Made by a program: the position numbers and the translations under genes
In this document: piece after piece, positions 1 to 64,000 of the stretch
Layout of the letters: every line of letters begins with the position of its first letter
Numbering within the stretch: position 1 is the first letter of the stretch
Assembly: GCA_017558065.1 (NCBI GenBank)
Contig: JAFYWK010000024.1
Coordinates: 37,474 to 101,473, forward strand
From: Paludibacteraceae bacterium
GTDB taxonomy: Bacteria > Bacteroidota > Bacteroidia > Bacteroidales > Paludibacteraceae
Reading direction: 5' to 3'
Length of the DNA: 64,000 nucleotides
Notes under the pieces: generated by a model
What the model was told of the DNA's origin: nothing
Seen by the model: the letters and a program-made list of their open reading frames with translations, nothing else
Databases searched by the model: none

Positions 1-726
1 GCGGTGTAGATAGTCGGCTAAACTATGAGCGACAATTTCGCCTTGAGATATGAGCCCCCCTCCAACTCCCCCCTGAAGGGTGGAGGGATGGTGTGGAGTA
101 TTGATGACAATGTTTGGTGTTGTTTTTAGAAACGCTTCAATCTTGGGTTGGAGTAGGGGGTAATGGGTGCAACCCAAAATAATGGTATCAATCAGCGGGT
201 CGCGGGTGAGGAGTTCGGTGAGGTATTTCTCTACAAAATAGTCGGCACCTGCATGAAGGTGTTCGCCTGACTCAATCAGCGGTACCCACATAGGGCATGC
301 TTGCTGAGTAACAGTCAGAGTTGGGTCTTGTTTGAGAAGTTCGATGACATAACTCTCGGAAGCCACGGTGCCTGGTGTAGCGAGTACGCCAATATGTTTG
401 GTGCGTGTACGCTGCGGAATAACCTCAACCGTAGGGCGGATGACGCCTAAAACACGCAACTCGTCGGGGTTGATGTCGTGCTGCTGAATCGTGCGAAGCG
501 CCTTGGCACTGGCAGTATTGCAGGCAAGGATAATGAGATTGCAACCCTGCTGGTGCAGGTAATTAACCGCCTGAAGGGTGTATTCATAAATGACATCAAA
601 CGAGCGTGTTCCGTAGGGTGCACGCGCATTATCACCCAAGTAGAGATAGTCGTACTGGGGGAGATGTTGGCGAATGTGATTCAGGATCGTCAGTCCGCCG
701 TAACCGCTGTCAAAAATACCAATCAA
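1..726 (-). CDS. murI: Glutamate racemase (3' end beyond the window)
   Basis: Makes D-glutamate from L-glutamate for peptidoglycan; cytosolic. The frame is open from TTG at 726 to the window edge (242 codons). It opens IGIFDSGYGGLT and carries LGDNARAPYGTRS, the first catalytic cysteine in ILACNTASAK and the second in ILGCTHYPLL, all diagnostic for MurI. The start is inferred: an in-frame TAA lies two codons upstream of the TTG, no ATG fits, and a heptamer array abuts it. Near the C-terminus, between IVI and ISQGEIVAHSL, about 15 residues (around HPSTLQGGVGGGL) are encoded by a dispersed G-rich repeat; other Bacteroidales MurI proteins as I remember them lack this insert. In many Bacteroidales murI follows the skp genes, whereas here it diverges from dnaN. 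Confidence 0.93.
   Translation of the reverse strand, partial: MIGIFDSGYGGLTILNHIRQHLPQYDYLYLGDNARAPYGTRSFDVIYEYTLQAVNYLHQQGCNLIILACNTASAKALRTIQQHDINPDELRVLGVIRPTVEVIPQRTRTKHIGVLATPGTVASESYVIELLKQDPTLTVTQQACPMWVPLIESGEHLHAGADYFVEKYLTELLTRDPLIDTIILGCTHYPLLQPKIEAFLKTTPNIVINTPHHPSTLQGGVGGGLISQGEIVAHSLADYLHR
52..91 (-). repeat. Dispersed G-rich element, copy 1, in frame in murI
   Basis: On the minus strand it reads CCCTCCACCCTTCAGGGG followed by GGAGTTGGAGGGG, matching the copies at 25525, 40876 and 41435. It stays in frame and adds about 15 residues to MurI. Confidence 0.8.
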
Positions 727-730
727 ATCA

Positions 731-758
731 GTTTACAGTTTATAGTTTATAGTTGAAA
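731..758 (-). repeat. Heptamer array abutting the murI start
   Basis: Forward units are GTTTACA, GTTTATA, GTTTATA, GTTGAAA. On the murI strand this reads AACTATA AACTATA AACTGTA and then runs into the TTG start. It is the same unit family as the array at 11109. Confidence 0.85.
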
Positions 759-775
759 GGCATGGAAATTCGGTG

Positions 776-807
776 CAAAGGTACAAAAAATAAATAAAAT
801 GTACAAA
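776..807 (-). promoter_or_regulatory. murI promoter
   Basis: Bacteroidota-type promoter on the minus strand: -33 TTTG at 807-804, 20-nt spacer, -7 TACCTTTG at 783-776. It is back to back with the dnaN promoter; the two -33 boxes are 3 nt apart. Confidence 0.8.
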
Positions 808-810
808 TAA

Positions 811-842
811 TTTGCATAAATGGCATTTTTTTTGTATCTTTG
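811..842 (+). promoter_or_regulatory. dnaN promoter
   Basis: -33 TTTG at 811-814, 20-nt spacer, -7 TATCTTTG at 835-842, followed by a 40-nt AT-rich leader to the ATG at 883. Confidence 0.85.
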
Positions 843-882
843 CAGGCAAAATCAAAAAGTATATAATTAAAACTGAAAGAAT

Positions 883-2004
883 ATGAAATTTAATGTATCA
901 AGCTCAAAATTGTTTGCTCAGTTGCAAGCAGTGAGTCGTGTGATTGCTGCAAAGAATAGTTTGCAGATTTTGGAAGCTGTGTTGTTTGACCTCGAAGGCG
1001 ATGTGCTGACCTTAACCGCTTCGGATAGCGAAACAACTATTCGCACTTCCTTGACCGTGGAAGATGCACAAGGTGCAGGTAAAGTGGCAGTGGGTGGTAA
1101 GTTGCTGTTGGAGACCCTGAAAGAGTTCTCGGAGCAGCCATTGACTTTCCAGATAGATGAGCAGAACTTTGGTTTGAATATTACCAGCGCAAATGGTACA
1201 TATAGTTTTGTGGGTGCGAATGGTTTGGAATATCCAGAGATGCCTGTTGAGGATGGTGAAAACACTTTCTCTATGCCAGCAAATGTGTTGTTGGATGCAA
1301 TCAATAAGACTATCTTCTGCACGGCAGATGATGAGTTGCGTCCTGTGATGAACGGTATCTATTTCGACTTGAGCGAGGAGAAAATAGCTATGGTGGCTAC
1401 AGACGCGCATCGTTTGGTACGTTATATCAACGAAGGTGTGAAGGGTTCGCAAGCGGTTAGCTTCATTTTGCCAAAGAAACCAGCACAACTGCTCAAACAA
1501 GTGCTGCAAAAAGAGGCAGAAGAAGTGAAAGTGACCTTTGGTCAAAAGAATGCGAAGTTCGAGTTTGGCACAACCGTAATCGTTTGTCGCCAAATCGAGG
1601 GCCGTTTCCCTAATTATAATGCGGTGATTCCACAAAATAACACCAACAAGGTGTTGGTGGATCGCCAAACGATTGTGAATGCCTGCAAGCGTGTGGCTGT
1701 GTTTGCGAACACAGGTACGAGCTTGTTGAAACTGGCGTTGAGTGAGAATCAAATCAAGATTTCTGCACAAGATATTGACTTCTCTACTTCAGCAGAGGAG
1801 ACTATCAGTTGCGATTATACTGGCATGCCAATGGCCATCGGCTTCAAGGCGCCATTCTTGATTGAGATATTGGCGAATGTAGCTTCGCAAGAAGTGGTTC
1901 TTCAATTGGCTGACCCTGCTCGTGCTGGTCTGATTTTACCAGCTGAGAATGAGGAAGGACAAGATTTGTTGATATTGTTAATGCCAATGCTCCTCAACGA
2001 CTAA
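883..2004 (+). CDS. dnaN: DNA polymerase III subunit beta (sliding clamp)
   Basis: Ring-forming clamp that tethers DNA polymerase III to DNA. The 373-aa length is normal for the family. The N-terminus (MKFNVSSSKLFAQLQAVSRV), the central EGRFPNYNAVIP motif and the C-terminal LMPMLLND (equivalent of the MPMRL client-binding tail) identify it. Its stop TAA shares its last base with the ATG of the exonuclease gene (TAATG), so the two are probably translationally coupled: clamp plus a clamp-era exonuclease. dnaA is not adjacent, and nothing nearby looks like a replication origin. Confidence 0.97.
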   Translation: MKFNVSSSKLFAQLQAVSRVIAAKNSLQILEAVLFDLEGDVLTLTASDSETTIRTSLTVEDAQGAGKVAVGGKLLLETLKEFSEQPLTFQIDEQNFGLNITSANGTYSFVGANGLEYPEMPVEDGENTFSMPANVLLDAINKTIFCTADDELRPVMNGIYFDLSEEKIAMVATDAHRLVRYINEGVKGSQAVSFILPKKPAQLLKQVLQKEAEEVKVTFGQKNAKFEFGTTVIVCRQIEGRFPNYNAVIPQNNTNKVLVDRQTIVNACKRVAVFANTGTSLLKLALSENQIKISAQDIDFSTSAEETISCDYTGMPMAIGFKAPFLIEILANVASQEVVLQLADPARAGLILPAENEEGQDLLILLMPMLLND

Positions 2005-2795
2005 TGAAGTTGCAATTAACTCGCCCGTTGGTTTTCTTTGATTTGGAGACAACGGGACTAAATATCGCATCGGACAGGATTGTCGAATTGAGTTATTATA
2101 AGGTCTTTCCCAATGGTACATCGGAGGGAAAGACCTTCCGTGTCAAACCGGTGCAGATGATGTTGGGACAAGAAGTGCAACTGCATATCTCGGAAGAGGC
2201 GAGTGCGGTGCATGGTATTTACGATGAGGATTTGGTGGATTGCCCAACCTTCAAGGAGATTGCGCCAGAACTGGTGAAGGTGTTGGAAGATGCTGATTTG
2301 GCAGGATACAACTCCAATCATTTCGATCTGCCCTTGCTGGCAGAGGAGATGATGCGCGCAGGTGTGAATATAGATCTGAAAGGGAAAAAGATGGTGGATG
2401 TCTTCACTATCTTTCAACGCCAAGAGCCACGCAACTTGGTGGCGGCGTATAAGTTCTATTGCGGAAAAGACCTAACCAACGCGCACTCGGCAGATGCAGA
2501 CACCATGGCTACTTATGAGGTGCTGATGGCGCAGTTGGAGAAGTATGATATCCCTTCGGATGTGGACGGGTTGGCAGAGCTTACCGCAGGAAATGCCCGT
2601 TTTGCGGACTTCGCAGGCCGTATCGCCTATGATGCGCAAGGCGTTGAGGTGTTCAACTTCGGTAAATACAAAGGTCAGCGCGTAGCGGATGTGTTCCGTC
2701 GCGATCCTGGATACTATGGTTGGATTCAGAATGGCGATTTTCCACAATATACTAAGAATGTCTTTACGCGCCTCTACTTGAGTTTGCGTAAATAA
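2004..2795 (+). CDS. DnaQ-like 3'-5' exonuclease (DEDD superfamily)
   Basis: 263 aa. Exo I motif FFDLETTGLN at residues 11-20 (metal ligands D13 and E15), an Exo II region near AGYNSNHFDLPLL, and Exo III HSADADTMATYEV near residue 160, which gives the DEDDh type. A C-terminal segment FGKYKGQRVADVFRRDPGYY resembles the DUF3820-type domain often attached to such nucleases. Overlap with dnaN suggests a role in proofreading or repair, as a stand-alone epsilon-like subunit; substrate is inferred, not shown. Confidence 0.88.
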   Translation: MKLQLTRPLVFFDLETTGLNIASDRIVELSYYKVFPNGTSEGKTFRVKPVQMMLGQEVQLHISEEASAVHGIYDEDLVDCPTFKEIAPELVKVLEDADLAGYNSNHFDLPLLAEEMMRAGVNIDLKGKKMVDVFTIFQRQEPRNLVAAYKFYCGKDLTNAHSADADTMATYEVLMAQLEKYDIPSDVDGLAELTAGNARFADFAGRIAYDAQGVEVFNFGKYKGQRVADVFRRDPGYYGWIQNGDFPQYTKNVFTRLYLSLRK

Positions 2796-2798
2796 CCA

Positions 2799-2818
2799 CT
2801 CTACACAATTCTACACAA
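2799..2818 (+). repeat. Decamer repeat upstream of rnz
   Basis: Units CTCTACACAA and TTCTACACAA occupy most of the 25-nt gap between the exonuclease stop and the TTG start of rnz. Same unit family as the arrays at 11271, 14451 and 26007. Confidence 0.75.
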
Positions 2819-2820
2819 CA

Positions 2821-3603
2821 TTGAATAATACCCTCACAATATTAGGTTGCGGCAGCGCTATGCCGACGTTCCAGAACTCGCCCTCTGGGCAGATTGTGGA
2901 GTTGTGCGACAAGTCCTTCTTGGTGGACTGTGGCGAAGGTACGCAGCTGAAGATGAGACAGTTAGGCGTGAAGACTGCACGACTATATACGGTGCTAATT
3001 TCGCATTTGCATGGCGATCATTGTTTTGGACTAATTGGGTTGATTTCGACTTTGGGTATGATGGGCAGGACGCAACCGCTGCATATCTATGCGCATGGCG
3101 ATTTGGAAAAACTGCTTCGTCCGTTGCTGGATTATCATTGTCAGGATATGTCGTATGAGATTGTGTTTCATACAATTAACCCGCGTAAGAGAGAAGTTGT
3201 TTTTGAGGACAGAACACTGACTATTGAGACTATTCCGCTCAAACATAAGGTACCTACTTGTGGCTTCTTGTTTACAGAACATCATCGCGATAAAGAACCA
3301 CGCAAGCGTTATGCATACTGTTCGGATACAGCATATCGCGAGCAGATTGTGGAGCAGATAGCGGGTGTGGAGGTGCTGTATCATGAGGCGACATACACCG
3401 AAAAAGATGCGGATAAGTGCAAAAAACATACCCATTCTACTGCCAAACAAGCAGCGCAAATAGCTCAACTGGCTGGGGCAGGAAAGTTGGTTGTGGGGCA
3501 TTTTAGTGCCCGCGAAGATGACCATACGGTGTTTCTGAACGAAGCGCAAGAGGTTTTTGTCAATACGGTGTTGGCGGAAGAAGGTAAAACGATAGAGTTA
3601 TAA
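2821..3603 (+). CDS. rnz: Ribonuclease Z (compact form)
   Basis: Metallo-beta-lactamase-fold endonuclease that matures tRNA 3' ends; cytosolic. The motif SHLHGDH at residues 61-67 supplies the zinc ligands; LKHKVPTCGF, CSDTAY, YHEATYTEK, HTHSTAKQAA and GHFSARED follow in the RNase Z order. At 260 aa it is about 45 residues shorter than the usual 300-310: the segment between VPTCGFLF and YAYCSDT, normally long, is only about 14 residues. The start is TTG, with no in-frame ATG upstream, directly after a decamer repeat. It ends immediately before the radA ATG. Confidence 0.88.
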   Translation: MNNTLTILGCGSAMPTFQNSPSGQIVELCDKSFLVDCGEGTQLKMRQLGVKTARLYTVLISHLHGDHCFGLIGLISTLGMMGRTQPLHIYAHGDLEKLLRPLLDYHCQDMSYEIVFHTINPRKREVVFEDRTLTIETIPLKHKVPTCGFLFTEHHRDKEPRKRYAYCSDTAYREQIVEQIAGVEVLYHEATYTEKDADKCKKHTHSTAKQAAQIAQLAGAGKLVVGHFSAREDDHTVFLNEAQEVFVNTVLAEEGKTIEL

Positions 3604-4962
3604 ATGGCGAAAGTTTCCACGCAATATATATGTTCAAACTGCGGTGCTAAGGCGCCTCAGATGATTGGTCGTTGCCCTGTGTGTGGCGAGTGGGGAACAT
3701 ATGAGGAAGAACTGAAAACGGAAATCGGAAAAGGGAAAGGCGGTGTCAGTCTTCGGCGCGGTGCTAAAGCGCAACGTCTGCACGAGGTGGATGCGAAAGA
3801 GGAAATGCGCATTGATATGCATTCTTCGGAACTCAATCGCGTGCTGGGTGGTGGATTGGTGCCTGGTAGTTTGGTGCTATTAGGTGGAGAACCTGGAATA
3901 GGCAAATCCACTCTGGCGCTACAGGTGTTGCTGAAAATGGGGGAGAAGAAAACGCTGTATGCCAGTGGAGAGGAAAGTGCTAAACAATTGAAACTGAGAG
4001 CGGAACGTCTATCAGGCGATGCCTCTAATTTATATATCTTGGCGGAGACTTCGTTGGAGCGAATCTTGGATAGCGTGACGGAAATCCAACCCGAGATAGT
4101 GGTGGTGGATAGTATTCAAACGATTGGTACAGAGGCGATAGAAGCGAGTATTGGCAGTCTGAGCCAAGTGCGCGAGTGCGCAGCGCGGATTTTGCAGTAC
4201 GCTAAAGAGAAGAATGTGCCTTTTGTGATTGTCGGCCATATCAATAAGGAAGGTTCGCTGGCAGGTCCCAAAGTGCTGGAGCATATTGTGGACACGGTGT
4301 TGCAGTTTGAGGGTGACCAGCATTATGTATATCGTATTTTGCGTGCGCAGAAGAATCGTTTTGGTAGCACGAGCGAGTTGGGTATCTTCCAGATGCAGCA
4401 TGATGGTTTGCGTGAGGTGGTGAATCCGAGCGAGTTGCTGCTGTCGAGCAATCGTGAGGGCTTGTCGGGTATAGCCATTGCTGCGGCGGTGGAAGGCGTG
4501 CGCCCTTTGCTCATTGAGGTGCAGGCGTTGGTGGCGAGTGCTGCATATGGTACGCCCCAACGTAGCAGCACAGGCTTTGACGGCAGGCGACTGAACATGC
4601 TTTTGGCAGTATTAGAGAAGCGCGTGGGCTTCAAACTCATGCAGAAAGATGTATTTGTGAATATTGCAGGCGGACTGCGCGTGAATGATCCTGCTATAGA
4701 CTTAGCTGTATTGGCAGCGGTGTTGTCATCGAATATGGACATTGCATTAGATGAACAAACATGCGTGACAGGCGAAGTGGGATTAGCAGGTGAGATACGT
4801 CCTGTAAACCGAATTGACCAACGCATAAGAGAAGCTGAAAAACTTGGTTTTCAGCAGATTATTGTGCCGGCAGGGCAGAAGTATAATATGCACGGATTGA
4901 AGATAAAAGTGATGGAAGTGAGCCGTGTGTCAGAGGCCTTCAAAATTTTATTGAAGAAATAA
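3604..4962 (+). CDS. radA: DNA repair protein RadA
   Basis: RecA-related branch-migration ATPase of recombinational repair. 452 aa with the expected order: N-terminal C4 zinc finger (C10, C13, C24, C27), Walker A GGEPGIGKST ending near residue 103, the RadA-specific KNRFG motif near residue 250, and a C-terminal Lon-protease-like domain (GGLRVNDPAIDLAVLAA). It begins at the base after the rnz stop codon. A promoter for the following barrel gene starts right after its stop. Confidence 0.97.
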   Translation: MAKVSTQYICSNCGAKAPQMIGRCPVCGEWGTYEEELKTEIGKGKGGVSLRRGAKAQRLHEVDAKEEMRIDMHSSELNRVLGGGLVPGSLVLLGGEPGIGKSTLALQVLLKMGEKKTLYASGEESAKQLKLRAERLSGDASNLYILAETSLERILDSVTEIQPEIVVVDSIQTIGTEAIEASIGSLSQVRECAARILQYAKEKNVPFVIVGHINKEGSLAGPKVLEHIVDTVLQFEGDQHYVYRILRAQKNRFGSTSELGIFQMQHDGLREVVNPSELLLSSNREGLSGIAIAAAVEGVRPLLIEVQALVASAAYGTPQRSSTGFDGRRLNMLLAVLEKRVGFKLMQKDVFVNIAGGLRVNDPAIDLAVLAAVLSSNMDIALDEQTCVTGEVGLAGEIRPVNRIDQRIREAEKLGFQQIIVPAGQKYNMHGLKIKVMEVSRVSEAFKILLKK

Positions 4963-4994
4963 TTTGCATATATCAAAAAAAAGTAGTACCTTTG
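4963..4994 (+). promoter_or_regulatory. Promoter of the outer-membrane/BAM operon
   Basis: -33 TTTG at 4963-4966, 20-nt spacer, -7 TACCTTTG at 4987-4994, immediately after the radA stop. The leader to the ATG at 5039 is about 40 nt. It probably drives the run of genes from 5039 to the skp genes. Confidence 0.85.
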
Positions 4995-5038
4995 CGGGTC
5001 AAATGTGTATAAATATAAAAAACAATAAAATAGTCGTT

Positions 5039-5854
5039 ATGAAGAATCGTAAGTTTTTTCTAGTTTTGTTGGTGGCGTTCGCCCCTTTGTTCGTGAATGC
5101 GCAAACGCAAAACATTGAGTTGGGATTGCAAGTGGGAGCTGGCTTCTTCTTGGGAGAAAAGAATCCTGCTGATGGTTATACTCGTATCAATGAGTTTGCA
5201 TGGATGCGTGACTCTGAGGGTATGCCTGCATTTGAGTCCTATGGATTTTTAGTGCGTTATCGTTTTGATTACCGTTGGACTTTGCAGGCTCAAGGTATGC
5301 GTCAACGTTTCCGTTTTAAGGAGGTATCTGACCTTCATGAAGATGGTTTGTATTTCTACAATGGTGTCTGGAATCTGGATTTGATGGCAGAGTTTAACCT
5401 TCTTAAGTATGGTTTTGTAGAAAATAAAAATGCAAAGATTTATACAGTAACTCCTTATGTAGCATTTGGTTTGGGAACCTCATTGTACAACAAACATGCT
5501 ACCTATCGTTGGGGCTTGAACGATGGCAAGATGAATAGCCCATATCCTATGATCAAAGCCAAGGATATGACCGCTGCGATGTACATACCGTTTGCGTTTG
5601 GTATGAAGTTGCGTATGGCATCTAACTGGCAATTCAAGGTGGCGTGCCAATACAACTTGTATCTGGTTAATGGTGATCTCAATGGTAGCACAGCTGGCTC
5701 TATCAAGGAGGGTACAGAGACTGTTTATCCAAAAGGTGAAGGCGTAGAGTTGGGCGCTTTCAAGGCGGCAAGTACACATAATATCGTGGCGACGGTAGGT
5801 GTGATTTACAATCTTCCTGCTAATGGCCGTGGTGGTGCAATTGTTAATTACTAA
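5039..5854 (+). CDS. Outer-membrane beta-barrel protein, DUF6089-like
   Basis: 271 aa from the ATG at 5039, chosen because it begins a clean signal peptide (MKNRKFFLVLLVAFAPLFVNAQ) and lies downstream of the promoter; a longer reading from 4964 would start upstream of the transcription start. The mature part has alternating-residue strands ending in aromatic residues (YGFLVRYRFDYRWTLQAQGM, TPYVAFGLGTSLY), as in the small barrel proteins that precede uppS-bamA in Bacteroidales. Function unknown; the position implies envelope biogenesis. The next gene is a divergent paralogue. Confidence 0.75.
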   Translation: MKNRKFFLVLLVAFAPLFVNAQTQNIELGLQVGAGFFLGEKNPADGYTRINEFAWMRDSEGMPAFESYGFLVRYRFDYRWTLQAQGMRQRFRFKEVSDLHEDGLYFYNGVWNLDLMAEFNLLKYGFVENKNAKIYTVTPYVAFGLGTSLYNKHATYRWGLNDGKMNSPYPMIKAKDMTAAMYIPFAFGMKLRMASNWQFKVACQYNLYLVNGDLNGSTAGSIKEGTETVYPKGEGVELGAFKAASTHNIVATVGVIYNLPANGRGGAIVNY

Positions 5855-5887
5855 TAGGCTATTAACTCGCGTAGTAAGGCTATATTA

Positions 5888-6655
5888 TTGCTTATATGGT
5901 GGGGCTTAGCGTGCCCCGCCATTCTTCGTGCTTCTGTCACAGAGTATATGTGTGAGGTAGGAGCGCAGGTGGGATGTGGCTATTATGTGGGAGATGCTTC
6001 TAAGATGATTTTCTCGAATCCTCGTGAAGTCTTAGGAGGGCAATTTCGATATAATTTCGATTCGCGTTGGGCTATGCAAATCAAGGCACAACGCCAGAGA
6101 ATAGCTTTTGCTTATACGCCTTCTGCTACAGAGGAACTGCCCCGTCCTGCTAAGGTGAGGTTTGTCACTCCTGCATGGCATGTAGATGCAACGGCAGAGT
6201 TCAATTTCTTCCGTTTTGGATTGCATCCATTTGATTCGCGGATTAAACCTATAACCCCTTTCATTAGTGTGGGAATAGGTATTAGTGCCCGCAATAAAGT
6301 GGCAACACGTGCACAGTCTGGTACGGTTACATACCCCTCATTCAAGTTCCTAAATATGAATAGCCCAGCGTTTTATGTTCCTATTGGAATTGGCGTGAAA
6401 TGGAAGTTTGCAGAGCGTTGGCAATTGCAGGCATGTTGGCAGCATCAGATCTACTTGTCGGACAATCTGGAGGGTTATCTGCCAAAATATGACAATGAGA
6501 AGGCTATCAAGGATTATGGTCCTTCGTTGTTGAATAACCCCAATGATTTGAATGGAAGTAATCTCTTTAATAACGACTTGGTCTCCACGCTGACTGTTGG
6601 CGTTGTGTTTGAGTTTGGCAAACGCACCAAAATGTGCTATTTCTGCGATGAATAA
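5888..6655 (+). CDS. Second outer-membrane beta-barrel protein (paralogue of the preceding gene)
   Basis: Shares the plan of the preceding gene: [45 protein letters not shown]. The conventional start is TTG at 5888 (255 aa), but that reading has no basic n-region. In frame upstream, from ATT at 5861 just after a TAG, come [15 protein letters not shown], which complete a normal signal peptide, so the real start may be the rare codon ATT at 5861. A 10-bp hairpin at 5896-5922 lies in the signal-peptide codons. Its 3' end overlaps possible upstream start codons of uppS. Confidence 0.72.
5896..5922 (+). other. GC-rich hairpin in the signal-peptide codons
   Basis: ATGGTGGGGC pairs with GCCCCGCCAT (10 bp, one G-U) around the loop TTAGCGT. 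There is no T-tract, so it is not a simple terminator; it may modulate translation or expression of the second barrel gene. Confidence 0.55.
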
Positions 6656-6671
6656 TCCTTGTGACCTAAAT

Positions 6672-7412
6672 ATGAATTACAAAGAGCAAATACAGAAAAA
6701 TCGAATCCCTCGTCATATCGCAATTATCATGGATGGTAATGGGCGTTGGGCTAAGCGTCAAGGATTGGCGCGGATGTTTGGACACCGCCAAGGCGTAGAA
6801 ACGGTTCATACTATTACGGAGGCAGCCGCTGCTTTGGGAATCGAGTATTTGACTTTATATGCGTTCTCGACCGAGAATTGGAATCGACCCAAAGAGGAGG
6901 TCGATGCCTTGATGGCTTTGCTGGTAGATACGATTGCCAAGGAGACACCTACATTGATGAAGAACAATGTGTGTCTATCCACAATTGGCGATTTGAGCCG
7001 TCTGCCCGAGAATACACAGCGTAAGTTCCTAGATTGCATCAGCGAAACCAGTCAAAATACAGGACTTAACTTGGTGATTGCGCTCAGTTATAGCGCCCGT
7101 TGGGAGATTATTCAAGCTACCCGCAATATAGCCTCTGCACTGCAGAAAGGTGAGATATTAGTGGAGGATATCAACGAAGAAGTGCTCTCTTCGTATATGA
7201 CCACTGCGCAGATGCCTGATCCAGATTTGCTGATTCGTACGAGCGGTGAACTGCGTATCAGTAACTTCTTGTTGTGGCAGTTGGCGTACTCGGAATTGTA
7301 TTTCACCGATTGCCTGTGGCCAGAGTTTACAGAGGAAGAGTTCTATCGTGCCATAGTGGATTATCAACATAGAGAAAGAAGATTTGGAAAGACCAGTGAA
7401 CAGATTCATTAA
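6672..7412 (+). CDS. uppS: Isoprenyl transferase (undecaprenyl diphosphate synthase)
   Basis: Cis-prenyltransferase that makes the C55 lipid carrier used by MraY and MurG. 246 aa from ATG 6672, chosen because it leaves the usual short lead before [17 protein letters not shown] (catalytic D21); ATG 6648 is possible. [18 protein letters not shown] and [11 protein letters not shown] are the conserved motifs. It sits between barrel genes and bamA, the standard Bacteroidales order. Confidence 0.95.
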
Positions 7413-10023
7413 CATTATATTGTGTTTGTTGTTTGCGTTGCCAATGGCAGCGCAAGATACATTGTCTTCTGCCTTGGATACTACAAAGGTGGAGCAGGCA
7501 TCATTGCCCGTGATTGAATATACCATGCAGCGCAAAACATACGAGATTGCGGGTATTGAGGTGACTGGTGCTGAGAGTTATGAGGATTTTGTACTGATTG
7601 GATTCTCTGGATTGGCTGTTGGCGACAAGCTCGAAGTGCCTGGTGATCAGATTACTAAATCACTCAAACGCTTCTGGAAACAAGGACTGTTTTCTGATGT
7701 CAAGATCAAGGCTACTAAGATTGAGGGCGATAAGATCTGGTTAGAAATCGCCTTGAAGCAACGCCCACGTATCTCGGACATTGCGTACAACGGCTTGCGC
7801 AAATCTGAGGTGGAAGATATTGAGGTGAAAGTGGGTATTCAGAAGGGCGGACAGATGACACCTGACTTGGAAGATCGCGCCAACAAGGTGATTACCAAGT
7901 ATCTGGAAGAAAAAGGATACCACGATGCCACCGTCCAAGTATTGCAGTTTGATGACAAAGACCACCCTGGCTATGTAAAAGTAGCGGTCAATATTGATAA
8001 GAAAATCAAGACCAAGGTGGGTCATATATACATTCAGGGCAACGAGGCACTGACGGATAACCAGATCAATTTCGCGATGAAGAAAACGAATGATAACAAT
8101 ATCATCAACTTCTTCCGCACCAAGAAATTCGTTGCTACCGAATTTGAAAACGATAAGAAACTGGTCATTGAAAAATACAATGAGATTGGTTATCGCGATG
8201 CGATTATTACATCGGATAGTATTGTCCGCTCCCCAGAGGACTCCACACGTGTAGATGTCTATCTGACTGTAGATGAGGGACAAAAATATGTCTTTGGTAA
8301 TATCAAGTGGGTGGGTAATACGGTCTATCCTTACGATTATTTGGATGCAGTATTGGGTATTAAGAAAGGTGACACCTACAACCTCAAGGAACTCAACAAA
8401 CGCCTAAGCGAGGATGATGACGCGGTGTCTAAACTCTATACCGACCAAGGTTATCTCTTCTTTAATGTAGATCCTGTGGAAGTGCGCATTGATAATGATT
8501 CTATTGATTTTGAGATGCGTATGTATGAGGGACAACCTGCTACCATTAATGCGGTTAATATAGTAGGTAACACGCGCGTGTACGAGCACGTAGTGCGTCG
8601 CGAACTTTATACTAAACCAGGTCAGCTGTATAGCCAGTCTGACATCATGCGCTCTCTGCGTGAATTGGCGCAGATGGGGCACTTTGACCAAGAGAAACTG
8701 GTGCCAGACATCCAACCCAATGTGGAAGATGGTACGGTGGATATTACCTACCAATTGGAAACCAAATCCAGCGACCAAATCGAGTTCTCACTCGGTTGGG
8801 GTGCTACAGGTCTGGTGGGTTCGTTGGGATTGAAGTTTACCAACTTCGCTATCCAAAACCTCTTCAATCCTAAGAGCTATCGTATTGTGCCACAGGGCGA
8901 AGGCCAAACTTTTAGTATCAATGCCCGCACCAACGGTGTGTACTACACCTCTGCCTCTATCAGTTTCTTGGAACCTTGGTTAGGCGGCAAACGCCCTAAC
9001 TCATTGAGTGCAAGCATTTTCTTTGCATCGCAAACGGGATATTCGGATCGCTATTACCAAGCTTATCAGAATCTCTATAATACCTATTATAATTATTATG
9101 CCTACTCGGGCAATTCCAACTATTTGCAACAATTGCAAGAGTCGGAGGCGGACCCCAACAAGTACCTTCGCACCTTGGGTGTAAGTGTCGGATATGGTAA
9201 ACGACTCAGTTGGCCAGATGACTATTTCACGTTCTATGGCGAGTTGAGTTACCAGTTGTATATGATGAAGGACTGGCCATACATGATTCTGACGGACGGT
9301 ACGAGCCACAATTTTGCCATCAATCTCCAACTCTCTCGATCCAGTATCGACAACCCTATCTATACGCGCCGTGGATCGCAATTCACCTTGGGATTGAAGA
9401 TTACGCCGCCATATTCGCTCATAAAGGGACATACCGATGCCGATTATGCTAAAATGACTCCTTCGGAGAAGTATAATTTCTTGGAGTATCACAAGTGGAA
9501 GTTCTCGGGCAAAGTCTTCACGCCGCTGACACCTGATTCGAAGTTTGTCTTGATGACACGTGCAGAGTTTGGATATTTAGGTCACTATAATAGAAACGTG
9601 AAATCGCCATTCGAGAGTTTCTACATGGGTGGTGATGGTATGTCTGGATATTCCAGCTATTCTACAGAGTATATCTCCATGCGTGGTTATCAGTCGGGCT
9701 CGCTGACTCCGTATGATGAGGCCACAGGACGAAATATGGGATACGTGTACAACAAATTTACAATGGAGCTCCGCTATCCTATTTCTCTTGAGCAGAATGC
9801 TACTATTTGGGCATTGGCGTTTGTTGAGGCAGGTAACTGTTTTGCGGACATCAAGGACTATAACCCATTCAATCTCAAACGCTCGGCAGGTGTAGGTGTG
9901 CGCCTCTTCTTGCCTATGTTTGGTCTTATGGGTATCGACTGGGGCTGGGGTTTCGACCCTATCAACGGCTCCAATCAATATGGTGGATCACAATTCCACT
10001 TCGTGTTAGGACAAGAATTATAA
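7396..10023 (+). CDS. bamA: Outer membrane protein assembly factor BamA
   Basis: Core of the BAM complex that folds beta-barrels into the outer membrane. About 875 aa: signal peptide ([19 protein letters not shown]), serial POTRA repeats over roughly residues 45-460 (for example [55 protein letters not shown]), then a 16-stranded-type barrel with the loop-6 motif MRGYQ in place of VRGF. No ATG fits; GTG 7396 or TTG 7384 both start inside the end of uppS (17-29 nt overlap), pointing to coupled translation. Tyr/Asn-rich extracellular segment near residues 560-590. Confidence 0.95.
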
Positions 10024-10034
10024 TTTTTACATAT

Positions 10035-10556
10035 ATGAAACGATTATTTTTGCTTATTATATTGGCATGTGGCGCGTGGCTGTCCAACATTGATGCACAA
10101 AAGTTTGCAGCTGCTTATCTGGATATGCAGTATATATTGAAGAATCTGCCACAATATGAGACGGCTAACGAACAACTCACCATGATCTCCAAGCGTTGGC
10201 AAAAGGAGATTGATGTGGCGCAACAGGAAGTACAGATCTTGACAAGCAACTATCAGACTGAACAGATTTTCTTGTCGGCAGATATGAAGCAGAAGAGAGA
10301 AAGCGAGATTCTGGAAAAAGAGCGTTATGTGCTCGAACTCAAGCGCAAGTATTTTGGCGAGGGGGGCGAGTGGTACAAAAAACGTGAGTCCTTGCTCAAA
10401 CCTATCCAAGAAGAGATTTATAACGTGGTACAAGAGATTGCTGCCGAAAAACGTTATGATATTATCAAGGACCGTTCGGCGGATCCCAGTTTGATTTATA
10501 TGTCAAGCCGATTGGATATTTCAGAACAGGTGTTGGAGAGATTGGGCGCAAAATAG
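10035..10556 (+). CDS. Periplasmic chaperone Skp/OmpH family, first copy
   Basis: 173 aa with a signal peptide ending near NIDAQ and a long charged helical middle (residues about 50-130) typical of the Skp tentacles. Holds unfolded barrel proteins for BamA, whose gene ends 11 nt upstream. Tandem skp-like genes after bamA are usual in Bacteroidales; this copy is the more divergent of the two. Confidence 0.88.
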   Translation: MKRLFLLIILACGAWLSNIDAQKFAAAYLDMQYILKNLPQYETANEQLTMISKRWQKEIDVAQQEVQILTSNYQTEQIFLSADMKQKRESEILEKERYVLELKRKYFGEGGEWYKKRESLLKPIQEEIYNVVQEIAAEKRYDIIKDRSADPSLIYMSSRLDISEQVLERLGAK

Positions 10557-10615
10557 CCACACGCACCACACAGCAAAAAAGAATCTGAATAATATTAACA
10601 AAAAAAGATAAAACG

Positions 10616-11107
10616 ATGAAAAAAATTATTTTTATGCTGGCTTTGGTATTGCCAATGCTCGTAAATGCTCAAAAATTAGGACACATTAATTCACAAGAAC
10701 TCTTGGCTGCAATGCCCGAACTCAAAGACATGCAAGCAAAATTGGATACCTTGGCAGGTCAATACGAGGTTCAGTTTGCTAACATGCAAGAGGAGTTCAA
10801 TAAGAAAGTAGCTGAGTTCCAACAACAACAATCTACTATGACTGCTGGTGTTCGTGAGTTCCGTCAACAAGAGATTGCTGAGATGGAGCAACGCATCTAT
10901 ATCTTCCGCGAGACTGCGCAAAAGGATATTCAGTCAAAGCAACAAGAGTTCCTTATGCCTATTCAAAAGCGCATGCTGGATGCTATCCAAAAGGTCGGTG
11001 CTGCTGAGGGTTGCACATATGTTTTTGACTCAATGGCTATGCTCTACATCTCACCAGATGCTCTCAATCTTATGCCATTGGTTAAGAAAGAGTTAGGCAT
11101 CCAATAA
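10616..11107 (+). CDS. Periplasmic chaperone Skp/OmpH family, second copy
   Basis: 163 aa. Signal peptide MKKIIFMLALVLPMLVNAQ, then KLGHINSQELLAAMPE, the classic OmpH beginning, a Gln/Glu-rich coiled-coil arm (residues about 40-115) and a C-terminal strand ending in GIQ. Paralogue of the preceding gene and probably a partner trimer-forming chaperone. The next 35 bases are a heptamer array leading to a small ORF. Confidence 0.9.
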   Translation: MKKIIFMLALVLPMLVNAQKLGHINSQELLAAMPELKDMQAKLDTLAGQYEVQFANMQEEFNKKVAEFQQQQSTMTAGVREFRQQEIAEMEQRIYIFRETAQKDIQSKQQEFLMPIQKRMLDAIQKVGAAEGCTYVFDSMAMLYISPDALNLMPLVKKELGIQ

Positions 11108-11108
11108 T

Positions 11109-11143
11109 AACTATCAACTGTCAACTATAAACTGTCAACTGTA
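11109..11143 (+). repeat. Five heptamers filling the space before a small gene
   Basis: AACTATC AACTGTC AACTATA AACTGTC AACTGTA, exactly 5 x 7 nt, ending at the base before the ATG at 11144. Same unit family as the array abutting the murI start. Confidence 0.9.
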
Positions 11144-11269
11144 ATGGCTGACGGCTATTTGGAATCTCACTATGCTGAATACGAACAACGTAAGGCAGCA
11201 TGGCTCAAAAAAAAGAAAAAAATAAAGCCTCGTCCCTTGGTTGAAAAACCAGAGGACGAAGCCTTATAA
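11144..11269 (+). CDS. Small basic protein (41 aa)
   Basis: Encodes MADGYLESHYAEYEQRKAAW followed by a lysine cluster and an acidic tail ending EDEAL. The MAD-x-YLE opening resembles very short, unnamed proteins I recall from other Bacteroidales genomes, so it is probably real despite its size. Function unknown; no signal peptide or membrane segment. It is flanked by a heptamer array upstream and a decamer array downstream, and is co-directional with the skp genes and the MFS gene. Confidence 0.65.
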   Translation: MADGYLESHYAEYEQRKAAWLKKKKKIKPRPLVEKPEDEAL

Positions 11270-11270
11270 A

Positions 11271-11317
11271 TACAACTCTAAACAACTCTACACAATTCTA
11301 CACAACTTTACACAACT
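11271..11317 (+). repeat. Decamer array between the small gene and the MFS gene
   Basis: Units TACAACTCTA, AACAACTCTA, CACAATTCTA, CACAACTTTA, CACAACT(ATG): five 10-nt units in exact phase, filling the whole spacer and ending at the start codon of the transporter. Confidence 0.9.
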
Positions 11318-12691
11318 ATGACTCAACAACTTCAACAAACTCTCCGCGATTCTGCTCTCGCGCGTTGGACAGTCCTCGTGCTTGTGGCTTCGATGATGTT
11401 CTTCGCTTACATGTTTGTGGACATCCTATCTCCTTTGGCTTCTGTGCTCAATGACACGCTTGGTTGGGATCAAGGTGTCTTCGGTACATACGCATCTGCG
11501 GAATATATCCTGTGTGTCTTTGGTTTCCTCATTTTTGCAGGAATCATTCTCGATAAAATGGGTGTCCGCTTCACGGGCTTGCTTTCTGCGGGCTTGATGG
11601 TGCTCGGCGCATCTATCAAATATATCGGTATCTCCGACTGGTTTGATGCCAACAATATCGTATGGCTCAACTCTTGGTGGACTGCTATGCCAGGTTCTGC
11701 TAAGATGGCTGCTTTCGGTTTCATGATCTTCGGTTGCGGCTGCGAGATGGCTGGTACTACCGTTAGTAAGATTCTCGCTAAGTGGTTCAAGGGTAAAGAG
11801 ATGGCGCTCGCTATGGGTCTTGAGATGGCTATCGCACGTATTGGTGTGTTTGCTGCCATGGCGTTCTCTCCTGCTATCAGCGAGCATTTCGCAGTCAATG
11901 GTAATCCATCTGTAGTGGCTTCATTGCTTTTCGCTGCCCTCTTGCTCGTAGTTGGCTTGCTTAACTTCTTCGTGTTCACTATCATGGATGCCAAGTTCGA
12001 CAAGCAACTTGTGGCTATTGGTGAGGCTACTGATATGCACGACCCTGAGGATGAGTTCCATGTGTCTGACCTCGGTAAGATCTTCTCCAGCAAGATGTTC
12101 TGGATCATCGCGCTCTTGTGCGTACTCTATTATTCAGCCATCTTCCCATTCCAACGCTTTGCAACCAACTTCCTTGAGGAGACTCTCATGATTAGCAATG
12201 CGGAGGCATCTGGTTTGTTCAAATGGTTCCCAATCTTGGCGATGGTTTTGACCCCATTCCTCGGTATGTTTATTGACTATAAGGGTAAGGGTGCTTCCAT
12301 GATGATGGTAGGTGCGGTTATCATGGTTATCTGCCATAGTATCTTCGCATTCGTTTTGCCTGCTTTCCCAAGCAAGACATTGGCTCTCTGCACGATTTTG
12401 GTGTTGGGAGTAAGCTTCTCTTTGGTTCCAGCGTCTATGTGGCCTTCAGTTCCAAAGATCATTGATGAGAAGATCTTGGGTTCGGCTTATTGCTTGATTT
12501 TCTGGGTTCAAAACATTGGCTTGTGCTTAGTTCCAATGTTGATTGGTTCGCTCCGCGTTTCTACCAACGGCTATGTAGTGCCAATGATTGTCTTCGCTTC
12601 GTTTGGCGTCTTGGCATTCTTGCTCAGCCTTGCTCTCAAGGTAGAAGATAAGAAGAAAGGCTACGGCCTCGAATTGCCAAACAAAAAATAA
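11318..12691 (+). CDS. Major facilitator superfamily transporter
   Basis: 457 aa with about twelve hydrophobic segments, the first at residues about 18-38, and a cytoplasmic loop after the sixth (MDAKFDKQLVAIGEATDMHDPEDE). ILDKMGVRFTG corresponds to the MFS loop 2-3 signature. Inner membrane; substrate cannot be read from sequence. It starts directly after a decamer array and is followed by a strong terminator. No own promoter is visible, so it may be read from the bamA-skp operon. Confidence 0.87.
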   Translation: MTQQLQQTLRDSALARWTVLVLVASMMFFAYMFVDILSPLASVLNDTLGWDQGVFGTYASAEYILCVFGFLIFAGIILDKMGVRFTGLLSAGLMVLGASIKYIGISDWFDANNIVWLNSWWTAMPGSAKMAAFGFMIFGCGCEMAGTTVSKILAKWFKGKEMALAMGLEMAIARIGVFAAMAFSPAISEHFAVNGNPSVVASLLFAALLLVVGLLNFFVFTIMDAKFDKQLVAIGEATDMHDPEDEFHVSDLGKIFSSKMFWIIALLCVLYYSAIFPFQRFATNFLEETLMISNAEASGLFKWFPILAMVLTPFLGMFIDYKGKGASMMMVGAVIMVICHSIFAFVLPAFPSKTLALCTILVLGVSFSLVPASMWPSVPKIIDEKILGSAYCLIFWVQNIGLCLVPMLIGSLRVSTNGYVVPMIVFASFGVLAFLLSLALKVEDKKKGYGLELPNKK

Positions 12692-12737
12692 GAATAAGAT
12701 TGTGCACTAACTTGGTGCTGAATTAGAAATATCTACT

Positions 12738-12778
12738 AATCGCCATTTATGTTTTGGGACATAGATGGCGATTTTTTT
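12738..12778 (+). terminator. Rho-independent terminator after the MFS gene
   Basis: AATCGCCAT pairs with ATGGCGATT, followed by a run of T (12772-12778). Confidence 0.88.
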
Positions 12779-12810
12779 CTAAACACAGTTCTATAGATCT
12801 CTAGTATATT

Positions 12811-12865
12811 ACGCACTATTCACGCACAATAGACGGACAATACACGTACAATAAGCGCACAATTC
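12811..12865 (+). repeat. Five 11-nt tandem units in a non-coding stretch
   Basis: ACGCACTATTC, ACGCACAATAG, ACGGACAATAC, ACGTACAATAA, GCGCACAATTC: strictly 11-nt phase with core CACAAT. It lies in the roughly 430-nt gene-free stretch 12692-13120, which otherwise holds a terminator, a promoter and a structured leader. Confidence 0.88.
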
Positions 12866-12920
12866 CTTTCGTTTTCTTGGCGGAGGATAGAGAGTTGATG
12901 AAAACTTTTTCCTCTCAAAA

Positions 12921-12952
12921 TTTGCAAATCTGCAAATTTTGTTGTACCTTTG
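12921..12952 (+). promoter_or_regulatory. Promoter of the 13121 lipoprotein gene
   Basis: -33 TTTG at 12921-12924, 20-nt spacer, -7 TACCTTTG at 12945-12952. Confidence 0.85.
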
Positions 12953-12968
12953 CACCCGAAGTAGGATG

Positions 12969-13042
12969 ATAGGGCCCTTGTTTATAACAAAGAGCTACCG
13001 ATGCGGGCTACAGACCTATGCCATATCGGAGCCAAGATGGCA
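12969..13042 (+). promoter_or_regulatory. Candidate structured 5' leader RNA
   Basis: The leader from the promoter to ATG 13121 is about 160 nt. ATAGG (12969) pairs with CCTAT (13015), GCCC (12974) with GGGC (13005), TGCCAT (13019) with ATGGCA (13037). The loops can also pair: GCT-A-CCGAT (12994-13002) with ATCGGAGC (13025-13032), a kissing or pseudoknot contact. It does not match a riboswitch class that I recognise. By eye only; no folding was run. Confidence 0.45.
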
Positions 13043-13120
13043 AGCATTGCACCAACATCTTCGCCATATATTTATGATCATCGATGCTTCCAAACGATAA
13101 CGATAATAAAAACTACTTAT

Positions 13121-13624
13121 ATGAAAAAAATCTTATTCTTTTTTATTGCCGCATTGGCTCTAACTGGATGTGGAGCATTGAAACCTACCACATGTTCCGT
13201 GCAACCTAATTTCTTCAAGTATCGCTATGTCTATATCATGCCTACGGGTTCTGTTACGGGCAGTACAAGTGTTTACACCTCTTATGTTGACAACCGTGTG
13301 CATGGTGGCGTGACCCGCACAGCCAACCCTTCTGATATTATGTCAGGTACCCTCATGCAAAAGGGCTTTACTATATTGCCTCAACTCGACCAAAACAAGT
13401 TGGAGGAGACTCTCGTGCTCAGCTATGGCGAGACTGGGCATCGTGATGTGGGATTCCTTTGGCTATCTACTTCTACCAGCATCATTATTCAATTCCGCGA
13501 TGCGCAAACCAATGACCTGATCGCTTCCGCAGAAGCTGAGGACTTTGGTTCTACCGAGGCAGATAACGTACGATATGCCATCCAAAAGGCGTTAGATGCA
13601 ATCTTCTCACACCCAAGATATTAA
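13121..13624 (+). CDS. Small lipoprotein of unknown function
   Basis: 167 aa from ATG 13121, chosen because it begins a lipoprotein signal (MKKILFFFIAALALTGCG, lipobox LTGC) just after a promoter and leader; an in-frame ATG at 13001 would read through the leader. The mature part shows a repeated beta pattern (YVYIMPTGSVTGSTSVYTS) and a helical end (DNVRYAIQKALDAIF). It hints at the small lipoproteins with a DUF4136-like fold, but I cannot assign a family. The structured leader suggests regulated expression. Confidence 0.75.
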   Translation: MKKILFFFIAALALTGCGALKPTTCSVQPNFFKYRYVYIMPTGSVTGSTSVYTSYVDNRVHGGVTRTANPSDIMSGTLMQKGFTILPQLDQNKLEETLVLSYGETGHRDVGFLWLSTSTSIIIQFRDAQTNDLIASAEAEDFGSTEADNVRYAIQKALDAIFSHPRY

Positions 13625-13708
13625 CTAACCCTGTATGCATGGGATACTGAGCACCCTCTAATCCGTACCCTGCAAGAGATTTAATGTGCAATCAGGAAGC
13701 TTTTGTTG

Positions 13709-13716
13709 TACCTTTG
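13709..13716 (+). promoter_or_regulatory. murF promoter (-7 box)
   Basis: -7 TACCTTTG 23 nt before the murF ATG. The -33 position has only AATGTG, so the upstream box is weak. Confidence 0.6.
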
Positions 13717-13738
13717 CGCGTTGAAATAAAATGACACT

Positions 13739-14998
13739 ATGAATTGGGATTTTCTCATAAAAGATAAAGATTCACTTTGCGTGAGTACTGATACACGCAA
13801 TCTGCCTGCAGGTTGCGTGTTCTTTGCCTTGCATGGTGAGCGTTTTGATGGTAACAAGTTCGCCCTACAGGCGCTGGAGCAGGGCGCTTCTCTCGCCGTT
13901 ATCGACGACCCAGAGGTGTATCTTCAAGCGCAGCGATCTTCAAGCCCGCAGGGCGATCTTCAAGGCGCAGCCGATCGCCCTCGTCTCCTCCTCGTAGAGG
14001 ATACACTTCTTGCCTTGCAAGAACTCGCGCGCGCATGGCGCCGCGAACTCGGATTGCCTATCATCGGTATCACTGGCACGAACGGAAAGACTACTACCAA
14101 AGAACTCTTGGCAACCGTTCTTTCCACCAAATACAACCTCCACTACACGCAGGGAAACCTCAACAACCAGATAGGTGTACCCCTTACCCTATTACAAATC
14201 ACGCGTGCGCACGAGCTTGCAATCGTGGAGATGGGAGCTTCTCACCCTGGCGACATCAAGGAACTTGTGGATATCGCAGAACCCAACTACGGACTCATCA
14301 CCAATGTCGGTCGTGCGCATTTGGAAGGGTTTGGCTCGTTTGAGGGCGTGCAACGCACCAAACAAGAACTCTACGACTACCTCCTTGCCCACAATGGCAC
14401 CATCTTCCGCAATGCCGACAATCCATTCCTTGCCCAAATGCAGAACCACGCTACACAACTGCTACACAACTCTACACAACTCTACACCACCGGCACCATG
14501 CCCTCTGGCACACATCTTGTAGGGGAATATAATGCAGAGAACGTGTCGGCAGCGATTTGTGTGGGGGAGTATTTCGGTATCCCTTCCGAGCAAGCGTTAG
14601 AGGCCATTCGCCAATATGTACCAACCAACAACCGCTCCCAAGCATTGCAAACGGCCAGCAACCAACTGATTGTGGATGCCTATAATGCCAATCCGACCTC
14701 TATGCAAGCGGCCATTAATGCCTTCAAAGGCGATACCTATATTCTCGGAGCGATGCGCGAGTTGGGCGACTATTCCCACTTAGAGCACCAGAATATTGTG
14801 AATATGTTGGCAGAGCGCAAAGCAGACACTGTCTTCCTCGTCGGAGAAGAGTACCTGCAAACCACATCGCCATACCCCGTGTTTGAGAATGTAGAACAAT
14901 TGCATAAGTATTTAGAAGACAATCCAATAAAAGGGAAGCATATCCTCCTCAAAGGATCACGCTCCACTCGAATGGAACAACTATTAGATGTATTATGA
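13739..14998 (+). CDS. murF: UDP-MurNAc-tripeptide--D-Ala-D-Ala ligase
   Basis: Cytosolic Mur ligase that adds D-Ala-D-Ala to finish the peptidoglycan precursor. 419 aa; N-terminal STDTRNLPAGCVFFAL, ATP loop GITGTNGKTTTKE, then GASHPGDIKELV, GEYNAENVSAAI and DAYNANPTSMQAAI, in order. Two segments are repeat-encoded and in frame: residues 61-79 (YLQAQRSSSPQGDLQGAAD, between AVIDDPEV and RPRLLLVED) and about residues 238-251 (ATQLLHNSTQLYTTG), where other MurF proteins have a longer structured stretch. It is away from the dcw cluster and overlaps the next gene by ATGA. Confidence 0.94.
   Translation: MNWDFLIKDKDSLCVSTDTRNLPAGCVFFALHGERFDGNKFALQALEQGASLAVIDDPEVYLQAQRSSSPQGDLQGAADRPRLLLVEDTLLALQELARAWRRELGLPIIGITGTNGKTTTKELLATVLSTKYNLHYTQGNLNNQIGVPLTLLQITRAHELAIVEMGASHPGDIKELVDIAEPNYGLITNVGRAHLEGFGSFEGVQRTKQELYDYLLAHNGTIFRNADNPFLAQMQNHATQLLHNSTQLYTTGTMPSGTHLVGEYNAENVSAAICVGEYFGIPSEQALEAIRQYVPTNNRSQALQTASNQLIVDAYNANPTSMQAAINAFKGDTYILGAMRELGDYSHLEHQNIVNMLAERKADTVFLVGEEYLQTTSPYPVFENVEQLHKYLEDNPIKGKHILLKGSRSTRMEQLLDVL
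13919..13976 (+). repeat. GATCTTCAAG repeat, in frame in murF
   Basis: Three units: TATCTTCAAGCGCAGC, GATCTTCAAGCCCGCAGGGC, GATCTTCAAGGCGCAGCC, then GATC. Lengths are 16, 20 and 18 nt, each with a GC-rich pairing tail. Adds about 19 residues to MurF. Confidence 0.8.
14451..14491 (+). repeat. CTACACAACT decamers, in frame in murF
   Basis: CTACACAACT, G, CTACACAACT, CTACACAACT, CTACACCACC. Same family as the non-coding arrays at 2799 and 11271, but translated here. Confidence 0.85.
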
Positions 14999-15879
14999 AT
15001 AAGAACAAGTACATTGCTTTGATTATTGGCATCGTAGTGTTAGCGCTATGTGTGTGTGCCCTCGTTTTTATCAACTTCCAGCAAAAGACTGAGATCCAAG
15101 AGATTGTCGAACAAATGGAGTTCGAGAAAGAGCAATTGGAGGAGGAGTACGAGGAACTGGCTATCCAGTTCGATGGCTACCAAACCCCTGATATTCACAA
15201 TGATTCGCTGGTTGAACTCCTCTCTCAGGAGAAGCAACGCGTACAAGATTTGCTTGAGGAACTTCGCATCACCAAGGTTACTAATGCCCGCCGTATTGCC
15301 GAACTCAAGAAGGAACTTGCAACCGTGCGCCAAGTCATGGTGGGCTATGTGCACCAGATCGACTCGCTGGATCGTACCAACAAACGTCTAGTGGCTGAGA
15401 ACATCCAAGTGAAGCAACAATACCAAGAGGTAGCGCGCCAAGCGCAGCAGTTAGAGGAGGAGCGCACGCAATTGGCTGAGGTGGTTAGCCGTGCATCTAT
15501 GCTTGAGATTACTCGTTTTCAGATGACTCCCCTCAATAAGCGAGACCGCAAGACTACTATCTACAACCAAATTCAGAAACTCCAATTCGACTATACCGTC
15601 GGACGCAATATTACCAACAAACCCGGCTTAAAAACCCTCTATATGCGTATCACTCGTCCCGACGGAGAGGTCATGCAAAAGAGCATCAACCATCTCTTCC
15701 GCTTCGAGAATAGTGAGATTGCCTATTCCGTTTCGAAGGAATTTGAGTATGCAGGCGAAGACATCTCAGGTTCCCTCTATTGGCTCGTAGAAGAAATTCT
15801 ACAAATAGGTTGGTATACGGCCGATTTCTTTGTGGATGGCGAACTCATTGGCTCTTTCCCATTCGAAATCAGCCAATAA
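14995..15879 (+). CDS. Membrane-anchored coiled-coil protein
   Basis: 294 aa. One N-terminal transmembrane helix (about residues 7-28), a Glu/Gln/Leu-rich coiled coil (about 30-175), then a compact beta-rich domain (FQMTPLNKRDRKTTIYNQ, KTLYMRITRPDGEVM, YTADFFVDGELIGSFPFEI) probably in the periplasm. The end resembles a ligand or protein-binding beta-sandwich. The family is unfamiliar to me by name; similar architectures occur in Bacteroidales. ATGA overlap with murF suggests coupled translation and a role at the cell wall. Confidence 0.7.
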   Translation: MNKNKYIALIIGIVVLALCVCALVFINFQQKTEIQEIVEQMEFEKEQLEEEYEELAIQFDGYQTPDIHNDSLVELLSQEKQRVQDLLEELRITKVTNARRIAELKKELATVRQVMVGYVHQIDSLDRTNKRLVAENIQVKQQYQEVARQAQQLEEERTQLAEVVSRASMLEITRFQMTPLNKRDRKTTIYNQIQKLQFDYTVGRNITNKPGLKTLYMRITRPDGEVMQKSINHLFRFENSEIAYSVSKEFEYAGEDISGSLYWLVEEILQIGWYTADFFVDGELIGSFPFEISQ

Positions 15880-15920
15880 CCTACAAAATTCGCATAAAAA
15901 TGCACTTTTTTACACAAATA

Positions 15921-15952
15921 TTTGTGTATGTGCAAAAAAAGCACTAATTTTG
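15921..15952 (+). promoter_or_regulatory. rpsO promoter
   Basis: -33 TTTG at 15921-15924, 20-nt spacer, -7 TAATTTTG at 15945-15952. The leader to the ATG at 16049 is about 90 nt, long enough for S15 autoregulation, but I see no convincing conserved fold. Confidence 0.85.
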
Positions 15953-16048
15953 CACGCTTTTTTGAGAAAAGCAGATAGATGTGACATCGTTTGGATCGTA
16001 GCATCATGCGAGGTCATAATTGTTTAACTAATTAAATATCAAATCACA

Positions 16049-16318
16049 ATGTATTTGACATCTGAGAAAAAAGCAGAACTCTTTGCTAAGTATGGCAATG
16101 ACGCTAAGAACACTGGTTCTGCAGAGAGCCAAATCGCTCTGTTCACCTTCCGTATCAACCACCTCACCGAGCACCTCAAGAAGAACCACAAGGACTTCGG
16201 TACTGAGCGCGCTTTGACAATGTTGGTAGGTAAACGTCGTCGTTTGCTTGACTACTTGAAGGCAAAAGACATCGAGCGTTATCGTGCTATCATCAAAGAG
16301 TTGGGTATCCGTAAGTAA
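16049..16318 (+). CDS. rpsO: Ribosomal protein uS15
   Basis: 89 aa, the normal length. Binds 16S rRNA in the platform of the 30S subunit. TGSAESQIALFTFRINHLTEHL, HKDFGTERALTMLVGKRRRLLDYL and YRAIIKELGIRK are textbook S15. Monocistronic, between its own promoter and a terminator shared with the convergent dcw cluster. Confidence 0.98.
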   Translation: MYLTSEKKAELFAKYGNDAKNTGSAESQIALFTFRINHLTEHLKKNHKDFGTERALTMLVGKRRRLLDYLKAKDIERYRAIIKELGIRK

Positions 16319-16339
16319 TTACCTGCTACTCAATCAAAA

Positions 16340-16373
16340 AACGCTGCATCTCCCGATGCAGCGTTCTTTTTTT
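16340..16373. terminator. Bidirectional terminator between rpsO and murG
   Basis: AACGCTGCAT pairs with ATGCAGCGTT; a T run follows on the plus strand (16367-16373) and an A run precedes it (T run on the minus strand), so it can end both transcripts. Confidence 0.88.
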
Positions 16374-16388
16374 ATACCTCAAACTGTT

Positions 16389-17513
16389 TTATTTCTGTGC
16401 CAACTTCATTACTTCCTCTGCGATGCGTTTTGCCGAGTCGGGTAGGGCAAGCGTGAGAATATTCTGGTGCAATGATTCCAATTGTGCTTCATCCTGAACA
16501 AGTGATAGCGCAGTTGCCACCATCTGCTCGTTTGCATCAATGTCTTTCACCAATACAGCCGCATCTTTTCTCACCAACGCCATAGCATTATGCGTTTGAT
16601 GATCTTCTGCCACGTTGGGTGAAGGCACCAAGATCGATGGTTTGCCCAGCAAACACAGTTCCGAAATCGAACTTGCCCCCGCACGCGAAATCACCAAGTC
16701 TGCCAATGCGTATGCCAATGGCATTTGACTCACAAAATCCGTGCAGATGATTCCTTTACACAATGCTTCCCTATTGGCATTTGCGCCGTCCAATGCGGCC
16801 TTGCAGTCCGCATAATAGTTTTTGCCTGTTTGCCAGATGACTTGTATGTCGCTTTCTATCAGCGCACTAAGGTGAGTAATCACACTCTTGTTGATGGTGC
16901 GTGCACCCAAACTGCCGCCGATAATGAGCAAGGTCTTCTTATCCGCAGTAAAGTTCACGCCAAATGTTTCGTTGAAGTATTTCAACGCCTCCACCTTGCT
17001 GCCCGATGTTAGATTCTGACGCACTGGATTGCCTGTCAAAATAATCTTCTCTTGCGGGAAGAAACGCTCCATTCCCTCGTATGCCACGCAAATCTTCTTC
17101 GCATCATCTTTCAGCAGTTTATTGGTCACACCCGCAAAACCGTTTTGTTCCTGCAGCAAGATGGGTACACCCATCTTCGCTGCCACTTTCATGGCTGCAC
17201 CGCTGGCATAGCCGCCCACCCCAATACCCACATCAGGGCGGAAATTGCGCACAATTTTACGTGCCTGAATCATCGAGCGCACCAGATCTATCACCACGCG
17301 TACATTACGCCAGGGGTGACTACGGTCAAAACCTTTAACTGGCAGTCCCACAATAGGATAGCCTGCTTGTGGGACGCGTTCCATCTCCATGCGTCCGAGC
17401 GCGCCTACAAAGAGAATCTCACATGTGGGATCCAACTCGCGCAAAGCGTTTGCAATACTCACTGCGGGGAAGATATGCCCTCCTGTTCCGCCGCCACTAA
17501 TAAGGTATTTCAT
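16389..17513 (-). CDS. murG: UDP-GlcNAc:lipid I GlcNAc transferase
   Basis: Peripheral inner-membrane glycosyltransferase (GT28) that converts lipid I to lipid II. 374 aa. SGGGTGGHIFPAVSIANAL at the N-terminus, GVGGYASGAAMKVA and LLQEQNGFAGVTNKLL, then ISRAGASSISELCLLGKPSILVPSP in the donor site. It is the last gene of the cluster: the usual next genes murC, ftsQ, ftsA and ftsZ are absent, and a terminator follows. Confidence 0.97.
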   Translation of the reverse strand: MKYLISGGGTGGHIFPAVSIANALRELDPTCEILFVGALGRMEMERVPQAGYPIVGLPVKGFDRSHPWRNVRVVIDLVRSMIQARKIVRNFRPDVGIGVGGYASGAAMKVAAKMGVPILLQEQNGFAGVTNKLLKDDAKKICVAYEGMERFFPQEKIILTGNPVRQNLTSGSKVEALKYFNETFGVNFTADKKTLLIIGGSLGARTINKSVITHLSALIESDIQVIWQTGKNYYADCKAALDGANANREALCKGIICTDFVSQMPLAYALADLVISRAGASSISELCLLGKPSILVPSPNVAEDHQTHNAMALVRKDAAVLVKDIDANEQMVATALSLVQDEAQLESLHQNILTLALPDSAKRIAEEVMKLAQK

Positions 17514-17534
17514 GATTTTATGGCTTGGTTGTTA

Positions 17535-18797
17535 TTAGTCAAGTTCAATATCTGGCACATCATCCAGGCTCTGATTGATGGCTTCTTGTTGGCGTGTCCC
17601 TAACTCTGTCTGCTCGCGCGAAACGCTCATGATAATACCAAAATAGATACTGGTAATCAAGGCGCTTGTTCCGCCACGGCTAATCATAGGTAGTGGTTGT
17701 CCTGTTACAGGTATGATACCCACCGACACCATCATGCTCATCAATGCCTGACAAGTGAGCATCAATGCCAGTCCCATGACCATCAGCATGGCCGAATAGT
17801 TGGCGTATCTACTGCTTTTCATGCACGCTCTAAATAGAATAGCCAGATATAGCAATATCAATCCCAATGCACCAATGATTCCCCATTCTTCTACGATAAT
17901 TGCAAAGATATAATCGGCATAAGCTTGTGGCAATACATCACGTTGTATGCTATTACCTGGCAACACGCCGAAAGGCGATTTGCCACCTCGTGCAACGGCT
18001 ATCTTGGCATGCGAACTCTGGTAGTTGTCGTCTGTGATACGAAATTCGGCATCGGGCGTCTTGTTCTCTTCGCGCATATCATTGATACGCCCCACCCAAG
18101 TGATGGCACGCCCCAAGAGTTGATTCTCCATTTTGCGGTTAGGCTTCACATACACTTCATTCACAAAGTGGTACCCGCATATAAGAAACACCACGATAGC
18201 TACTACCAGACTACCCCAATATTTCACATGTACGCGAGCCAAAATAGTCAGCAGAACCACTATTCCGCCCAGCAATATGGCGGTGGAGAGGTTGCCTATA
18301 AAGATAATACCACAGATTATCAGGGTGATACCCATGACAATTCCAAAATACTTGCGTTGGTCTTCTTGTGTTTTGATTTTACTCAGCAAATCGCTCACTA
18401 CAATAATCAGGGTTAGTTTAGCCAACTCCGATGGTTGGAATGTGATGCCAAATAGGTTCAGCCATCGCTTCGAACCATTGATTTCCACACCTAACGGACT
18501 GAAGGTGAGCATCAGTAGCACCACAGAAGCCAATAGACCAAAGTATCCTGCATATCGAATCCACTTACTGGGTACAAATTGCAGCACGAAAGCCAATCCC
18601 ACGCCCACTGCGATAAACATCATTTGCGACAAGATGGGACCGAGTGTACTACCGCCTTTTTGAAAAACAAAGAAACTGCTGGCTGAAAACAATGCAATCG
18701 AAGCCACCAGTATGAGCGCTATAAACAACACCCAATACGTGCGATCAATGTATTGCAGTTGTTGGCGAATATATTGTTTGATACCTTGAATATTCAT
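17535..18797 (-). CDS. ftsW: Septal peptidoglycan polymerase FtsW (SEDS family)
   Basis: 420 aa with about ten membrane segments. GITFQPSELAKLTLI, GGKSPFGVLPGNSIQRDVLPQ (a FtsW/RodA signature) and TGQPLPMISRGGTSALI identify it. Polymerises lipid II together with FtsI, encoded five genes upstream in the same transcript. It carries a hydrophilic C-terminal tail ending in DDVPDIELD. Confidence 0.95.
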   Translation of the reverse strand: MNIQGIKQYIRQQLQYIDRTYWVLFIALILVASIALFSASSFFVFQKGGSTLGPILSQMMFIAVGVGLAFVLQFVPSKWIRYAGYFGLLASVVLLMLTFSPLGVEINGSKRWLNLFGITFQPSELAKLTLIIVVSDLLSKIKTQEDQRKYFGIVMGITLIICGIIFIGNLSTAILLGGIVVLLTILARVHVKYWGSLVVAIVVFLICGYHFVNEVYVKPNRKMENQLLGRAITWVGRINDMREENKTPDAEFRITDDNYQSSHAKIAVARGGKSPFGVLPGNSIQRDVLPQAYADYIFAIIVEEWGIIGALGLILLYLAILFRACMKSSRYANYSAMLMVMGLALMLTCQALMSMMVSVGIIPVTGQPLPMISRGGTSALITSIYFGIIMSVSREQTELGTRQQEAINQSLDDVPDIELD

Positions 18798-18811
18798 CTC
18801 TCTTCGCTTTT

Positions 18812-20146
18812 TTATAGGTTACGTACTGCCTTCATAAATTGCTCGCCACGATCCTCATAATTCTTAAAGAGGTCAAAGCTTGCGCAGCAAGGTGATAACA
18901 ATACGGTATCTCCCTTGTTTGCAGATTGATACGCGGCTTGTACTGCATCCGCAAGATTATCGGTGGAGATATATTTTATGCCCATGGCACCGAAATGCTG
19001 AATCAGTTTGCCGTTGTCCTTGCCCATGAAAATGAGTGTGTGGCACTTCTCTTTTACCAATGCATCAATCTCGCTATAATCATTGCCTTTGTCTGTTCCG
19101 CCTAGAATAAGCACCGTCGGGCTGGTCATGCTCTCCAGTGCGTACCAGCATGAGTTCACGTTTGTCGCCTTGCTATCGTTCACATAGCGCACGCCTCTCA
19201 CCGTAGCTACATATTGCAATCGATGATCCACGCCCGCAAACTGCTGCAAGCTCTCGCGTATCACATCATTGTGTATGTTCAATATCTGCGCTGCCAGTCC
19301 TGCGGCCATCGAGTTCAGACGATTATGCTTCCCCTTCAGACTCAGTTCCTCCACCGGTACGTGTAGCGGCGTCACTTCTGGCTTGCTATGCACCACCAGC
19401 TGACTACCGTCTGTATATGCCACATTCTGCTCATGGCAGCCAAATGGGTACAATGTCGCTTGCGGTTGAATGCGTGCAATCTCTCGATTAATCACGGGGT
19501 CCTCGCTCCAATAGATAAAGGCATCTTTGCTTGTCTGATTGCGTGTGATACGGAACTTCGCGTCCACATAGTTCTGAAACTGATGGTCGTATCTATCCAA
19601 GTGGTCGGGCGTGATATTCAGCAGAATAGCTATATCTGCTTTGAAGTCGTAGCAGTTATCCAATTGAAACGACGACAACTCAATCACGTAGTATGCATGA
19701 TCCTCTTTCGCCACCTGCAATGCCAATGAGTTGCCAATGTTTCCAGCCAAGCCCACATCCAATCCTGCACGACGCAACATGTCAAAAATCAGCGACGTAG
19801 TCGTGGTCTTGCCATTCGAACCTGTGATACAAATCATCTTGGCATTCGTATAACGCGCAGCAAACTCTATCTCCGATAGGATAGGCGTGCCTTGCTCCAT
19901 GAGTTGCTTCACCAGCGGGGCGGTGAGTGGAATACCTGGCGACTTAATCACCTCGTCGGCGTCTAAAATCTGGGATGCGGTGTGCTGTCCCGCTTCCCAT
20001 GCAATCTGGTGCTGGTCAAGCAATGCTTGGTACATCGGAGCTATCGCTCCCATGTCGCTCACAAAAACTTCCATACCTTTTTCTTTCGCCAGTATGGCTG
20101 CTCCCGTGCCCGACTCGCCTGCACCTAAAACAACAATTTTCTTCAT
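18812..20146 (-). CDS. murD: UDP-MurNAc-L-Ala--D-Glu ligase
   Basis: Adds D-glutamate (made by MurI) to UDP-MurNAc-L-Ala. 444 aa, ATP loop ITGSNGKTTTTSL near residue 115, then NITPDHLDRY, GKHNRLNSMAAGLAA, VNDSKATN and LSPCCASFDLFKNYEDRGEQF, all conserved MurD motifs. The start lies three bases after the mraY stop. Confidence 0.97.
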   Translation of the reverse strand: MKKIVVLGAGESGTGAAILAKEKGMEVFVSDMGAIAPMYQALLDQHQIAWEAGQHTASQILDADEVIKSPGIPLTAPLVKQLMEQGTPILSEIEFAARYTNAKMICITGSNGKTTTTSLIFDMLRRAGLDVGLAGNIGNSLALQVAKEDHAYYVIELSSFQLDNCYDFKADIAILLNITPDHLDRYDHQFQNYVDAKFRITRNQTSKDAFIYWSEDPVINREIARIQPQATLYPFGCHEQNVAYTDGSQLVVHSKPEVTPLHVPVEELSLKGKHNRLNSMAAGLAAQILNIHNDVIRESLQQFAGVDHRLQYVATVRGVRYVNDSKATNVNSCWYALESMTSPTVLILGGTDKGNDYSEIDALVKEKCHTLIFMGKDNGKLIQHFGAMGIKYISTDNLADAVQAAYQSANKGDTVLLSPCCASFDLFKNYEDRGEQFMKAVRNL

Positions 20147-20149
20147 AGT

Positions 20150-21421
20150 TTATCGTATTTTTAATGTTAGGATAGCCAATGCTGCTAAGATCAGGGTCAC
20201 GATGCAGAAGCGCAATACAATCTTGCTTTCGTGCAGCAACGCACCTTTCCCTTTGAATAATACCTTGCACGTTGGGTCGTTGCGGAGCACCTGTTCCATA
20301 GAGGTACGATAGTGGTCATGTAGCGGAGTGCGTTTCCACACGCGCATGCGCATGCCTTTCTTCTTAGCCAACTTATATACTTGTGTTTGCACAATCACAC
20401 TCACACTCTCCATCAGGAAGATTCCACACAAGATAGGCAACAGCAACTCCTTGTGAATAATCACCGCGCACACGCCGATTATGCCACCAATGGTCAGACT
20501 GCCTGTGTCGCCCATGAAGACTTGCGCTGGAAAACCGTTCCACCACAAGAATCCAATCAGTGCGCCTACAAACGATGCCATGAATACCACCAGTTCTTCG
20601 CTGCCGGGGATATACATCACGTCAAAGTAGTCCGAGAACACCACGTTGCCGCTGATGTACGCCAGCACAATCAGCGCCACACCTATGATTGCTGAGTTAC
20701 CCGCGCACATGCCGTCCATACCGTCGTTCAGGTTCGCACCATTGCTCACGGCTGCTACCACCAGAATGGTCAGAATCACAAAGAATATCCAGCCTGCCTT
20801 GTATTTGTTGCTCTCGCCCAAGAACGAAAACATATCGGCATAATTGAAGTTATGTTCCTTCACAAATGGGATTGTTGTGCGGGTAGATTTCACCTCTGGC
20901 GATTTTTCAAAAACGGTGATGTTATTCTCTATGTACGATGTAACGCGCTCATGCATAGTGGCTTCAGGACTATAGCGAAGAGTCAGTCCCACAATCAATC
21001 CCAGCGTGATTTGTCCTGCAATCTTCACCCAGCCGTTCAAGCCATCTTTGTTTCTGCGGAAGGTCTTGATATAGTCATCGGCAAAACCCAATGTGCCCAG
21101 AATCACAGTGGTGATAAGCATCAGAATCATATATACATTACTCAGTTTGCCCATCAATAGACAGGGTATCAGCATCGCAGCGATGATCACCACTCCGCCC
21201 ATGGTTGGCACCCCTTTCTTGGCTACGTTAAATGGGTCGATTTTCTCATCGCGCTGTGTCTCAGAGATTCTCTTGCGTTTGAGCAGTTCTATGAACCATC
21301 TGCCGACCCAGATACTAATACACAGACCCATCACGCCCGCCACTATCGCGCGAAACGAGATATAAGTCATCAATCGTGCCCCTGGCACATCGCCTAAAAA
21401 CTGTAACAATTCGTATATCAT
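20150..21421 (-). CDS. mraY: Phospho-MurNAc-pentapeptide transferase
   Basis: Inner-membrane enzyme that makes lipid I from UDP-MurNAc-pentapeptide and undecaprenyl phosphate. 423 aa, longer than the 360 of E. coli because of the loop between TMs (MHERVTSYIENNITVFEKS) usual in Bacteroidota. KKGVPTMGG, LGFADDYIK and NLNDGMDGMCAGNSAI carry the substrate and Mg binding residues. A 70-bp heptamer array fills the gap between it and murE. Confidence 0.97.
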   Translation of the reverse strand: MIYELLQFLGDVPGARLMTYISFRAIVAGVMGLCISIWVGRWFIELLKRKRISETQRDEKIDPFNVAKKGVPTMGGVVIIAAMLIPCLLMGKLSNVYMILMLITTVILGTLGFADDYIKTFRRNKDGLNGWVKIAGQITLGLIVGLTLRYSPEATMHERVTSYIENNITVFEKSPEVKSTRTTIPFVKEHNFNYADMFSFLGESNKYKAGWIFFVILTILVVAAVSNGANLNDGMDGMCAGNSAIIGVALIVLAYISGNVVFSDYFDVMYIPGSEELVVFMASFVGALIGFLWWNGFPAQVFMGDTGSLTIGGIIGVCAVIIHKELLLPILCGIFLMESVSVIVQTQVYKLAKKKGMRMRVWKRTPLHDHYRTSMEQVLRNDPTCKVLFKGKGALLHESKIVLRFCIVTLILAALAILTLKIR

Positions 21422-21429
21422 AATCCTTG

Positions 21430-21506
21430 CCTTTAACCTTTAGCCTTTAACCTTTAACCTTTAGCCTTTAACCTTTAACCTTTAGCCTTTAACCTTTAAC
21501 CTACAA
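21430..21506 (-). repeat. Ten-unit heptamer array between murE and mraY
   Basis: Forward CCTTTAA (A) and CCTTTAG (G) in the order A G A A G A A G A A, then CCTACAA, which includes the murE stop. The G units recur every three (21 nt). On the sense strand it reads TTAAAGG/CTAAAGG. It fills nearly all the space up to 9 nt before the mraY ATG. Confidence 0.95.
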
Positions 21507-22997
21507 ACACCTCTTCAACACCTCATGATCATCAAAGTGGTGCTTCACTCCCTTAATGATCTGATAATCTTCGTGTCCCTTGCCTGCTACCAGTATCACA
21601 TCGCCTTGTCGGGCCAACGTACAAGCTGTCTTGATAGCCGACTCGCGGTCTTCAATTATCAGCGTATGGCGCAGTTCCTCATCAGTCAGTCCTGCTGCCA
21701 TGTCTTGCAGAATAGCGTGTGGCTCTTCATCGCGAGGGTTGTCTGAGGTCAATATCAGTTGCGTACTCAGCTGATACGCACTTTTCGCCATAATCGGACG
21801 CTTGCCTTTGTCGCGATTGCCTCCGCAACCTACCACTGTTATCACTTGCGCTGGCATCGACTGTTTGCCTGTATTTGCTGCCACAATCTCGTTGATAGTC
21901 TTCAGCACATTCTCCACCGCATCGGGTGTGTGGGCATAGTCTATCACTGCCGTCCAACCTTTTGGCGAACGTATCGTCTCAAATCGGCCGTTCACGGGTT
22001 GCAATCCGCTCAGTACACGCAATACTTCCATTGCATCCTCGCCCAAAGCCACCGCACCGCCATAAATCAGCAGCAAGTTGCTCACATTGAAGCGCCCTAC
22101 CAGCGGCACAAACACTTCCGTGTTCACCGCACCCAAGGTGCTTTGCACGCGCAGCAACATGCCCTCGAACCCTTCTTCCAAAATCTTTCCACGAAAATCC
22201 GCCATGCTGTGCGTAGAATAGGTCAGTACGCGGCTGCGGCAGTTCTGTGTCATCACCAATCCATTGCGGTCATCGATGTTCGTAATCGCGAATGCCTCTT
22301 TGCTCAATCGGTCAAAGAGTATCTTTTTCGTATCACGGTAATTATCAAAGGTTTTGTGATAATCCAAATGGTCACGTGTCAGATTTGTAAACAACGCCCC
22401 CGCATATTCCAGTCCTGCAATACGCTCTTGTGCAATAGCATGGCTGCTCACCTCCATAAAGGCATGCGTACAGCCCGCTTCTACCATCTTGTGTAGCAAT
22501 GCATTCAGTTCCAACGCATTAGGCGTAGTGTGTGTCGCAGCCACGGCCTCCTCGTCCACATAGTTCACCACGGTGGATAGCAATCCTGCCTTGTAACCCA
22601 AGGCCTTGAACAACTTATATAATAATGTCGCAGTCGTTGTCTTGCCATTTGTGCCTGTCACACCCACCAGTTTCAGTTGTTGGCTGGGCTTGCCATACCA
22701 GCAATGCGCCATCTTACCCAACGCCTCATCGCTGTTTTTCACCAGGATATAGCATACGCCATCGTCCTTGATATATTCTTCTTTCTCCAGCACCACAGCC
22801 ACTGCGCCTTGCGCTACACACGACTCAATATACGCGTGTCCATCGGCGGCGGTACCCACTTGCGCCACAAACAAACATCCTTCACCCACACGGCGCGAAT
22901 CAAACTGAATATCAGTCACTTCTTTGCTGGTGTCACCCACTGTGCGCAACACCTCTATTTCTTTGATGAGTTCACTAATAGTCATAATCCTACTCAT
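21501..22997 (-). CDS. murE: UDP-MurNAc-L-Ala-D-Glu--meso-DAP ligase
   Basis: Adds the third stem-peptide residue. 498 aa. GVTGTNGKTTTATLLYKLF is the ATP loop; DHLDYHKTFDNY carries the second nucleotide/Mg region; LTSDNPRDEEPHAIL contains DNPR, which marks specificity for meso-diaminopimelate. The ATG at 22997 overlaps the ftsI stop as ATGA, so that start is preferred over the in-frame ATG four codons later. Its stop codon lies within a heptamer repeat unit. Confidence 0.96.
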   Translation of the reverse strand: MSRIMTISELIKEIEVLRTVGDTSKEVTDIQFDSRRVGEGCLFVAQVGTAADGHAYIESCVAQGAVAVVLEKEEYIKDDGVCYILVKNSDEALGKMAHCWYGKPSQQLKLVGVTGTNGKTTTATLLYKLFKALGYKAGLLSTVVNYVDEEAVAATHTTPNALELNALLHKMVEAGCTHAFMEVSSHAIAQERIAGLEYAGALFTNLTRDHLDYHKTFDNYRDTKKILFDRLSKEAFAITNIDDRNGLVMTQNCRSRVLTYSTHSMADFRGKILEEGFEGMLLRVQSTLGAVNTEVFVPLVGRFNVSNLLLIYGGAVALGEDAMEVLRVLSGLQPVNGRFETIRSPKGWTAVIDYAHTPDAVENVLKTINEIVAANTGKQSMPAQVITVVGCGGNRDKGKRPIMAKSAYQLSTQLILTSDNPRDEEPHAILQDMAAGLTDEELRHTLIIEDRESAIKTACTLARQGDVILVAGKGHEDYQIIKGVKHHFDDHEVLKRCL

Positions 22998-24805
22998 TTT
23001 TTTACAAACACTAATTCGCCATCCTTAATCACATACTCATTGGTATATGCCATAGTTTTCTCGGCGATGTTTCTCACCACGCTGCCGCAGTCCATACCCG
23101 CGTCATAATATCCGTAGTTTTTGGCGCCGTGAATCACGCAGATACAACTATATTGTGGCTTATCTTCAGGGAAGTAGCCCACAAACGACATACGGTGCCT
23201 GCTGCTGCTATATCCTTGACTTCCTTGTATTTGTGCCGTACCGGTTTTACCTGCAATAGGCACCAGTTTGCTTTGTGCTTTGCGCATACCCCATGGATTG
23301 ACCGAAGCGGTGCCTAAGTCATTATCCCAAACCACATCGTGCAAGCAGTCCTTTATGTCGCGCAGTGTGGAGGCGCTGCACATATGGTTGCGCACCACAG
23401 ATGTCTCAAAGGTCTCGAGGGTCTTGTCGCCTTTGCATACTTTTTTCACCAGTACGGGGGTAATCATTTTTCCGTTGTTGGCGATGCCGTTGTAGAACAT
23501 CAACATCTGCAACGGACTGAGTTCTACAGAATATCCGTAGGCCATTTTGGAGATAGTCACGGTGTCGTTGGGCACTCGGATAAGGGCTTGTTGAGCACCG
23601 GGAATGATGTAATCCACGCTGTCATTCAATCCCATACGGTTGAGTTTCTGTACAAATTTCTTCGCGCTGCCGTCATATCCTTCCGTCACGATACGTGCCA
23701 AGGCGATGTTGCTACTCACCGCCAGTGCCTGACGGATGGTGTAGGTGGTGTCAGCGGGGTGGGCATCGTTATGGGATAAGGAGTAGTATCGCCAACCTCT
23801 GCGCCATACTTCGATGCTATCGGTGATGGCCACCTTGTTGTCGTCCAATGCTGCCATCAGCGCAACGGTTTTGAATGTCGAACCTGGCTCCACGCGTATC
23901 ACGGCATGGTTGGCTGACTCATAGTAGTTGCCGTCGTTGCCTTGATCCAGGTTGCACATGGCTTTTATTTCTCCTGTCTCCACTTCCATCAGTATCACAC
24001 ATCCCCAATCGGCTTGGTTCTTAGTGATTTGCTTGCGCAGACTGCTCTCGCAAATATCCATCAGGTTCGCGTCCAATGTGGTATAAACGTCCGCGCCGCT
24101 TTCTGCTTCGCGGATAGGTATATGCTGTTTGTGTCCTGCCACGCGCTCCAAACTGCTCTCACCATCTTTGCCGCATAAGTATTGATCGAAACGTTTTTCG
24201 ATACCAGCGTTGCCATGACCGTTGTCGCCGTATATACTACCAATAGTGCGGCTGCCCAGACTGCCAAAGGGCTTAGAGCGGCGATTCACGTCGCGGAAAT
24301 AGATACCGCTCTTGTAGTGTCCACGACGAACCAGAGGCAGCTGTTCTATCTCTTTCTTCTGTGTGTAACTCACTCGCTGGGCGGTCAGACGCACATCTTG
24401 TTCTCGGGTGGTGCGACCGCGAAAAGCTGTGATAATTTTGTCTCTATAATCTTTGGACGACTTATCGCCGATGATTCGGCTCAGTCCATCGGAAATGGAA
24501 TCCACGTATTGCCAAAACAGCGTATCGCCGCCTTGGTGTAGGGCCTCCACACGTGTGTCCATGTGTAGGTTGTATTGCGGAATGCTGCTGGCGAGCAGTC
24601 TGCCTTGCGCATCGTATATATTGCCGCGTCTGGCGGGAATAGGGTAGGTCACGTTGGTGCGATTGGCACCGCTGAGTTTTTCCCATTTCTCATATTCTAC
24701 GGTTTGTAGATAGACAATCTTGGCAACTACCGCCACAAATCCTCCCATTATCAAGATAAAGATAATGGCAAAGATGAGAATGGTTGTTTTTGTTTTTTCG
24801 CTCAT
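22994..24805 (-). CDS. ftsI: Septal transpeptidase, class B PBP (FtsI/PBP3)
   Basis: 603 aa. N-terminal membrane anchor (about residues 8-29), dimerisation domain with RRGNIYDAQGRLLASS, and transpeptidase domain with active-site EPGSTFK (Ser309), SSN in AVSSNIALARI and KTG in AGKTGTAQIQG. It ends shortly after the catalytic domain (IKDGELVFVKK); the roughly 100-residue PASTA region that I associate with Bacteroides FtsI is not present. Works with FtsW and FtsL, encoded in the same transcript. Confidence 0.94.
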   Translation of the reverse strand: MSEKTKTTILIFAIIFILIMGGFVAVVAKIVYLQTVEYEKWEKLSGANRTNVTYPIPARRGNIYDAQGRLLASSIPQYNLHMDTRVEALHQGGDTLFWQYVDSISDGLSRIIGDKSSKDYRDKIITAFRGRTTREQDVRLTAQRVSYTQKKEIEQLPLVRRGHYKSGIYFRDVNRRSKPFGSLGSRTIGSIYGDNGHGNAGIEKRFDQYLCGKDGESSLERVAGHKQHIPIREAESGADVYTTLDANLMDICESSLRKQITKNQADWGCVILMEVETGEIKAMCNLDQGNDGNYYESANHAVIRVEPGSTFKTVALMAALDDNKVAITDSIEVWRRGWRYYSLSHNDAHPADTTYTIRQALAVSSNIALARIVTEGYDGSAKKFVQKLNRMGLNDSVDYIIPGAQQALIRVPNDTVTISKMAYGYSVELSPLQMLMFYNGIANNGKMITPVLVKKVCKGDKTLETFETSVVRNHMCSASTLRDIKDCLHDVVWDNDLGTASVNPWGMRKAQSKLVPIAGKTGTAQIQGSQGYSSSRHRMSFVGYFPEDKPQYSCICVIHGAKNYGYYDAGMDCGSVVRNIAEKTMAYTNEYVIKDGELVFVKK

Positions 24806-24826
24806 AGTTTGTTGGTTCTAAGTAGG

Positions 24827-25135
24827 TTATTCTATTTTTATTGCGGAGCGGTGACTCTCTTTGAGGTTGCTCCCTTGTTCTTCCAGTAGTTTGGATATGG
24901 ATGACTGTCGTGTCATGGTCATCACTTGTGCGTTAATGGTTTGTTGGGTGAAGTAGGCATCTTGCAGTTCTTTGTTGAGGTCGTTTAGTCTATCTTGTTG
25001 GCGTTCTGACTGATAGCCGAAATAGATATACACAAAGAACAATCCGCATATCAGCAACGTCAGTTTGTATTGTCTTCGTACCCACTGCTGTGCCAATATG
25101 TCTCCGCTTAATATGTCCTTTATCGAAAATTTCAT
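24827..25135 (-). CDS. ftsL: FtsL-like cell division protein
   Basis: 102 aa. Cytoplasmic basic N-terminus, one transmembrane helix (about residues 28-43) and a leucine-spaced coiled coil (QDRLNDLNKELQDAYFTQQ). Sequence identity in this family is low; identification rests on size, topology and position between rsmH and ftsI. It would form the FtsB-FtsL type complex that activates FtsW-FtsI. A heptamer array occupies the whole spacer before its ATG. Confidence 0.82.
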   Translation of the reverse strand: MKFSIKDILSGDILAQQWVRRQYKLTLLICGLFFVYIYFGYQSERQQDRLNDLNKELQDAYFTQQTINAQVMTMTRQSSISKLLEEQGSNLKESHRSAIKIE

Positions 25136-25137
25136 AA

Positions 25138-25172
25138 CCTCTCACCTTTAACCTCTCACCTCTAACCTCTCT
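25138..25172 (-). repeat. Heptamer array spanning the rsmH stop and the ftsL leader
   Basis: Forward CCTCTCA, CCTTTAA, CCTCTCA, CCTCTAA, CCTCTCT. The rsmH stop (TAA) lies inside unit 2 and the last RsmH residues are repeat-encoded; the array ends 2 nt before the ftsL ATG. Confidence 0.93.
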
Positions 25173-26191
25173 GCTACGCGCAGTTTTGCGCTTCGGGCTC
25201 TTGGGTTGCGTTCTACTTCTTCTTCGCTGGCGGTAAGTCCTTTCTCAATGACCTTGAATGGGCTCAATATATTGCCGTAGAAGTCTTTTTCTATTGTTCC
25301 TTCCAGGTTACCCGAGCGCAGGAAGTTCTTCACGATTCTGTCTTCCAGCGAGTGGTAGGTCAGTATGGCTATTCTGCCGCCTGGTTTGAGTAGGTCTTTG
25401 GCGGCGAGTAGCATTTCGCGCAGTGCACCCATCTCATCATTCACTTCAATACGCAGTGCTTGAAACACCTTCGCCAACTCTTTCTTCGCCCCTGCGGGTA
25501 TATCTAATTCGATTTCTTGAAGTTCCCTTCCCTTTAGGGAGGGGGTAGGGGTAGGCTTTCTTCCCATCACCAAGGCAACCAGCTCCTCCGTTCGCTCGAT
25601 TGCTTTCTGTTCTCTGGCTTTCACGATTTTCTTGGCGAGTTGTCGTGAGTTTTTCATCTCACCGTATATATATAACACGCGCGCGAGGTCTTCTTCGCTG
25701 TAGCTGTTCAGTATGTCGGCTGCTGTTTTGCCGCCTGTTTGGTTCATGCGCATGTCGAGTGGGGCGGAGAAGCGAAAACTGAATCCGCGTTCGGGGCAGT
25801 CAAAGTGGTGGAATGACACGCCCAAGTCGGCCAACAAACCATCTATCTGTTGCACGCCGTAGTAGTCCATGAAGTTGCGCAGGTAGCGGAAGTTGCTGTG
25901 TACAAACTGCCATTTTGAACTATTCTGAACCATTCTGAACCATTCTGAACCATTCATCGCATTGCGATACGCATCCAGATCTTGGTCAAACGAATACAAC
26001 TTTCCACTACACAATTCTACACCACTACTACACAATTCTACACCATTCTGAACAGCCCGAAGGGCCTCCAATATCGCCCTCGAGTGTCCTCCGCCTCCGA
26101 AGGTAACGTCCACATACAACCCAGAGGGTTGAATATTCAACCCTTGGATTGTCTCTCTCAGCATTGCGGGAATGTGATAAATCTCATTCAT
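25148..26191 (-). CDS. rsmH: 16S rRNA (cytosine1402-N4)-methyltransferase, repeat-inserted
   Basis: SAM-dependent methylase of 16S rRNA. 347 aa, against about 305-315 normally. HIPAMLRETIQGLNI, DVTFGGGGHSRAI, SFDQDLDAY, LLADLGVSFHHFDCPERGFSFR, LDMRMNQ, and ILTYHSLEDRIVKNF are the conserved blocks. Three in-frame insertions account for the extra length: residues about 47-63 (QNGVELCSSGVELCSG), about 80-94 (NGSEWFRMVQNSSKW) and 212-224 (KPTPTPSLKGREL), each encoded by a repeat. The C-terminal EVRG is also repeat-encoded. All core motifs are intact, so it is probably active. Confidence 0.94.
   Translation of the reverse strand: MNEIYHIPAMLRETIQGLNIQPSGLYVDVTFGGGGHSRAILEALRAVQNGVELCSSGVELCSGKLYSFDQDLDAYRNAMNGSEWFRMVQNSSKWQFVHSNFRYLRNFMDYYGVQQIDGLLADLGVSFHHFDCPERGFSFRFSAPLDMRMNQTGGKTAADILNSYSEEDLARVLYIYGEMKNSRQLAKKIVKAREQKAIERTEELVALVMGRKPTPTPSLKGRELQEIELDIPAGAKKELAKVFQALRIEVNDEMGALREMLLAAKDLLKPGGRIAILTYHSLEDRIVKNFLRSGNLEGTIEKDFYGNILSPFKVIEKGLTASEEEVERNPRARSAKLRVAERLEVRG
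25525..25556 (+). repeat. Dispersed G-rich element, copy 2, in frame in rsmH
   Basis: CCCTTCCCTTTAGGGAGGGG then GTAGGGGTAGGC. Read on the minus strand it encodes PTPTPSLKGRE. The orientation relative to the gene is opposite to that in murI and the USP-like gene. Confidence 0.88.
25911..25954 (-). repeat. CATTCTGAAC decamers, in frame in rsmH
   Basis: CATTTTGAAC, TATTCTGAAC, CATTCTGAAC, CATTCTGAAC, CATT: exact 10-nt phase, encoding SEWFRMVQNSSKW. Confidence 0.92.
26007..26053 (-). repeat. CTACACAATT decamers, in frame in rsmH
   Basis: CTACACAATT, CTACACCACT, A, CTACACAATT, CTACACCATT, CTGAAC. The end matches the CATTCTGAAC unit of the array 55 bp away. Encodes VQNGVELCSSGVELC. Confidence 0.9.
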
Positions 26192-26204
26192 AGTTTGGTT
26201 AGGT

Positions 26205-26672
26205 TTAATTGATAGTATGTTTAGGCTGGGATTTCATGCGATTGCGGATGCGCTCTGCCAAGTCTTTTTGTGGCATTTGTTTCTCTGCGAACACGGTTGG
26301 GTTCCATATCGCGAAGCGGTCAAGCATACCGACAAATAGTATATCTTGTTGAGCGCCAATCATTTCCAGATTTTTCTTTTGCAGCAGTACGCGTCCTTGG
26401 CTGTCCATGTCTAGTATTTCGGCTTCGGACATAAACTGCATGAGTATCATTTGGTCTTCTGGGTCCCATTCATCGAGGGCATTGCGCAGTTCGCTCACTT
26501 TTTTGTGCCACACATGTTCGGGGTAGAAGATAACACATTCATTGTCCGTATCTCTGCGCATGATGATATGCGCCGAACCCATCTCTGCCAGTATCTTGCG
26601 ATAGTTAGCAGGAATAAACACGCGACCTTTTCCGTCCAACCGTGCTTCAATATTTCCAATAAACGTGTTCAT
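26205..26672 (-). CDS. mraZ: Transcriptional regulator MraZ
   Basis: 155 aa with two AbrB-like SpoVT half-domains: IGNIEARLDGKGRVFIPANYRK (residues about 5-26) and EAEILDMDSQGRVLLQKKNLE (about 83-105). First gene of the dcw cluster and, by family knowledge, a repressor of it that binds TGGGN repeats 5 nt apart. Two such repeats overlap its own promoter. The leader of about 100 nt contains the small hairpin TGCGCTTCAGCGCA near 26731. Confidence 0.96.
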   Translation of the reverse strand: MNTFIGNIEARLDGKGRVFIPANYRKILAEMGSAHIIMRRDTDNECVIFYPEHVWHKKVSELRNALDEWDPEDQMILMQFMSEAEILDMDSQGRVLLQKKNLEMIGAQQDILFVGMLDRFAIWNPTVFAEKQMPQKDLAERIRNRMKSQPKHTIN

Positions 26673-26775
26673 GTCGTCTGTTTTAATATTGTTAATCCAT
26701 CTATATTGGTTTGGATTGTTTAGATTTCTTGCGCTTCAGCGCATAGGAGTTATGGTCTTTTTTCAAATTCCGCTG

Positions 26776-26817
26776 CAAAGTTACAAAAAATATTTGATAT
26801 TTCCCCACTTTTCCCCA
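26776..26817 (-). promoter_or_regulatory. mraZ (dcw) promoter with overlapping MraZ boxes
   Basis: -7 TAACTTTG at 26783-26776. The expected -33 position (26807-26804) has no TTTG; it lies inside TGGGG-AAAAG-TGGGG (26817-26803), the TGGGN-N5-TGGGN pattern known for MraZ. This suggests autoregulation by occlusion of the -33 region. Confidence 0.7.
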
Positions 26818-26925
26818 CAAAAAATGTTTCAATATGTTTTTGAGTATATTTTCAACAAAGTTTTCAACAACTTAAACGCCAGTTAATCAATTTCTTATGC
26901 ATATTATCCGAAAAGTGGTGAAAAG

Positions 26926-26940
26926 TGGGGCATTATTGCT
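26926..26940 (+). promoter_or_regulatory. Upstream MraZ-like box pair, inverted
   Basis: TGGTG-AAAAG-TGGGG on the plus strand, nearly the same 15-mer as the promoter-proximal pair but in the opposite orientation and about 110 bp away. May be a second operator. Confidence 0.5.
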
Positions 26941-26983
26941 CTCTTTTTACTCGTCTGCTCATTTTTGTAATATACTATCCTTG

Positions 26984-27178
26984 TTTATCATTGTCTCCGT
27001 TGTTGAATCTAAATTGTTTTTATTGTTGATAAATATATCCCCTCGCCGTGGTACAATGTTGGTGCCACGGTAATAATCGTTCGTTCGAGCGAATGCGAGA
27101 TAAGAATAGTTGTCTCTGTTGTCTTTACCCTACCTCTATTTAATCATTGTTTTCGTTGTTGAAAAATATCCCCTCTCG
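26984..27178 (+). repeat. Imperfect direct repeats in the mraZ-susC intergenic region
   Basis: TCATTGTCTCCGTTGTTGAA (about 26988) recurs as TCATTGTTTTCGTTGTTGAA (about 27144), and TTGTTGATAAATATATCCCC (27024) resembles TTGTTGAAAAATATCCCC (27156). The 959-nt gap 26673-27631 has no credible gene. It holds the mraZ promoter, MraZ boxes, these repeats, a hairpin, a 99-bp array and the susC promoter. Confidence 0.6.
27047..27071 (+). other. 9-bp hairpin without a T-tract
   Basis: CCGTGGTAC pairs with GTGCCACGG (one G-T) around AATGTTG. It lies between divergent promoters with no gene ending nearby, so it is not an obvious terminator; it could be a protein-binding palindrome. Confidence 0.5.
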
Positions 27179-27192
27179 CTACTTATTTCCTT

Positions 27193-27291
27193 CGACACGT
27201 AACCGACACATAACCGATACATAACCGATACATAACCGATACATATGAATACTCCATGAATATCCCGTGAATATCCCATGAATACCCTATG
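27193..27291 (+). repeat. 99-bp array of nine 11-nt units, two unit types in one phase
   Basis: CGACACGTAAC, CGACACATAAC, CGATACATAAC (twice), CGATACATATG, then AATACTCCATG, AATATCCCGTG, AATATCCCATG, AATACCCTATG. The unit sequence changes at unit 5/6 while the 11-nt phase continues without a slip. Confidence 0.95.
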
Positions 27292-27443
27292 CCTCTTCCT
27301 AAACTGCTATTAGCCTGATCCACATCTCAACCTGTCCTCTGTTGTCTTCCCTTTTCTCATTATCGCGCACGCGCGTATTTTATAAGGTATTAGGCGAAAA
27401 ATATGCTGTAAAACATGTTTTTTCGTATTTTTCGTGAAAAATA

Positions 27444-27475
27444 TTTGCGTATATGAAAAAAAAGTTGTAACTTTG
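27444..27475 (+). promoter_or_regulatory. susC operon promoter
   Basis: -33 TTTG at 27444-27447, 20-nt spacer, -7 TAACTTTG at 27468-27475. The leader to ATG 27632 is about 150 nt, long enough for post-transcriptional control; I see no clear structure in it. Confidence 0.85.
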
Positions 27476-27631
27476 CACGCATTTTGTTCTCAACTGTAAG
27501 GAAATTATGCGTAAATTATGAGGAGTACTATATACTTTTTCCTCATGTTTCTGCGTTAATGGTCTTATTATGAGGGGATTAGTGAAATGTTAGTAAATCG
27601 AAAAAATAGAAAGTTTTAAATATTTATTATA

Positions 27632-30600
27632 ATGAGAAGATTTTACTGTTTGTTAATTACCTTATCCTTGGTAGTTTGCGCGGTTGCTCAAACTAAGGTT
27701 ACGGGTACGGTATTAGAAGAAGCTGGCGTTGGAGCTATCGGTGCCAGCGTTGTAGCTGAAGGAACAACAGTAGGTACTGTTACGGACTTTGATGGTTTCT
27801 TTGAGTTGACAGTGCCTGCAGGAGTAAAGAATCTTGTAATCTCTTATGTGGGTTACAAAACTATCGTTACGCCAGTCAAGTCTGAGATCAATGTTACTCT
27901 TCAAAGTGATGCTGAGCAGCTGGAGGAGGTCGTTGTCACAGGTATGGTGAAGCAAGATAAGCGCTTGTTTACTGGTGCTGCTACCAAGTTGGAGGCAGAT
28001 GAGACCATGCTTTCGGGTGTGGCTGATATCAGCCGTAGCTTGGAAGGTCGTGCAGCAGGTGTGAGCGTGCAAAACGTCAGTGGTACTTTTGGTACTGCTC
28101 CTAAGATCCGCGTGCGTGGTGCTACCTCTATCTACGGTGCCAGCAAGCCTCTTTGGGTGGTGGACGGTGTCGTATTGGAGGACGCTGTCGAGATGGATGC
28201 CGATGATCTCTCTTCTGGTGATGCTACTACCTTGATTGCCAGTGCTATTTCTGGTATCAACTCTGAGGATATTGAGAGTTTCCAAATCTTGAAGGACGGT
28301 TCTGCTACCTCTATCTATGGTGCGCGCGCTATGGCGGGTGTCATCGTTGTAACGACCAAGAAAGGTAAATCAGGTCAATCACGCCTCAATTATACAGGTG
28401 AGTTAACATATCGTATGATTCCTTCTTACGATGACTATAACATCTGTAACTCGCAAGAGCAAATGGGTATCTATCAGGAGTTTGAGCGCAAAGGTTGGCT
28501 TGAATACTCTTCTCTGTATGCAGCTAAGAACTCAGGTGTGTATGGTCGCATGTATGCCTTGATTGATGCCGCTAAGGATGGTAGTGTGGGTCTGGCTAAC
28601 ACACCAGAAGCTAAGAATGCATATCTCCGTGCTGCTGAGTTCCGTAACACCGACTGGTTCGCTGAGCTCTTCAACCAAACCGTGATGCACAACCACTCTG
28701 TGTCTTTCTCCACTGGCTCTGAGCGTGCACGTATCTATGCATCACTCTCTGCTATGCAAGATCCAGGTTGGTACAAAGCCAGCGAGGTGAGCCGTTTCAC
28801 TGGTAACATGAACGCAAGCTACGACTTGTTGCCTTCTACCAGCAAGCAGAAACTGACTGCAAGTATCACTACCATGGGTAGCTACCGTAAGCAAGCTGCG
28901 CCTGGTACTATCTCTGCAAGTACTGACCCTATCAACGGTACAGTGAGCCGTGAGTTTGATATCAACCCATTCTCTTACGCGATGAATACTTCTCGCGCTA
29001 TGGATCCATCAGAGATCTATCGTCGTAACTATTGCGACTTCAATATCTATGATGAGTTGGCAAACAACTATATTGATATTAAGGTGACAGACCTCAAGTT
29101 CCAAGGTGATATCAACTGGAAGCCTGTTCGTGGTTTGGAGATTATGGCATTGGCTGCTATCCGTCACCAGACTAGCCGTCAAGAGCACCATATCAAGGAC
29201 GAGAGTAACCAAGCTCGTGCATACCGTGCGGGTATTGACCCAGAGGATGCTACTATCCGTGACTCGAACCCTTACCTCTATTCTGATCCAGACGATCCAT
29301 TGGCATTGCCTGAGACCGTATTGCCAAAGGGTGGTATCTATGACTTGACTGAATACACATTGACCTCTATGGACTTCCGTGCTACTGCCAGCTACAATGC
29401 GGAGTTGGGTAGAACAGGTGACCATATCCTCAGTCTCTTTGCCGGTGGTGAGTTGAACTCTACTGACCGTCAAACCACATGGTTCCGCGGTTGGGGCTAT
29501 CAATACAACAACGGTGGTCAACCATATATGGATTATCGCCTCTTCAAGCAAAGTCAAGAGGAGAACTCCATGTACTTTGCCAATACCTTTACTTACTACC
29601 GCAACCTTGCATTCTTCGGAATGGCAACCTACTCATACAAAGGTCGTTACACTATCAACGGTACAATCCGTTACGAGGGTACTAACAAACTGGGTAAGAG
29701 CCGTCAAGCACGCTGGTTGCCTACATGGAACGTTTCTGGTGCATGGAACGCACACGAGGAGAAATGGTGGGCTCCTACATTCGGCAAGGCATGGCCACAT
29801 GCCAGCCTGAAGGCTTCTTACTCTTTGACAGCTGACCGTGGCCCTGCCGGTGTGACCAACTCTTTGGCTGTGTTCTCAAGCTTCACTCCATGGCGTCCAA
29901 GCACATCAGCATTTGAGTCTGGTATTCAACTTGTTGACTTGGAGAACTCTGAGTTGACCTACGAGAAGAAACACGAGCTCAATATCGGTGTGGCTCTCGG
30001 TTTTGTGGACAACCGCATCAATGTAGAGTTTGACTGGTATCGCCGTAACAACTTCGACCTCATCGGTTATGTACAAACCATGGGTGTGGGTGGTACAACT
30101 ACCAAGTTGGCAAACGATGCTACCATGCGCTCTACTGGTTGCGAGTTCACAATCTCAACTACCAACATCAAGACCAAGGACTTCAAGTGGACTACAGACT
30201 GGATCTTCGGTTGGGCTGAGAATGAGATTACTAAACTCGATTCACGCTCACGAGTATATGAGTTGGTATTGGGTTACGGTCGTACAGTGAACCGTCCAAT
30301 CGGTGCGCTCTATAGCATTCCTTTTGCAGGTTTGACCGAAGAAGGTCTCCCTACTTTCTATATTGATGCAGAGCATACCAAAATCGCTGGTCCTAGCAAT
30401 TACGCGGATATTTACTTCCAAGAGTATGAGAACGTGGATTATCTGAAGTATGAGGGTAGCATTGATCCTACTATCACAGGTTCGTTTGGTAACACTTTCT
30501 CATGGAAGGGATTGAAACTCAATGTCTTCTTCACCTACAGCTTCGGTAACGTGCTTCGTCTGGATAATCTTTGCCCAGTATATAGTAGCGATTATAGCGA

Positions 30601-30994
30601 CTTGGCTGCAAGTATGAAGGAAATGAAGAACCGCTGGATGGTACCTGGTGATGAGCAATTGACCACTATCCCATCTATCCCTACCGTTCGTCAAATGCGT
30701 GAGATCAATTCACTCAACAATGCTTACTCTGCATACAACTACTCTACCGAGCGTGTAGCGAAAGGTGATTTCATCCGCCTCAAAGAGTTGTCGCTCTCAT
30801 ACGACTTGCCTAAGAAGGTGTTTGAGGGACAAAAGGCTGTATCAAGCTTCGGCGTGAAACTCAGTGCTACCAACATCTGGTTGGCATATGCAGATAAGAA
30901 ACTCAACGGACGTGACCCAGAGTATTATAACTCAGGTGGTGTGTCTTCTCCAGTTCCTCGCCAGTTTACTTTGACTATTAAACTTGGATTCTAA
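27632..30994 (+). CDS. SusC/RagA-family TonB-dependent outer-membrane transporter
   Basis: 1120 aa. Signal peptide to about residue 19, then a carboxypeptidase-D-regulatory-like domain (TKVTGTVLEEAGVGAIGASV, FDGFFELTVPAGVKNLVISYVGYKT), a TonB-box region (EEVVVTGMVKQ), a plug (GRAAGVSVQNVSGTFGTAPKIRVRG, SIYGARAMAGVIVVTTKKGK) and a large barrel ending in the aromatic TIKLGF. Forms the pore closed by the SusD-like lid encoded next. Substrate is unknown: no glycoside hydrolase, anti-sigma or sensor gene lies in the operon, so peptides, metals or cofactors are as likely as glycans. Confidence 0.95.
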   Translation: MRRFYCLLITLSLVVCAVAQTKVTGTVLEEAGVGAIGASVVAEGTTVGTVTDFDGFFELTVPAGVKNLVISYVGYKTIVTPVKSEINVTLQSDAEQLEEVVVTGMVKQDKRLFTGAATKLEADETMLSGVADISRSLEGRAAGVSVQNVSGTFGTAPKIRVRGATSIYGASKPLWVVDGVVLEDAVEMDADDLSSGDATTLIASAISGINSEDIESFQILKDGSATSIYGARAMAGVIVVTTKKGKSGQSRLNYTGELTYRMIPSYDDYNICNSQEQMGIYQEFERKGWLEYSSLYAAKNSGVYGRMYALIDAAKDGSVGLANTPEAKNAYLRAAEFRNTDWFAELFNQTVMHNHSVSFSTGSERARIYASLSAMQDPGWYKASEVSRFTGNMNASYDLLPSTSKQKLTASITTMGSYRKQAAPGTISASTDPINGTVSREFDINPFSYAMNTSRAMDPSEIYRRNYCDFNIYDELANNYIDIKVTDLKFQGDINWKPVRGLEIMALAAIRHQTSRQEHHIKDESNQARAYRAGIDPEDATIRDSNPYLYSDPDDPLALPETVLPKGGIYDLTEYTLTSMDFRATASYNAELGRTGDHILSLFAGGELNSTDRQTTWFRGWGYQYNNGGQPYMDYRLFKQSQEENSMYFANTFTYYRNLAFFGMATYSYKGRYTINGTIRYEGTNKLGKSRQARWLPTWNVSGAWNAHEEKWWAPTFGKAWPHASLKASYSLTADRGPAGVTNSLAVFSSFTPWRPSTSAFESGIQLVDLENSELTYEKKHELNIGVALGFVDNRINVEFDWYRRNNFDLIGYVQTMGVGGTTTKLANDATMRSTGCEFTISTTNIKTKDFKWTTDWIFGWAENEITKLDSRSRVYELVLGYGRTVNRPIGALYSIPFAGLTEEGLPTFYIDAEHTKIAGPSNYADIYFQEYENVDYLKYEGSIDPTITGSFGNTFSWKGLKLNVFFTYSFGNVLRLDNLCPVYSSDYSDLAASMKEMKNRWMVPGDEQLTTIPSIPTVRQMREINSLNNAYSAYNYSTERVAKGDFIRLKELSLSYDLPKKVFEGQKAVSSFGVKLSATNIWLAYADKKLNGRDPEYYNSGGVSSPVPRQFTLTIKLGF

Positions 30995-31026
30995 TCAAAC
31001 CTAACACTTAATTATTAGAAAGGAAT

Positions 31027-32814
31027 ATGAAAATGAAAAAGAATATATTTATAATTGTTGCTTTGGTAGCTATGGCGCTCACTGGCTGTAACTTCTTGGA
31101 TCACGAGCCAGATATGCGTGCCAGCATTAACTCAAAAGAGAAAGTACAACTCCTATTGGTGAGTGCTTATACCCAAGCGAATAGTGCTCCTCTTTGTGAG
31201 TATTCTTCGGATAATGTGATTGACAACAATGTGCCAGACCCAAGAACTGGTCAAGCCAATGCGGAAAACCCATTGGATGAGATGTACAATGAGCTTTTTG
31301 CATGGAAACCTGTTAAGCAATCCAGCAATGACTCCCCAAAAATGGTTTGGGACGGACACTACACCGCTATTGCTACTGCTAACCAAGCCCTCGAAGCAAT
31401 CAAGAAACTCGAGGCACAAGGTATCAATATGAATGCCGAAAAAGGCGAGGCATTGCTCTCTCGTGCATATCACCACTTCTTGTTGGCGAATGTATTCTGC
31501 CAAGCGTGGAAGAACGAGGAGGCAAGCAAGCAAGACATGGGTATCACCTATATGATGCAACCTGAGACCAAAGTGGCTCCTGAGTATAGCCGTGGACCTG
31601 AATTGGTGGTAAACACCAACGAAGACGGAGATACCGTTTGGATTGGTGGTTCTTTGCATGATACCTATGAGGCTATCGAAAGAGACCTTGAAGCTGGTTT
31701 GAAACTCGTTTCAGATGAGTACTATACCATTCCTCACTACCACTTCAATACAAAAGCTGCGCACGCTTTTGCTGCTCGTTTCTACCTCTACAAACGCGAA
31801 TGGGCGAAAGTAGTAGAGCATGCAGATTATGTATTGACTACAGCTGAAGAGTCCACATTGGCTATGCTGTACGATGCGCAAACAGGTCGTGATGCATCGA
31901 ATATTGAGTTGGCATTCAATCACTATATTGATGTGCAAGCACCATCTAACCTGCTGCTTATTGCCACTTACTCATCTTCAGCTTATGCACACTTCCCTGG
32001 TTATGGTCGTTACCAATACAATGGTGAAGCACAAGATTATACCACCTATGGTTCGGGTCCATGCTGGAATGGTCAATTCCCTGGCTTTGGTACTTGGTCC
32101 GCTGATCAAAAGTTGGGTGGATTCTGCGCAAAAGATTATTTTGCTTTTGAGTACACCGACAAAGTGGCTGGTTATGGATACGTTCGTATGGTGTCTCGCG
32201 CGTTAACTACCAATGAGACCCTTCTCTGCCGTGCAGAGGCAAAAATCTACCTCAATGACTTGGCGGGTGCAACCAATGACTTCCGCATGTGGGCACAAAG
32301 CTACAACGTGAGTGGTCGTATGCAAATGTTGGAGGATAGCACTGTGGACTTGAGTCAGGAGAAGATCGTTAAGTTCTACGGCGAAAAATATGGCACAAAG
32401 TACGCACAAGAGTTGCACAACCAAGATATGGCTCCAGAATGGGTGATTACCCCAGAGCAATTGCCATTCGTGCATTGCGCAATTCACTTCCGTCGTATTG
32501 AGACACTGCATGATGGTCTGCGTTGGCAAGACTTGAAGCGCTACGGTATTGAGATTGAGCACGTACAAGGCAAGGATCCTGCACGCAAACTCGTTTGGAA
32601 CGACGACCGCCGCGCAATCCAGTTGCCACAAGAGGTTATCGTAGCAGGTATGACCGCTAACCCACGTGTAGTTTTGGGTGATAATATAGATGGCAGCATG
32701 ACTACAGCTCCATCTCTCAAACCAAATGAAGTATATACCCCATCCACTCCTTCTTACACCAGTGCAGCTTCCTTGCCAAAGAGTGAGATCAAGTTAGTTG
32801 AGGATGAGGAGTAA
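31027..32814 (+). CDS. SusD/RagB-family substrate-binding lipoprotein
   Basis: 595 aa. Lipoprotein signal with lipid-attachment Cys21 (MALTGC) followed by NFLDHEPDMRASINSKEKVQ, the usual SusD start. TPR-like helices (YHFLLANVFCQAWKNEEASK, ERDLEAGLKLVSDEYY) and late C-terminal IHFRRIETLHDGLRWQDLKR identify the family. Surface-exposed lid of the SusC channel encoded 32 nt upstream. Confidence 0.94.
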   Translation: MKMKKNIFIIVALVAMALTGCNFLDHEPDMRASINSKEKVQLLLVSAYTQANSAPLCEYSSDNVIDNNVPDPRTGQANAENPLDEMYNELFAWKPVKQSSNDSPKMVWDGHYTAIATANQALEAIKKLEAQGINMNAEKGEALLSRAYHHFLLANVFCQAWKNEEASKQDMGITYMMQPETKVAPEYSRGPELVVNTNEDGDTVWIGGSLHDTYEAIERDLEAGLKLVSDEYYTIPHYHFNTKAAHAFAARFYLYKREWAKVVEHADYVLTTAEESTLAMLYDAQTGRDASNIELAFNHYIDVQAPSNLLLIATYSSSAYAHFPGYGRYQYNGEAQDYTTYGSGPCWNGQFPGFGTWSADQKLGGFCAKDYFAFEYTDKVAGYGYVRMVSRALTTNETLLCRAEAKIYLNDLAGATNDFRMWAQSYNVSGRMQMLEDSTVDLSQEKIVKFYGEKYGTKYAQELHNQDMAPEWVITPEQLPFVHCAIHFRRIETLHDGLRWQDLKRYGIEIEHVQGKDPARKLVWNDDRRAIQLPQEVIVAGMTANPRVVLGDNIDGSMTTAPSLKPNEVYTPSTPSYTSAASLPKSEIKLVEDEE

Positions 32815-32846
32815 TAGAATGATTAACTACTAAATAGATAATAGTT

Positions 32847-33770
32847 ATGAAAAGTTTGAATAAGATAATTGCAGCATTGTTCCTCGTTGTAGGATTGGCT
32901 GCTTGTGAGCAAAAATATCAATTCACAGAGTCTATCTTTATTGACCCTGTAATTGATACTACCACCTATACCTATCAATTTGATCAATGGTTGGATACAT
33001 ACTATACCGAGCCATACAACGTAGAGTTCCTCTACAAGTTGGATGACAACGCTACTGACCCTAACTACAATGTGGTACCTGTTAGCATCGGTATGGCAGA
33101 TACATTGGCGCACTTGGCTCTCTACTTGTGGTACGATGTGTATGACTCTGTAGTAGGTCCTGAGTTCTTGCCTACATACGGTCCTAAGATGATTCAGCTC
33201 ATTGGCTCATCTATGCACGACCCTGTACAAGGTACCGAGAAATTGGGTTATGCAGAAGGTGGTATCAAGATTACCCTCTTGAAGATTAACAAAATGCAAC
33301 TCAACAACATTGATAACCTCAATGAGTACATCTTCAAGACCATGCACCACGAGTTTACACACATTCTCCACCAACAAAAGAACTACCCAACTGAGTTCGC
33401 ACAAATCACTCCTGCCAACTACGATCCTATCAAATGGCAAGAGCGCTCTAACAAAGAGGCATGGCAATTGGGTTGTGTATCTAACTACGGTAGTAGCGAG
33501 GCACGCGAGGACTTTGTGGAGGTGATTGCTAACTATATCGTGAAACCACAGGCATGGTGGGATAACATGCTCAAAGAAGCGGGTACCGAAGGTGCTGCAC
33601 TCATCAATCAGAAATGGGAGATCTGCAACAATTGGCTTGCTGAGAAATGGGAAATCAGTTTGGATGACCTCCGCACTGAAGTACAAAAGCGTCAAGCTAA
33701 CTTGGATTGGGAAATGATTATGAGTTTTGATGAAATGTTGAAGGAAAAACGTGAAAACGCTAAAGAATAA
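32847..33770 (+). CDS. Zinc-metallohydrolase lipoprotein of a SusCD operon
   Basis: 307 aa. Lipoprotein signal with Cys20, then a catalytic domain with HEFTH (residues 168-172), the HExxH zinc site, and EDFVEVIANYIV about 50 residues later, which could supply the third ligand. It resembles the 'substrate import-associated zinc metallohydrolase lipoprotein' family that accompanies SusCD pairs. Probably on the cell surface, cutting a protein or peptide-linked substrate before import; the substrate is inference. Confidence 0.85.
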   Translation: MKSLNKIIAALFLVVGLAACEQKYQFTESIFIDPVIDTTTYTYQFDQWLDTYYTEPYNVEFLYKLDDNATDPNYNVVPVSIGMADTLAHLALYLWYDVYDSVVGPEFLPTYGPKMIQLIGSSMHDPVQGTEKLGYAEGGIKITLLKINKMQLNNIDNLNEYIFKTMHHEFTHILHQQKNYPTEFAQITPANYDPIKWQERSNKEAWQLGCVSNYGSSEAREDFVEVIANYIVKPQAWWDNMLKEAGTEGAALINQKWEICNNWLAEKWEISLDDLRTEVQKRQANLDWEMIMSFDEMLKEKRENAKE

Positions 33771-33781
33771 GGAGAAGGATT

Positions 33782-35098
33782 ATGAAAGCAAAATATTTAG
33801 TAATAATTGGCTTGTTGGCTGCTACATTTGCAGCTTGTAGCCGCGATGAGGAAAGTTTGTTTGAGAAGTCTGCTGCTATTCGTGCACAAGAGGCTATCGA
33901 AAATGCCTTCGATGTATTTACTTCTGCAGAGAATGGTTGGGAGATGGCATATTTCCCAAATCTCGAAGCGGATGCTAAGGGCTATAATATGGTCTTGAAG
34001 TTCAACAAGAACGGCAATGTGAGTGTGTCAGCTAAGAATAATTCCACAACTGGTAATAAGATTCAGACTGATACAGCCAGTACATGGGCGGTGAAGAGCG
34101 ACTACGGACCAATCCTCACGTTTGATACCTACAACGATGTGTTCCACGCATTCTCTGACCCTAAAGATAACGGTGCTGGTCTCCTCGGTGACTATGAGTT
34201 CTTGATTCTCAAAGCTACACCAGAATTGGTAATCCTCAAAGGTAAAAAGCATAGTGCATATACTGTTATGCGCCCAATGAAGAATACTGATTTGGCTGCT
34301 TACTTCGCTGCTTGCGAGAAAATGCAAACTGACCTCTTTGGTAATAACAACATCGTAACGCTCACACAAGGTAATGAAAAAATGTACCTCTACAGGGGTG
34401 CAGATGGTCAATTCCAAAGTGCTGCGTATGGTTCTAAACTCGTAGCAGAGGCGGCTACTTACCACCCAGTATGTGCTACCGAAGATGGTATCATCGTTTC
34501 TACTGGCTTTGGTGAGGATGTACATGACCATGTTTTCATATATGATAGCATTAAAGGTGAACTCACAAGCGAGGGCGGTGCAGTGATGAATGCAGGTAAC
34601 TTGAACCTTCTTTACCGTTCTTACTTTACGGACAATGTGAATGGTTGGACAGTTGACCCAACTGCAGTAGATTCTGTAGCATCATTCTTGGAGCAAGTCA
34701 ATACATTGGTTAAAGATACGAAGAAAAATACCAATATTAAGGTGTTGGGCTATGGCTACAAACAATCCTTGAATATGTACGAAGGTGGTCACTTTATCGT
34801 TCTTCAATTTGGTTACAAGAATGGTGGTAAAGGTAAAGAGCAAGTGATTAAACTCATTTGGACAGTGGATATTACGGTTGATGAAAATGGTATTACAGTG
34901 GCGAACCCTACACCATACGATGATAATACCAATCGTTGGATTACCAACCTTCCTGTTGTAACAAATGTGATTGAGGCTCTATTGGGTACTTTCACTGCTA
35001 CACCTGCCGAGGGACATTTGTTCAATGCTGCAAGTGGTATGATTCTTTCTGGAAAAACCAACTTGCCAGTCATGGGATCTTCCAAAGTCTCTATGTAA
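33782..35098 (+). CDS. DUF4302-type lipoprotein
   Basis: 438 aa. Lipoprotein signal with Cys19 (FAACSRDEESLFEKSAAIRA), then ENAFDVFTSAENGWEMAYFP and KGYNMVLKFNKNGNVSVSAKN, the pattern of DUF4302 proteins that I know from SusCD operons alongside the metallohydrolase. The function of the family is unknown; a surface accessory lipoprotein of the uptake system is likely. A 10-bp hairpin follows the gene. Confidence 0.82.
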   Translation: MKAKYLVIIGLLAATFAACSRDEESLFEKSAAIRAQEAIENAFDVFTSAENGWEMAYFPNLEADAKGYNMVLKFNKNGNVSVSAKNNSTTGNKIQTDTASTWAVKSDYGPILTFDTYNDVFHAFSDPKDNGAGLLGDYEFLILKATPELVILKGKKHSAYTVMRPMKNTDLAAYFAACEKMQTDLFGNNNIVTLTQGNEKMYLYRGADGQFQSAAYGSKLVAEAATYHPVCATEDGIIVSTGFGEDVHDHVFIYDSIKGELTSEGGAVMNAGNLNLLYRSYFTDNVNGWTVDPTAVDSVASFLEQVNTLVKDTKKNTNIKVLGYGYKQSLNMYEGGHFIVLQFGYKNGGKGKEQVIKLIWTVDITVDENGITVANPTPYDDNTNRWITNLPVVTNVIEALLGTFTATPAEGHLFNAASGMILSGKTNLPVMGSSKVSM

Positions 35099-35106
35099 TA
35101 CAATAT

Positions 35107-35131
35107 AGTAGGGCAATGCTTTTGCCCTACT
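35107..35131 (+). other. Hairpin between DUF4302 gene and last gene of the operon
   Basis: AGTAGGGCAA pairs with TTGCCCTACT around a 5-nt loop, without a long T-tract. Candidate attenuator or mRNA-stability stem; the next gene has no -7 box of its own that I can find. Confidence 0.6.
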
Positions 35132-35190
35132 TATCAAAATAAAAAATGAGGTAATACTCAATAATGTTTAACAATTAAATTTTTTAAGGT

Positions 35191-36861
35191 ATGAAAAATT
35201 TTACTATTTTTGCTGCGTTGTTAGTAGCTACTATGGCTACTGCGCAAGTTCAATCAGTAATGACTGACGTCAATGTGAAGGACATGCAACTCAAGTCTAT
35301 TGACGTAGAAATGACTATTGATCGTGAGAAGTTCACCGCTGAGACCTATGCAAATCGCTTTGCTAAGAAAGCTAATGCAGCTAATGCAAACTACAATGGT
35401 ATTGACTACTATTCTGTAGATGGTATGATGCACGCTGGTATCACCCTTGCTGGTCAAATGTATGTTCCAATTATTTTGTTGCCTTACCAAGATGTAACTG
35501 TATGGGAGAACCGTGTAATGCCTCTTCCTACTGAGTCATGGAAGATTACTGAGGCTGCTACTACATGGAATGTGGATGGTCAAGTTACCGAGAACAGCCA
35601 AACTTGCGAGGCTATGTATGATCCTCTGCTCTTCTCTGATCTCTACAATCTTCCAGTGACAAATGATCACACTGTTCTTTTGAATGATGCAAGTGTTGAG
35701 ATCAAGGGTTATCAATACGGTTCAAGCGAAGCTAATAAGTTCGTTTGTGCTGCTGCAAGCCCAGGTCTATTTGTTGAGGGTGGCAACATGCCTATGACTC
35801 TTTGCGGTATGTACTGCGATCCTCTCTTGAATGATGGTGATAGCCGTGACTGGTATGTAGTGGGTGCTGGTGCTTATGGTGACTATTCTATCGGTACAGG
35901 TCTTAACATCGAGGGCAAGAGCATGGATACCATTGGTTCTATCGTTCGCAACGTGAGCCCAATGAAGGTGGAGCAAATCGACATTATGGTTTGCGACAAG
36001 ACCAACCAAGGTGGTGCTTACATGTTCCCAGAAGGTGCTTCTGTGAAGGTTGAAATCTTCTCAGTAGATCTTACAAATGATCTCACTGCTGATATGATTA
36101 AAGCATCTGAGCCTCTCTACACTACTACTATGACTATTGAGGATTATACCGAATTCAATGCACAATTGGGTATGATTTCAGCTAAGTTCTATGAGGAGGA
36201 TATCTTCGGTGGTTTGATGCAAGTGCCTGTCCTTCTTGAGGGTGACTTCTATGTACAATTCACCAACTTCAACGAGTCTGGTTGTAAATTCGGTTTCATG
36301 TCTGACTATAGCACACCTGGTGGTACAACCCTCTATACATGGGACGGTGAGTTCACTACTTTGTGGTCTGACGGTGGTGCCAACATGTTGATCAACTACG
36401 ATGCTTACTGGCCAACAATTATGTACGGTGGTGGTTCTGATGTTTTGGTTGCTCCAGTTGAGGGCGGTTATGCTATGGATGTAACTGAGAACGGTGAGTA
36501 TGCTGCAGTTGCTCTTTACTCTACTGTACTTGACTTCGAGAATTGGGGTGAAGTTGAAGCTCCAGAGTGGATTGAGTATCTTCTCGATGAGTCTACTTTG
36601 GCTACCAATGGTTATGTAGTTGCTCAATTTGCAGCTGCTCCACTCCCAGCAGGTGAGACAGGTCGTACAGGTATCGTAACTGTTGACGCTGATGGCTTCA
36701 AATTGGATATCGTTATCAAGCAAGGTGACGGTGGCCCAGCTACTGGCGTTGAGAACGTAGTTGCTCCTATCAGCAACAAGACATTCAACCTCCTCGGTGT
36801 TGAGGTAGATGAGAACTACAAGGGTATCGTTATCAAGAACGGTCAAAAGTTCATCCAATAA
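35191..36861 (+). CDS. Secreted protein with C-terminal sorting-like tail, unknown function
   Basis: 556 aa. Signal peptide MKNFTIFAALLVATMATAQ, a large beta-rich body with no domain I recognise (tandem Asp/Gly-rich strands, few charged helices), and a C-terminal tail VENVVAPISNKTFNLLGVEV then KGIVIKNGQKFIQ. That tail matches the short 'NLLG-V-KGI-I-NGKK' ending of Bacteroidales secreted proteins. Fifth gene of the SusCD operon, so probably a surface binding or degradation partner. A clear terminator follows. Confidence 0.75.
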   Translation: MKNFTIFAALLVATMATAQVQSVMTDVNVKDMQLKSIDVEMTIDREKFTAETYANRFAKKANAANANYNGIDYYSVDGMMHAGITLAGQMYVPIILLPYQDVTVWENRVMPLPTESWKITEAATTWNVDGQVTENSQTCEAMYDPLLFSDLYNLPVTNDHTVLLNDASVEIKGYQYGSSEANKFVCAAASPGLFVEGGNMPMTLCGMYCDPLLNDGDSRDWYVVGAGAYGDYSIGTGLNIEGKSMDTIGSIVRNVSPMKVEQIDIMVCDKTNQGGAYMFPEGASVKVEIFSVDLTNDLTADMIKASEPLYTTTMTIEDYTEFNAQLGMISAKFYEEDIFGGLMQVPVLLEGDFYVQFTNFNESGCKFGFMSDYSTPGGTTLYTWDGEFTTLWSDGGANMLINYDAYWPTIMYGGGSDVLVAPVEGGYAMDVTENGEYAAVALYSTVLDFENWGEVEAPEWIEYLLDESTLATNGYVVAQFAAAPLPAGETGRTGIVTVDADGFKLDIVIKQGDGGPATGVENVVAPISNKTFNLLGVEVDENYKGIVIKNGQKFIQ

Positions 36862-36910
36862 TCTCCTACTGAGAATAATCCAAAATCGTAAGATAAAAGG
36901 ATAAAACAAT

Positions 36911-36940
36911 AAAACGCGATCCAATTGGGTCGCGTTTTTT
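36911..36940 (+). terminator. Terminator of the SusCD operon
   Basis: AACGCGATCC pairs with GGGTCGCGTT (one G-T) around AATT, followed by a T run. Confidence 0.9.
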
Positions 36941-36984
36941 ATTGGAATTTATATACCTGCTGACACTTTATGTTTTTTTCTTGA

Positions 36985-37018
36985 GCGCCCCAGAGAGTTG
37001 ATTGGGGCGCAAGTTGTT
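36985..37018 (+). repeat. Covarying hairpin element, copy 1
   Basis: GCGCCCCA, loop GAGAGTTGAT, TGGGGCGC, then AAGTTGTT; CTTGA precedes. It shares loop and flanks with the copy at 40000, but the stem differs by two compensated pairs. It lies in the 321-nt gap 36862-37182, which otherwise holds two hairpins and AAGTTGTT repeats. Confidence 0.75.
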
Positions 37019-37130
37019 GGATTAAGTTGTTTAAGTTGTTGATTCAAATAATTCTTGTTGTTTTTAGTTGTAGTGTCTACTCGTATATAGTTCTCTATTT
37101 TTGACCTCCAATTTATTTCCACACAACGAG

Positions 37131-37175
37131 AAACTCCGCGGAAGGTGCCAAAAAAAACGCATTTCCGCGGAGTTT
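37131..37175 (-). terminator. Long-stem hairpin after the M16 gene
   Basis: AAACTCCGCGGAA pairs with TTCCGCGGAGTTT (13 bp) across a 19-nt A-rich loop, 8 nt beyond the M16 stop. T-tracts are short, so it is a terminator or 3'-end stabiliser. Confidence 0.55.
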
Positions 37176-37182
37176 TATGTGT

Positions 37183-38424
37183 TTAGTCATACAACAACGT
37201 GTAGATCTTTTCGGGGGCGAAGACTTCATTGGCGACCTCTTGCAGTTGGGTGGGGGTAATCTCTTTCACCTTAGCAAAAGTATCACGCCAAGCGGGAGCA
37301 TGGTGGTGATAGAGCATCTGCTTGGCCATCGCCAGCGCATTATTCTCTTGATTCTCTGCAGAAATAGCCATCTGTCCCTCCAACTGGCACAGCGCGCGTT
37401 GCAGCTGGGCGCTAGTCAATGTTGTTTCGCGTAAGTTACGTAGCTCCTTGTGGCAGAGTTCCAGGCATTGCTCCTTGTGCTGTGGCTCGCATGCCAGGTA
37501 GATATTCCAATAGCCCGTATCGCTCAGAGGCACTGCCTGTGAGTCGATATTATACACCAATCCATGTTTCTCGCGCAGACTCAGATACAGTCGGCTGGAC
37601 ATACTGCCGCCGCCCAAGATGTTGTTCAAGAGGTACATGGTCAGTTGCTTGGGGTGCCCGATAGGGTAGGCATGCGACCCCAGCATAATGTGCGTCTGGT
37701 GGGTATGGCGTTTGTATGTTCGAGAAAAGGAGCTTGGAGAACTAATCAGACTAGTACTACTAGTGCGGCTAGTGCTACTAGCACTGCTATAGAGTTCTCC
37801 TAACTCTCTCTCCGCGCTGGCGATAACCTGCTTGGTACTGACATTTCCCAGCACGAAGAGCACCATACGCCCTGGTCTATAGTGCTGCTGCATCCACCCC
37901 AGGGCAATATCGGGCGACTTAGATATACGGCGGAGGGTCTTCTTGGTTCCTAAAATAGGCATTGCCAACGAACTGCCCTCAAAAATCATATTCTCAAAGT
38001 CATCATAGATGAGTTCGCTGGGCGAATCGTTGTAACTCTCAATCTCGTCCAGAATGACAGTCACCTCCTTCTCGGTCTCCTTCTTGCTGAAAGTGGGGCG
38101 CAACACCATTTCTGCGAGCAGATGAAGCGTGGTGCGGAAATGATTACTCAGAGTAGCCGCATAGAATGTGGTCTCCTCTTTGGTGGTATAGGCATTAATC
38201 TCACCACCGATGCCCTCAATGTGATTGATGATTTGGCGGGCGGTATAATGCTCAGTCCCCTTGAAGACGCAATGCTCGATGTAGTGCGCCATGCCGTTCT
38301 CATTGGGCAGTTCATGGCGCGTGCCTGCGCCGACCATGATACCCACATATACGACTGGCGAAGTGGTCTTGCGGTGTACAATCTGCACCCCGTTGGGTAA
38401 ATTATGATAAAAAGTATCGCTCAT
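37183..38424 (-). CDS. M16-family zinc metalloprotease
   Basis: 413 aa. Inverse zinc motif HYIEH (HxxEH, residues 47-51) in GMAHYIEHCVFKGTEH, followed by NAYTTKEETTFYAATL; the C-terminal half has HIMLGSHAYP and LSLREKHGLVYNI, as in processing-peptidase-like proteins. No signal peptide. Degrades peptides, probably as a dimer. Residues about 210-227 form a Ser/Thr run (SSASSTSRTSSTSLIS) encoded by a 9-nt tandem repeat, inserted at the domain surface between ERELGELY and FSRTYKRHTHQ. Confidence 0.92.
   Translation of the reverse strand: MSDTFYHNLPNGVQIVHRKTTSPVVYVGIMVGAGTRHELPNENGMAHYIEHCVFKGTEHYTARQIINHIEGIGGEINAYTTKEETTFYAATLSNHFRTTLHLLAEMVLRPTFSKKETEKEVTVILDEIESYNDSPSELIYDDFENMIFEGSSLAMPILGTKKTLRRISKSPDIALGWMQQHYRPGRMVLFVLGNVSTKQVIASAERELGELYSSASSTSRTSSTSLISSPSSFSRTYKRHTHQTHIMLGSHAYPIGHPKQLTMYLLNNILGGGSMSSRLYLSLREKHGLVYNIDSQAVPLSDTGYWNIYLACEPQHKEQCLELCHKELRNLRETTLTSAQLQRALCQLEGQMAISAENQENNALAMAKQMLYHHHAPAWRDTFAKVKEITPTQLQEVANEVFAPEKIYTLLYD
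37742..37795 (-). repeat. Six 9-nt units, in frame in the M16 gene
   Basis: CTAATCAGA, CTAGTACTA, CTAGTGCGG, CTAGTGCTA, CTAGCACTG, CTATAGAGT. Encodes a period-3 Ser/Thr-rich peptide. Confidence 0.88.
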
Positions 38425-38456
38425 TAGTTAATAAAAGCAAAGTTTTTGCTATTTTT

Positions 38457-38488
38457 CTTGCGTATGTGTAATATTTTTACTAATTTTG
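38457..38488 (+). promoter_or_regulatory. tRNA-Leu promoter
   Basis: -33 CTTG at 38457-38460, 20-nt spacer, -7 TAATTTTG at 38481-38488. Confidence 0.8.
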
Positions 38489-38501
38489 CACCCGATTTCA
38501 C

Positions 38502-38583
38502 GCGGCATTGGCGGAATTGGTAGACGCGCTAGACTTAGGATCTAGTTTCGAGAGGAGTGAAGGTTCGAGTCCTTTATGCCGCA
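38502..38583 (+). tRNA. tRNA-Leu (anticodon UAG)
   Basis: Acceptor GCGGCAT pairs with ATGCCGC, discriminator A; CCA is not encoded. Anticodon stem CTAGA/TCTAG with loop CTTAGGA gives UAG. A long variable arm marks it as class II. GGTTCGAGTCC forms the T arm. Confidence 0.95.
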
Positions 38584-38584
38584 C

Positions 38585-38609
38585 ATCGGGTCAAAATGAC
38601 CCGATTTTT
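38585..38609 (+). terminator. Terminator after tRNA-Leu
   Basis: ATCGGGTCA pairs with TGACCCGAT around AAA, followed by TTTT. Confidence 0.85.
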
Positions 38610-38655
38610 GTATCAATTGATGAATAAGGTATTTATCTATTAAGTATTTACAATT

Positions 38656-39192
38656 ATGTATAAAAACATTCCATCTTTTCTTCTATTAGCTCTCGTGGCG
38701 CTGTTGATGAATAGCTGCTGGGGTAAAACGGGTACACATGTCACACCTCAAATGGACTTTAGTGCTATGTTTGTCAACCCACAAATCAAGAATGACTCAT
38801 TGATTGGCGCGAAAGATACCCTGTTCGCTACATACAAGGAAGAGTCTGAGTATCCATATCTTGACACGATGCAGTTTGGAGATACGGTGATGTTCATCGG
38901 GCGATTTGTATCCTATCCCAATCATCTGGTCAGTGTCAAAGCTGCCTACGATAGTACGCGTGTGCACACTTGGTTTAATGTGGATATCCATGATGAGAAA
39001 CAGAAGAAGTATTTTGCCGCGGATTCTCAACCCGAAAAAGGCTTCTTGCACTTCAATCCAATCATCGATTTTGTGATGTTCTCCACCTTTATCGTTCCTC
39101 AAGAAGCAGGTTCACACACTATCAAGATGACAGTGATGAGCGATTCCGAGTTCTCCACGAACTCCTTCACGTTCGTTCTGCCAGTCAAATAA
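38656..39192 (+). CDS. Lipoprotein of unknown function
   Basis: 178 aa. Lipoprotein signal with Cys21 (MNSCWGKTG). The mature part is beta-rich (FGDTVMFIGRFVSYPNHLVSV, HTIKMTVMSDSEF), consistent with a single Ig-like or beta-sandwich domain. Size and position recall small Bacteroidales lipoproteins such as GldH, but I see no motif that supports GldH. It lies between tRNA-Leu and convergent mazG, with no promoter box that I can recognise. Confidence 0.7.
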   Translation: MYKNIPSFLLLALVALLMNSCWGKTGTHVTPQMDFSAMFVNPQIKNDSLIGAKDTLFATYKEESEYPYLDTMQFGDTVMFIGRFVSYPNHLVSVKAAYDSTRVHTWFNVDIHDEKQKKYFAADSQPEKGFLHFNPIIDFVMFSTFIVPQEAGSHTIKMTVMSDSEFSTNSFTFVLPVK

Positions 39193-39198
39193 TCCTGT

Positions 39199-39984
39199 CT
39201 AATCTTGTTTTTTGGCTTCTTGCCATAGAGCTTCCATCTCACTAAGGGTCATGTCTTTCAGGGACAGGCCCTTTTCTTTTGCCTGTTGCTCAATGTGGTT
39301 GAATCGCTTGATGAACTTGGCATTAGTTTTCTCCAGGGCGTTATCAGGGCGAATCTTGTACAATCGTGCCGCATTCACCATGGCAAAGAGCAAATCGCCA
39401 AACTCCTCAGTGGCTTTCTCATCATCCATGTTCTCCACTTCTGCCTCGAACTCTTCAATCTCCTCTTTCACTTTCGCCCAAACATCTTCGCGCTTCTCCC
39501 AGTCAAAGCCCACATTAGCCACTTTATCCTGAATACGATATGCTTTGACCAATGCTGGTAATGCTTCTGGAATACCTGCCAATACAGTTTTGTTGCCACC
39601 TTTCTCTTTGAGTTTTACTTGCTCCCACATCTCGCAAACCTCTTTGGCGTTGTTCGCAGCATATTCACCATATACATGTGGATGACGGAAAATGAGCTTG
39701 TCGCAGATCTTGTTGCATACATCTGCCATATCAAAGGCACCCAGCTCGCTGCCTATCTTAGCATAGAAAACCACGTGCAGCAGCACATCGCCCAGCTCCT
39801 TGCTGATCTCGTTCATATCATTTTGCAGCAGAGCCGTTGCCAATTCGTAGGTCTCTTCGATGGTGTTTTGACGCAGACTCTCAAAAGTCTGTTTTCTGTC
39901 CCAAGGACATTTCTCACGCAGCTCGTCCATCACCGTCAAGAGACGGTCAAAAGCTTTTAATTGTTCTTCTCTTGTATGTGCCAT
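39199..39984 (-). CDS. mazG: Nucleoside triphosphate pyrophosphohydrolase MazG
   Basis: House-cleaning hydrolase of (d)NTPs. 261 aa, two MazG domains. KCPWDRKQTFESLRQNTIEE and ELGDVLLHVVFYAKIG carry the EExxE and ExxD metal ligands; the second domain has EEIEEFEAE and TEEFGDLLFAMVNAARL. Preceded by lpxH on the same strand, with a covarying hairpin in the spacer. Confidence 0.95.
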   Translation of the reverse strand: MAHTREEQLKAFDRLLTVMDELREKCPWDRKQTFESLRQNTIEETYELATALLQNDMNEISKELGDVLLHVVFYAKIGSELGAFDMADVCNKICDKLIFRHPHVYGEYAANNAKEVCEMWEQVKLKEKGGNKTVLAGIPEALPALVKAYRIQDKVANVGFDWEKREDVWAKVKEEIEEFEAEVENMDDEKATEEFGDLLFAMVNAARLYKIRPDNALEKTNAKFIKRFNHIEQQAKEKGLSLKDMTLSEMEALWQEAKKQD

Positions 39985-39999
39985 AATATTATCCTTGAA

Positions 40000-40033
40000 G
40001 CGCGGCAGGGAGTTGATTGCCGCGCAAGTTGTT
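40000..40033 (+). repeat. Covarying hairpin element, copy 2
   Basis: GCGCGGCA, loop GGGAGTTGAT, TGCCGCGC, then AAGTTGTT; CTTGAA precedes. Differs from copy 1 by compensatory changes CC/GG to GG/CC in the stem. It lies between lpxH and mazG, on the antisense strand of both. Confidence 0.75.
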
Positions 40034-40045
40034 TATGTTGTCTTC

Positions 40046-40843
40046 TTAAAAAAGATTTTCGTTGTCTTTTATCTCCATCGTCATTGTTGTCCCATCCAGT
40101 TTGGCGTAGGTGAATTGTTGCCAGCAGTCGCCGAGGATTATGATTCGGCTATCGCGGCTGAGCATCAGGTCTAGTTCGATATGGCGATGACCGAAGATGT
40201 AATAATCGTGGTGATTGCCCTTTTGCTCTTGCTCTTTGGCAAAGAGTACCAGTTCCTCTTTGTCCTCGCCCTTGTAGGGACATGGGCGAGCTAACTCTTT
40301 CAGACGGCTGTTTTTTGCCCACTCATAGCCAAACTCATTGGCCCATGCGGGCGGCAGTAACCGAAAGAGGAATTGCAGTACGGGGTTGTGAAACACTCGG
40401 CGCAGGAAAATGAATTGCTTGATTTTCTTCTGAATGGCTTTGGGTAGTTGTTGCAGGTAGTTGCTTGGCACCAGTCCGTCGCCATGAGCGAGGTAGAGGC
40501 GTTTGCCGTTGATAGTGATTGATTCGGGGTGGCGGTGCACCGTAATGCCCGTCTCTTTGGCGAGCCAACCGAATGTCCAGATGTCGTGATTGCCGATGAA
40601 GAAATGTATGTCAATGCCCTTGTCTGTGAGCGCTTTGAGTGTTTGCAAGAAAGGACGGTATTGCTCTTTGCTCTTATCACACCAGAAATACTCGCACCAG
40701 AAATCAAACATATCCCCCAGCAAGTAGATGGCAGTGGCATCCTTAGCCATGCTATTGAGCATGTCAATCAAGGTCTGCTGATGGGCTTCGGGATGCTCAA
40801 TCGCCCTCGAACCCAGATGTGCGTCACTCAGAAAATATATCAT
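40046..40843 (-). CDS. lpxH: UDP-2,3-diacylglucosamine diphosphatase (LpxH-like)
   Basis: Metallophosphoesterase of lipid A synthesis that makes lipid X. 265 aa from ATG 40843, chosen because MIYFLSDAHLGS is the normal beginning; an in-frame ATG at 40867 would add eight residues. YLLGDMFDFW, IGNHDIW, LAHGDGLV and FGHRHIEL are the metal-binding blocks. It probably shares a transcript with the SufT-like gene upstream and mazG downstream. Confidence 0.9.
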   Translation of the reverse strand: MIYFLSDAHLGSRAIEHPEAHQQTLIDMLNSMAKDATAIYLLGDMFDFWCEYFWCDKSKEQYRPFLQTLKALTDKGIDIHFFIGNHDIWTFGWLAKETGITVHRHPESITINGKRLYLAHGDGLVPSNYLQQLPKAIQKKIKQFIFLRRVFHNPVLQFLFRLLPPAWANEFGYEWAKNSRLKELARPCPYKGEDKEELVLFAKEQEQKGNHHDYYIFGHRHIELDLMLSRDSRIIILGDCWQQFTYAKLDGTTMTMEIKDNENLF

Positions 40844-40875
40844 ATCATTCGTATGGTACCTATGCAAAAATAAAG

Positions 40876-40906
40876 CCCTTCCCTTTAGGGAGGGGTTGGG
40901 GTAGGC
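40876..40906 (+). repeat. Dispersed G-rich element, copy 3
   Basis: CCCTTCCCTTTAGGGAGGGG then TTGGGGTAGGC. It fills the spacer between the SufT-like gene and lpxH, and its edge forms the stop codon TAG of the SufT-like gene. Confidence 0.88.
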
Positions 40907-41221
40907 CTACAAAAATCCTAATTCCAGTTTGGCTTCTTCGGACATCATGTCTTTGTTCCATTCGGGGTCAAAGACGATATTCACATTCACCGTTTCGATG
41001 CCGTCCACCGAACCTACCTTCTGCTTCACGTCCTCTACCAGAAAGTCAGCCGCAGGGCAATTAGGCGCAGTGAGCGTCATGTCAATATTGCATACCCCAT
41101 CACCGGGTAGGTCGATGCGGTAGATAAGTCCTAATTCGTATATATTGACAGGTATTTCGGGGTCATAGACCGTCTTTATCATACGAAGTACCTGTTCTTC
41201 TAATTCTAAAAATTCGTTCAT
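40907..41221 (-). CDS. sufT: SufT/MIP18-family iron-sulfur assembly protein
   Basis: 104 aa from ATG 41221, downstream of a good promoter; an upstream in-frame ATG lies before the transcription start. VYDPEIPVNIYELGLIYRI and LTAPNCPAADFLVEDVKQKV are the DUF59 core with its conserved Cys. Helps iron-sulfur cluster maturation. The stop codon belongs to the G-rich element. Confidence 0.9.
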   Translation of the reverse strand: MNEFLELEEQVLRMIKTVYDPEIPVNIYELGLIYRIDLPGDGVCNIDMTLTAPNCPAADFLVEDVKQKVGSVDGIETVNVNIVFDPEWNKDMMSEEAKLELGFL

Positions 41222-41244
41222 ATGTCTTGAGTCAAAATAACGTG

Positions 41245-41276
41245 CAAAGATACTGCTTTTTGTGGATATACGCAAG
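41245..41276 (-). promoter_or_regulatory. Promoter of the SufT-like gene
   Basis: -33 CTTG at 41276-41273, 20-nt spacer, -7 TATCTTTG at 41252-41245. Confidence 0.78.
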
Positions 41277-41293
41277 AGAAAGCGCAATTTTCT

Positions 41294-41929
41294 TTAGTCA
41301 CACAGCGAAAACAAATCAGCGCGCGGATTCACCAGCATCACGGGCACAGGGCTATGGCGGATGACATACTGTTCGGGTGGACCAAAGAGCCAATCGTCCA
41401 GTCCATATTCGCGACTGGCAGTGAGGATAATCAAGCCTACCCCCGTCCCCTCCCTAAAGGGAAGGGAGGTATATGTATGGAGTTCCTTGTGGATATGGAA
41501 ACTGTCGCCTTTGGCTACGCGCTCTTCGTATGTAATTGTCTCACCAGTACGCTCCGCGATGGTCTGAATATGTGTGATGATGCGCTGGGTGTTGCGCTTC
41601 GCCTTGCTGCCGTAGTCGTTCGCGCGTAATAATATAAGGTGCGCACCCGTCTTGCGTGCCAAGTAGGTGCAGATCTCCGCTTTATACACTTCCTCTTCTA
41701 GCATGGTGACGGGAACGAGGATGGAAGAACCAGGAACCAAGAACCAGGAGTCAAGACCTTTTTGATTCGTCAGATCAGTCGTAAGTGCTATGTCTTTGCT
41801 CTTTGTTCCTTGTTCCCTAATCACGAGATACGGGCGACGTTCCTCGCGACAAGCGTCTAAGACCTGCTGCACACCGCGGCGCGTACCGTCGCAATGCTCC
41901 ACGCGTATATCATCCGAAGAAAAAATCAT
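41294..41929 (-). CDS. Universal-stress-protein-like protein with three repeat insertions
   Basis: 211 aa. Two alpha/beta segments resemble the USP fold: ILVPVTMLEEEVYKAEICTY, TGAHLILLRAND, then LIILTASREYG and RHSPVPVMLVNP near the end (the last like the USP GSxxxxxxxxxxPVxVV region, without the glycine-rich loop). Three segments are repeat-encoded and in frame: residues about 37-44 (REQGTKSK), 57-69 (NQKGLDSWFLVPG) and 152-165 (TYTSLPFREGTGVG). The entire spacer to engB is a heptamer array. Function unknown. Confidence 0.7.
   Translation of the reverse strand: MIFSSDDIRVEHCDGTRRGVQQVLDACREERRPYLVIREQGTKSKDIALTTDLTNQKGLDSWFLVPGSSILVPVTMLEEEVYKAEICTYLARKTGAHLILLRANDYGSKAKRNTQRIITHIQTIAERTGETITYEERVAKGDSFHIHKELHTYTSLPFREGTGVGLIILTASREYGLDDWLFGPPEQYVIRHSPVPVMLVNPRADLFSLCD
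41435..41472 (-). repeat. Dispersed G-rich element, copy 4, in frame in the USP-like gene
   Basis: Minus strand CCTCCCTTCCCTTTAGGGAG then GGGACGGGGGTAGGC, encoding TSLPFREGTGVG. Same orientation relative to the gene as in murI. Confidence 0.88.
41726..41753 (-). repeat. GGAACCA heptamers, in frame
   Basis: AGAACCA, GGAACCA, AGAACCA, GGAGTCA in exact 7-nt phase, within the USP-like gene. Confidence 0.88.
41805..41832 (-). repeat. TTTGTTC heptamers, in frame
   Basis: TTTGCTC, TTTGTTC, CTTGTTC, CCTAATC. Same unit as at the start of the TPR gene (61303). Confidence 0.82.
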
Positions 41930-41934
41930 CCTCG

Positions 41935-41962
41935 CCTCTCACCTTTAACCTCTCACCTAACT
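41935..41962 (-). repeat. Heptamer array filling the engB/USP spacer
   Basis: CCTCTCA, CCTTTAA, CCTCTCA, CCTAACT; the engB stop is inside the last unit and the array reaches almost to the USP-like ATG. Same units as at rsmH/ftsL. Confidence 0.92.
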
Positions 41963-42574
41963 CCTATTGGTCAAATCTCGATTGATACCCTCGATATACG
42001 CAATGACTTCGGCTTCGCCCAGTCCTTTCTCGGCCGATGTGACGAAGATAGGGGGCAGTTCTGCCCATGTCTCCAGAAGTTTTTGCTTGTAACTCTCTAC
42101 GTTGGCTGTGAGTTTGCCTTTGCCCAGTTTGTCTGCCTTGGTAAAGATGATGGCGAACGGAATCTCGTTCTCGCCCAGCCACTCCATAAACTCCAAGTCA
42201 ATCTGCTGTGGTTCGTGGCGACAGTCCACCAATACGAACAGACTCACCAGCGCTTCGCGCAACAGACAGTAGCGCTCAATCATCATCTTGAGTTTGGCGC
42301 GCTGCTTCTTGCCTGCTTGTGCAAAACCATAACCGGGCAAATCCACCAGGTGCCAATGCGTGTCGGTGCCTGCATTGATGAGGAAGTGGTTGATGAGCAG
42401 GGTTTTGCCTGGCTTCTGACTGGTCTTCGCCAGTTTGGGATTATGCGTGAGCATATTGATAAGACTGGACTTACCCACATTGCTTCGACCAATGAAAGCG
42501 TACTCAGGGATAGTCGTCTGCGGACATTGCATCACGTCAGGACTGGAAATAACAAAGGATGCCGAAGTAATCAT
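41957..42574 (-). CDS. engB: Ribosome biogenesis GTPase EngB (YihA/YsxC)
   Basis: Cytosolic GTPase for 50S subunit assembly. 205 aa. G1 [11 protein letters not shown] (residues about 29-39), G3 DLPGYGFA, G4 TKADKLGK and G5 TSAEKGLG are present. Co-directional with the upstream barrel gene (33-nt gap) and the USP-like gene downstream. Confidence 0.96.
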
Positions 42575-42607
42575 ATCTATGGTTTTTGGTTATGCAATTT
42601 CTGCTTA

Positions 42608-43360
42608 TCAATTGAAGAACAGCGACAGACCTATCGATAGGGTGATAGGTCCTGAAGGATGCTTAATATCGCCTTTGTTGATAGCTGCTTGCTCAATGAT
42701 AGTAGGCATGAGGTGTTGTGTGTAGGCTGCCTCTGCAAAAACGGCAAAGTTGTGGAAAATAAACCATTCAACACCCGCAGAGAAGCGCAGGGTGGGAACC
42801 ATGTGATCAACATTTCCCATGTTGTAATACTCAGACCCGTCAATGGCAATGGCATTCTTCACCGTAGCGATAGACACACCTGGTTGCATGCTAACAAAGA
42901 AATCCCAAGGGTGGAAATAGGGATTCTCGTAAAAAGCTTTGATATCTTTTACTAACGGGAAACGATAACCCACACTCATGCCGACTTCGTTGTACCACAC
43001 TTCGCCAGTCTTGAAATTGGAACCGTTGATTTTCAAGTCAGTGTACTGGTTACTATGTGTGTCGTAGGTGATATACACAAAGGTGCCATAGTTCTTGTGG
43101 TGACGCCAGCCCAGACGCATGGCCGAATTGAATGTAGCGCCCTCAATGCCATTGGGTGTGATACCTACACCTAACACGGTAGGTAGATCCAGCGCATCAA
43201 AGAAATCACCAAAGGTGTATTTCTTCTTCTCGCCTTTAGACTCTTGCTTTATCGCTTCATCGCCTTTCGCCTCAGCGGGTGCTTTTTTGCCCTCATTTTG
43301 AGCAAAAAGTCCCATGCTCACGAGTGAGCACAGGACCATTGTTATCATTATTCGTTTCAT
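42608..43360 (-). CDS. Outer-membrane beta-barrel protein
   Basis: 250 aa. Signal peptide MKRIMITMVLCSLVSMGLFAQ, a Lys/Glu-rich linker (residues about 22-46), then alternating strands (SAMRLGWRHHKNYGTFVYITY, EVGMSVGYRFPLV) ending in the aromatic SIGLSLFFN. A small barrel of unknown function. It follows yidC after a 120-nt spacer occupied by inverted heptamer arrays. Confidence 0.75.
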   Translation of the reverse strand: MKRIMITMVLCSLVSMGLFAQNEGKKAPAEAKGDEAIKQESKGEKKKYTFGDFFDALDLPTVLGVGITPNGIEGATFNSAMRLGWRHHKNYGTFVYITYDTHSNQYTDLKINGSNFKTGEVWYNEVGMSVGYRFPLVKDIKAFYENPYFHPWDFFVSMQPGVSIATVKNAIAIDGSEYYNMGNVDHMVPTLRFSAGVEWFIFHNFAVFAEAAYTQHLMPTIIEQAAINKGDIKHPSGPITLSIGLSLFFN

Positions 43361-43372
43361 ATACTTGTAATG

Positions 43373-43478
43373 AGGTTAAAGATTAGAGGTTAAAGGTTAG
43401 AGGTTAAAGGCTGGTAATATGCAGCTGTGCTGCTACTTCCTACCTCTCGCCTTTCGCCTAATCACCTCTCGCCTAATG
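43373..43478 (-). repeat. Inverted heptamer arrays with a central hairpin (yidC to barrel gene)
   Basis: Plus-strand AGGTTAA, AGATTAG, AGGTTAA, AGGTTAG, AGGTTAA, AGGCTGG (43373-43414), then GCAGC-TGT-GCTGC (43421-43433), then CCTCTCG, CCTTTCG, CCTAATCA, CCTCTCG, CCTAATG (43443-43478). The halves are nearly symmetrical about 43427, so the transcript can form a long imperfect stem. Confidence 0.88.
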
Positions 43479-43479
43479 A

Positions 43480-45405
43480 TTATCTCTTCATCTGTGCTTT
43501 GGCTTGTTCGCGTGCCAGACGTTGTTGCTCGCGTTGCATGGCCTCGAGGCGTGCTGCAAAACCCGATTTCTTTTGTGTGCCTTTCTTCTTGGCGTTAGCT
43601 TCCATCTCGGCCAGCACTTTCTTATCGTCAATTGCCCAACGGAAAATCATGGTTTGAATGATGGTCATGAGGAGCGATACGAAGTAGTAGTAGCTCAGAC
43701 CAGCAGCATAGTCGTTGAAGAAGAAGAGGAACATCAGTGGCATGAGGTACATCATCCAACGCATCATCTTCATCTCTTGTCCGCCAGACTGCTGTTGCAT
43801 GGTGATATGTGTATAGACGATATTCACCACGGTCATAATCAAGCAGAAGAGACTCAGGTGGGTGCCAAACAATGGAATAGGTGTGTTCCATGTGATGATA
43901 GCATCGTAGGTGGAGAGGTCGTCAGCCCAGAAGAGCGACTGACCACGCAGTTCGATAGCTGTTGGCAGGAACCAGAACATAGCCATCAGCACTGGGAACT
44001 GGAATAGCATTGGCAAGCAACCCGACATGGGGCTCACGCCCGCTTTCTGATAGAGTGCCATAGTAGCTTGCTGACGCTCTTGCATCTTCTCAGGTGGGTA
44101 CTTGGCATTGATCTCATCCAACTGTGGTTTCAAGACGCGCATCTTGGCAGTCGATTTGTTGGATGCAAATACAAATGGCAAGAGAATCAGTTTGATGACC
44201 AGTGTCATCAGCAGAATCACCAGACCGATGTGCATACCCCATGACATGAATAGGTCGAACATCGGAATGACAATAATCTTGTTAATCCAAGCCACGATTT
44301 TCCAACCCAGAGGCACCAGTTCGTTGAGGTGGAGTTTCTCCACACTGGTCACATCCTTGTCGTATGCCTTGAGGGTGTTGTAGTGGTTTGGACCGAAGTA
44401 GTATTTCAAATTAGTAACCTGCTTGCCTGTAATGTCCCAAGGCAGACTAGTAGTGGTTTTATATTCTTTGATATAGCGGCTATGCTGATTGAGTGGGGTA
44501 GACTCCATAGTGGTGGACTCAAAAGCGTCCTCCGCAATCATCACGGTAGAGAAGAACTGGTCTTTGTAGGCGATCCACTTCAGGCGAGCTGACTCGTTGG
44601 CGCGGTCAGACTTCATCTCGGAGAGTTTCTCCACCTCGCCACCGATGAACATATATTGCAGTTGGGCGTATTTCTCCTCAAACTTGCGACCTTTCTCCTG
44701 CTGAGGGATAGACTGGTTCCATTGCATCTCCAATGACGACATGTTTTGTGCCAAAGCCAAATGCATATTGTGTGGCTGGAGACTCATGTCTACCATGTAG
44801 TCGTCAGCGGGCAGTGTATAGACGATGTCCATATAGCAGTCCTCGATGTTTGTATTGAGGCGCATGGTGAGGGTGGTGTTTCCCTCGGCATCTGTGGATT
44901 GTCCTGCCTCTACGAAATAGAGGTTTTGGGTCGCCAGAATACGGTTGCTGTTGGTGACTAAGGTAAAATTGAGACCGCTCTCGTCATTTTGGAAGAGGCA
45001 GAGGTTATTCACGCTGTCGCCATATGCTTTGTACTCTTTGAGTTCTGCTTTGGCAATACGACCACCGCGGCGATCGATGCTGATGCGCACCTTGCTGTTC
45101 TCCAATGCAATGAATCCTTCTTCTCCTTGTGCAGCTGGAGCGAACGGACCATATACAGCAGCCACTTGCGCTGCCAGTTGATCGGTGGTTTGTGTGGGTG
45201 CTTGCGCAGCTTTCTCTGCTTCTAATTGCTGTGCGATTTGCTGAGAGATGAGTTTTGCTTCCATTTCTTGCGCTTGAACGAGTGCGATAGAGTCTTGCAC
45301 GCGCTTGCGTTCTGCCAATTCTTCCTTAGAAGGACGATTAAGAAACGAAAATCCTACAACGATTGCGGCTATAAGTAGGAAGCCAATCCATGTGTTCTTA
45401 TCCAT
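43480..45405 (-). CDS. yidC: Membrane protein insertase YidC
   Basis: 641 aa. Inserts proteins into the inner membrane. N-terminal TM (residues 5-20), large periplasmic beta domain (LENSKVRISIDRRGGRIAKA), then the 60-kDa inner-membrane core with five helices (WGMHIGLVILLMTLVIKLIL, KMRVLKPQLDEINAKYP, SPMSGCLPMLFQFPVLMAMF). Highly basic C-terminal tail for ribosome contact. The leader carries a 60-bp decamer array. Confidence 0.96.
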   Translation of the reverse strand: MDKNTWIGFLLIAAIVVGFSFLNRPSKEELAERKRVQDSIALVQAQEMEAKLISQQIAQQLEAEKAAQAPTQTTDQLAAQVAAVYGPFAPAAQGEEGFIALENSKVRISIDRRGGRIAKAELKEYKAYGDSVNNLCLFQNDESGLNFTLVTNSNRILATQNLYFVEAGQSTDAEGNTTLTMRLNTNIEDCYMDIVYTLPADDYMVDMSLQPHNMHLALAQNMSSLEMQWNQSIPQQEKGRKFEEKYAQLQYMFIGGEVEKLSEMKSDRANESARLKWIAYKDQFFSTVMIAEDAFESTTMESTPLNQHSRYIKEYKTTTSLPWDITGKQVTNLKYYFGPNHYNTLKAYDKDVTSVEKLHLNELVPLGWKIVAWINKIIVIPMFDLFMSWGMHIGLVILLMTLVIKLILLPFVFASNKSTAKMRVLKPQLDEINAKYPPEKMQERQQATMALYQKAGVSPMSGCLPMLFQFPVLMAMFWFLPTAIELRGQSLFWADDLSTYDAIITWNTPIPLFGTHLSLFCLIMTVVNIVYTHITMQQQSGGQEMKMMRWMMYLMPLMFLFFFNDYAAGLSYYYFVSLLMTIIQTMIFRWAIDDKKVLAEMEANAKKKGTQKKSGFAARLEAMQREQQRLAREQAKAQMKR

Positions 45406-45440
45406 TATTCTATACCTTATATATTATTATGCTAAAAAAT

Positions 45441-45500
45441 GTTCAACGTGGTTCAATATTGTTCCGTATTGTTCAACGTGGTTCAATATCGCTCATTTTG
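45441..45500 (-). repeat. Six decamers in the yidC leader
   Basis: Forward GTTCAACGTG, GTTCAATATT, GTTCCGTATT, GTTCAACGTG, GTTCAATATC, GCTCATTTTG in exact 10-nt phase, making up most of the transcribed leader between promoter and ATG 45405. Confidence 0.93.
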
Positions 45501-45514
45501 CGCGAAAAACCGTG

Positions 45515-45522
45515 CAAAGGTA
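45515..45522 (-). promoter_or_regulatory. yidC promoter (-7 box)
   Basis: TACCTTTG on the minus strand. The -33 position reads CTTT, so the upstream box is weak. Confidence 0.65.
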
Positions 45523-45581
45523 CTAAAAAAAACTGAAATTTGAAAGAAAATAAAGAAAAAATGCATTTTTTTTCAAAAATA

Positions 45582-45613
45582 TTTGGTCATGTCAAAAAAA
45601 AGCAGTACCTTTG
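45582..45613 (+). promoter_or_regulatory. tRNA-Pro promoter
   Basis: -33 TTTG at 45582-45585, 20-nt spacer, -7 TACCTTTG at 45606-45613. Confidence 0.85.
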
Positions 45614-45639
45614 CAACCGCTTTCGAGAGAGAAAGCATG

Positions 45640-45714
45640 CGGGATGTAGTTCAGCCCGGTTAGAATGCCTGCTTTGGGAGCAGGAGGTCGTGAGTTCGAA
45701 TCTCGCCATCCCGA
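45640..45714 (+). tRNA. tRNA-Pro (anticodon UGG)
   Basis: Acceptor CGGGATG pairs with CATCCCG, discriminator A, no encoded CCA. Anticodon stem CCTGC/GCAGG with loop TTTGGGA gives UGG. T arm GAGTTCGAATCTC. Confidence 0.96.
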
Positions 45715-45724
45715 CTAACCTAAG

Positions 45725-45755
45725 AAAGACTTACGGATTCGTAAGTCTTTTTTTT
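45725..45755 (+). terminator. Terminator after tRNA-Pro
   Basis: AAAGACTTACG pairs with CGTAAGTCTTT around GATT, then a T run. The rest of the 367-nt gap to 46082 holds only a promoter. Confidence 0.93.
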
Positions 45756-45927
45756 GTGTTCCTTGGTGGTGCCAGGAAAGTCCTAGTGGTAATCGAGTGT
45801 TATGCGAAGAGATGATTGGGCAATGATAAGTTTTTTTGTTTTCTCTATGAATTGGCTATCATGTATGTTATTTTGTAAAATCTAATTTAGCAAAATGCAA
45901 TTTTTTTGTAAAAAAATTCCTCTGCTT

Positions 45928-45958
45928 TTTGGTAATTCAAAAAAATATACTATCTTTG
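45928..45958 (+). promoter_or_regulatory. Promoter of the large lipoprotein gene
   Basis: -33 TTTG at 45928-45931, 19-nt spacer, -7 TATCTTTG at 45951-45958; leader of about 115 nt. Confidence 0.8.
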
Positions 45959-46081
45959 CACCGTAATTTGCGGGAAAGTTTTTGAAAGTGACTTTTCTGT
46001 GTGTATGAAAAGGATATAACTAACTAAAAACTAATACATTAAATAAAAAACAATCTTAATAACAATCTAAAAAAACAAACG

Positions 46082-48457
46082 ATGAAAAAGAGTTTCTCTA
46101 TTGTCTGTACATTGACAATTTTGTTATTTGCCAGTGCATCATGCGACAACGGTCAAAACCCTGCTGTATCGACCACCGAAAATGTAACAATTATCGATGA
46201 TCCCTCACAATTATCATCGCGATTAGTTTTTGGCAGCAGTCACAAGCTACTACCAGCACGCAAGCGCGTGGCAACAACACCCGCACCCGCTATCCCTGCG
46301 GATGCGCTTCCACTCAAAGATGCGCCTACCAACTGGAACAATGGTGTGACCCTCACCAAAGGTAAGGCCTACTACATCAACGAACCATGGACTGGTACCG
46401 TCAGCCAAGACTGGTCCGGTGAGGGCAGCATCGATATCTACATTGCAGCCGACGCTACCTTCTCTGGTGCATGGTGGAACGATGACACGCCTGTAAATAT
46501 CTATATTCTTGAGGGTGCAGTACTCACCTACTGCGAAGCAGGTTGGGATGACAAAGTGAAAATCAAAAAAGCCACCAAGGTATATTGCTGGGGTAACATC
46601 ACCACTCCAGACAACATGGGATTGCGCTTGTATGAAGCTGGTTTGCTCTACATATATGGCACCGAAGGCGAGCCATTCTACGTGAAAGCAAACAACAACA
46701 CCATCAACAATAACAATGCTTACTCCTCTTTCCAAGTAGATCCTGCATCTGACTTCTACTGCGAGCGCGAGATGTATGTTGAAGGTACCGCACTGCTCAA
46801 TGGCGGTAAGACACATACCACCAATCAAGTAACTATCGGCAAAGACCTCTACGTAGAGGGCGCGGCGGATGTGACCTTTGATGACTGCGTGTACGTAATG
46901 CGCGAGTTGGACTTCAAGTCTAGTCGTTCGGCTGTTGTGAATGTGAATAAGTACTTGCAAACTAACACCTTGCTTACCAATCAAGGAGTGGGTACCATGA
47001 ACCTCAAAGATGCTTTGTTTGAAATCATTAGTGACGGTATGTTTGTGGATAAAGGCAGCCAACGCATCGTGGTCAACGGTTTGGAAGCTACTTATAAATC
47101 TGTTGTAAAAGTGGGCGGAAAACTCTATTTTGATCGTGGTAACGAGTACACCAATTTGCCTGGCGATGTGGCTGCAGCTGCGTTCCCATGCGGTAACTTG
47201 GCTGGAAACTTGGACGTTCAAGGCAACCTGCGCATCAAGTTCTACTACGACGTAGCAGACGAAAAAGCAGTACTCAATGAAGAGAACATGGTAGTTCCTT
47301 CAACGGTCACAATCGGAACCAACTCATGGCTTCCTGCATCGGAAGATGGTTGCCGTCCAGAGGTGGGCAACGTGCCTGTTATCGAGGTATTGCCTCCAGA
47401 GAGCAGTTCTCCTACACACAAGTACTCTGCTACCAGCATTGCCTTCAATGGCGATGTAATATATTTGAGTTGGCACGCTAACCCAGAGACCAACCTCAAA
47501 TACGCGGAGCACAACTTCAGTCCATCTGTGGACAGCGCAGATGACTTTGGTGGTATCATCGATGTGATTCATATTGATAGTTATGACATTACCAACAGTC
47601 TTTTTGAGCAATCTATGGAGAATAGTGAGTTCAAATACAACCATATCTTCTTCTCTGACAATGTGGTTTACACTGCTGCTACAAGCAATAAGGTAGGTGC
47701 TGCAATGACAAAAGTAGCGCTCGGTAGCAATGGTCGCTTCCCTGCTATTGAGAACTACAAAGAAGAGCGCGTTAATTTGACTGGCTATTCAGCTAACTGC
47801 GTGGAACGTATTGGAGATGAGTTGGTGACTATCTCTGGCTACTCCAATGGTGGTATCAATAAGTTCGGTTTGAACGACAATACCAACCAAGAGAAAAAGA
47901 GTATCAACGAGAATATCGAGAATTTCCAAGGTAAATACATCTATTATAATAAGGAGAACGGTAAGGTGGTGACACTCAATAATACCGATCGTGGTGTCGT
48001 GACCATCTACAACGCGCAAATGGTGGAAGAAGCATCATTTGAGGTCGGCTCTATTTATCCTATTGACGGCAAGAATGTATGTATCTGCGATAATGAGCAT
48101 ATTTATGTCTGCAAAGGTCAAAACGGCTTTGGCGTTTACGACTATGCTGGCAATCGCGTAGGTGGTAGCAATCGCAGTGCCAACGGCGTAGATGTGGATG
48201 AGCATCATATCTATCTCGCAGCGGGCGATGGATTGGTAATATTGGATAAGAATAGCACATACACAGCTGCGAATGGCGATATCTGCAACCGCATCATTAA
48301 GCGCCTTTGCTACACAGGCTGTGCTGCAACCAAGGTAACCAACGATACCGACATCAAGCAATCAGCTAACTTTGTGAAGAAAGGTCCTGACGGTCGTATC
48401 TATGTGGCGTATGGCATGTACGGACTTCAAATCTACGAATTGGGCATGACCGAATAA
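46082..48457 (+). CDS. Large lipoprotein, beta-helix-like plus propeller-like
   Basis: 791 aa. Lipoprotein signal with Cys21 (FASASCDNG). Residues about 90-400 are short repeating strands (VNIYILEGAVLTYCEA, TKVYCWGNITT, QVTIGKDLYVEGAADVTF, GKLYFDRG) like a parallel beta-helix. Residues about 440-790 have repeated hydrophobic-Gly-Asp strands (SATSIAFNGDVIYLSW, NVCICDNEHIYVCKGQNGFG, DGRIYVAYGMYGLQIYEL) like a beta-propeller. I know no named family. It may be a surface adhesin or binding protein. Own promoter and terminator. Confidence 0.72.
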   Translation: MKKSFSIVCTLTILLFASASCDNGQNPAVSTTENVTIIDDPSQLSSRLVFGSSHKLLPARKRVATTPAPAIPADALPLKDAPTNWNNGVTLTKGKAYYINEPWTGTVSQDWSGEGSIDIYIAADATFSGAWWNDDTPVNIYILEGAVLTYCEAGWDDKVKIKKATKVYCWGNITTPDNMGLRLYEAGLLYIYGTEGEPFYVKANNNTINNNNAYSSFQVDPASDFYCEREMYVEGTALLNGGKTHTTNQVTIGKDLYVEGAADVTFDDCVYVMRELDFKSSRSAVVNVNKYLQTNTLLTNQGVGTMNLKDALFEIISDGMFVDKGSQRIVVNGLEATYKSVVKVGGKLYFDRGNEYTNLPGDVAAAAFPCGNLAGNLDVQGNLRIKFYYDVADEKAVLNEENMVVPSTVTIGTNSWLPASEDGCRPEVGNVPVIEVLPPESSSPTHKYSATSIAFNGDVIYLSWHANPETNLKYAEHNFSPSVDSADDFGGIIDVIHIDSYDITNSLFEQSMENSEFKYNHIFFSDNVVYTAATSNKVGAAMTKVALGSNGRFPAIENYKEERVNLTGYSANCVERIGDELVTISGYSNGGINKFGLNDNTNQEKKSINENIENFQGKYIYYNKENGKVVTLNNTDRGVVTIYNAQMVEEASFEVGSIYPIDGKNVCICDNEHIYVCKGQNGFGVYDYAGNRVGGSNRSANGVDVDEHHIYLAAGDGLVILDKNSTYTAANGDICNRIIKRLCYTGCAATKVTNDTDIKQSANFVKKGPDGRIYVAYGMYGLQIYELGMTE

Positions 48458-48484
48458 TATCTCCCAACATATTTCATTCCATGG

Positions 48485-48515
48485 AAAAAGCGGAAATTCT
48501 CCGCTTTTTCTGTTT
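48485..48515 (+). terminator. Terminator of the large lipoprotein gene
   Basis: AAAAAGCGG pairs with CCGCTTTTT around AAATTCT, ending in a T-rich tail. Confidence 0.88.
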
Positions 48516-48571
48516 ATTATGCCTATAAAAACGTCAGTTTCGCTTGAATTTTGGAGAATTGCTGAGTAATA

Positions 48572-48603
48572 TTTGGAAAAATCAAAAATAAAGTGTAACT
48601 TTG
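48572..48603 (+). promoter_or_regulatory. Promoter of the TolC-HlyD-TackOD1-GT2 operon
   Basis: -33 TTTG at 48572-48575, 20-nt spacer, -7 TAACTTTG at 48596-48603, 28 nt before the ATG. It is the only promoter I see for the four-gene operon. Confidence 0.85.
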
Positions 48604-48630
48604 CAGGTTGATTTGTGATAAAGTGAACTT

Positions 48631-49974
48631 ATGAAAAAACTATTGGTAATATGGACCGTATTTTGTGCCACGATTTTGGCTTACGCCCAGCAGGACGGAA
48701 GCCTGCGGTTGTTTGACACTTTTGAGCAGCGCTTTGTGGTATTGGATTCGCTGATTTTTGCCTCCGCTGATGTGGATAGTACGGTGGTGGATACTCAAAC
48801 CGTTTATTTTCAACATTGGTGGATTGCACAAGATACGACAAACGTAGCGGACTCGCTGATTACGGATCTTGTGGATGCCGAAGTACGCGCCATGAAGCAT
48901 GAGACGGGGCTTGCGCTGACGGGACAAACCTACTACCGCTTAGATGAAGGCTTGGCACTGGACGAAGACGATGCTGTATCGCGCTACAAAGCCAAAGTGC
49001 AAGTGGAACTGCGTTGGAACTTCCTCCATTCGTCGCTCATTCATCGCCAAGGACGTAAGCAAGCCATTGAGTTACAAGGCGATATTGATCGTATAGAGAT
49101 GGATAAAGCCAACCTTGCGCGTCTATTGGCTGAGAATCAAGAGTTCTACCAGCAGAAATATGACAGTCTGTTGTCGGGTATATTGCAACACCGATTGGTG
49201 AATCTCACGCTCATGAACGATGCACAGATGTACTTGCTGGAGCATGGTAATATATCCAGCGATGAGATGCTGGATATCATCAACGATAAGGCGGAAGCCG
49301 AGCGTGCCCTGATGGCAATGTCGAAGAATTATCCGCTGGCAGACGACTTGTCCCACCCCTCGGGCTTGGTGGTAGAGATTGATTCGGCAAGATTGATGGA
49401 CTATATTCGCCTGCATCATGCCGACCTGCATCTGCTGCAATTGCAATCCGAACTGCTGGCACAACAGATGGAGAATCACTCCTATTGGACAAAACTGAAT
49501 CTCTCTCCATTCGTTCGCTATTCCTATTATTTTCGCACTGACTTGGCGAACTCCACCAATGTGGATTTTGGTGTGAACTTCAATATCCCCATCACAGGCG
49601 AAGCGAGCAAGAAACGCGCTGCTATGGATGCTAAACGGATGATTATAGATCATGAGAAAGACGAAGCAACTAAGAAAATCGAAGAGAATATCCGTGCTAT
49701 TCTGCTGGATATTGAGCGCCTGAATCGTGTATCGACCGCCGAGTTGCACCGTATGCAAGACCTCAAACGCTATTTACAAATACGCAGCAATGCCTATCTC
49801 AATCGCAAGGGAGGATACAACATCATCTTGCGTACCAAAGAGTACAATACTTATCTGCTCTGTTGGGAGAAATTTCTCTCCTATCAGTATCAGCGCGACT
49901 GTCTGCTGATGACATTGCAAACATATTTGACCAATATATCCATATTTGATTTTTGTGTAGGAACCATCATATAA
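48631..49974 (+). CDS. TolC-family outer-membrane channel
   Basis: 447 aa. Signal peptide ending near AYAQQ, then long alpha-helical hairpins (EGRKQ-type: GRKQAIELQGDIDRIEMDKAN) and strand segments (LNLSPFVRYSYYFRT, DFGVNFNIPITGEASKKRAA). The latter is the OEP-family 'G-x-NIPI' pattern. It forms the outer-membrane exit duct. Followed at 13 nt by a membrane-fusion-type gene and then a polysaccharide synthase, so it probably exports the polymer instead of a small molecule. Confidence 0.85.
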   Translation: MKKLLVIWTVFCATILAYAQQDGSLRLFDTFEQRFVVLDSLIFASADVDSTVVDTQTVYFQHWWIAQDTTNVADSLITDLVDAEVRAMKHETGLALTGQTYYRLDEGLALDEDDAVSRYKAKVQVELRWNFLHSSLIHRQGRKQAIELQGDIDRIEMDKANLARLLAENQEFYQQKYDSLLSGILQHRLVNLTLMNDAQMYLLEHGNISSDEMLDIINDKAEAERALMAMSKNYPLADDLSHPSGLVVEIDSARLMDYIRLHHADLHLLQLQSELLAQQMENHSYWTKLNLSPFVRYSYYFRTDLANSTNVDFGVNFNIPITGEASKKRAAMDAKRMIIDHEKDEATKKIEENIRAILLDIERLNRVSTAELHRMQDLKRYLQIRSNAYLNRKGGYNIILRTKEYNTYLLCWEKFLSYQYQRDCLLMTLQTYLTNISIFDFCVGTII

Positions 49975-49987
49975 TTATTGTATAATC

Positions 49988-51208
49988 ATGAAAGAGTTTT
50001 CATTTTCTGCTGAAGACAGACAAAACGACATAGAGAGTATTCTCAAAGAGCGAAAACAAAAGATTGCTACCCAGCAAATCGTATTTACACTTATCCTGCT
50101 GGGTATTCTGATTATCATTGGCTTGTGGATAGGCAAGAATATCCTATATACGGAGTTTGATGGCTATATCAATGCTGATTTGAATACCTTGCGCCATGCC
50201 GACGATATCTATGTGCTGGAGGTGAATAAGAATGTCGGCGACTTTGTGGCGCCAGGCGATACGTTGTTATCATACGTGTATAGCCACATCTTCTATAGCC
50301 ACGAGTCCACCGATAGTGAGCCCACTGTGGTGGTGCAAAACCGTAACATGCGCGTGGACTATGGTCTGGCACGCCAAGACTTAGAGGTGCTGAAAGTGCG
50401 TGTCAAGGAGCTCAAGAAACAATTGGAGACCGAGGACCACAATATTCGTTTCGGACTGAGTGACAACCTCAAGAAAATGAAGATTGAGCAAGAACTGGCA
50501 GAGGCAGAGGAGCAATACAACGCTCAACGCCGCAAGTTGGGCGTGCTTTGGAACGCCCTCGATCAGACTAAGCAAGCCGTCAAGAAGACATATAACAATA
50601 ACTCTGGTTTCCTCCGCGTGCAAGATATGCGTAATGTGGAACTGATGAAGGAGTTGGGACTGGTGCGCTACTCCATCGCTGTGGATTCGGGTATTGTGAC
50701 CAAGGTGTATGTGCCCGAACTGACACTGGTCTTGCGTAGCGAACCTATCATCTCCTTGCAGAGTTTTGACCTGCATCGCAATAACCTATCGGTGGTTGCC
50801 TATGTGATGCCTCGCGATATGAAGCATATCAACCGTAATACGACAGCGGAGGTGATAGTGAATGATGACGTGTCATTCACTGCCAGCGTACTGATGCTGG
50901 GTACACGTACCGAGGAAATTCCAGGTGAACTACGCAGTACCCTCTCGCGCGATCATACCGCCGTGATAGTAGTCATGGGTGTAGATACGGGACAAATCAT
51001 TCCGTTCTGGACTTTGGTCAAGAATATACCCGTGCGCATACGTATCAATAATATAGAATCGAAGATACAAGAAGACGAGGTGGCTGACTACATGATGTTT
51101 CACACGACCCATGGACTCATTCGACCTGGCGATAAATACTACGAAACCGTGCAAGTGGAACAACCAGATACTACCAACAGAGATACACTACTGATATTCA
51201 ACGAATAA
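49988..51208 (+). CDS. HlyD-like membrane fusion protein
   Basis: 406 aa. Cytoplasmic N-terminus of about 30 residues, one transmembrane helix (about 33-53), a biotinyl-lipoyl-like segment (HADDIYVLEVNKNVGDFVAP), a helical hairpin (about 125-215; VRVKELKKQLETEDHN, QELAEAEEQYNAQRRK), and a C-terminal beta-barrel with a second lipoyl half. This is the HlyD/Alg44/BgsB type of periplasmic adaptor. No ABC or RND transporter is encoded next to it; the partner in the inner membrane is most likely the GT2 synthase. Confidence 0.85.
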   Translation: MKEFSFSAEDRQNDIESILKERKQKIATQQIVFTLILLGILIIIGLWIGKNILYTEFDGYINADLNTLRHADDIYVLEVNKNVGDFVAPGDTLLSYVYSHIFYSHESTDSEPTVVVQNRNMRVDYGLARQDLEVLKVRVKELKKQLETEDHNIRFGLSDNLKKMKIEQELAEAEEQYNAQRRKLGVLWNALDQTKQAVKKTYNNNSGFLRVQDMRNVELMKELGLVRYSIAVDSGIVTKVYVPELTLVLRSEPIISLQSFDLHRNNLSVVAYVMPRDMKHINRNTTAEVIVNDDVSFTASVLMLGTRTEEIPGELRSTLSRDHTAVIVVMGVDTGQIIPFWTLVKNIPVRIRINNIESKIQEDEVADYMMFHTTHGLIRPGDKYYETVQVEQPDTTNRDTLLIFNE

Positions 51209-51212
51209 AGAT

Positions 51213-52628
51213 ATGGAACACACAATATACAAGATTATACGCAACGCCAATGAGCGAAACATCTTGATCATTAACCAATACTTTGATGTAGAAAATAGTG
51301 CTGAGATTCAAGAAGATAAATTCGACATCGTCTATCTCAATATCGGCAATATGTCCAACAACGAGGTGGGACTGCTGTTAGAGAAAACATCGCCTATCTT
51401 CTCTACCAAGTGCTGGATGAAACCGCGTTTTGTACAAACAAGTAACACGGCGCAGTTGGGATTGCTAAAGATTCTCACCGATGGTGTAGTCAATACTCCT
51501 TTTGATGATCTGGTTACCCAGCGTTCGGAGGATATCTTCGCTCAAATGGAGCGCTTGCAAATTAAACAAGTAGCCAACGTATCTACCTATGTAGCATTCT
51601 TCATTCGCTTATGCAAATACTCCATTAGTCGTGGTCAGTACACCTACACTTCAACTATCATCCCTGGATTGACGGAAGGTCACTCCGCATTGTATGCAGC
51701 GATGCTATTTAATAATGAGGTGGTGTCGCGCAAGGAGTTTTTGGAGTTTAATCAAAAACTGCTGGATTTGGGCTATGCCGAACCGCAAGACTTTGTGGAG
51801 CGCGTACATCTCTGTCCGCAATGCAAGAGTAGTCACTTGATTTACGCGGAATGTTGCCCTAAATGCGAGAGTTCGAATATCAACGAGGAACCTATGTTGC
51901 ACCACTTCCGATGTGCGAATATTTCGCCCGAAAGCACGTATATTTATGATGACAAGTTGCGCTGCCCCAAATGCCGCCAATACTTGCACCATATAGGCGT
52001 GGACTATGATAGACCCACCGATGTGCATACCTGCAACGAGTGCGGACATACCTTTATTCACACCAAGATGAAAGTGCGCTGCGCCAACTGCGGAGCAGCA
52101 CATCGTCCTGCGAGTTTGCAACCTATGGATGTGGTGAGATACAAATACACCACAGAGGGTATTCATGCTATTGTCAACAACGAAGCACTTATCAAGATTG
52201 GTAAAGATTTGTGGTTTGGATACTCCAACTTCGACTCTTATCTCCAACAATTGCGTATCTTCTCGCATACCAGTGCTATCAACGAGACACTCTATACGAT
52301 TCGACTCCATATTCGCATACCAGACCATATCAGCGAAACGGACAGGATACATTTTATGCGCCGCATGCACGAGGTGTTCTATGAGTACAACTTCTCCTTC
52401 AAGAATAATTACTTTTTCCTCTCATCAAAGATTGCGACGGAGGATTCAGGAGAACTACAACATATCATATTGCGCAATGTAGAAGAAAAACTGAACGCAT
52501 TGCAAACAGAGTGCCCATTTGCGCATGTAGAGGAGATGACCAATATTGTGAGATGTGCCAACGAGAATATAGAGAAATATATTCGCCGTTTGTGTGAGGT
52601 GATTTACCAACCTAATGCAGCATTGTAG
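51213..52628 (+). CDS. Zinc-ribbon regulatory protein, TackOD1-like
   Basis: 471 aa, cytosolic. Residues about 15-105 resemble a pseudo-receiver (FDIVYLNIGNMSNNEVGLLL, DGVVNTPFDD), with Asn where the phosphoacceptor Asp would be. Residues about 195-310 carry five CxxC knuckles (CPQC, CPKC, CPKC, CNEC, CANC), the arrangement I associate with the TackOD1 metal-binding output domain. The C-terminal 120 residues are a helix-strand domain that could be a degenerate GGDEF, without the GGDEF motif. Likely controls the synthase encoded next; no enzymatic motif is intact. Confidence 0.65.
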   Translation: MEHTIYKIIRNANERNILIINQYFDVENSAEIQEDKFDIVYLNIGNMSNNEVGLLLEKTSPIFSTKCWMKPRFVQTSNTAQLGLLKILTDGVVNTPFDDLVTQRSEDIFAQMERLQIKQVANVSTYVAFFIRLCKYSISRGQYTYTSTIIPGLTEGHSALYAAMLFNNEVVSRKEFLEFNQKLLDLGYAEPQDFVERVHLCPQCKSSHLIYAECCPKCESSNINEEPMLHHFRCANISPESTYIYDDKLRCPKCRQYLHHIGVDYDRPTDVHTCNECGHTFIHTKMKVRCANCGAAHRPASLQPMDVVRYKYTTEGIHAIVNNEALIKIGKDLWFGYSNFDSYLQQLRIFSHTSAINETLYTIRLHIRIPDHISETDRIHFMRRMHEVFYEYNFSFKNNYFFLSSKIATEDSGELQHIILRNVEEKLNALQTECPFAHVEEMTNIVRCANENIEKYIRRLCEVIYQPNAAL

Positions 52629-52636
52629 GTGGTATT

Positions 52637-53959
52637 GTGTTAGATTTCTTTTTCCATATTATTGACAATATCGTAGGTGGCTTTACGCGCAATCTGTCGT
52701 GGCAAGTGCTACTCAATACCTATTGGTTCTTGTTCTTTGTGGAGTTCCCTCGCTATTATCTGTTAGAGATTATCGTTACGTGTTGGTACAAATTGCGCTA
52801 TAGACATCGTCGCGAGGAAAAAGAGATTGCCCGCATGAAACTCTACATAGAGAACCCTTTGGTGACTATTCTTGCACCAGGCAAAAATGAAGGAAAAAAT
52901 ATCTATAAGTTGGTACAATCGCTTCGCGAACAGACCTACAAGAACTATGAGATTATTATTGTGGACGATGGCTCGGACGATGCCACTCCGCTCATTTGTA
53001 GGGACTTGGAGAATGCTGGGTATATTGACCTCTTTCTTCGCGCCCATTCGCGCGGTGGCAAAGCCAGTGCAGCTAACTTAGGTGCTTTCTATGCTAAGGG
53101 AAAATATATTGTACACTTGGATGCAGACTCCTCATTGGATCGCGATGCGCTGGAGAAAATTCTTATTCCATTTTATTTGGATAGCCAAATCAAAGCGGTG
53201 GGTGGAGTTGTCAAAGTGCGCAATTCGCACGACTCTATCTGTACTGCCATGCAGGCGTTGGAGTATCTGAAGACTATTCAGGTGGGGCGTATGGTGACTA
53301 GCGAACTGGGCTTGTATCATATTATTTCGGGTGCATTTGGAGCGTTCGATGTGGGCGTGCTCAAGCAGGTGGGCTATTGGGACATCGGTCCTGGACTGGA
53401 CGGCGATATTACGCAGAAAATACGTAAAGCGGGGTACAAAGTCTATTTCGCAGAAGAAGCCATTTGTATGACCAATGTGCCTGTGAAGTGGAATGTACTC
53501 TTCAAACAACGCAAGCGCTGGAGCAAATCGTTGGTGCGATTCCGCTTGCGCAAACATAAAGATATTTTTATGCCCAACAAGAATTTCTCCTTCTCGAACA
53601 TGTTGTCCAACTTGGAGAATATTGTGTATGATTTTGGTTTTAACTATGTGTGGTTTGCTTATGTCATTTCACTCATATTTATGCATACGGACCGATTGAT
53701 AGAGATCTTTGCCATTGGATATATCATTCGTATGTTGTTTGGATATATCGGCTTTGGTATTATTCAGTGGGTCAGCGAGCGCCCAAGAGAAGAACGCTGG
53801 TTGGCGGGATATGTGCCTTTGTCCACCTTCTATACGGGTTATTTCTTGCGCTTTGCGCGTCTAATTGCGCACACACAAGAGTTATTCAACTTCTCCTCCT
53901 ACAAGGACCCTTGGAATCCACGCAAGACCTCTGAGGTAGCACAGTCAGAGGGAATTTAG
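52637..53959 (+). CDS. Processive family 2 glycosyltransferase (polysaccharide synthase)
   Basis: 440 aa from a GTG start. N-terminal TM, GT-A domain with ILAPGKNEGKNIYKLVQSL and IIIVDDGSDDAT, the metal-binding HLDADS, acceptor-site GLDGDIT and QRKRW (a QxxRW motif, the mark of cellulose-, PNAG- and hyaluronan-type synthases), then about four C-terminal TMs. The polymer is unknown. Its stop overlaps the convergent mnmA stop. It completes the TolC-HlyD-regulator-synthase set. Confidence 0.88.
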   Translation: MLDFFFHIIDNIVGGFTRNLSWQVLLNTYWFLFFVEFPRYYLLEIIVTCWYKLRYRHRREEKEIARMKLYIENPLVTILAPGKNEGKNIYKLVQSLREQTYKNYEIIIVDDGSDDATPLICRDLENAGYIDLFLRAHSRGGKASAANLGAFYAKGKYIVHLDADSSLDRDALEKILIPFYLDSQIKAVGGVVKVRNSHDSICTAMQALEYLKTIQVGRMVTSELGLYHIISGAFGAFDVGVLKQVGYWDIGPGLDGDITQKIRKAGYKVYFAEEAICMTNVPVKWNVLFKQRKRWSKSLVRFRLRKHKDIFMPNKNFSFSNMLSNLENIVYDFGFNYVWFAYVISLIFMHTDRLIEIFAIGYIIRMLFGYIGFGIIQWVSERPREERWLAGYVPLSTFYTGYFLRFARLIAHTQELFNFSSYKDPWNPRKTSEVAQSEGI

Positions 53960-55047
53960 CAAATGACTCCGCCTCCGATGACAAGGCTGTCTTTGTATAT
54001 GACCAACGATTGCCCTGGTGTCACACCCCAGACAGGTGTTGAGAAGTGGACATGTCCTCCCTCTAATAGGGTGGCATCTACGGCGGGAGATTTATAGCGG
54101 ATACGAGCTAGTACCTCGGGCGACTCGTGGAGCCAGTCCCAGTCGCGGATACGCACATGGGCAATCATGGCTTCTGTGGTGAGTAAGTCTTCGCGCTCGC
54201 CCAAAGTGACGCGGTTGTTCGCGGCATCAATCTTCGTGACAAACTTAGGGCTGCCCAACGCAATACCCAATCCCTTGCGCTGACCAATGGTGTAATGACA
54301 GAACCCCTGATGCGTGCCCAGTATTTTTCCTTGATTATCAATGTATTCTCCTTGTGGCACAGAAACACCATGTTGGGCAAGGAAAGTGCGGTAATCGTTG
54401 TTCGGAATGAAGCAAATGTCTTGGCTCTCCTCTTTCCGACTCAGCGCCTCAAAACCGTGGTCAAACGCAATCTGTCGTACTTCCGCTTTGGTCAGTCCTC
54501 CCAATGGGAAAAGAGTGCGGCGCAGGTTCTCCTCGGTGAGCATCCAGAGGAAATAGGTCTGGTCTTTGTGGGTATCAACCGCCGTCTTGAGATAGGTGTG
54601 TCCGCGGTGTTCGGTAATCTGCGCATAGTGCCCCGTGGCAATATAATCACAACCAAATTCTTCGGCTGCCTGCATGAGTTTGCCCCACTTGATATGCGAA
54701 TTGCATAATACACATGGATTAGGCGTACGCCCGCATGCGTACTCGCTGATGAAATTGCCGATAATCTCTTCGCGGAAGGTGTCACGAAAATCCAATATAT
54801 GATGCTCAAAGCCCAGCGTAGCCGCCATGCGCTGTGCATCCAGGATGCTTTGCTCTGAGGCGCAGTGGGTAATAGACGATGTTCCGCCTATTGGATATTG
54901 GGTATTTGGTACGGGTGTGGGGTCGAAGGTGCGGAAGGTAGCACCCACCAGTTCGTAGCCCTGCTCTTGCAACAGGATAGCGGCTACGGTGGAGTCAATA
55001 CCACCTGACATACCTATGAGTACACGTTTTTTGGGGTTAGTTGCCAT
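53956..55047 (-). CDS. mnmA: tRNA-specific 2-thiouridylase MnmA
   Basis: Thiolates U34 of tRNA-Lys, Glu and Gln. 363 aa. PP-loop GMSGGIDSTVAA (residues 12-23), catalytic Cys112 in NPCVLCNSHIKW, the second Cys in SQDICFIPNNDYRTF, ATGHYAQI and GQRKGLGIA. Residues about 43-58 (PTPVPNTQYPIGGTSS) are a repeat-encoded insertion ahead of DAQRMAATLGFEHHILDFRD. Its promoter interleaves with that of the divergent amylase gene; its stop overlaps the GT2 stop. Confidence 0.95.
   Translation of the reverse strand: MATNPKKRVLIGMSGGIDSTVAAILLQEQGYELVGATFRTFDPTPVPNTQYPIGGTSSITHCASEQSILDAQRMAATLGFEHHILDFRDTFREEIIGNFISEYACGRTPNPCVLCNSHIKWGKLMQAAEEFGCDYIATGHYAQITEHRGHTYLKTAVDTHKDQTYFLWMLTEENLRRTLFPLGGLTKAEVRQIAFDHGFEALSRKEESQDICFIPNNDYRTFLAQHGVSVPQGEYIDNQGKILGTHQGFCHYTIGQRKGLGIALGSPKFVTKIDAANNRVTLGEREDLLTTEAMIAHVRIRDWDWLHESPEVLARIRYKSPAVDATLLEGGHVHFSTPVWGVTPGQSLVIYKDSLVIGGGVIC
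54888..54915 (-). repeat. CTATTGG heptamers, in frame in mnmA
   Basis: CTATTGG, ATATTGG, GTATTTG, GTACGGG (then TGTGGGG). The core ATTGGNT matches the triplet at 59238 in reverse complement. Confidence 0.8.
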
Positions 55048-55067
55048 GGTTTATGCTAAAATTTGGA

Positions 55068-55099
55068 CAAAGGTACGAAAATATTTGCATACTTCCAAA
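55068..55099 (-). promoter_or_regulatory. mnmA promoter
   Basis: -33 TTTG at 55099-55096, 20-nt spacer, -7 TACCTTTG at 55075-55068. Interleaved with the amylase promoter. Confidence 0.85.
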
Positions 55100-55115
55100 T
55101 TTTTTAGTACCTTTG
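55084..55115 (+). promoter_or_regulatory. Amylase promoter
   Basis: -33 TTTG at 55084-55087, 20-nt spacer, -7 TACCTTTG at 55108-55115. Its -33 box lies within the spacer of the mnmA promoter, so the two cannot bind polymerase at the same time. Confidence 0.85.
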
Positions 55116-55156
55116 CATGCTTAAAATGTCAAATTCACAAATTAACCATTATTAAC

Positions 55157-58100
55157 ATGAGAAAAATTACTTTATTTTTATCATTTGTGTTCGCTATGAT
55201 GGCTATGGCACAAGTGACCACTGTACCTGGTATTATCCAAAAAGGATACGATGGTGAGATAACCGTAATCTTTAATCCCAACGAGGGTAATGGCGGTATG
55301 GTAGGTGCCACCCAATGCTATGCTCACACGGGTGTTACCTATGATGGAACATCGTGGCAAAAAGCAGGAACATGGCGCGATGGAAAAGAGAAATACAAGA
55401 TGACCAAAAATGCAGAGGGTAACTGGGAACTGAAGATCACACCTAACATGCATACATATTATGGGGTGGATGCTTCCAAGGAAATTACTCAACTCTGCTT
55501 TGTATTCAATGATGGTCCTAATGGCGAGAAAGAAGGTAAAGGTGATGGCGGAAAAGATATTTTCGTTGATCTAGTGGAGAAAGGGCTTTCCGCTTTGCTT
55601 GTGTCGTCTTTGCCCGAAATAGCTTCGCTCAACGATCAAACTACATTGAACTGCTACGCAACCGAAGATGCCACATTGACTCTGACCTTGAATGGCGAAG
55701 TGGTGACGACAGCCACTGGACGAGAGATGAGTTATACGCACACCTTCAGCCAGCCAGGCAATCACGAATTTGTACTGACAGCAACGAATGAGAATGGCAC
55801 CTCTACTGCCACAGCAAGCACCTGCGTGCCAAGCGCACCAACGAAAGAAAATCGTCCTGCGGGTATCGTGAACGGTATCTACTACGATGAGAATGATTAT
55901 AGCAAAGTGACCCTCTGTACTTATGCAGGAGCGAAACTCACCTCCGCTACGGGAGAGAAGAAAGAGATAGTGGTACGTGCTAAAATGCCAAGCCACTGGA
56001 AGAACACCATCAAAGCATACACTTGGACCCCTGGCGTGGATGGCAAGTTTGAAGTTCCTGAACGCGATGGCGATTGGTATGTGGTGAAGAAGACGGCTAC
56101 AGAAATGTACGTCATCTTTGTGAATGGAGAGACATGGAACGGTGATGCTAACCAAACTGAGGATATTATGGTTACTTCGAACACGAATATCCAAATCACT
56201 CAATCTGGTAGTAGCAAAGCCAAATATACCGTATTGGGTCGTGATATTACGGTGAAAGCTCAGATGCCTGCTCATTGGACAGAGAACATCACAGCTCTGG
56301 TAACTCCAGCAGGAGGTGAGCAGAAGGTGGTAACACCCGCCTTGAAGGATGGATGGTATGAGTTTACCGAGACAGGCAAAGACTTGACCGTCGTTTATCG
56401 TAATGGTGCAGCTACTGAAGATAGCCATCTGTCTGAGCCTATTACTCTGGCGGATAATGTTATGCTGAAAGTGACACAAGAGGGCAGCGCAAAAGCAGTA
56501 TGCAACCGACTGATTGCGGAGCCAGCCAAGCATGTGTTTGTAGTGGGTGACTTCAACAACTGGACCATATCCGATGACTATCAACTCAAGCAAGCTAACG
56601 ATAGTGCATACTTCTGGATTGAACTCACAGGCCTGGAGGCACAAAAAGAGTATGCTATGCAATATGTGGTAGTGCGTGCTGATGGCCAAGTGAAACGCAT
56701 TTCTGACTTGTACTCAGAGAAAGTGCTCCACTCCGATGATCAATACGAGCCCAAGAAAGCGGACCCAAGCTTGATGGACTATCCAAAACAAGCTGATGGC
56801 TATGTGACCGTTATTCAAACCAATAAGCCAGCATACCAATGGTCGGAAGAGACATTGAACTTCAAACGACCAGACAAGAATAATCTGGTTATCTACGAGT
56901 TGTGGGTATATGATTACACTCCAGAACGCACGTTGGCTGCGGTAGCCAGTCGCTTGGATTACTTGGTAAGTTTGGGTGTAAATGCTATTGAGTTGATGCC
57001 TGTGACCGAGTTTGATGGCAACTACAACTGGGGATACTCACCCAACCACTATTTCGCTTTTGACAAGGCATACGGAACGCCTGAAGACATGAAGGCCTTT
57101 GTGGATACATGTCACAAGCATGGTATAGCAGTGATTGTGGATATGGTGTTCAACCATGCTACAGGACTTAACCCAATGAACAAATTGTATCCTTATGGCG
57201 AGGATTTGGCATACAACCCATGGTTTAATGTGACAGCGCCTCATAGCGACAATGTATATGAAGATTGGAACCACGACTTTGCTCCAACCAAAACGATGTT
57301 CACGCGTGCGCTGCAATATTGGTTAAAGGAATATAAGGTGGACGGTTTCCGTATGGACCTCAGCCATGGTCTGTGTGGTACGACCAATAATGCAATGATC
57401 CATATTGCTGATTATTACAACAATGGCGTCAAAGCCGTATCCGAGGATGCGTACTTTATCTTGGAGCACTGGGGTGCGAATATGGGAAGTGACCGTCCTG
57501 CGTTGGTAAAACAAGGTATGATGTGCTGGGAAAACACCAATGATGCCTATCGCAAAACGGCTGCTGGAAATACGGGCAGCAGTTTCAGCAATGCGAACAA
57601 ACTTGGTTATGTAAGTTATTGCGAAAGCCACGATGAGGAACGTATGCAATACGAGGCTAAAACACGCGGTGTGGGTGATCTGAAAAACAACACCAATGCG
57701 CGTTTGAAGCGTGTAGCAGCTAATGTGGTCTTCAATGTGCTGTTGGCGGGCCCACATATGATTTGGCAATTTGAGGAGATAGGATATGACTTCTCTATCA
57801 ATTCCAGCGATGCCAGTCCTAATGGCACATCAAGTGATAATCGCTGCGCGAAAAAACCTCGTCCTGAGTCAAAGGGATATTTCGAGAACCCTATCCGCCG
57901 TCAGCAATTCATCAAGATAGCACAAGCTATCCACTTGAGAACAAGAATCTTGACCGATACTTTTGTGGCACAACAAAAGCCATCGAAAGTAGATATTGGC
58001 GGTAAAGCGGTGCGCACCATTCAATGGAAGAATGATGTGTTTGTAGCAGGTAACTTCCATGCAAGTAGCAATCAAACTGTGACTATACCAGAAGGCACAT

Positions 58101-58417
58101 GGTATAACTACTACGAACAACACGCACAAACAGAAACCACCGTTACGCTGGCTCCTGGCGAGTTTATCATCCTGACTGGTTCGCCTGTGGATAAACCGAT
58201 GATTCAAAATGAATTGACTGCGTTAGAAGATATTGTGATGGATGGCTCAGTAGAAATGTTGCCACCATACAATGTATGCGTGTACAATATCAATGGTCAG
58301 TTGATTAGCCGTCAAGAGAACACCATGTCTGCAGACATGACGGGTTTGAATGCAGGTCTGTATATCGTACAATACGAGAAGAACGGTCAACGCGTAGCTA
58401 AGAAGATTATCCGCTAA
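55157..58417 (+). CDS. Secreted GH13 alpha-amylase-type enzyme with T9SS sorting domain
   Basis: 1086 aa from ATG 55157 (signal peptide MRKITLFLSFVFAMMAMAQ; longer readings start before the promoter). Residues about 20-500: starch-binding/Ig-like modules with a duplicated unit (VRAKMPSHWKNTIKAYTW, VKAQMPAHWTENITALVT). Then HVFVVGDFNNW (CBM48-like) and a GH13 barrel: DMVFNHATG, nucleophile D734 in GFRMDLSH, acid/base E770 in FILEHWG, D826 in CESHDEER. C-terminal NVCVYNINGQLISRQ, AGLYIVQYEKNGQRVAKKI is a type A sorting domain, implying secretion through T9SS. Degrades alpha-glucans outside the cell. Confidence 0.92.
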   Translation: MRKITLFLSFVFAMMAMAQVTTVPGIIQKGYDGEITVIFNPNEGNGGMVGATQCYAHTGVTYDGTSWQKAGTWRDGKEKYKMTKNAEGNWELKITPNMHTYYGVDASKEITQLCFVFNDGPNGEKEGKGDGGKDIFVDLVEKGLSALLVSSLPEIASLNDQTTLNCYATEDATLTLTLNGEVVTTATGREMSYTHTFSQPGNHEFVLTATNENGTSTATASTCVPSAPTKENRPAGIVNGIYYDENDYSKVTLCTYAGAKLTSATGEKKEIVVRAKMPSHWKNTIKAYTWTPGVDGKFEVPERDGDWYVVKKTATEMYVIFVNGETWNGDANQTEDIMVTSNTNIQITQSGSSKAKYTVLGRDITVKAQMPAHWTENITALVTPAGGEQKVVTPALKDGWYEFTETGKDLTVVYRNGAATEDSHLSEPITLADNVMLKVTQEGSAKAVCNRLIAEPAKHVFVVGDFNNWTISDDYQLKQANDSAYFWIELTGLEAQKEYAMQYVVVRADGQVKRISDLYSEKVLHSDDQYEPKKADPSLMDYPKQADGYVTVIQTNKPAYQWSEETLNFKRPDKNNLVIYELWVYDYTPERTLAAVASRLDYLVSLGVNAIELMPVTEFDGNYNWGYSPNHYFAFDKAYGTPEDMKAFVDTCHKHGIAVIVDMVFNHATGLNPMNKLYPYGEDLAYNPWFNVTAPHSDNVYEDWNHDFAPTKTMFTRALQYWLKEYKVDGFRMDLSHGLCGTTNNAMIHIADYYNNGVKAVSEDAYFILEHWGANMGSDRPALVKQGMMCWENTNDAYRKTAAGNTGSSFSNANKLGYVSYCESHDEERMQYEAKTRGVGDLKNNTNARLKRVAANVVFNVLLAGPHMIWQFEEIGYDFSINSSDASPNGTSSDNRCAKKPRPESKGYFENPIRRQQFIKIAQAIHLRTRILTDTFVAQQKPSKVDIGGKAVRTIQWKNDVFVAGNFHASSNQTVTIPEGTWYNYYEQHAQTETTVTLAPGEFIILTGSPVDKPMIQNELTALEDIVMDGSVEMLPPYNVCVYNINGQLISRQENTMSADMTGLNAGLYIVQYEKNGQRVAKKIIR

Positions 58418-59289
58418 CGATTGACTGCTTTGACGCGATAGCCAGCGGCTTTGAGTTGGGCGAGTAGCCCATCCTCACCGCCCAAGTAAATGGCATTGAG
58501 CGTGATAAACGCCTTACCTTCACGGAGGTAGGGCGTTAATCGTTTCACCCATTGCTGATTGCGTTGGGCATAGACCTTGTAGTCGGAGAAGGATAACGAG
58601 GTCTGGTTGTCCGGGCTCTTGACGAAGTATGCCATATCCGACAAGCGTCCATAGCGATACATGTCCAGCAACGAACGTTCGAATCGCACTTCCTTCTCGG
58701 GGTATTCTACAACTTTCTTGAGTTCTTCGCATTGCCAATGAAAAGGTTCGCGGTCGAAGAGCATATACATAGTCTCGCCTATATCGTCCAGTCCATATAC
58801 GGGGATATTGGATTGTGCTGCCACTTTCTCGAAGAATGTCTCCATGGATCGGTCTTCGTCGTAGTTGAGCCATTTTTTGAGCAATTCGTTGCGGTACATC
58901 TCTGCCAGATACGATGGTTTCATGCGTCCCAACTGATCCAGCCCCATGCCCAGATTGATGCGCAATGCCTCATCAATCTCGAGGTATTGGTCGTGGCTAT
59001 AGAAATTGCTCAGTCGTACCGAGTCGGGTAGAAGGGCTGCTTGACGTAGGGCAGCGATGGCTTCGTAGTCCTGCATGGCAAACTCGGTGATGACCTTGTT
59101 GCACGCGGCATAGCACTTGAACACGTTGGGAATGGTGTCTATGAAGGTCATGTCCACGATGCGGTTGGTCGCCAATACATAGGATGGCGCAGCGGCAGAG
59201 TTGCCCGAGATACGGTATAGCACTTGTGCGTGTATGCAGCCAATAGCCAATAGCCAATAGCCCACTGATAGGAGTATGATTCGTTTCAT
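58414..59289 (-). CDS. TraB/GumN-family protein
   Basis: 291 aa. Signal peptide, then LYRISGNSAAAPSYVLATNRIVDM, DYEAIAALRQAALLPDSVRL and AFITLNAIYLGGEDGLLAQLKAAGY, the TraB/GumN pattern with its C-terminal glycine-rich end. An extracytoplasmic, possibly peptidase-like, protein of poorly known role. The signal peptide (YWLLAIG repeated in period 7) is encoded by three perfect heptamers. The stop overlaps the amylase stop by 4 nt. Confidence 0.82.
   Translation of the reverse strand: MKRIILLSVGYWLLAIGCIHAQVLYRISGNSAAAPSYVLATNRIVDMTFIDTIPNVFKCYAACNKVITEFAMQDYEAIAALRQAALLPDSVRLSNFYSHDQYLEIDEALRINLGMGLDQLGRMKPSYLAEMYRNELLKKWLNYDEDRSMETFFEKVAAQSNIPVYGLDDIGETMYMLFDREPFHWQCEELKKVVEYPEKEVRFERSLLDMYRYGRLSDMAYFVKSPDNQTSLSFSDYKVYAQRNQQWVKRLTPYLREGKAFITLNAIYLGGEDGLLAQLKAAGYRVKAVNR
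59238..59258 (-). repeat. Three perfect AGCCAAT heptamers in a signal peptide
   Basis: AGCCAAT x 3 (21 nt, in frame), followed by AGCCCAC. Encodes the core of the TraB/GumN-like signal peptide. Confidence 0.92.
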
Positions 59290-61334
59290 TGGAAGCGTGA
59301 GATTAAATTATATGCTTGATAGATGCCCAGTTCGCCTGCTTTGCTCAGGTCGGCAATACCTTTGTCGTTTTCCCCGATGTAGATATAGGTCAATCCGCGG
59401 TTGAAGTATGCTTCGGCAAAATCGCTATCCGTGGCGATGGCTTGGGTGTAGTAGGTGATTGCGGCTTTGAAGTCCTGCTGAATACATAGCATGTTGGCCT
59501 TGTTGTAATATGCAAAGGAGAAGTCGGGCAGGTGGTTCATGACATAATCGTAGTCGCGCATCATGAGTTCGAAGTCGGCTTTGTCGGTTGCTTCACCCAT
59601 GGCGCGTTTGTATTCCAAGTACTTATACCGCCAATTGGCTCGGCAGAAGTAGGCGAAATAGAGTGTTCCGTCAAGGAGGATAGCACGTGTGGCATCGTCC
59701 AATGCGGAGGAGTAGTCTTGCACTAGGGCAAACTCAAAAGCGCGTGCGATATAGGCAGCACAGAGTAGGGCGTTGTGTTGCGAGTGGGGGGAGGCAATCT
59801 GCTGCAACATGTCAATCTGATGGGACAGTTGGCTGATTTGCGCAAAGTGCTGGTTCACCATCTCGGCGGTGAGGGCCATCTCCTTGGTGGTAAAGCGCAG
59901 GGGGGCAGGTAGTTGCATGCTGCGGTTGTAGGCATCGACTGTGATATGCGAATAATTGGTCTGGCGCAACGCATTGGCTTGGCTACTAGTGGCGTAGTAG
60001 GATAGGAAGATATTGGGTTCGTTCACAATATCGGTATAGCGTTTTTGCACGGTACCGCGTGTGTCGCTATTGTATTTGTTTTCCTCATTGTTGCTCTCTT
60101 GATTTTGTGCTGCAAGGGCGGAGAACTCTTTGCGGCGGTCTCGTTGTTGAGGTTGGTAGTCGGCTACCTGCATTTGCGTTTGCAGCGACTGTATGCTATC
60201 CTTCTTTTGCTCCATGAGGTATGCCTGTTGGCGCAATTGATAGGCCTGTTTGCCGTGTCCGAGTGCAGTCTGGGCTTGGGCAGCGAGGTAATAGGCGGGT
60301 AGGAAATAGGGGTATCGCTGCATGATGGTGTTGAAGTCTTGCAGGGCTTCTTGCCACTGCTGTAGTTGCAGCAGTATCATACCGCGTTGGTAGTACATCT
60401 CTATCTGTTCGGGAGCGAGCAAGATAGCTTGCGAGAAGTCTTCTAAAGCGCGATTGTAGTCGCCCACTTCTTGTCGCAGGACACCACGGTTGTAGTAGCA
60501 CTGTGCATCGCTCGGAGCCAGTGTGACGGCTTTGTCATAATCTGCCAGCGCGTTGCGGTAGTTATGTTTGCGGTAATAGATGATGCCTCGATTGATATAG
60601 TCGCCTGCCCATTTGCTGCCATAGCCGATGGACTTGCTCAGCGATGCGAGTGCGTCGTCTGGCTGATTTAGCATGAGTTGCACTAATCCCAGAGCGGACC
60701 AGTTGGCAGGGTTCTGCGAGTCGTATTCGGTGGCTTGGACAAAGGCGTTGAGGGCGCAGATGGTGTCGTTGCTTCTCAGGCAAATGCTGCCTTTCTCGAA
60801 ATGCAGAGCTGCCGATTGTGGCTCGCGATGGAGTAGGTGGTTGATGTCCTGTAGGGCGAGGTCGTATTGCTGGAGTTCTGCCAGCACGTCGGCTCGCATG
60901 GCGATGTAGGTCTTGTTTTCGGGGGCAAAGAGGAGGGCTTCGCTGAAATCCTGTGCGGCTTTCTCCAGTTGGTGGGTCTGCCGGTAGATATATCCGCGCG
61001 TGTAGTATGCGCCTGGCTGGAAGGGGTTGCGTTCGATGGCGGCATTGCAGTCCATCTCGGCTCCTGTGTAGTCGCCCAACTGTATCTTGGCTATGGCACG
61101 CAGCATGTATGGTTCGCTCAGATAGGGCTTGAGTTTGATGACCTGATTAAAATACTGGATACTAAGCACATAGTCATCGAAGTAAAGGGCATTGCGACCG
61201 ATGGCGGTAATACGGTCGGTGTTGAGTTGTGCGGAGATGGAGCCAAGAGTAAGGAAACATGAACCAAGACAAATCAGTAGTATTCGTCTCAGTCGAAAGT
61301 GGTATGTTCCTTGTTCTTTGTTCATAATGTCCAA
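59286..61334 (-). CDS. Periplasmic TPR-repeat protein
   Basis: 682 aa. Signal peptide after a repeat-encoded N-terminus (MDIMNKEQGT). At least eight tetratricopeptide repeats over residues about 35-365 (EPYMLRAIAKIQLGDYTGAE, AGDYINRGIIYYRKHNYRNA, QCYYNRGVLRQEVGDYNRA), a linker, and two to three more near the end (FSFAYYNKANMLCIQQDFKA). Probably a scaffold. ATGA overlap with the TraB-like gene; 9 nt after PBP1A. Confidence 0.88.
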   Translation of the reverse strand: MDIMNKEQGTYHFRLRRILLICLGSCFLTLGSISAQLNTDRITAIGRNALYFDDYVLSIQYFNQVIKLKPYLSEPYMLRAIAKIQLGDYTGAEMDCNAAIERNPFQPGAYYTRGYIYRQTHQLEKAAQDFSEALLFAPENKTYIAMRADVLAELQQYDLALQDINHLLHREPQSAALHFEKGSICLRSNDTICALNAFVQATEYDSQNPANWSALGLVQLMLNQPDDALASLSKSIGYGSKWAGDYINRGIIYYRKHNYRNALADYDKAVTLAPSDAQCYYNRGVLRQEVGDYNRALEDFSQAILLAPEQIEMYYQRGMILLQLQQWQEALQDFNTIMQRYPYFLPAYYLAAQAQTALGHGKQAYQLRQQAYLMEQKKDSIQSLQTQMQVADYQPQQRDRRKEFSALAAQNQESNNEENKYNSDTRGTVQKRYTDIVNEPNIFLSYYATSSQANALRQTNYSHITVDAYNRSMQLPAPLRFTTKEMALTAEMVNQHFAQISQLSHQIDMLQQIASPHSQHNALLCAAYIARAFEFALVQDYSSALDDATRAILLDGTLYFAYFCRANWRYKYLEYKRAMGEATDKADFELMMRDYDYVMNHLPDFSFAYYNKANMLCIQQDFKAAITYYTQAIATDSDFAEAYFNRGLTYIYIGENDKGIADLSKAGELGIYQAYNLISRFQ
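61303..61323 (-). repeat. TTTGTTC heptamers at the TPR start codon
   Basis: TATGTTC, CTTGTTC, TTTGTTC, encoding the first residues after the ATG. Same unit as at 41805. Confidence 0.8.
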
Positions 61335-61343
61335 TGATGTCCC

Positions 61344-63635
61344 TTACTTGCAACCGGCTTCAGCATCGAACCATTCGGGCACATCAAACTGTTCCTCTAC
61401 GCTGTAGCCCAGTTCCTCGTCGGCGTAGACCTTCTGCATATAGAGTGCCCAGATAGGCAGTGCCATGTTGGCTCCTTGTCCTGCGGACATGTTGTCGAAG
61501 TGGATAGATCGGTCTTCGCCTCCTACCCATACGCCGCTGACCAGCGAAGGAGTGAAGCCCACGAACCAGCCGTCGGAGTGGTTTTGCGAAGTACCCGTCT
61601 TGCCACCCATAGGTGCTTTGAGTCCATAGCGGAAGCGTGCGCGTACGCCTGTGCCGTGGTCCATGACGTTGCGTAGCATGTATATCATCTTGTATGAGGT
61701 GGTCTCGCTGATGATCTCGTAGGTCTTGGGTGTGAAGGTAGCCAAGATATTGCCGTTGTTATCTTCGATGCGTGTGACAAAGAGTGGTTCTACGCGGATA
61801 CCCTTGTTGGGGAAGGTGGTGTAGGCATCGACCATCTCTTTCACGCTCACCTCGCATGGACCGAGACATAGACTGACAACAGGGTCGAGTTGGCCCTCAA
61901 TACCGAAGGAACGCATCATGCGTACCAGTTGTTCGGGTGTGAAGAGCGACATGAGGTAGGCAGTGATCCAGTTGCTGGATTTCTCGAGACCCCAGTTGAG
62001 TGTGACCATCTCGCCTTGGTTGGCGTGGTGATCATCGCGTGGCGTCCACGCTACACCATTGCCATCGACGAGTGTGATGGAGTCGTTGACGGTGCTATCG
62101 CATGGCCACATACCTTCGTCCATGGCCAGTGTGAATAGGTAAGGTTTGATGGTTGAGCCCACCTGACGGCGACCAGAAGTGACCATGTCGTATTGGAAGT
62201 GTGTGAAGTTAGGTCCTCCCACGTATGCTTTCACAGCGCCCGAGTGTGCCTCCATGGACATGAAGCCGCAACGCAAGAAGTGTTTGTTCCAGCGTATGGA
62301 GTCCATAGGTGTCATGGTGGTGTCTATGAGCCCGTTGTATGAGAACACGCGCATGGGGACGGGTGTGTTGAACGTCTTTTTGATCTCGGTCTCGCTCATA
62401 CCTTGTTTTTTGAGCACGCGATAGCGGTCGGTCTGGCGCATGGAGCGATTCATGATGGCATCAATGTCCTCAGGTGTAAGGTCTTGAGAGAAAGGAGCAT
62501 AACTCTTGCGGCGTTTCTCGCGGAAGAAACTCTTTTGCAGGTCTTGCATATGTTCGCTCACCGACTCTTCGGCATATCGTTGCATGCGCGAGTCGAGGGT
62601 GGTGTAGATGCGTAGTCCGTCTTGATAGAGGTCATAGGGAGTGCCGTCGGGCTTATGATTCTTGTTGCAGAAGCCATAGAGCGGGTTCTCGTCCCATTGG
62701 CGTTTGTCGATATGGTATTGCAGTCGGTTCCACTCGGAGTATTGGCTGGCTTTGGGTTCTTTGGCAGTCAGCACTTGTCGCAGGTATTCGCGGAAATAGG
62801 GGGCTATACCCTGTTTGTGGTCCACGGATTGGTATTTGAGTTCGATGGGCAATGCTTTGAGCGAGTCGCACACTTGGTCGGTGATATACTCGTATTTGCA
62901 CATCTGGTTGAGTACCGTATTACGGCGATTGAGGGCGCTTTCTGGACGACGGCGGGGGTTGTAGAGTGAAGGGTTTTTACACATGCCCACCAGCATGGCT
63001 GCCTCCTCCAGTTTCAGTTCGGCTGGTGTGGTGCTGAAATACACCTGTGCAGCGGACTTGATACCCACAGCGTTGTAAAGGAAGTCAAACTGATTGAGGT
63101 ACATGGTCAGTATCTCTTCTTTGGAGTAGAGTCGTTCCAACTTGGTGGCAATCACCCATTCGATAGGTTTTTGCAGGGCGCGTTCGAAGATGTTGTTGGC
63201 GCGAGGCGACCACAACTGCTTGGCTAATTGCTGTGTGATGGTACTTCCGCCACCGGCTTTGCCGAGCATGATGACGGCTCGGAATAGTGACTTGATGTCC
63301 ACGCCCGTATGGTCGTAGTAGCGCACATCTTCGGTGGCAATGAGAGCGTTAATCATGTTGGGAGAAATATCGTCGTAGGTCACGCCTACGCGATTCTCGT
63401 TGCGGTAGTATCGTCCCAGCAGCTGCAAGTCGGAGGAAATGACTTCTGTGGCGAACTTGTTTTTTGGGTTTTGCAGTTCATCCAGCGGAGGTAGATAGCC
63501 CAACCACCCTTGTGTAATCATGCCAAAGAGGGCAACGATGGATACTACACCCACGCTGAAGATACTCCAGAAGTAAGCTAAAAAACGCTTTTTAAAGGTC
63601 TTATTGTCTGTTTGTTTGGTTACATTCTTTTCCAT
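61344..63635 (-). CDS. mrcA: Bifunctional penicillin-binding protein 1A
   Basis: 763 aa. N-terminal TM (about residues 22-42), GT51 glycosyltransferase with catalytic E102 in TEDVRYYDH and GGSTITQQLAKQL, then transpeptidase with Ser494 in GSTIK, SSN in EKSSNWITAYL, and KTG in GGKTGTSQNHS. Polymerises and cross-links peptidoglycan in the periplasm. Linked to a TPR gene and a TraB-like gene on the same strand. Confidence 0.95.
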   Translation of the reverse strand: MEKNVTKQTDNKTFKKRFLAYFWSIFSVGVVSIVALFGMITQGWLGYLPPLDELQNPKNKFATEVISSDLQLLGRYYRNENRVGVTYDDISPNMINALIATEDVRYYDHTGVDIKSLFRAVIMLGKAGGGSTITQQLAKQLWSPRANNIFERALQKPIEWVIATKLERLYSKEEILTMYLNQFDFLYNAVGIKSAAQVYFSTTPAELKLEEAAMLVGMCKNPSLYNPRRRPESALNRRNTVLNQMCKYEYITDQVCDSLKALPIELKYQSVDHKQGIAPYFREYLRQVLTAKEPKASQYSEWNRLQYHIDKRQWDENPLYGFCNKNHKPDGTPYDLYQDGLRIYTTLDSRMQRYAEESVSEHMQDLQKSFFREKRRKSYAPFSQDLTPEDIDAIMNRSMRQTDRYRVLKKQGMSETEIKKTFNTPVPMRVFSYNGLIDTTMTPMDSIRWNKHFLRCGFMSMEAHSGAVKAYVGGPNFTHFQYDMVTSGRRQVGSTIKPYLFTLAMDEGMWPCDSTVNDSITLVDGNGVAWTPRDDHHANQGEMVTLNWGLEKSSNWITAYLMSLFTPEQLVRMMRSFGIEGQLDPVVSLCLGPCEVSVKEMVDAYTTFPNKGIRVEPLFVTRIEDNNGNILATFTPKTYEIISETTSYKMIYMLRNVMDHGTGVRARFRYGLKAPMGGKTGTSQNHSDGWFVGFTPSLVSGVWVGGEDRSIHFDNMSAGQGANMALPIWALYMQKVYADEELGYSVEEQFDVPEWFDAEAGCK

Positions 63636-63663
63636 AGTGTATATATTTTTACTAATTAACCGA

Positions 63664-63695
63664 CAAAGGTACGCTTTTTTTCTTATATATGCAAG
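63664..63695 (-). promoter_or_regulatory. mrcA promoter
   Basis: -7 TACCTTTG at 63671-63664, 20-nt spacer, -33 CTTG at 63695-63692. A second TACCTTTG (63758-63751) lacks a -33. Confidence 0.7.
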
Positions 63696-63818
63696 CGTAA
63701 GCCGTTTTTTTTGTTGATAAAAGTTGCGGCATGCTTACCGAACGCGAGTGCAAAGGTAGTAATAAAATCGCTCTTTTGTTGCTCAAGCTTTATCAATAAT
63801 GCGAATTACTTGTATTTG

Positions 63819-63826
63819 TATTTTTG
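63819..63826 (+). promoter_or_regulatory. Possible promoter of a small ORF
   Basis: TATTTTTG, matching TAnnTTTG, about 55 nt before ATG 63882; no clear -33. Confidence 0.4.
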
Positions 63827-63841
63827 CCTCGCCAATCAGCA

Positions 63842-63874
63842 GAAGATGAGCCGAAGATAAGCCGAAGATAGAAC
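63842..63874 (+). repeat. Three 11-nt units before the last small ORF
   Basis: GAAGATGAGCC, GAAGATAAGCC, GAAGATAGAAC: same period as the arrays at 12811 and 27193. Confidence 0.85.
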
Positions 63875-63881
63875 AAAGAAA

Positions 63882-63983
63882 ATGAGACTTTTTGAACGGT
63901 TAAAAGCGTACCTTATTTTGGGCATTATCTTCTTTGCGATTTTTGCCCTTGTCCAACTTTTGCAACATTGGTTCAATTCTTAA
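63882..63983 (+). CDS. Small single-membrane-helix protein (33 aa)
   Basis: MRLFERLKAYLILGIIFFAI followed by FALVQLLQHWFNS and a stop. Basic N-terminus, one hydrophobic helix (about residues 9-27). Possible small membrane protein or toxin-like peptide; family unknown. It is preceded by a possible -7 box and an 11-nt repeat. Could also be a chance ORF. Confidence 0.45.
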   Translation: MRLFERLKAYLILGIIFFAIFALVQLLQHWFNS

Positions 63984-64000
63984 AAAACGACACTTTTCGA

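Follow-up and report, generated by a model that had tools for sequence, protein, structure and literature searches.

Short tandem arrays with units of 7 to 11 nt in a Paludibacteraceae genome: period range, unit families and turnover

The window, a 64,000-nt stretch of contig JAFYWK010000024.1, raises the question of how one genome comes to hold many short tandem arrays whose periods fall in a narrow range and whose units vary. The hosts are a group of uncultured gut bacteria with named relatives in the Paludibacteraceae and Bacteroidales. Within the open-licence literature, we found no description of repeats in the window's genus, and a search for tandem repeats in Paludibacteraceae gave no papers.

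Excess over controls and the period range

Arrays at periods of 7-11, 14, 18 or 20-22 nt were counted in the window with TRF after merging of overlapping rows, and 20 Markov-4 shuffles served as control. There are 43 such arrays at a score of at least 30 versus a control mean of 6.8 (maximum 13), 28 versus 1.6 at a score of at least 36, and 15 versus 0.1 at a score of at least 50; the remaining periods give 4 versus 1.6 and 2 versus 0.9 at the two lower thresholds. The 28 arrays bear out the initial annotation, which had claimed at least twenty. A stricter lag detector retains 11 arrays of period 7-11.

A wider count of arrays with at least 2.8 near-perfect copies covered 455 kb of the window's own assembly and 80 related loci (1.48 Mb), these being the best 80 of 572 rsmH matches and all assumed to belong to the window's genus. 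For periods 7, 8, 9, 10 and 11, it yields 27, 5, 3, 9 and 8 arrays in the own sequence and 173, 14, 3, 1 and 49 in the related loci, with 0 and 2, respectively, at periods 12-19. Over both sets, periods 2-5 are close to control, period 6 is slightly above it, and 12-19 is almost empty. Three Markov-4 runs together produced one array of period 7 or more, and one codon-shuffled run produced none. In this wider check, which the initial annotation had called for, the excess is present at 7-11, and these controls rule out a coding or composition artefact. An assembly artefact is unlikely because arrays recur at orthologous sites in many separate assemblies. Heptamers are the most abundant class (27 of 83 own arrays and 173 of 275 from related loci). 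The scarcity of 1-6-nt arrays fits the presence of an 889-aa open frame that matches MutS_I.

Per 100 kb, arrays of period 7-11 number 18.4 in the own sequence and 18.6 in the 80 related loci, compared with a patchy 8.5 in 20 genomes of 12 other Paludibacteraceae genera (4.6 without one very dense stretch) and 1.7 in 16 genomes from other families. By extrapolation (18.4 per 100 kb over 2.44 Mb), a genome would hold about 450 arrays.

Arrays of the window and their residence in genes

Heptamer arrays are spread along the window. The AACTATA family appears as CAGTTTA/TAGTTTA at 729-754, where the sequence differs in the compared genome G014, and an AACTGTC/AACTATA array lies at 11109-11144. We read four arrays as phase or strand variants of one AGGTKAR family: CCTTTAA (21430-21502; 10.4 copies with a 21-nt higher-order unit, and different sequence in both L081 and G014), TAACCTC/TCACCTC at the rsmH-ftsL junction (25135-25171; 28 nt, or four units, longer in L081), CTCACCT (41931-41958) and AGGTTAA/AGGTTAG (43372-43410). 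The last is the first of two arms flanking a hairpin-like stretch; the second, CCTCTCG/CCTTTCG (43443-43474), is inverted. Other heptamers comprise a degenerate array (3705-3738, forward strand; not repeated in G014) in a gene named RadA-like from its domains (3604-4962), GAACCAG (unit GGAACCA) in a universal-stress-protein gene (41727-41749, reverse strand), and AGCCAAT (59238-59262), which lies either at the start of a TraB-family gene or a short way upstream of it, the start codon being uncertain. TTTGTTC had been said to recur at 41805 and 61303; a weak TGTTCCT array of 2.7 copies does lie at 61305-61323, but TRF calls no array at 41805.

The 10-nt arrays include a TCTACACAAT pair of the 10-mer family between two ORFs (2800-2818), 4.6 copies of ACAACTCTAC whose 3' limit is the ATG of an MFS gene (11272-11317, forward strand; two units fewer in G014), and the degenerate GTTCAACATG (45441-45486). 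A Mur-ligase-family gene (13739-14998) holds a repeat of about 20 nt, ATCTTCAAG, with a short G+C-rich stretch (13920-13976), and an in-frame 10-nt array, CTACACAACT (14451-14487, forward strand; different sequence in G014), which lies just beyond the portion of the middle domain that was matched. Two more in-frame 10-nt arrays reside in rsmH (mraW; 25148-26191, reverse strand), CTACACAATT/CTACACCACT at site 1 (26006-26049, reverse strand) and CATTCTGAAC at site 2 (25910-25955, reverse strand); CATTCTGAAC and CTACACAATT are read as a single 10-mer family. A weak 9/18-nt repeat, CTAGTACTA, lies in an M16 peptidase gene (37750-37789, reverse strand; longer and of different sequence in G014). Arrays of 11 nt are ACGCACAATAC (12811-12863), AGCCGAAGATA (63838-63870), and CGATACATAAC (27193-27245) with ATGAATACCCC (27245-27291), the first and second halves of a dispersed composite element. 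Thus, the units listed in the initial annotation as AACTATA, CCTTTAA, AGCCAAT, GGAACCA, CATTCTGAAC and CGATACATAAC are present at window loci; GTTCAACGTG, the name given there to the unit at 45441, is degenerate and CTAGTACTA is weak. The 10-nt pair AGTGGGGAAA upstream of mraZ (26800-26818, reverse strand), which we take to be the MraZ operator, looks ordinary and outside the array system; a similar tandem box is found in 37 of 80 mraZ upstream regions.

Besides the spacers between genes, arrays are found in the reading frame of core enzymes, among them RsmH, Mfd and a Mur ligase. By the gene calls, which a simple script made and whose starts are imprecise, 24 of 83 own arrays and 80 of 275 from related loci fall within genes, and in most of these the unit length is no multiple of three (periods 7, 8, 9 and 10: 14, 3, 2 and 5 own; periods 7, 8, 9 and 11: 64, 3, 7 and 6 related). 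Because the first 2.5 kb of the window are also covered by locus L042, array 729-754 enters the own sets twice, once as divergent spacer and once as CDS; the unique counts are 82 rather than 83 arrays, 23 rather than 24 in genes, and 152 rather than 153 in 832 kb. The 11-mers are seldom genic (0 of 21 own, 6 of 68 related), and 9 of the 21 own ones lie in divergent spacers. The peptides that had been mentioned for other Bacteroidota are real in kind, given that genic arrays encode the recurrent LHNST, YTTLHN, NSQFTIHNSQ and KGERLKVKGE.

In RsmH, anchor-to-anchor lengths at three sites are 14-80, 13-58 and 38-121 aa in 65 parsed relatives versus 14-16, 14 and 44 aa in 5 parsed outgroup sequences, and arrays occur in 34 of 81 related ORFs versus none of 9 outgroup ORFs; the site 2 stretch is also short in the RsmH proteins compared from other families of the order. 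Inserts at different sites are alike (score at least 16) in 12 of 91 same-species pairs, compared with 3.0% of the 5450 pairs drawn from different species (p=8e-6), although in 4 of those 12 the inserts are of hairpin rather than tandem type. RsmH thus shows that a core enzyme can harbour fast-changing, repeat-derived stretches, which are relevant to protein annotation and to insertion tolerance.

Unit families and turnover between species

It had been stated that the unit differs at nearly every locus. Units are indeed many, but families recur within genomes, and the composite of two 11-mers is present in 10 copies, some of which share their upstream sequence over as much as about 200 nt; it is also retained at orthologous sites in relatives. 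Within one genome, a single 10-mer family recurs in Mfd, the Mur ligase and two sites of RsmH. Among the 178 genus genomes searched (own included), 26 match a 10-mer array and 89 match one 7-mer array. Consequently, while no single element spreads, as had been proposed, unit families do, and independent, unrelated units are ruled out by this sharing within the genome and across the genus. At each period from 7 to 11, units are shared more within the own genome than with other genomes (7-mers, 0.134 versus 0.033); outside the own genome, 8-mer sharing within 20-kb loci is no higher (0 of 3). Part of the sharing may come from composition, as with A+T-rich heptamers.

Over 31 loci, the 10-mer units form one pool, with Fst of 0.04-0.26 at the four most variable positions and five positions nearly fixed. 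For the 7-mer family, the same test depends on method: loosely assigned arrays give 0.32-0.85, a degenerate consensus 0.00-0.33. There is no support for 10-mer arrays having been copied whole, with unit order kept (mean z 0.21; z>2 in 7 of 171 pairs).

Turnover was followed in 17 species pairs, with identities of 87-97% over megablast-alignable DNA and 0.76-0.94 in whole-stretch alignments of ten pairs. From 127 array observations, 23 without a clear orthologous site were set aside. In 65 of the 104 followed, the array is absent or replaced at the same site in the related species (24 with a different array, 41 with none). The unit is kept in 39, of which 23 are equal in length, 6 differ by whole units and 10 differ otherwise. 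Unit number thus changes by whole units in some arrays, but 10 of the 39 kept arrays differ by lengths other than whole units. The description of the system as period-conserved and sequence-variable agrees with replacement by an array of the same period in 23 of 24 rows, most of them read from both species and two of them belonging to a single compound array; with 173 of 275 arrays being 7-mers, agreement in about half of the rows is expected by chance. At one 11-mer site common to many species, the mraZ-rsmH gap, unit sequence drifts. In a target-site duplication test, 28 indels of at least 12 nt were listed in 14 pairs, each of which may be a gain or a loss. Because each species is represented by one assembly and no event was caught in progress, we infer rates and the direction of gain or loss.

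Origin of the arrays

Long simple sequence repeats with 5-11-nt units (LSSR5-11) were reportedly described by Mrazek in 2007. According to PMC4679880, they exceed chance, heptamers are most abundant, and slippage is proposed. The window arrays are best read as a variant within this class, which they resemble in unit size, greater-than-chance length and commonness of heptamers. However, they differ in that 5-6-nt units are near control and the range is 7-11, the genome is not large (about 2.4 Mb), genic periods are mostly not multiples of three, and unit families are dispersed in the genome and replaced between related species. PMC4692102 and PMC4679880 describe dispersed short heptamer arrays, mostly intergenic and some genic, in cyanobacteria, Xanthomonas and Beggiatoaceae, and TAACTGA in a few Bacteroidetes, including two sets in Paludibacter; these papers track one or few units, whereas here a large number of units, in five periods, exist side by side and turn over. 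Borg repeats are pervasive and fast-evolving, in spacers and in genes, where they create variable protein stretches; their genic units are perfect, all divisible by three, 18-21 nt in the examples quoted and virtually all genome-unique (PMC9879509). The arrays here are likewise fast-changing in both places, but their ORF units are mostly not divisible by three and are not unique per locus. Rickettsia palindromic elements are single palindromes inserted in frame at tolerated places in genes; the present arrays share the in-frame residence but are tandem, with 7-11-nt units. Finally, BrickBuilt of Porphyromonas is an always intergenic minisatellite MITE with a 23-nt unit, leader, tail and inverted-repeat ends (PMC4596501); it too places dispersed tandem units in a Bacteroidales genome, but the units here are 7-11 nt and also genic.

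We lean towards a genome-wide regime in which 7-11-nt arrays are quickly born, locally homogenised and lost through intense slippage and template switching, with copying between loci. Array sites would be DNA tolerant of change, such as operon spacers, promoter gaps and tolerant protein stretches, and the engine acting on units of about 7-11 nt would be polymerase slippage plus microhomology template switching. The lower limit of 7 is perhaps the shortest loop that evades mismatch repair, or the shortest reliable primer. The same strand switching may also copy units among arrays at different loci, generating clade-specific families. Most arrays would be tolerated passengers, and some 11-mer arrays in divergent spacers were possibly recruited for regulation. 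Against a slippage engine is the abrupt upper edge at 11 nt, which has no known cause in slippage.

Purely local slippage, in which each array arises from its own neighbourhood and common units reflect composition and chance, as in classic LSSR5-11, is rather unlikely. It would account for whole-unit steps and for the likeness of adjacent units, and Borg repeats are reported as locally arising (PMC9879509). However, it is already strained by unit sharing that is higher within than between genomes, by the composite in 10 places, and by the 10-mer family common to RsmH, Mur ligase and Mfd. Dispersal, genic presence and clade-specific abundance would also be expected if the arrays were, or rode on, transposase-moved miniature transposons comparable to BrickBuilt or the Rickettsia elements, and the upstream sequence common to some composite copies and the G+C-rich hairpin-like stretches next to some arrays point the same way. 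Yet units of different families are unrelated, and, by eye, ends fall at differing unit phases in the 10-mer arrays and no terminal repeats are seen, the composite copies partly sharing a leader. Moreover, the own assembly, 94% complete, has no match to the Y1 transposase PF01797, which rules out a REP/RAYT system; overall, we consider mobile elements an unlikely source. One reverse-transcriptase domain is present in the genome, with no link to the arrays.

Selection for regulatory arrays, acting as translation signals or as binding sites in helical phase (10-11 nt), would fit the avoidance of genes by 11-mers and their frequency in divergent spacers, the orthologous retention of the composite, and the five nearly fixed 10-mer positions, but 7-10-mers are genic and often replaced between species, and units drift even at the widely shared mraZ-rsmH site; we consider this reading very unlikely. 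It is also quite improbable that a dedicated, size-gated process writes 7-11-nt arrays at many loci, genes included, from a small pool of partly degenerate units such as CTA-A/C-AC-A/C-A-C/T-N; if true, a templated or copy-and-switch mechanism as yet undescribed in bacteria would be at work. With about 450 arrays per genome and 178 genus genomes, these bacteria offer a natural system for tracing the birth, homogenisation and death of tandem repeats, and because the size range has two sharp edges, the dominance of 7-nt repeats in bacteria becomes a testable question.

Within arrays, adjacent units are most alike in 7-mers (z -5.5) and 11-mers (z -7.5), and also in 8- and 9-mers, as expected from local duplication. 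The 10-mer family lacks this likeness (z -0.1) and has no unit order common between loci; thus, neither simple slippage nor wholesale copying fully suffices for it. The mutation spectrum in arrays holds nothing clearly unusual; transitions are the largest class in five of six groups, and a single family may account for the A/C excess among own 8-10-mers. Helix-phased generation, suggested by the initial annotation, is rejected on the lag profiles, in which the 21-nt lag of 7-mer arrays (lag 3) is not favoured (z +1.1), and periods include 7, 8 and 9 besides 10-11. Taken by itself, the own genome shows a mild preference of 7-mers for a 42-nt lag (z -2.7, 29 pairs).

Array excess, period limits and range

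The assembly from which the window comes (2.44 Mb in 83 contigs) has as its nearest named relatives, among the best 80 of 572 rsmH matches, genomes that come mostly from the ruminant gut and carry the label Paludibacteraceae or Bacteroidales bacterium. In the window, TRF at a score of at least 30 finds 43 arrays with periods of 7-11 nt or multiples thereof versus 6.8 in 20 Markov-4 shuffles, and at a score of 50, it finds 15 versus 0.1. For the most part, the initial annotation gave its arrays the correct location and period, but a number of units that it treats as different are one family read in another phase or from the other strand. The period regularity that it claimed was borne out by a lag comparison with shuffled and codon-shuffled controls, which gave an excess at periods 7-11 in both 455 kb of the window's assembly and 1.48 Mb at 80 related loci around rsmH.

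With a lag-match detector that requires about 2.8 near-perfect copies per array, periods 7, 8, 9, 10 and 11 yielded 27, 5, 3, 9 and 8 arrays, respectively, in the 455 kb, and periods 12-19 yielded none; the related loci gave 173, 14, 3, 1 and 49, with 2 at periods 12-19 in the 1.48 Mb. Controls produced a single array in total at periods of at least 7. At periods 2-5, array numbers were close to controls in both samples, and at period 6, the related loci were somewhat above them (10 arrays versus 3 in codon-shuffled sequence and 3 across three Markov runs). Thus, the range of periods has two sharp edges, one between 6 and 7 and one between 11 and 12. When fewer copies are demanded, longer periods emerge in 832 kb of the window's assembly, chiefly 14, 18 and 20-22, with periods 12 and 13 still at zero there; a looser count at the 80 related loci gave 5 arrays at periods 12-13 and 12 at period 15.

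The trait is strong in the window's genome and its relatives, patchy across the family, and uncommon in those families sampled beyond it. The density of period 7-11 arrays per 100 kb is 18.4 in the window's assembly (832 kb examined), 18.6 at the related loci (6 of the 80 having none), 8.5 in other genera of the family (365 kb, 20 genomes, 12 genera) and 1.7 outside the family but within the order (4 arrays from 16 genomes, 240 kb in all). Stretches from the other genera range from 0 to 75 per 100 kb, and a single one holds 15 of the 31 arrays. L243:1-20000, from one of these genera, has 15 arrays over 20 kb, which makes it four times as dense as the window's genome.

About 87% of random 30-nt segments land in genes, whereas 24 of 83 arrays in the window's assembly (23 of 82 when the array at 729-754 is counted once) and 80 of 275 at the related loci do so; arrays therefore avoid genes, yet genes are far from array-free. 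Same-strand spacers hold 32 and 158 arrays, respectively, and divergent spacers hold 15 in the window's assembly. Avoidance is seen for the 11-mers (0 of 21 and 6 of 68 genic). Within genes, periods 7, 8 and 10 predominate, and consequently the frame must be held by total array length. One 10-mer family lies in frame at two sites of the assembly's own rsmH (25148-26191, minus strand), in a Mur-ligase-family gene, in an Mfd-type gene (TRCF domain) and in further genes. At 43372-43474, an inverted pair of 7-nt arrays surrounds a hairpin-like stretch, resembling an array with a palindromic core.

Turnover between species

Seventeen species pairs with 87-97% identity over alignable DNA provided 127 array observations, which are not independent, each pair being read both ways and some species occurring in several pairs. 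No clear orthologous site was present for 23. Among the remaining 104, unit and length were unchanged in 23, length differed by whole units in 6 and otherwise in 10, a different array occupied the site in 24, and 41 had no array there. Steps of 7, 8, 11, 14 and 28 nt were seen in individual cases, and at 11272, the window and a related genome (G014) are two 10-nt units apart in array length.

Replaced arrays retained their period in 23 of 24 rows, two of the 24 being parts of a single compound array; chance alone would give about half. In addition, the mraZ-rsmH spacer, which ranges from an overlap up to 388 nt, contains arrays in 30 of the 80 sequences where mraZ could be recognised, and 20 of those 30 carry 11-mers whose unit varies by species. 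This is the best support for the earlier description of the arrays as period-conserved and sequence-variable. The simplest cause is that copying of units retains the period while mutations are homogenised. Two 10-nt direct repeats lie upstream of mraZ (26800-26818 and 26910-26928); the former, which matches MraZ-type operators, is also found upstream of mraZ in relatives.

Unit families and possible mechanisms

A composite 11-mer element, (CGATACATAAC)n(ATGAATACCCC)m, is present 10 times in the window's genome, with wider flanks that are mostly unrelated, though some copies have in common a leader or roughly 200 nt of upstream sequence. It occurs in 9 of 178 genus genomes, this one included. 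Of the same 178, 26 match a 10-mer-family array and 89 match a 7-mer array of the AGGTTAA type; some genus genomes have tens of first-look, unscored 10-mer or 7-mer candidates. At every period from 7 to 11, units are shared more within the window's genome than with other genomes. The pool-like behaviour of units is the strangest observation of the analysis. In the 10-mer family (141 units, 31 loci), five positions are nearly invariant, and four vary inside most arrays, largely among the same few letters (Fst 0.04-0.26); unit order is not kept from locus to locus. The plain reading would be that units spread recently from a master array that was long and mixed. For the 7-mer family, Fst depends on array assignment, being 0.32-0.85 or 0.00-0.33, the latter for arrays picked by a degenerate consensus, a choice that biases Fst downwards.

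The data show that arrays exist, that some step by whole units, that likeness is greatest between neighbouring units, that arrays disappear or give way to others, and that unit sequences recur within a genome. Slippage together with microhomology template switching is the inferred engine. MutS is encoded in the window's assembly, and its removal of short loops would thus be compatible with the lower period edge, the upper edge falling outside this account. It is less likely that a transposase-driven element makes or carries the arrays, given that array ends vary (terminal repeats were assessed by eye) and that no Y1 transposase was found in the window's assembly, which is 94% complete. A regulatory role for the composite 11-mer is possible from its placement: of the 10 copies, 4 lie in spacers of called divergent gene pairs, 1 lies between genes on the same strand, and for 5 a gene is called on just one side; moreover, the element is retained at orthologous sites in relatives. 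Elsewhere in the assembly, an open frame of 338 aa at locus L207 contains a single reverse-transcriptase domain.

The nearest known class to the arrays is that of the long simple sequence repeats with 5-11-nt units (LSSR5-11), reported by Mrazek and colleagues; according to a later summary, heptamers are dominant there and slippage is the proposed cause (PMC4679880). Neighbouring systems, as the cited portions describe them, are the heptamers of Beggiatoaceae, Xanthomonas and Nostoc (PMC4679880; PMC4692102) and the Borg repeats (PMC9879509). Unlike all of these, to the extent of those portions, the arrays of this genome and its relatives combine five coexisting periods, bounded by sharp edges, with genic arrays whose period is no multiple of three, unit families that are dispersed, and replacement between related species.

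Variable sites of RsmH

In the 65 of 81 related RsmH sequences that could be parsed (16 could not), the distance between anchors at three sites is 14-80, 13-58 and 38-121 residues, and 19-23 different lengths occur. A further stretch has 14 residues in all 65; it is longer in the genus sequences L019, L021 and L027, outside the 65, and in outgroup L031, which is unparsed. The four stretches measure 14-16, 14, 14 and 44 residues in outgroups (5 of 9 parsed). Arrays are present in 34 of 81 related RsmH ORFs and absent from all 9 outgroup ORFs. Inserts from different sites resemble each other in 12 of 91 same-species pairs versus 3.0% of 5450 different-species pairs (76 of 81 sequences parsed; p=8e-6, an indicative value, with related species counted repeatedly), and 4 of these 12 were judged by eye to be hairpin-type. 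At the third variable site (25523-25555), the window's rsmH has a short palindrome-like insert encoding PTPTPSLKGRE, and similar hairpin inserts occur at the same site in relatives. In two rsmH loci, L110 and L130, in-frame chains of differing G+C-rich hairpins represent a second kind of insert beside tandem arrays.
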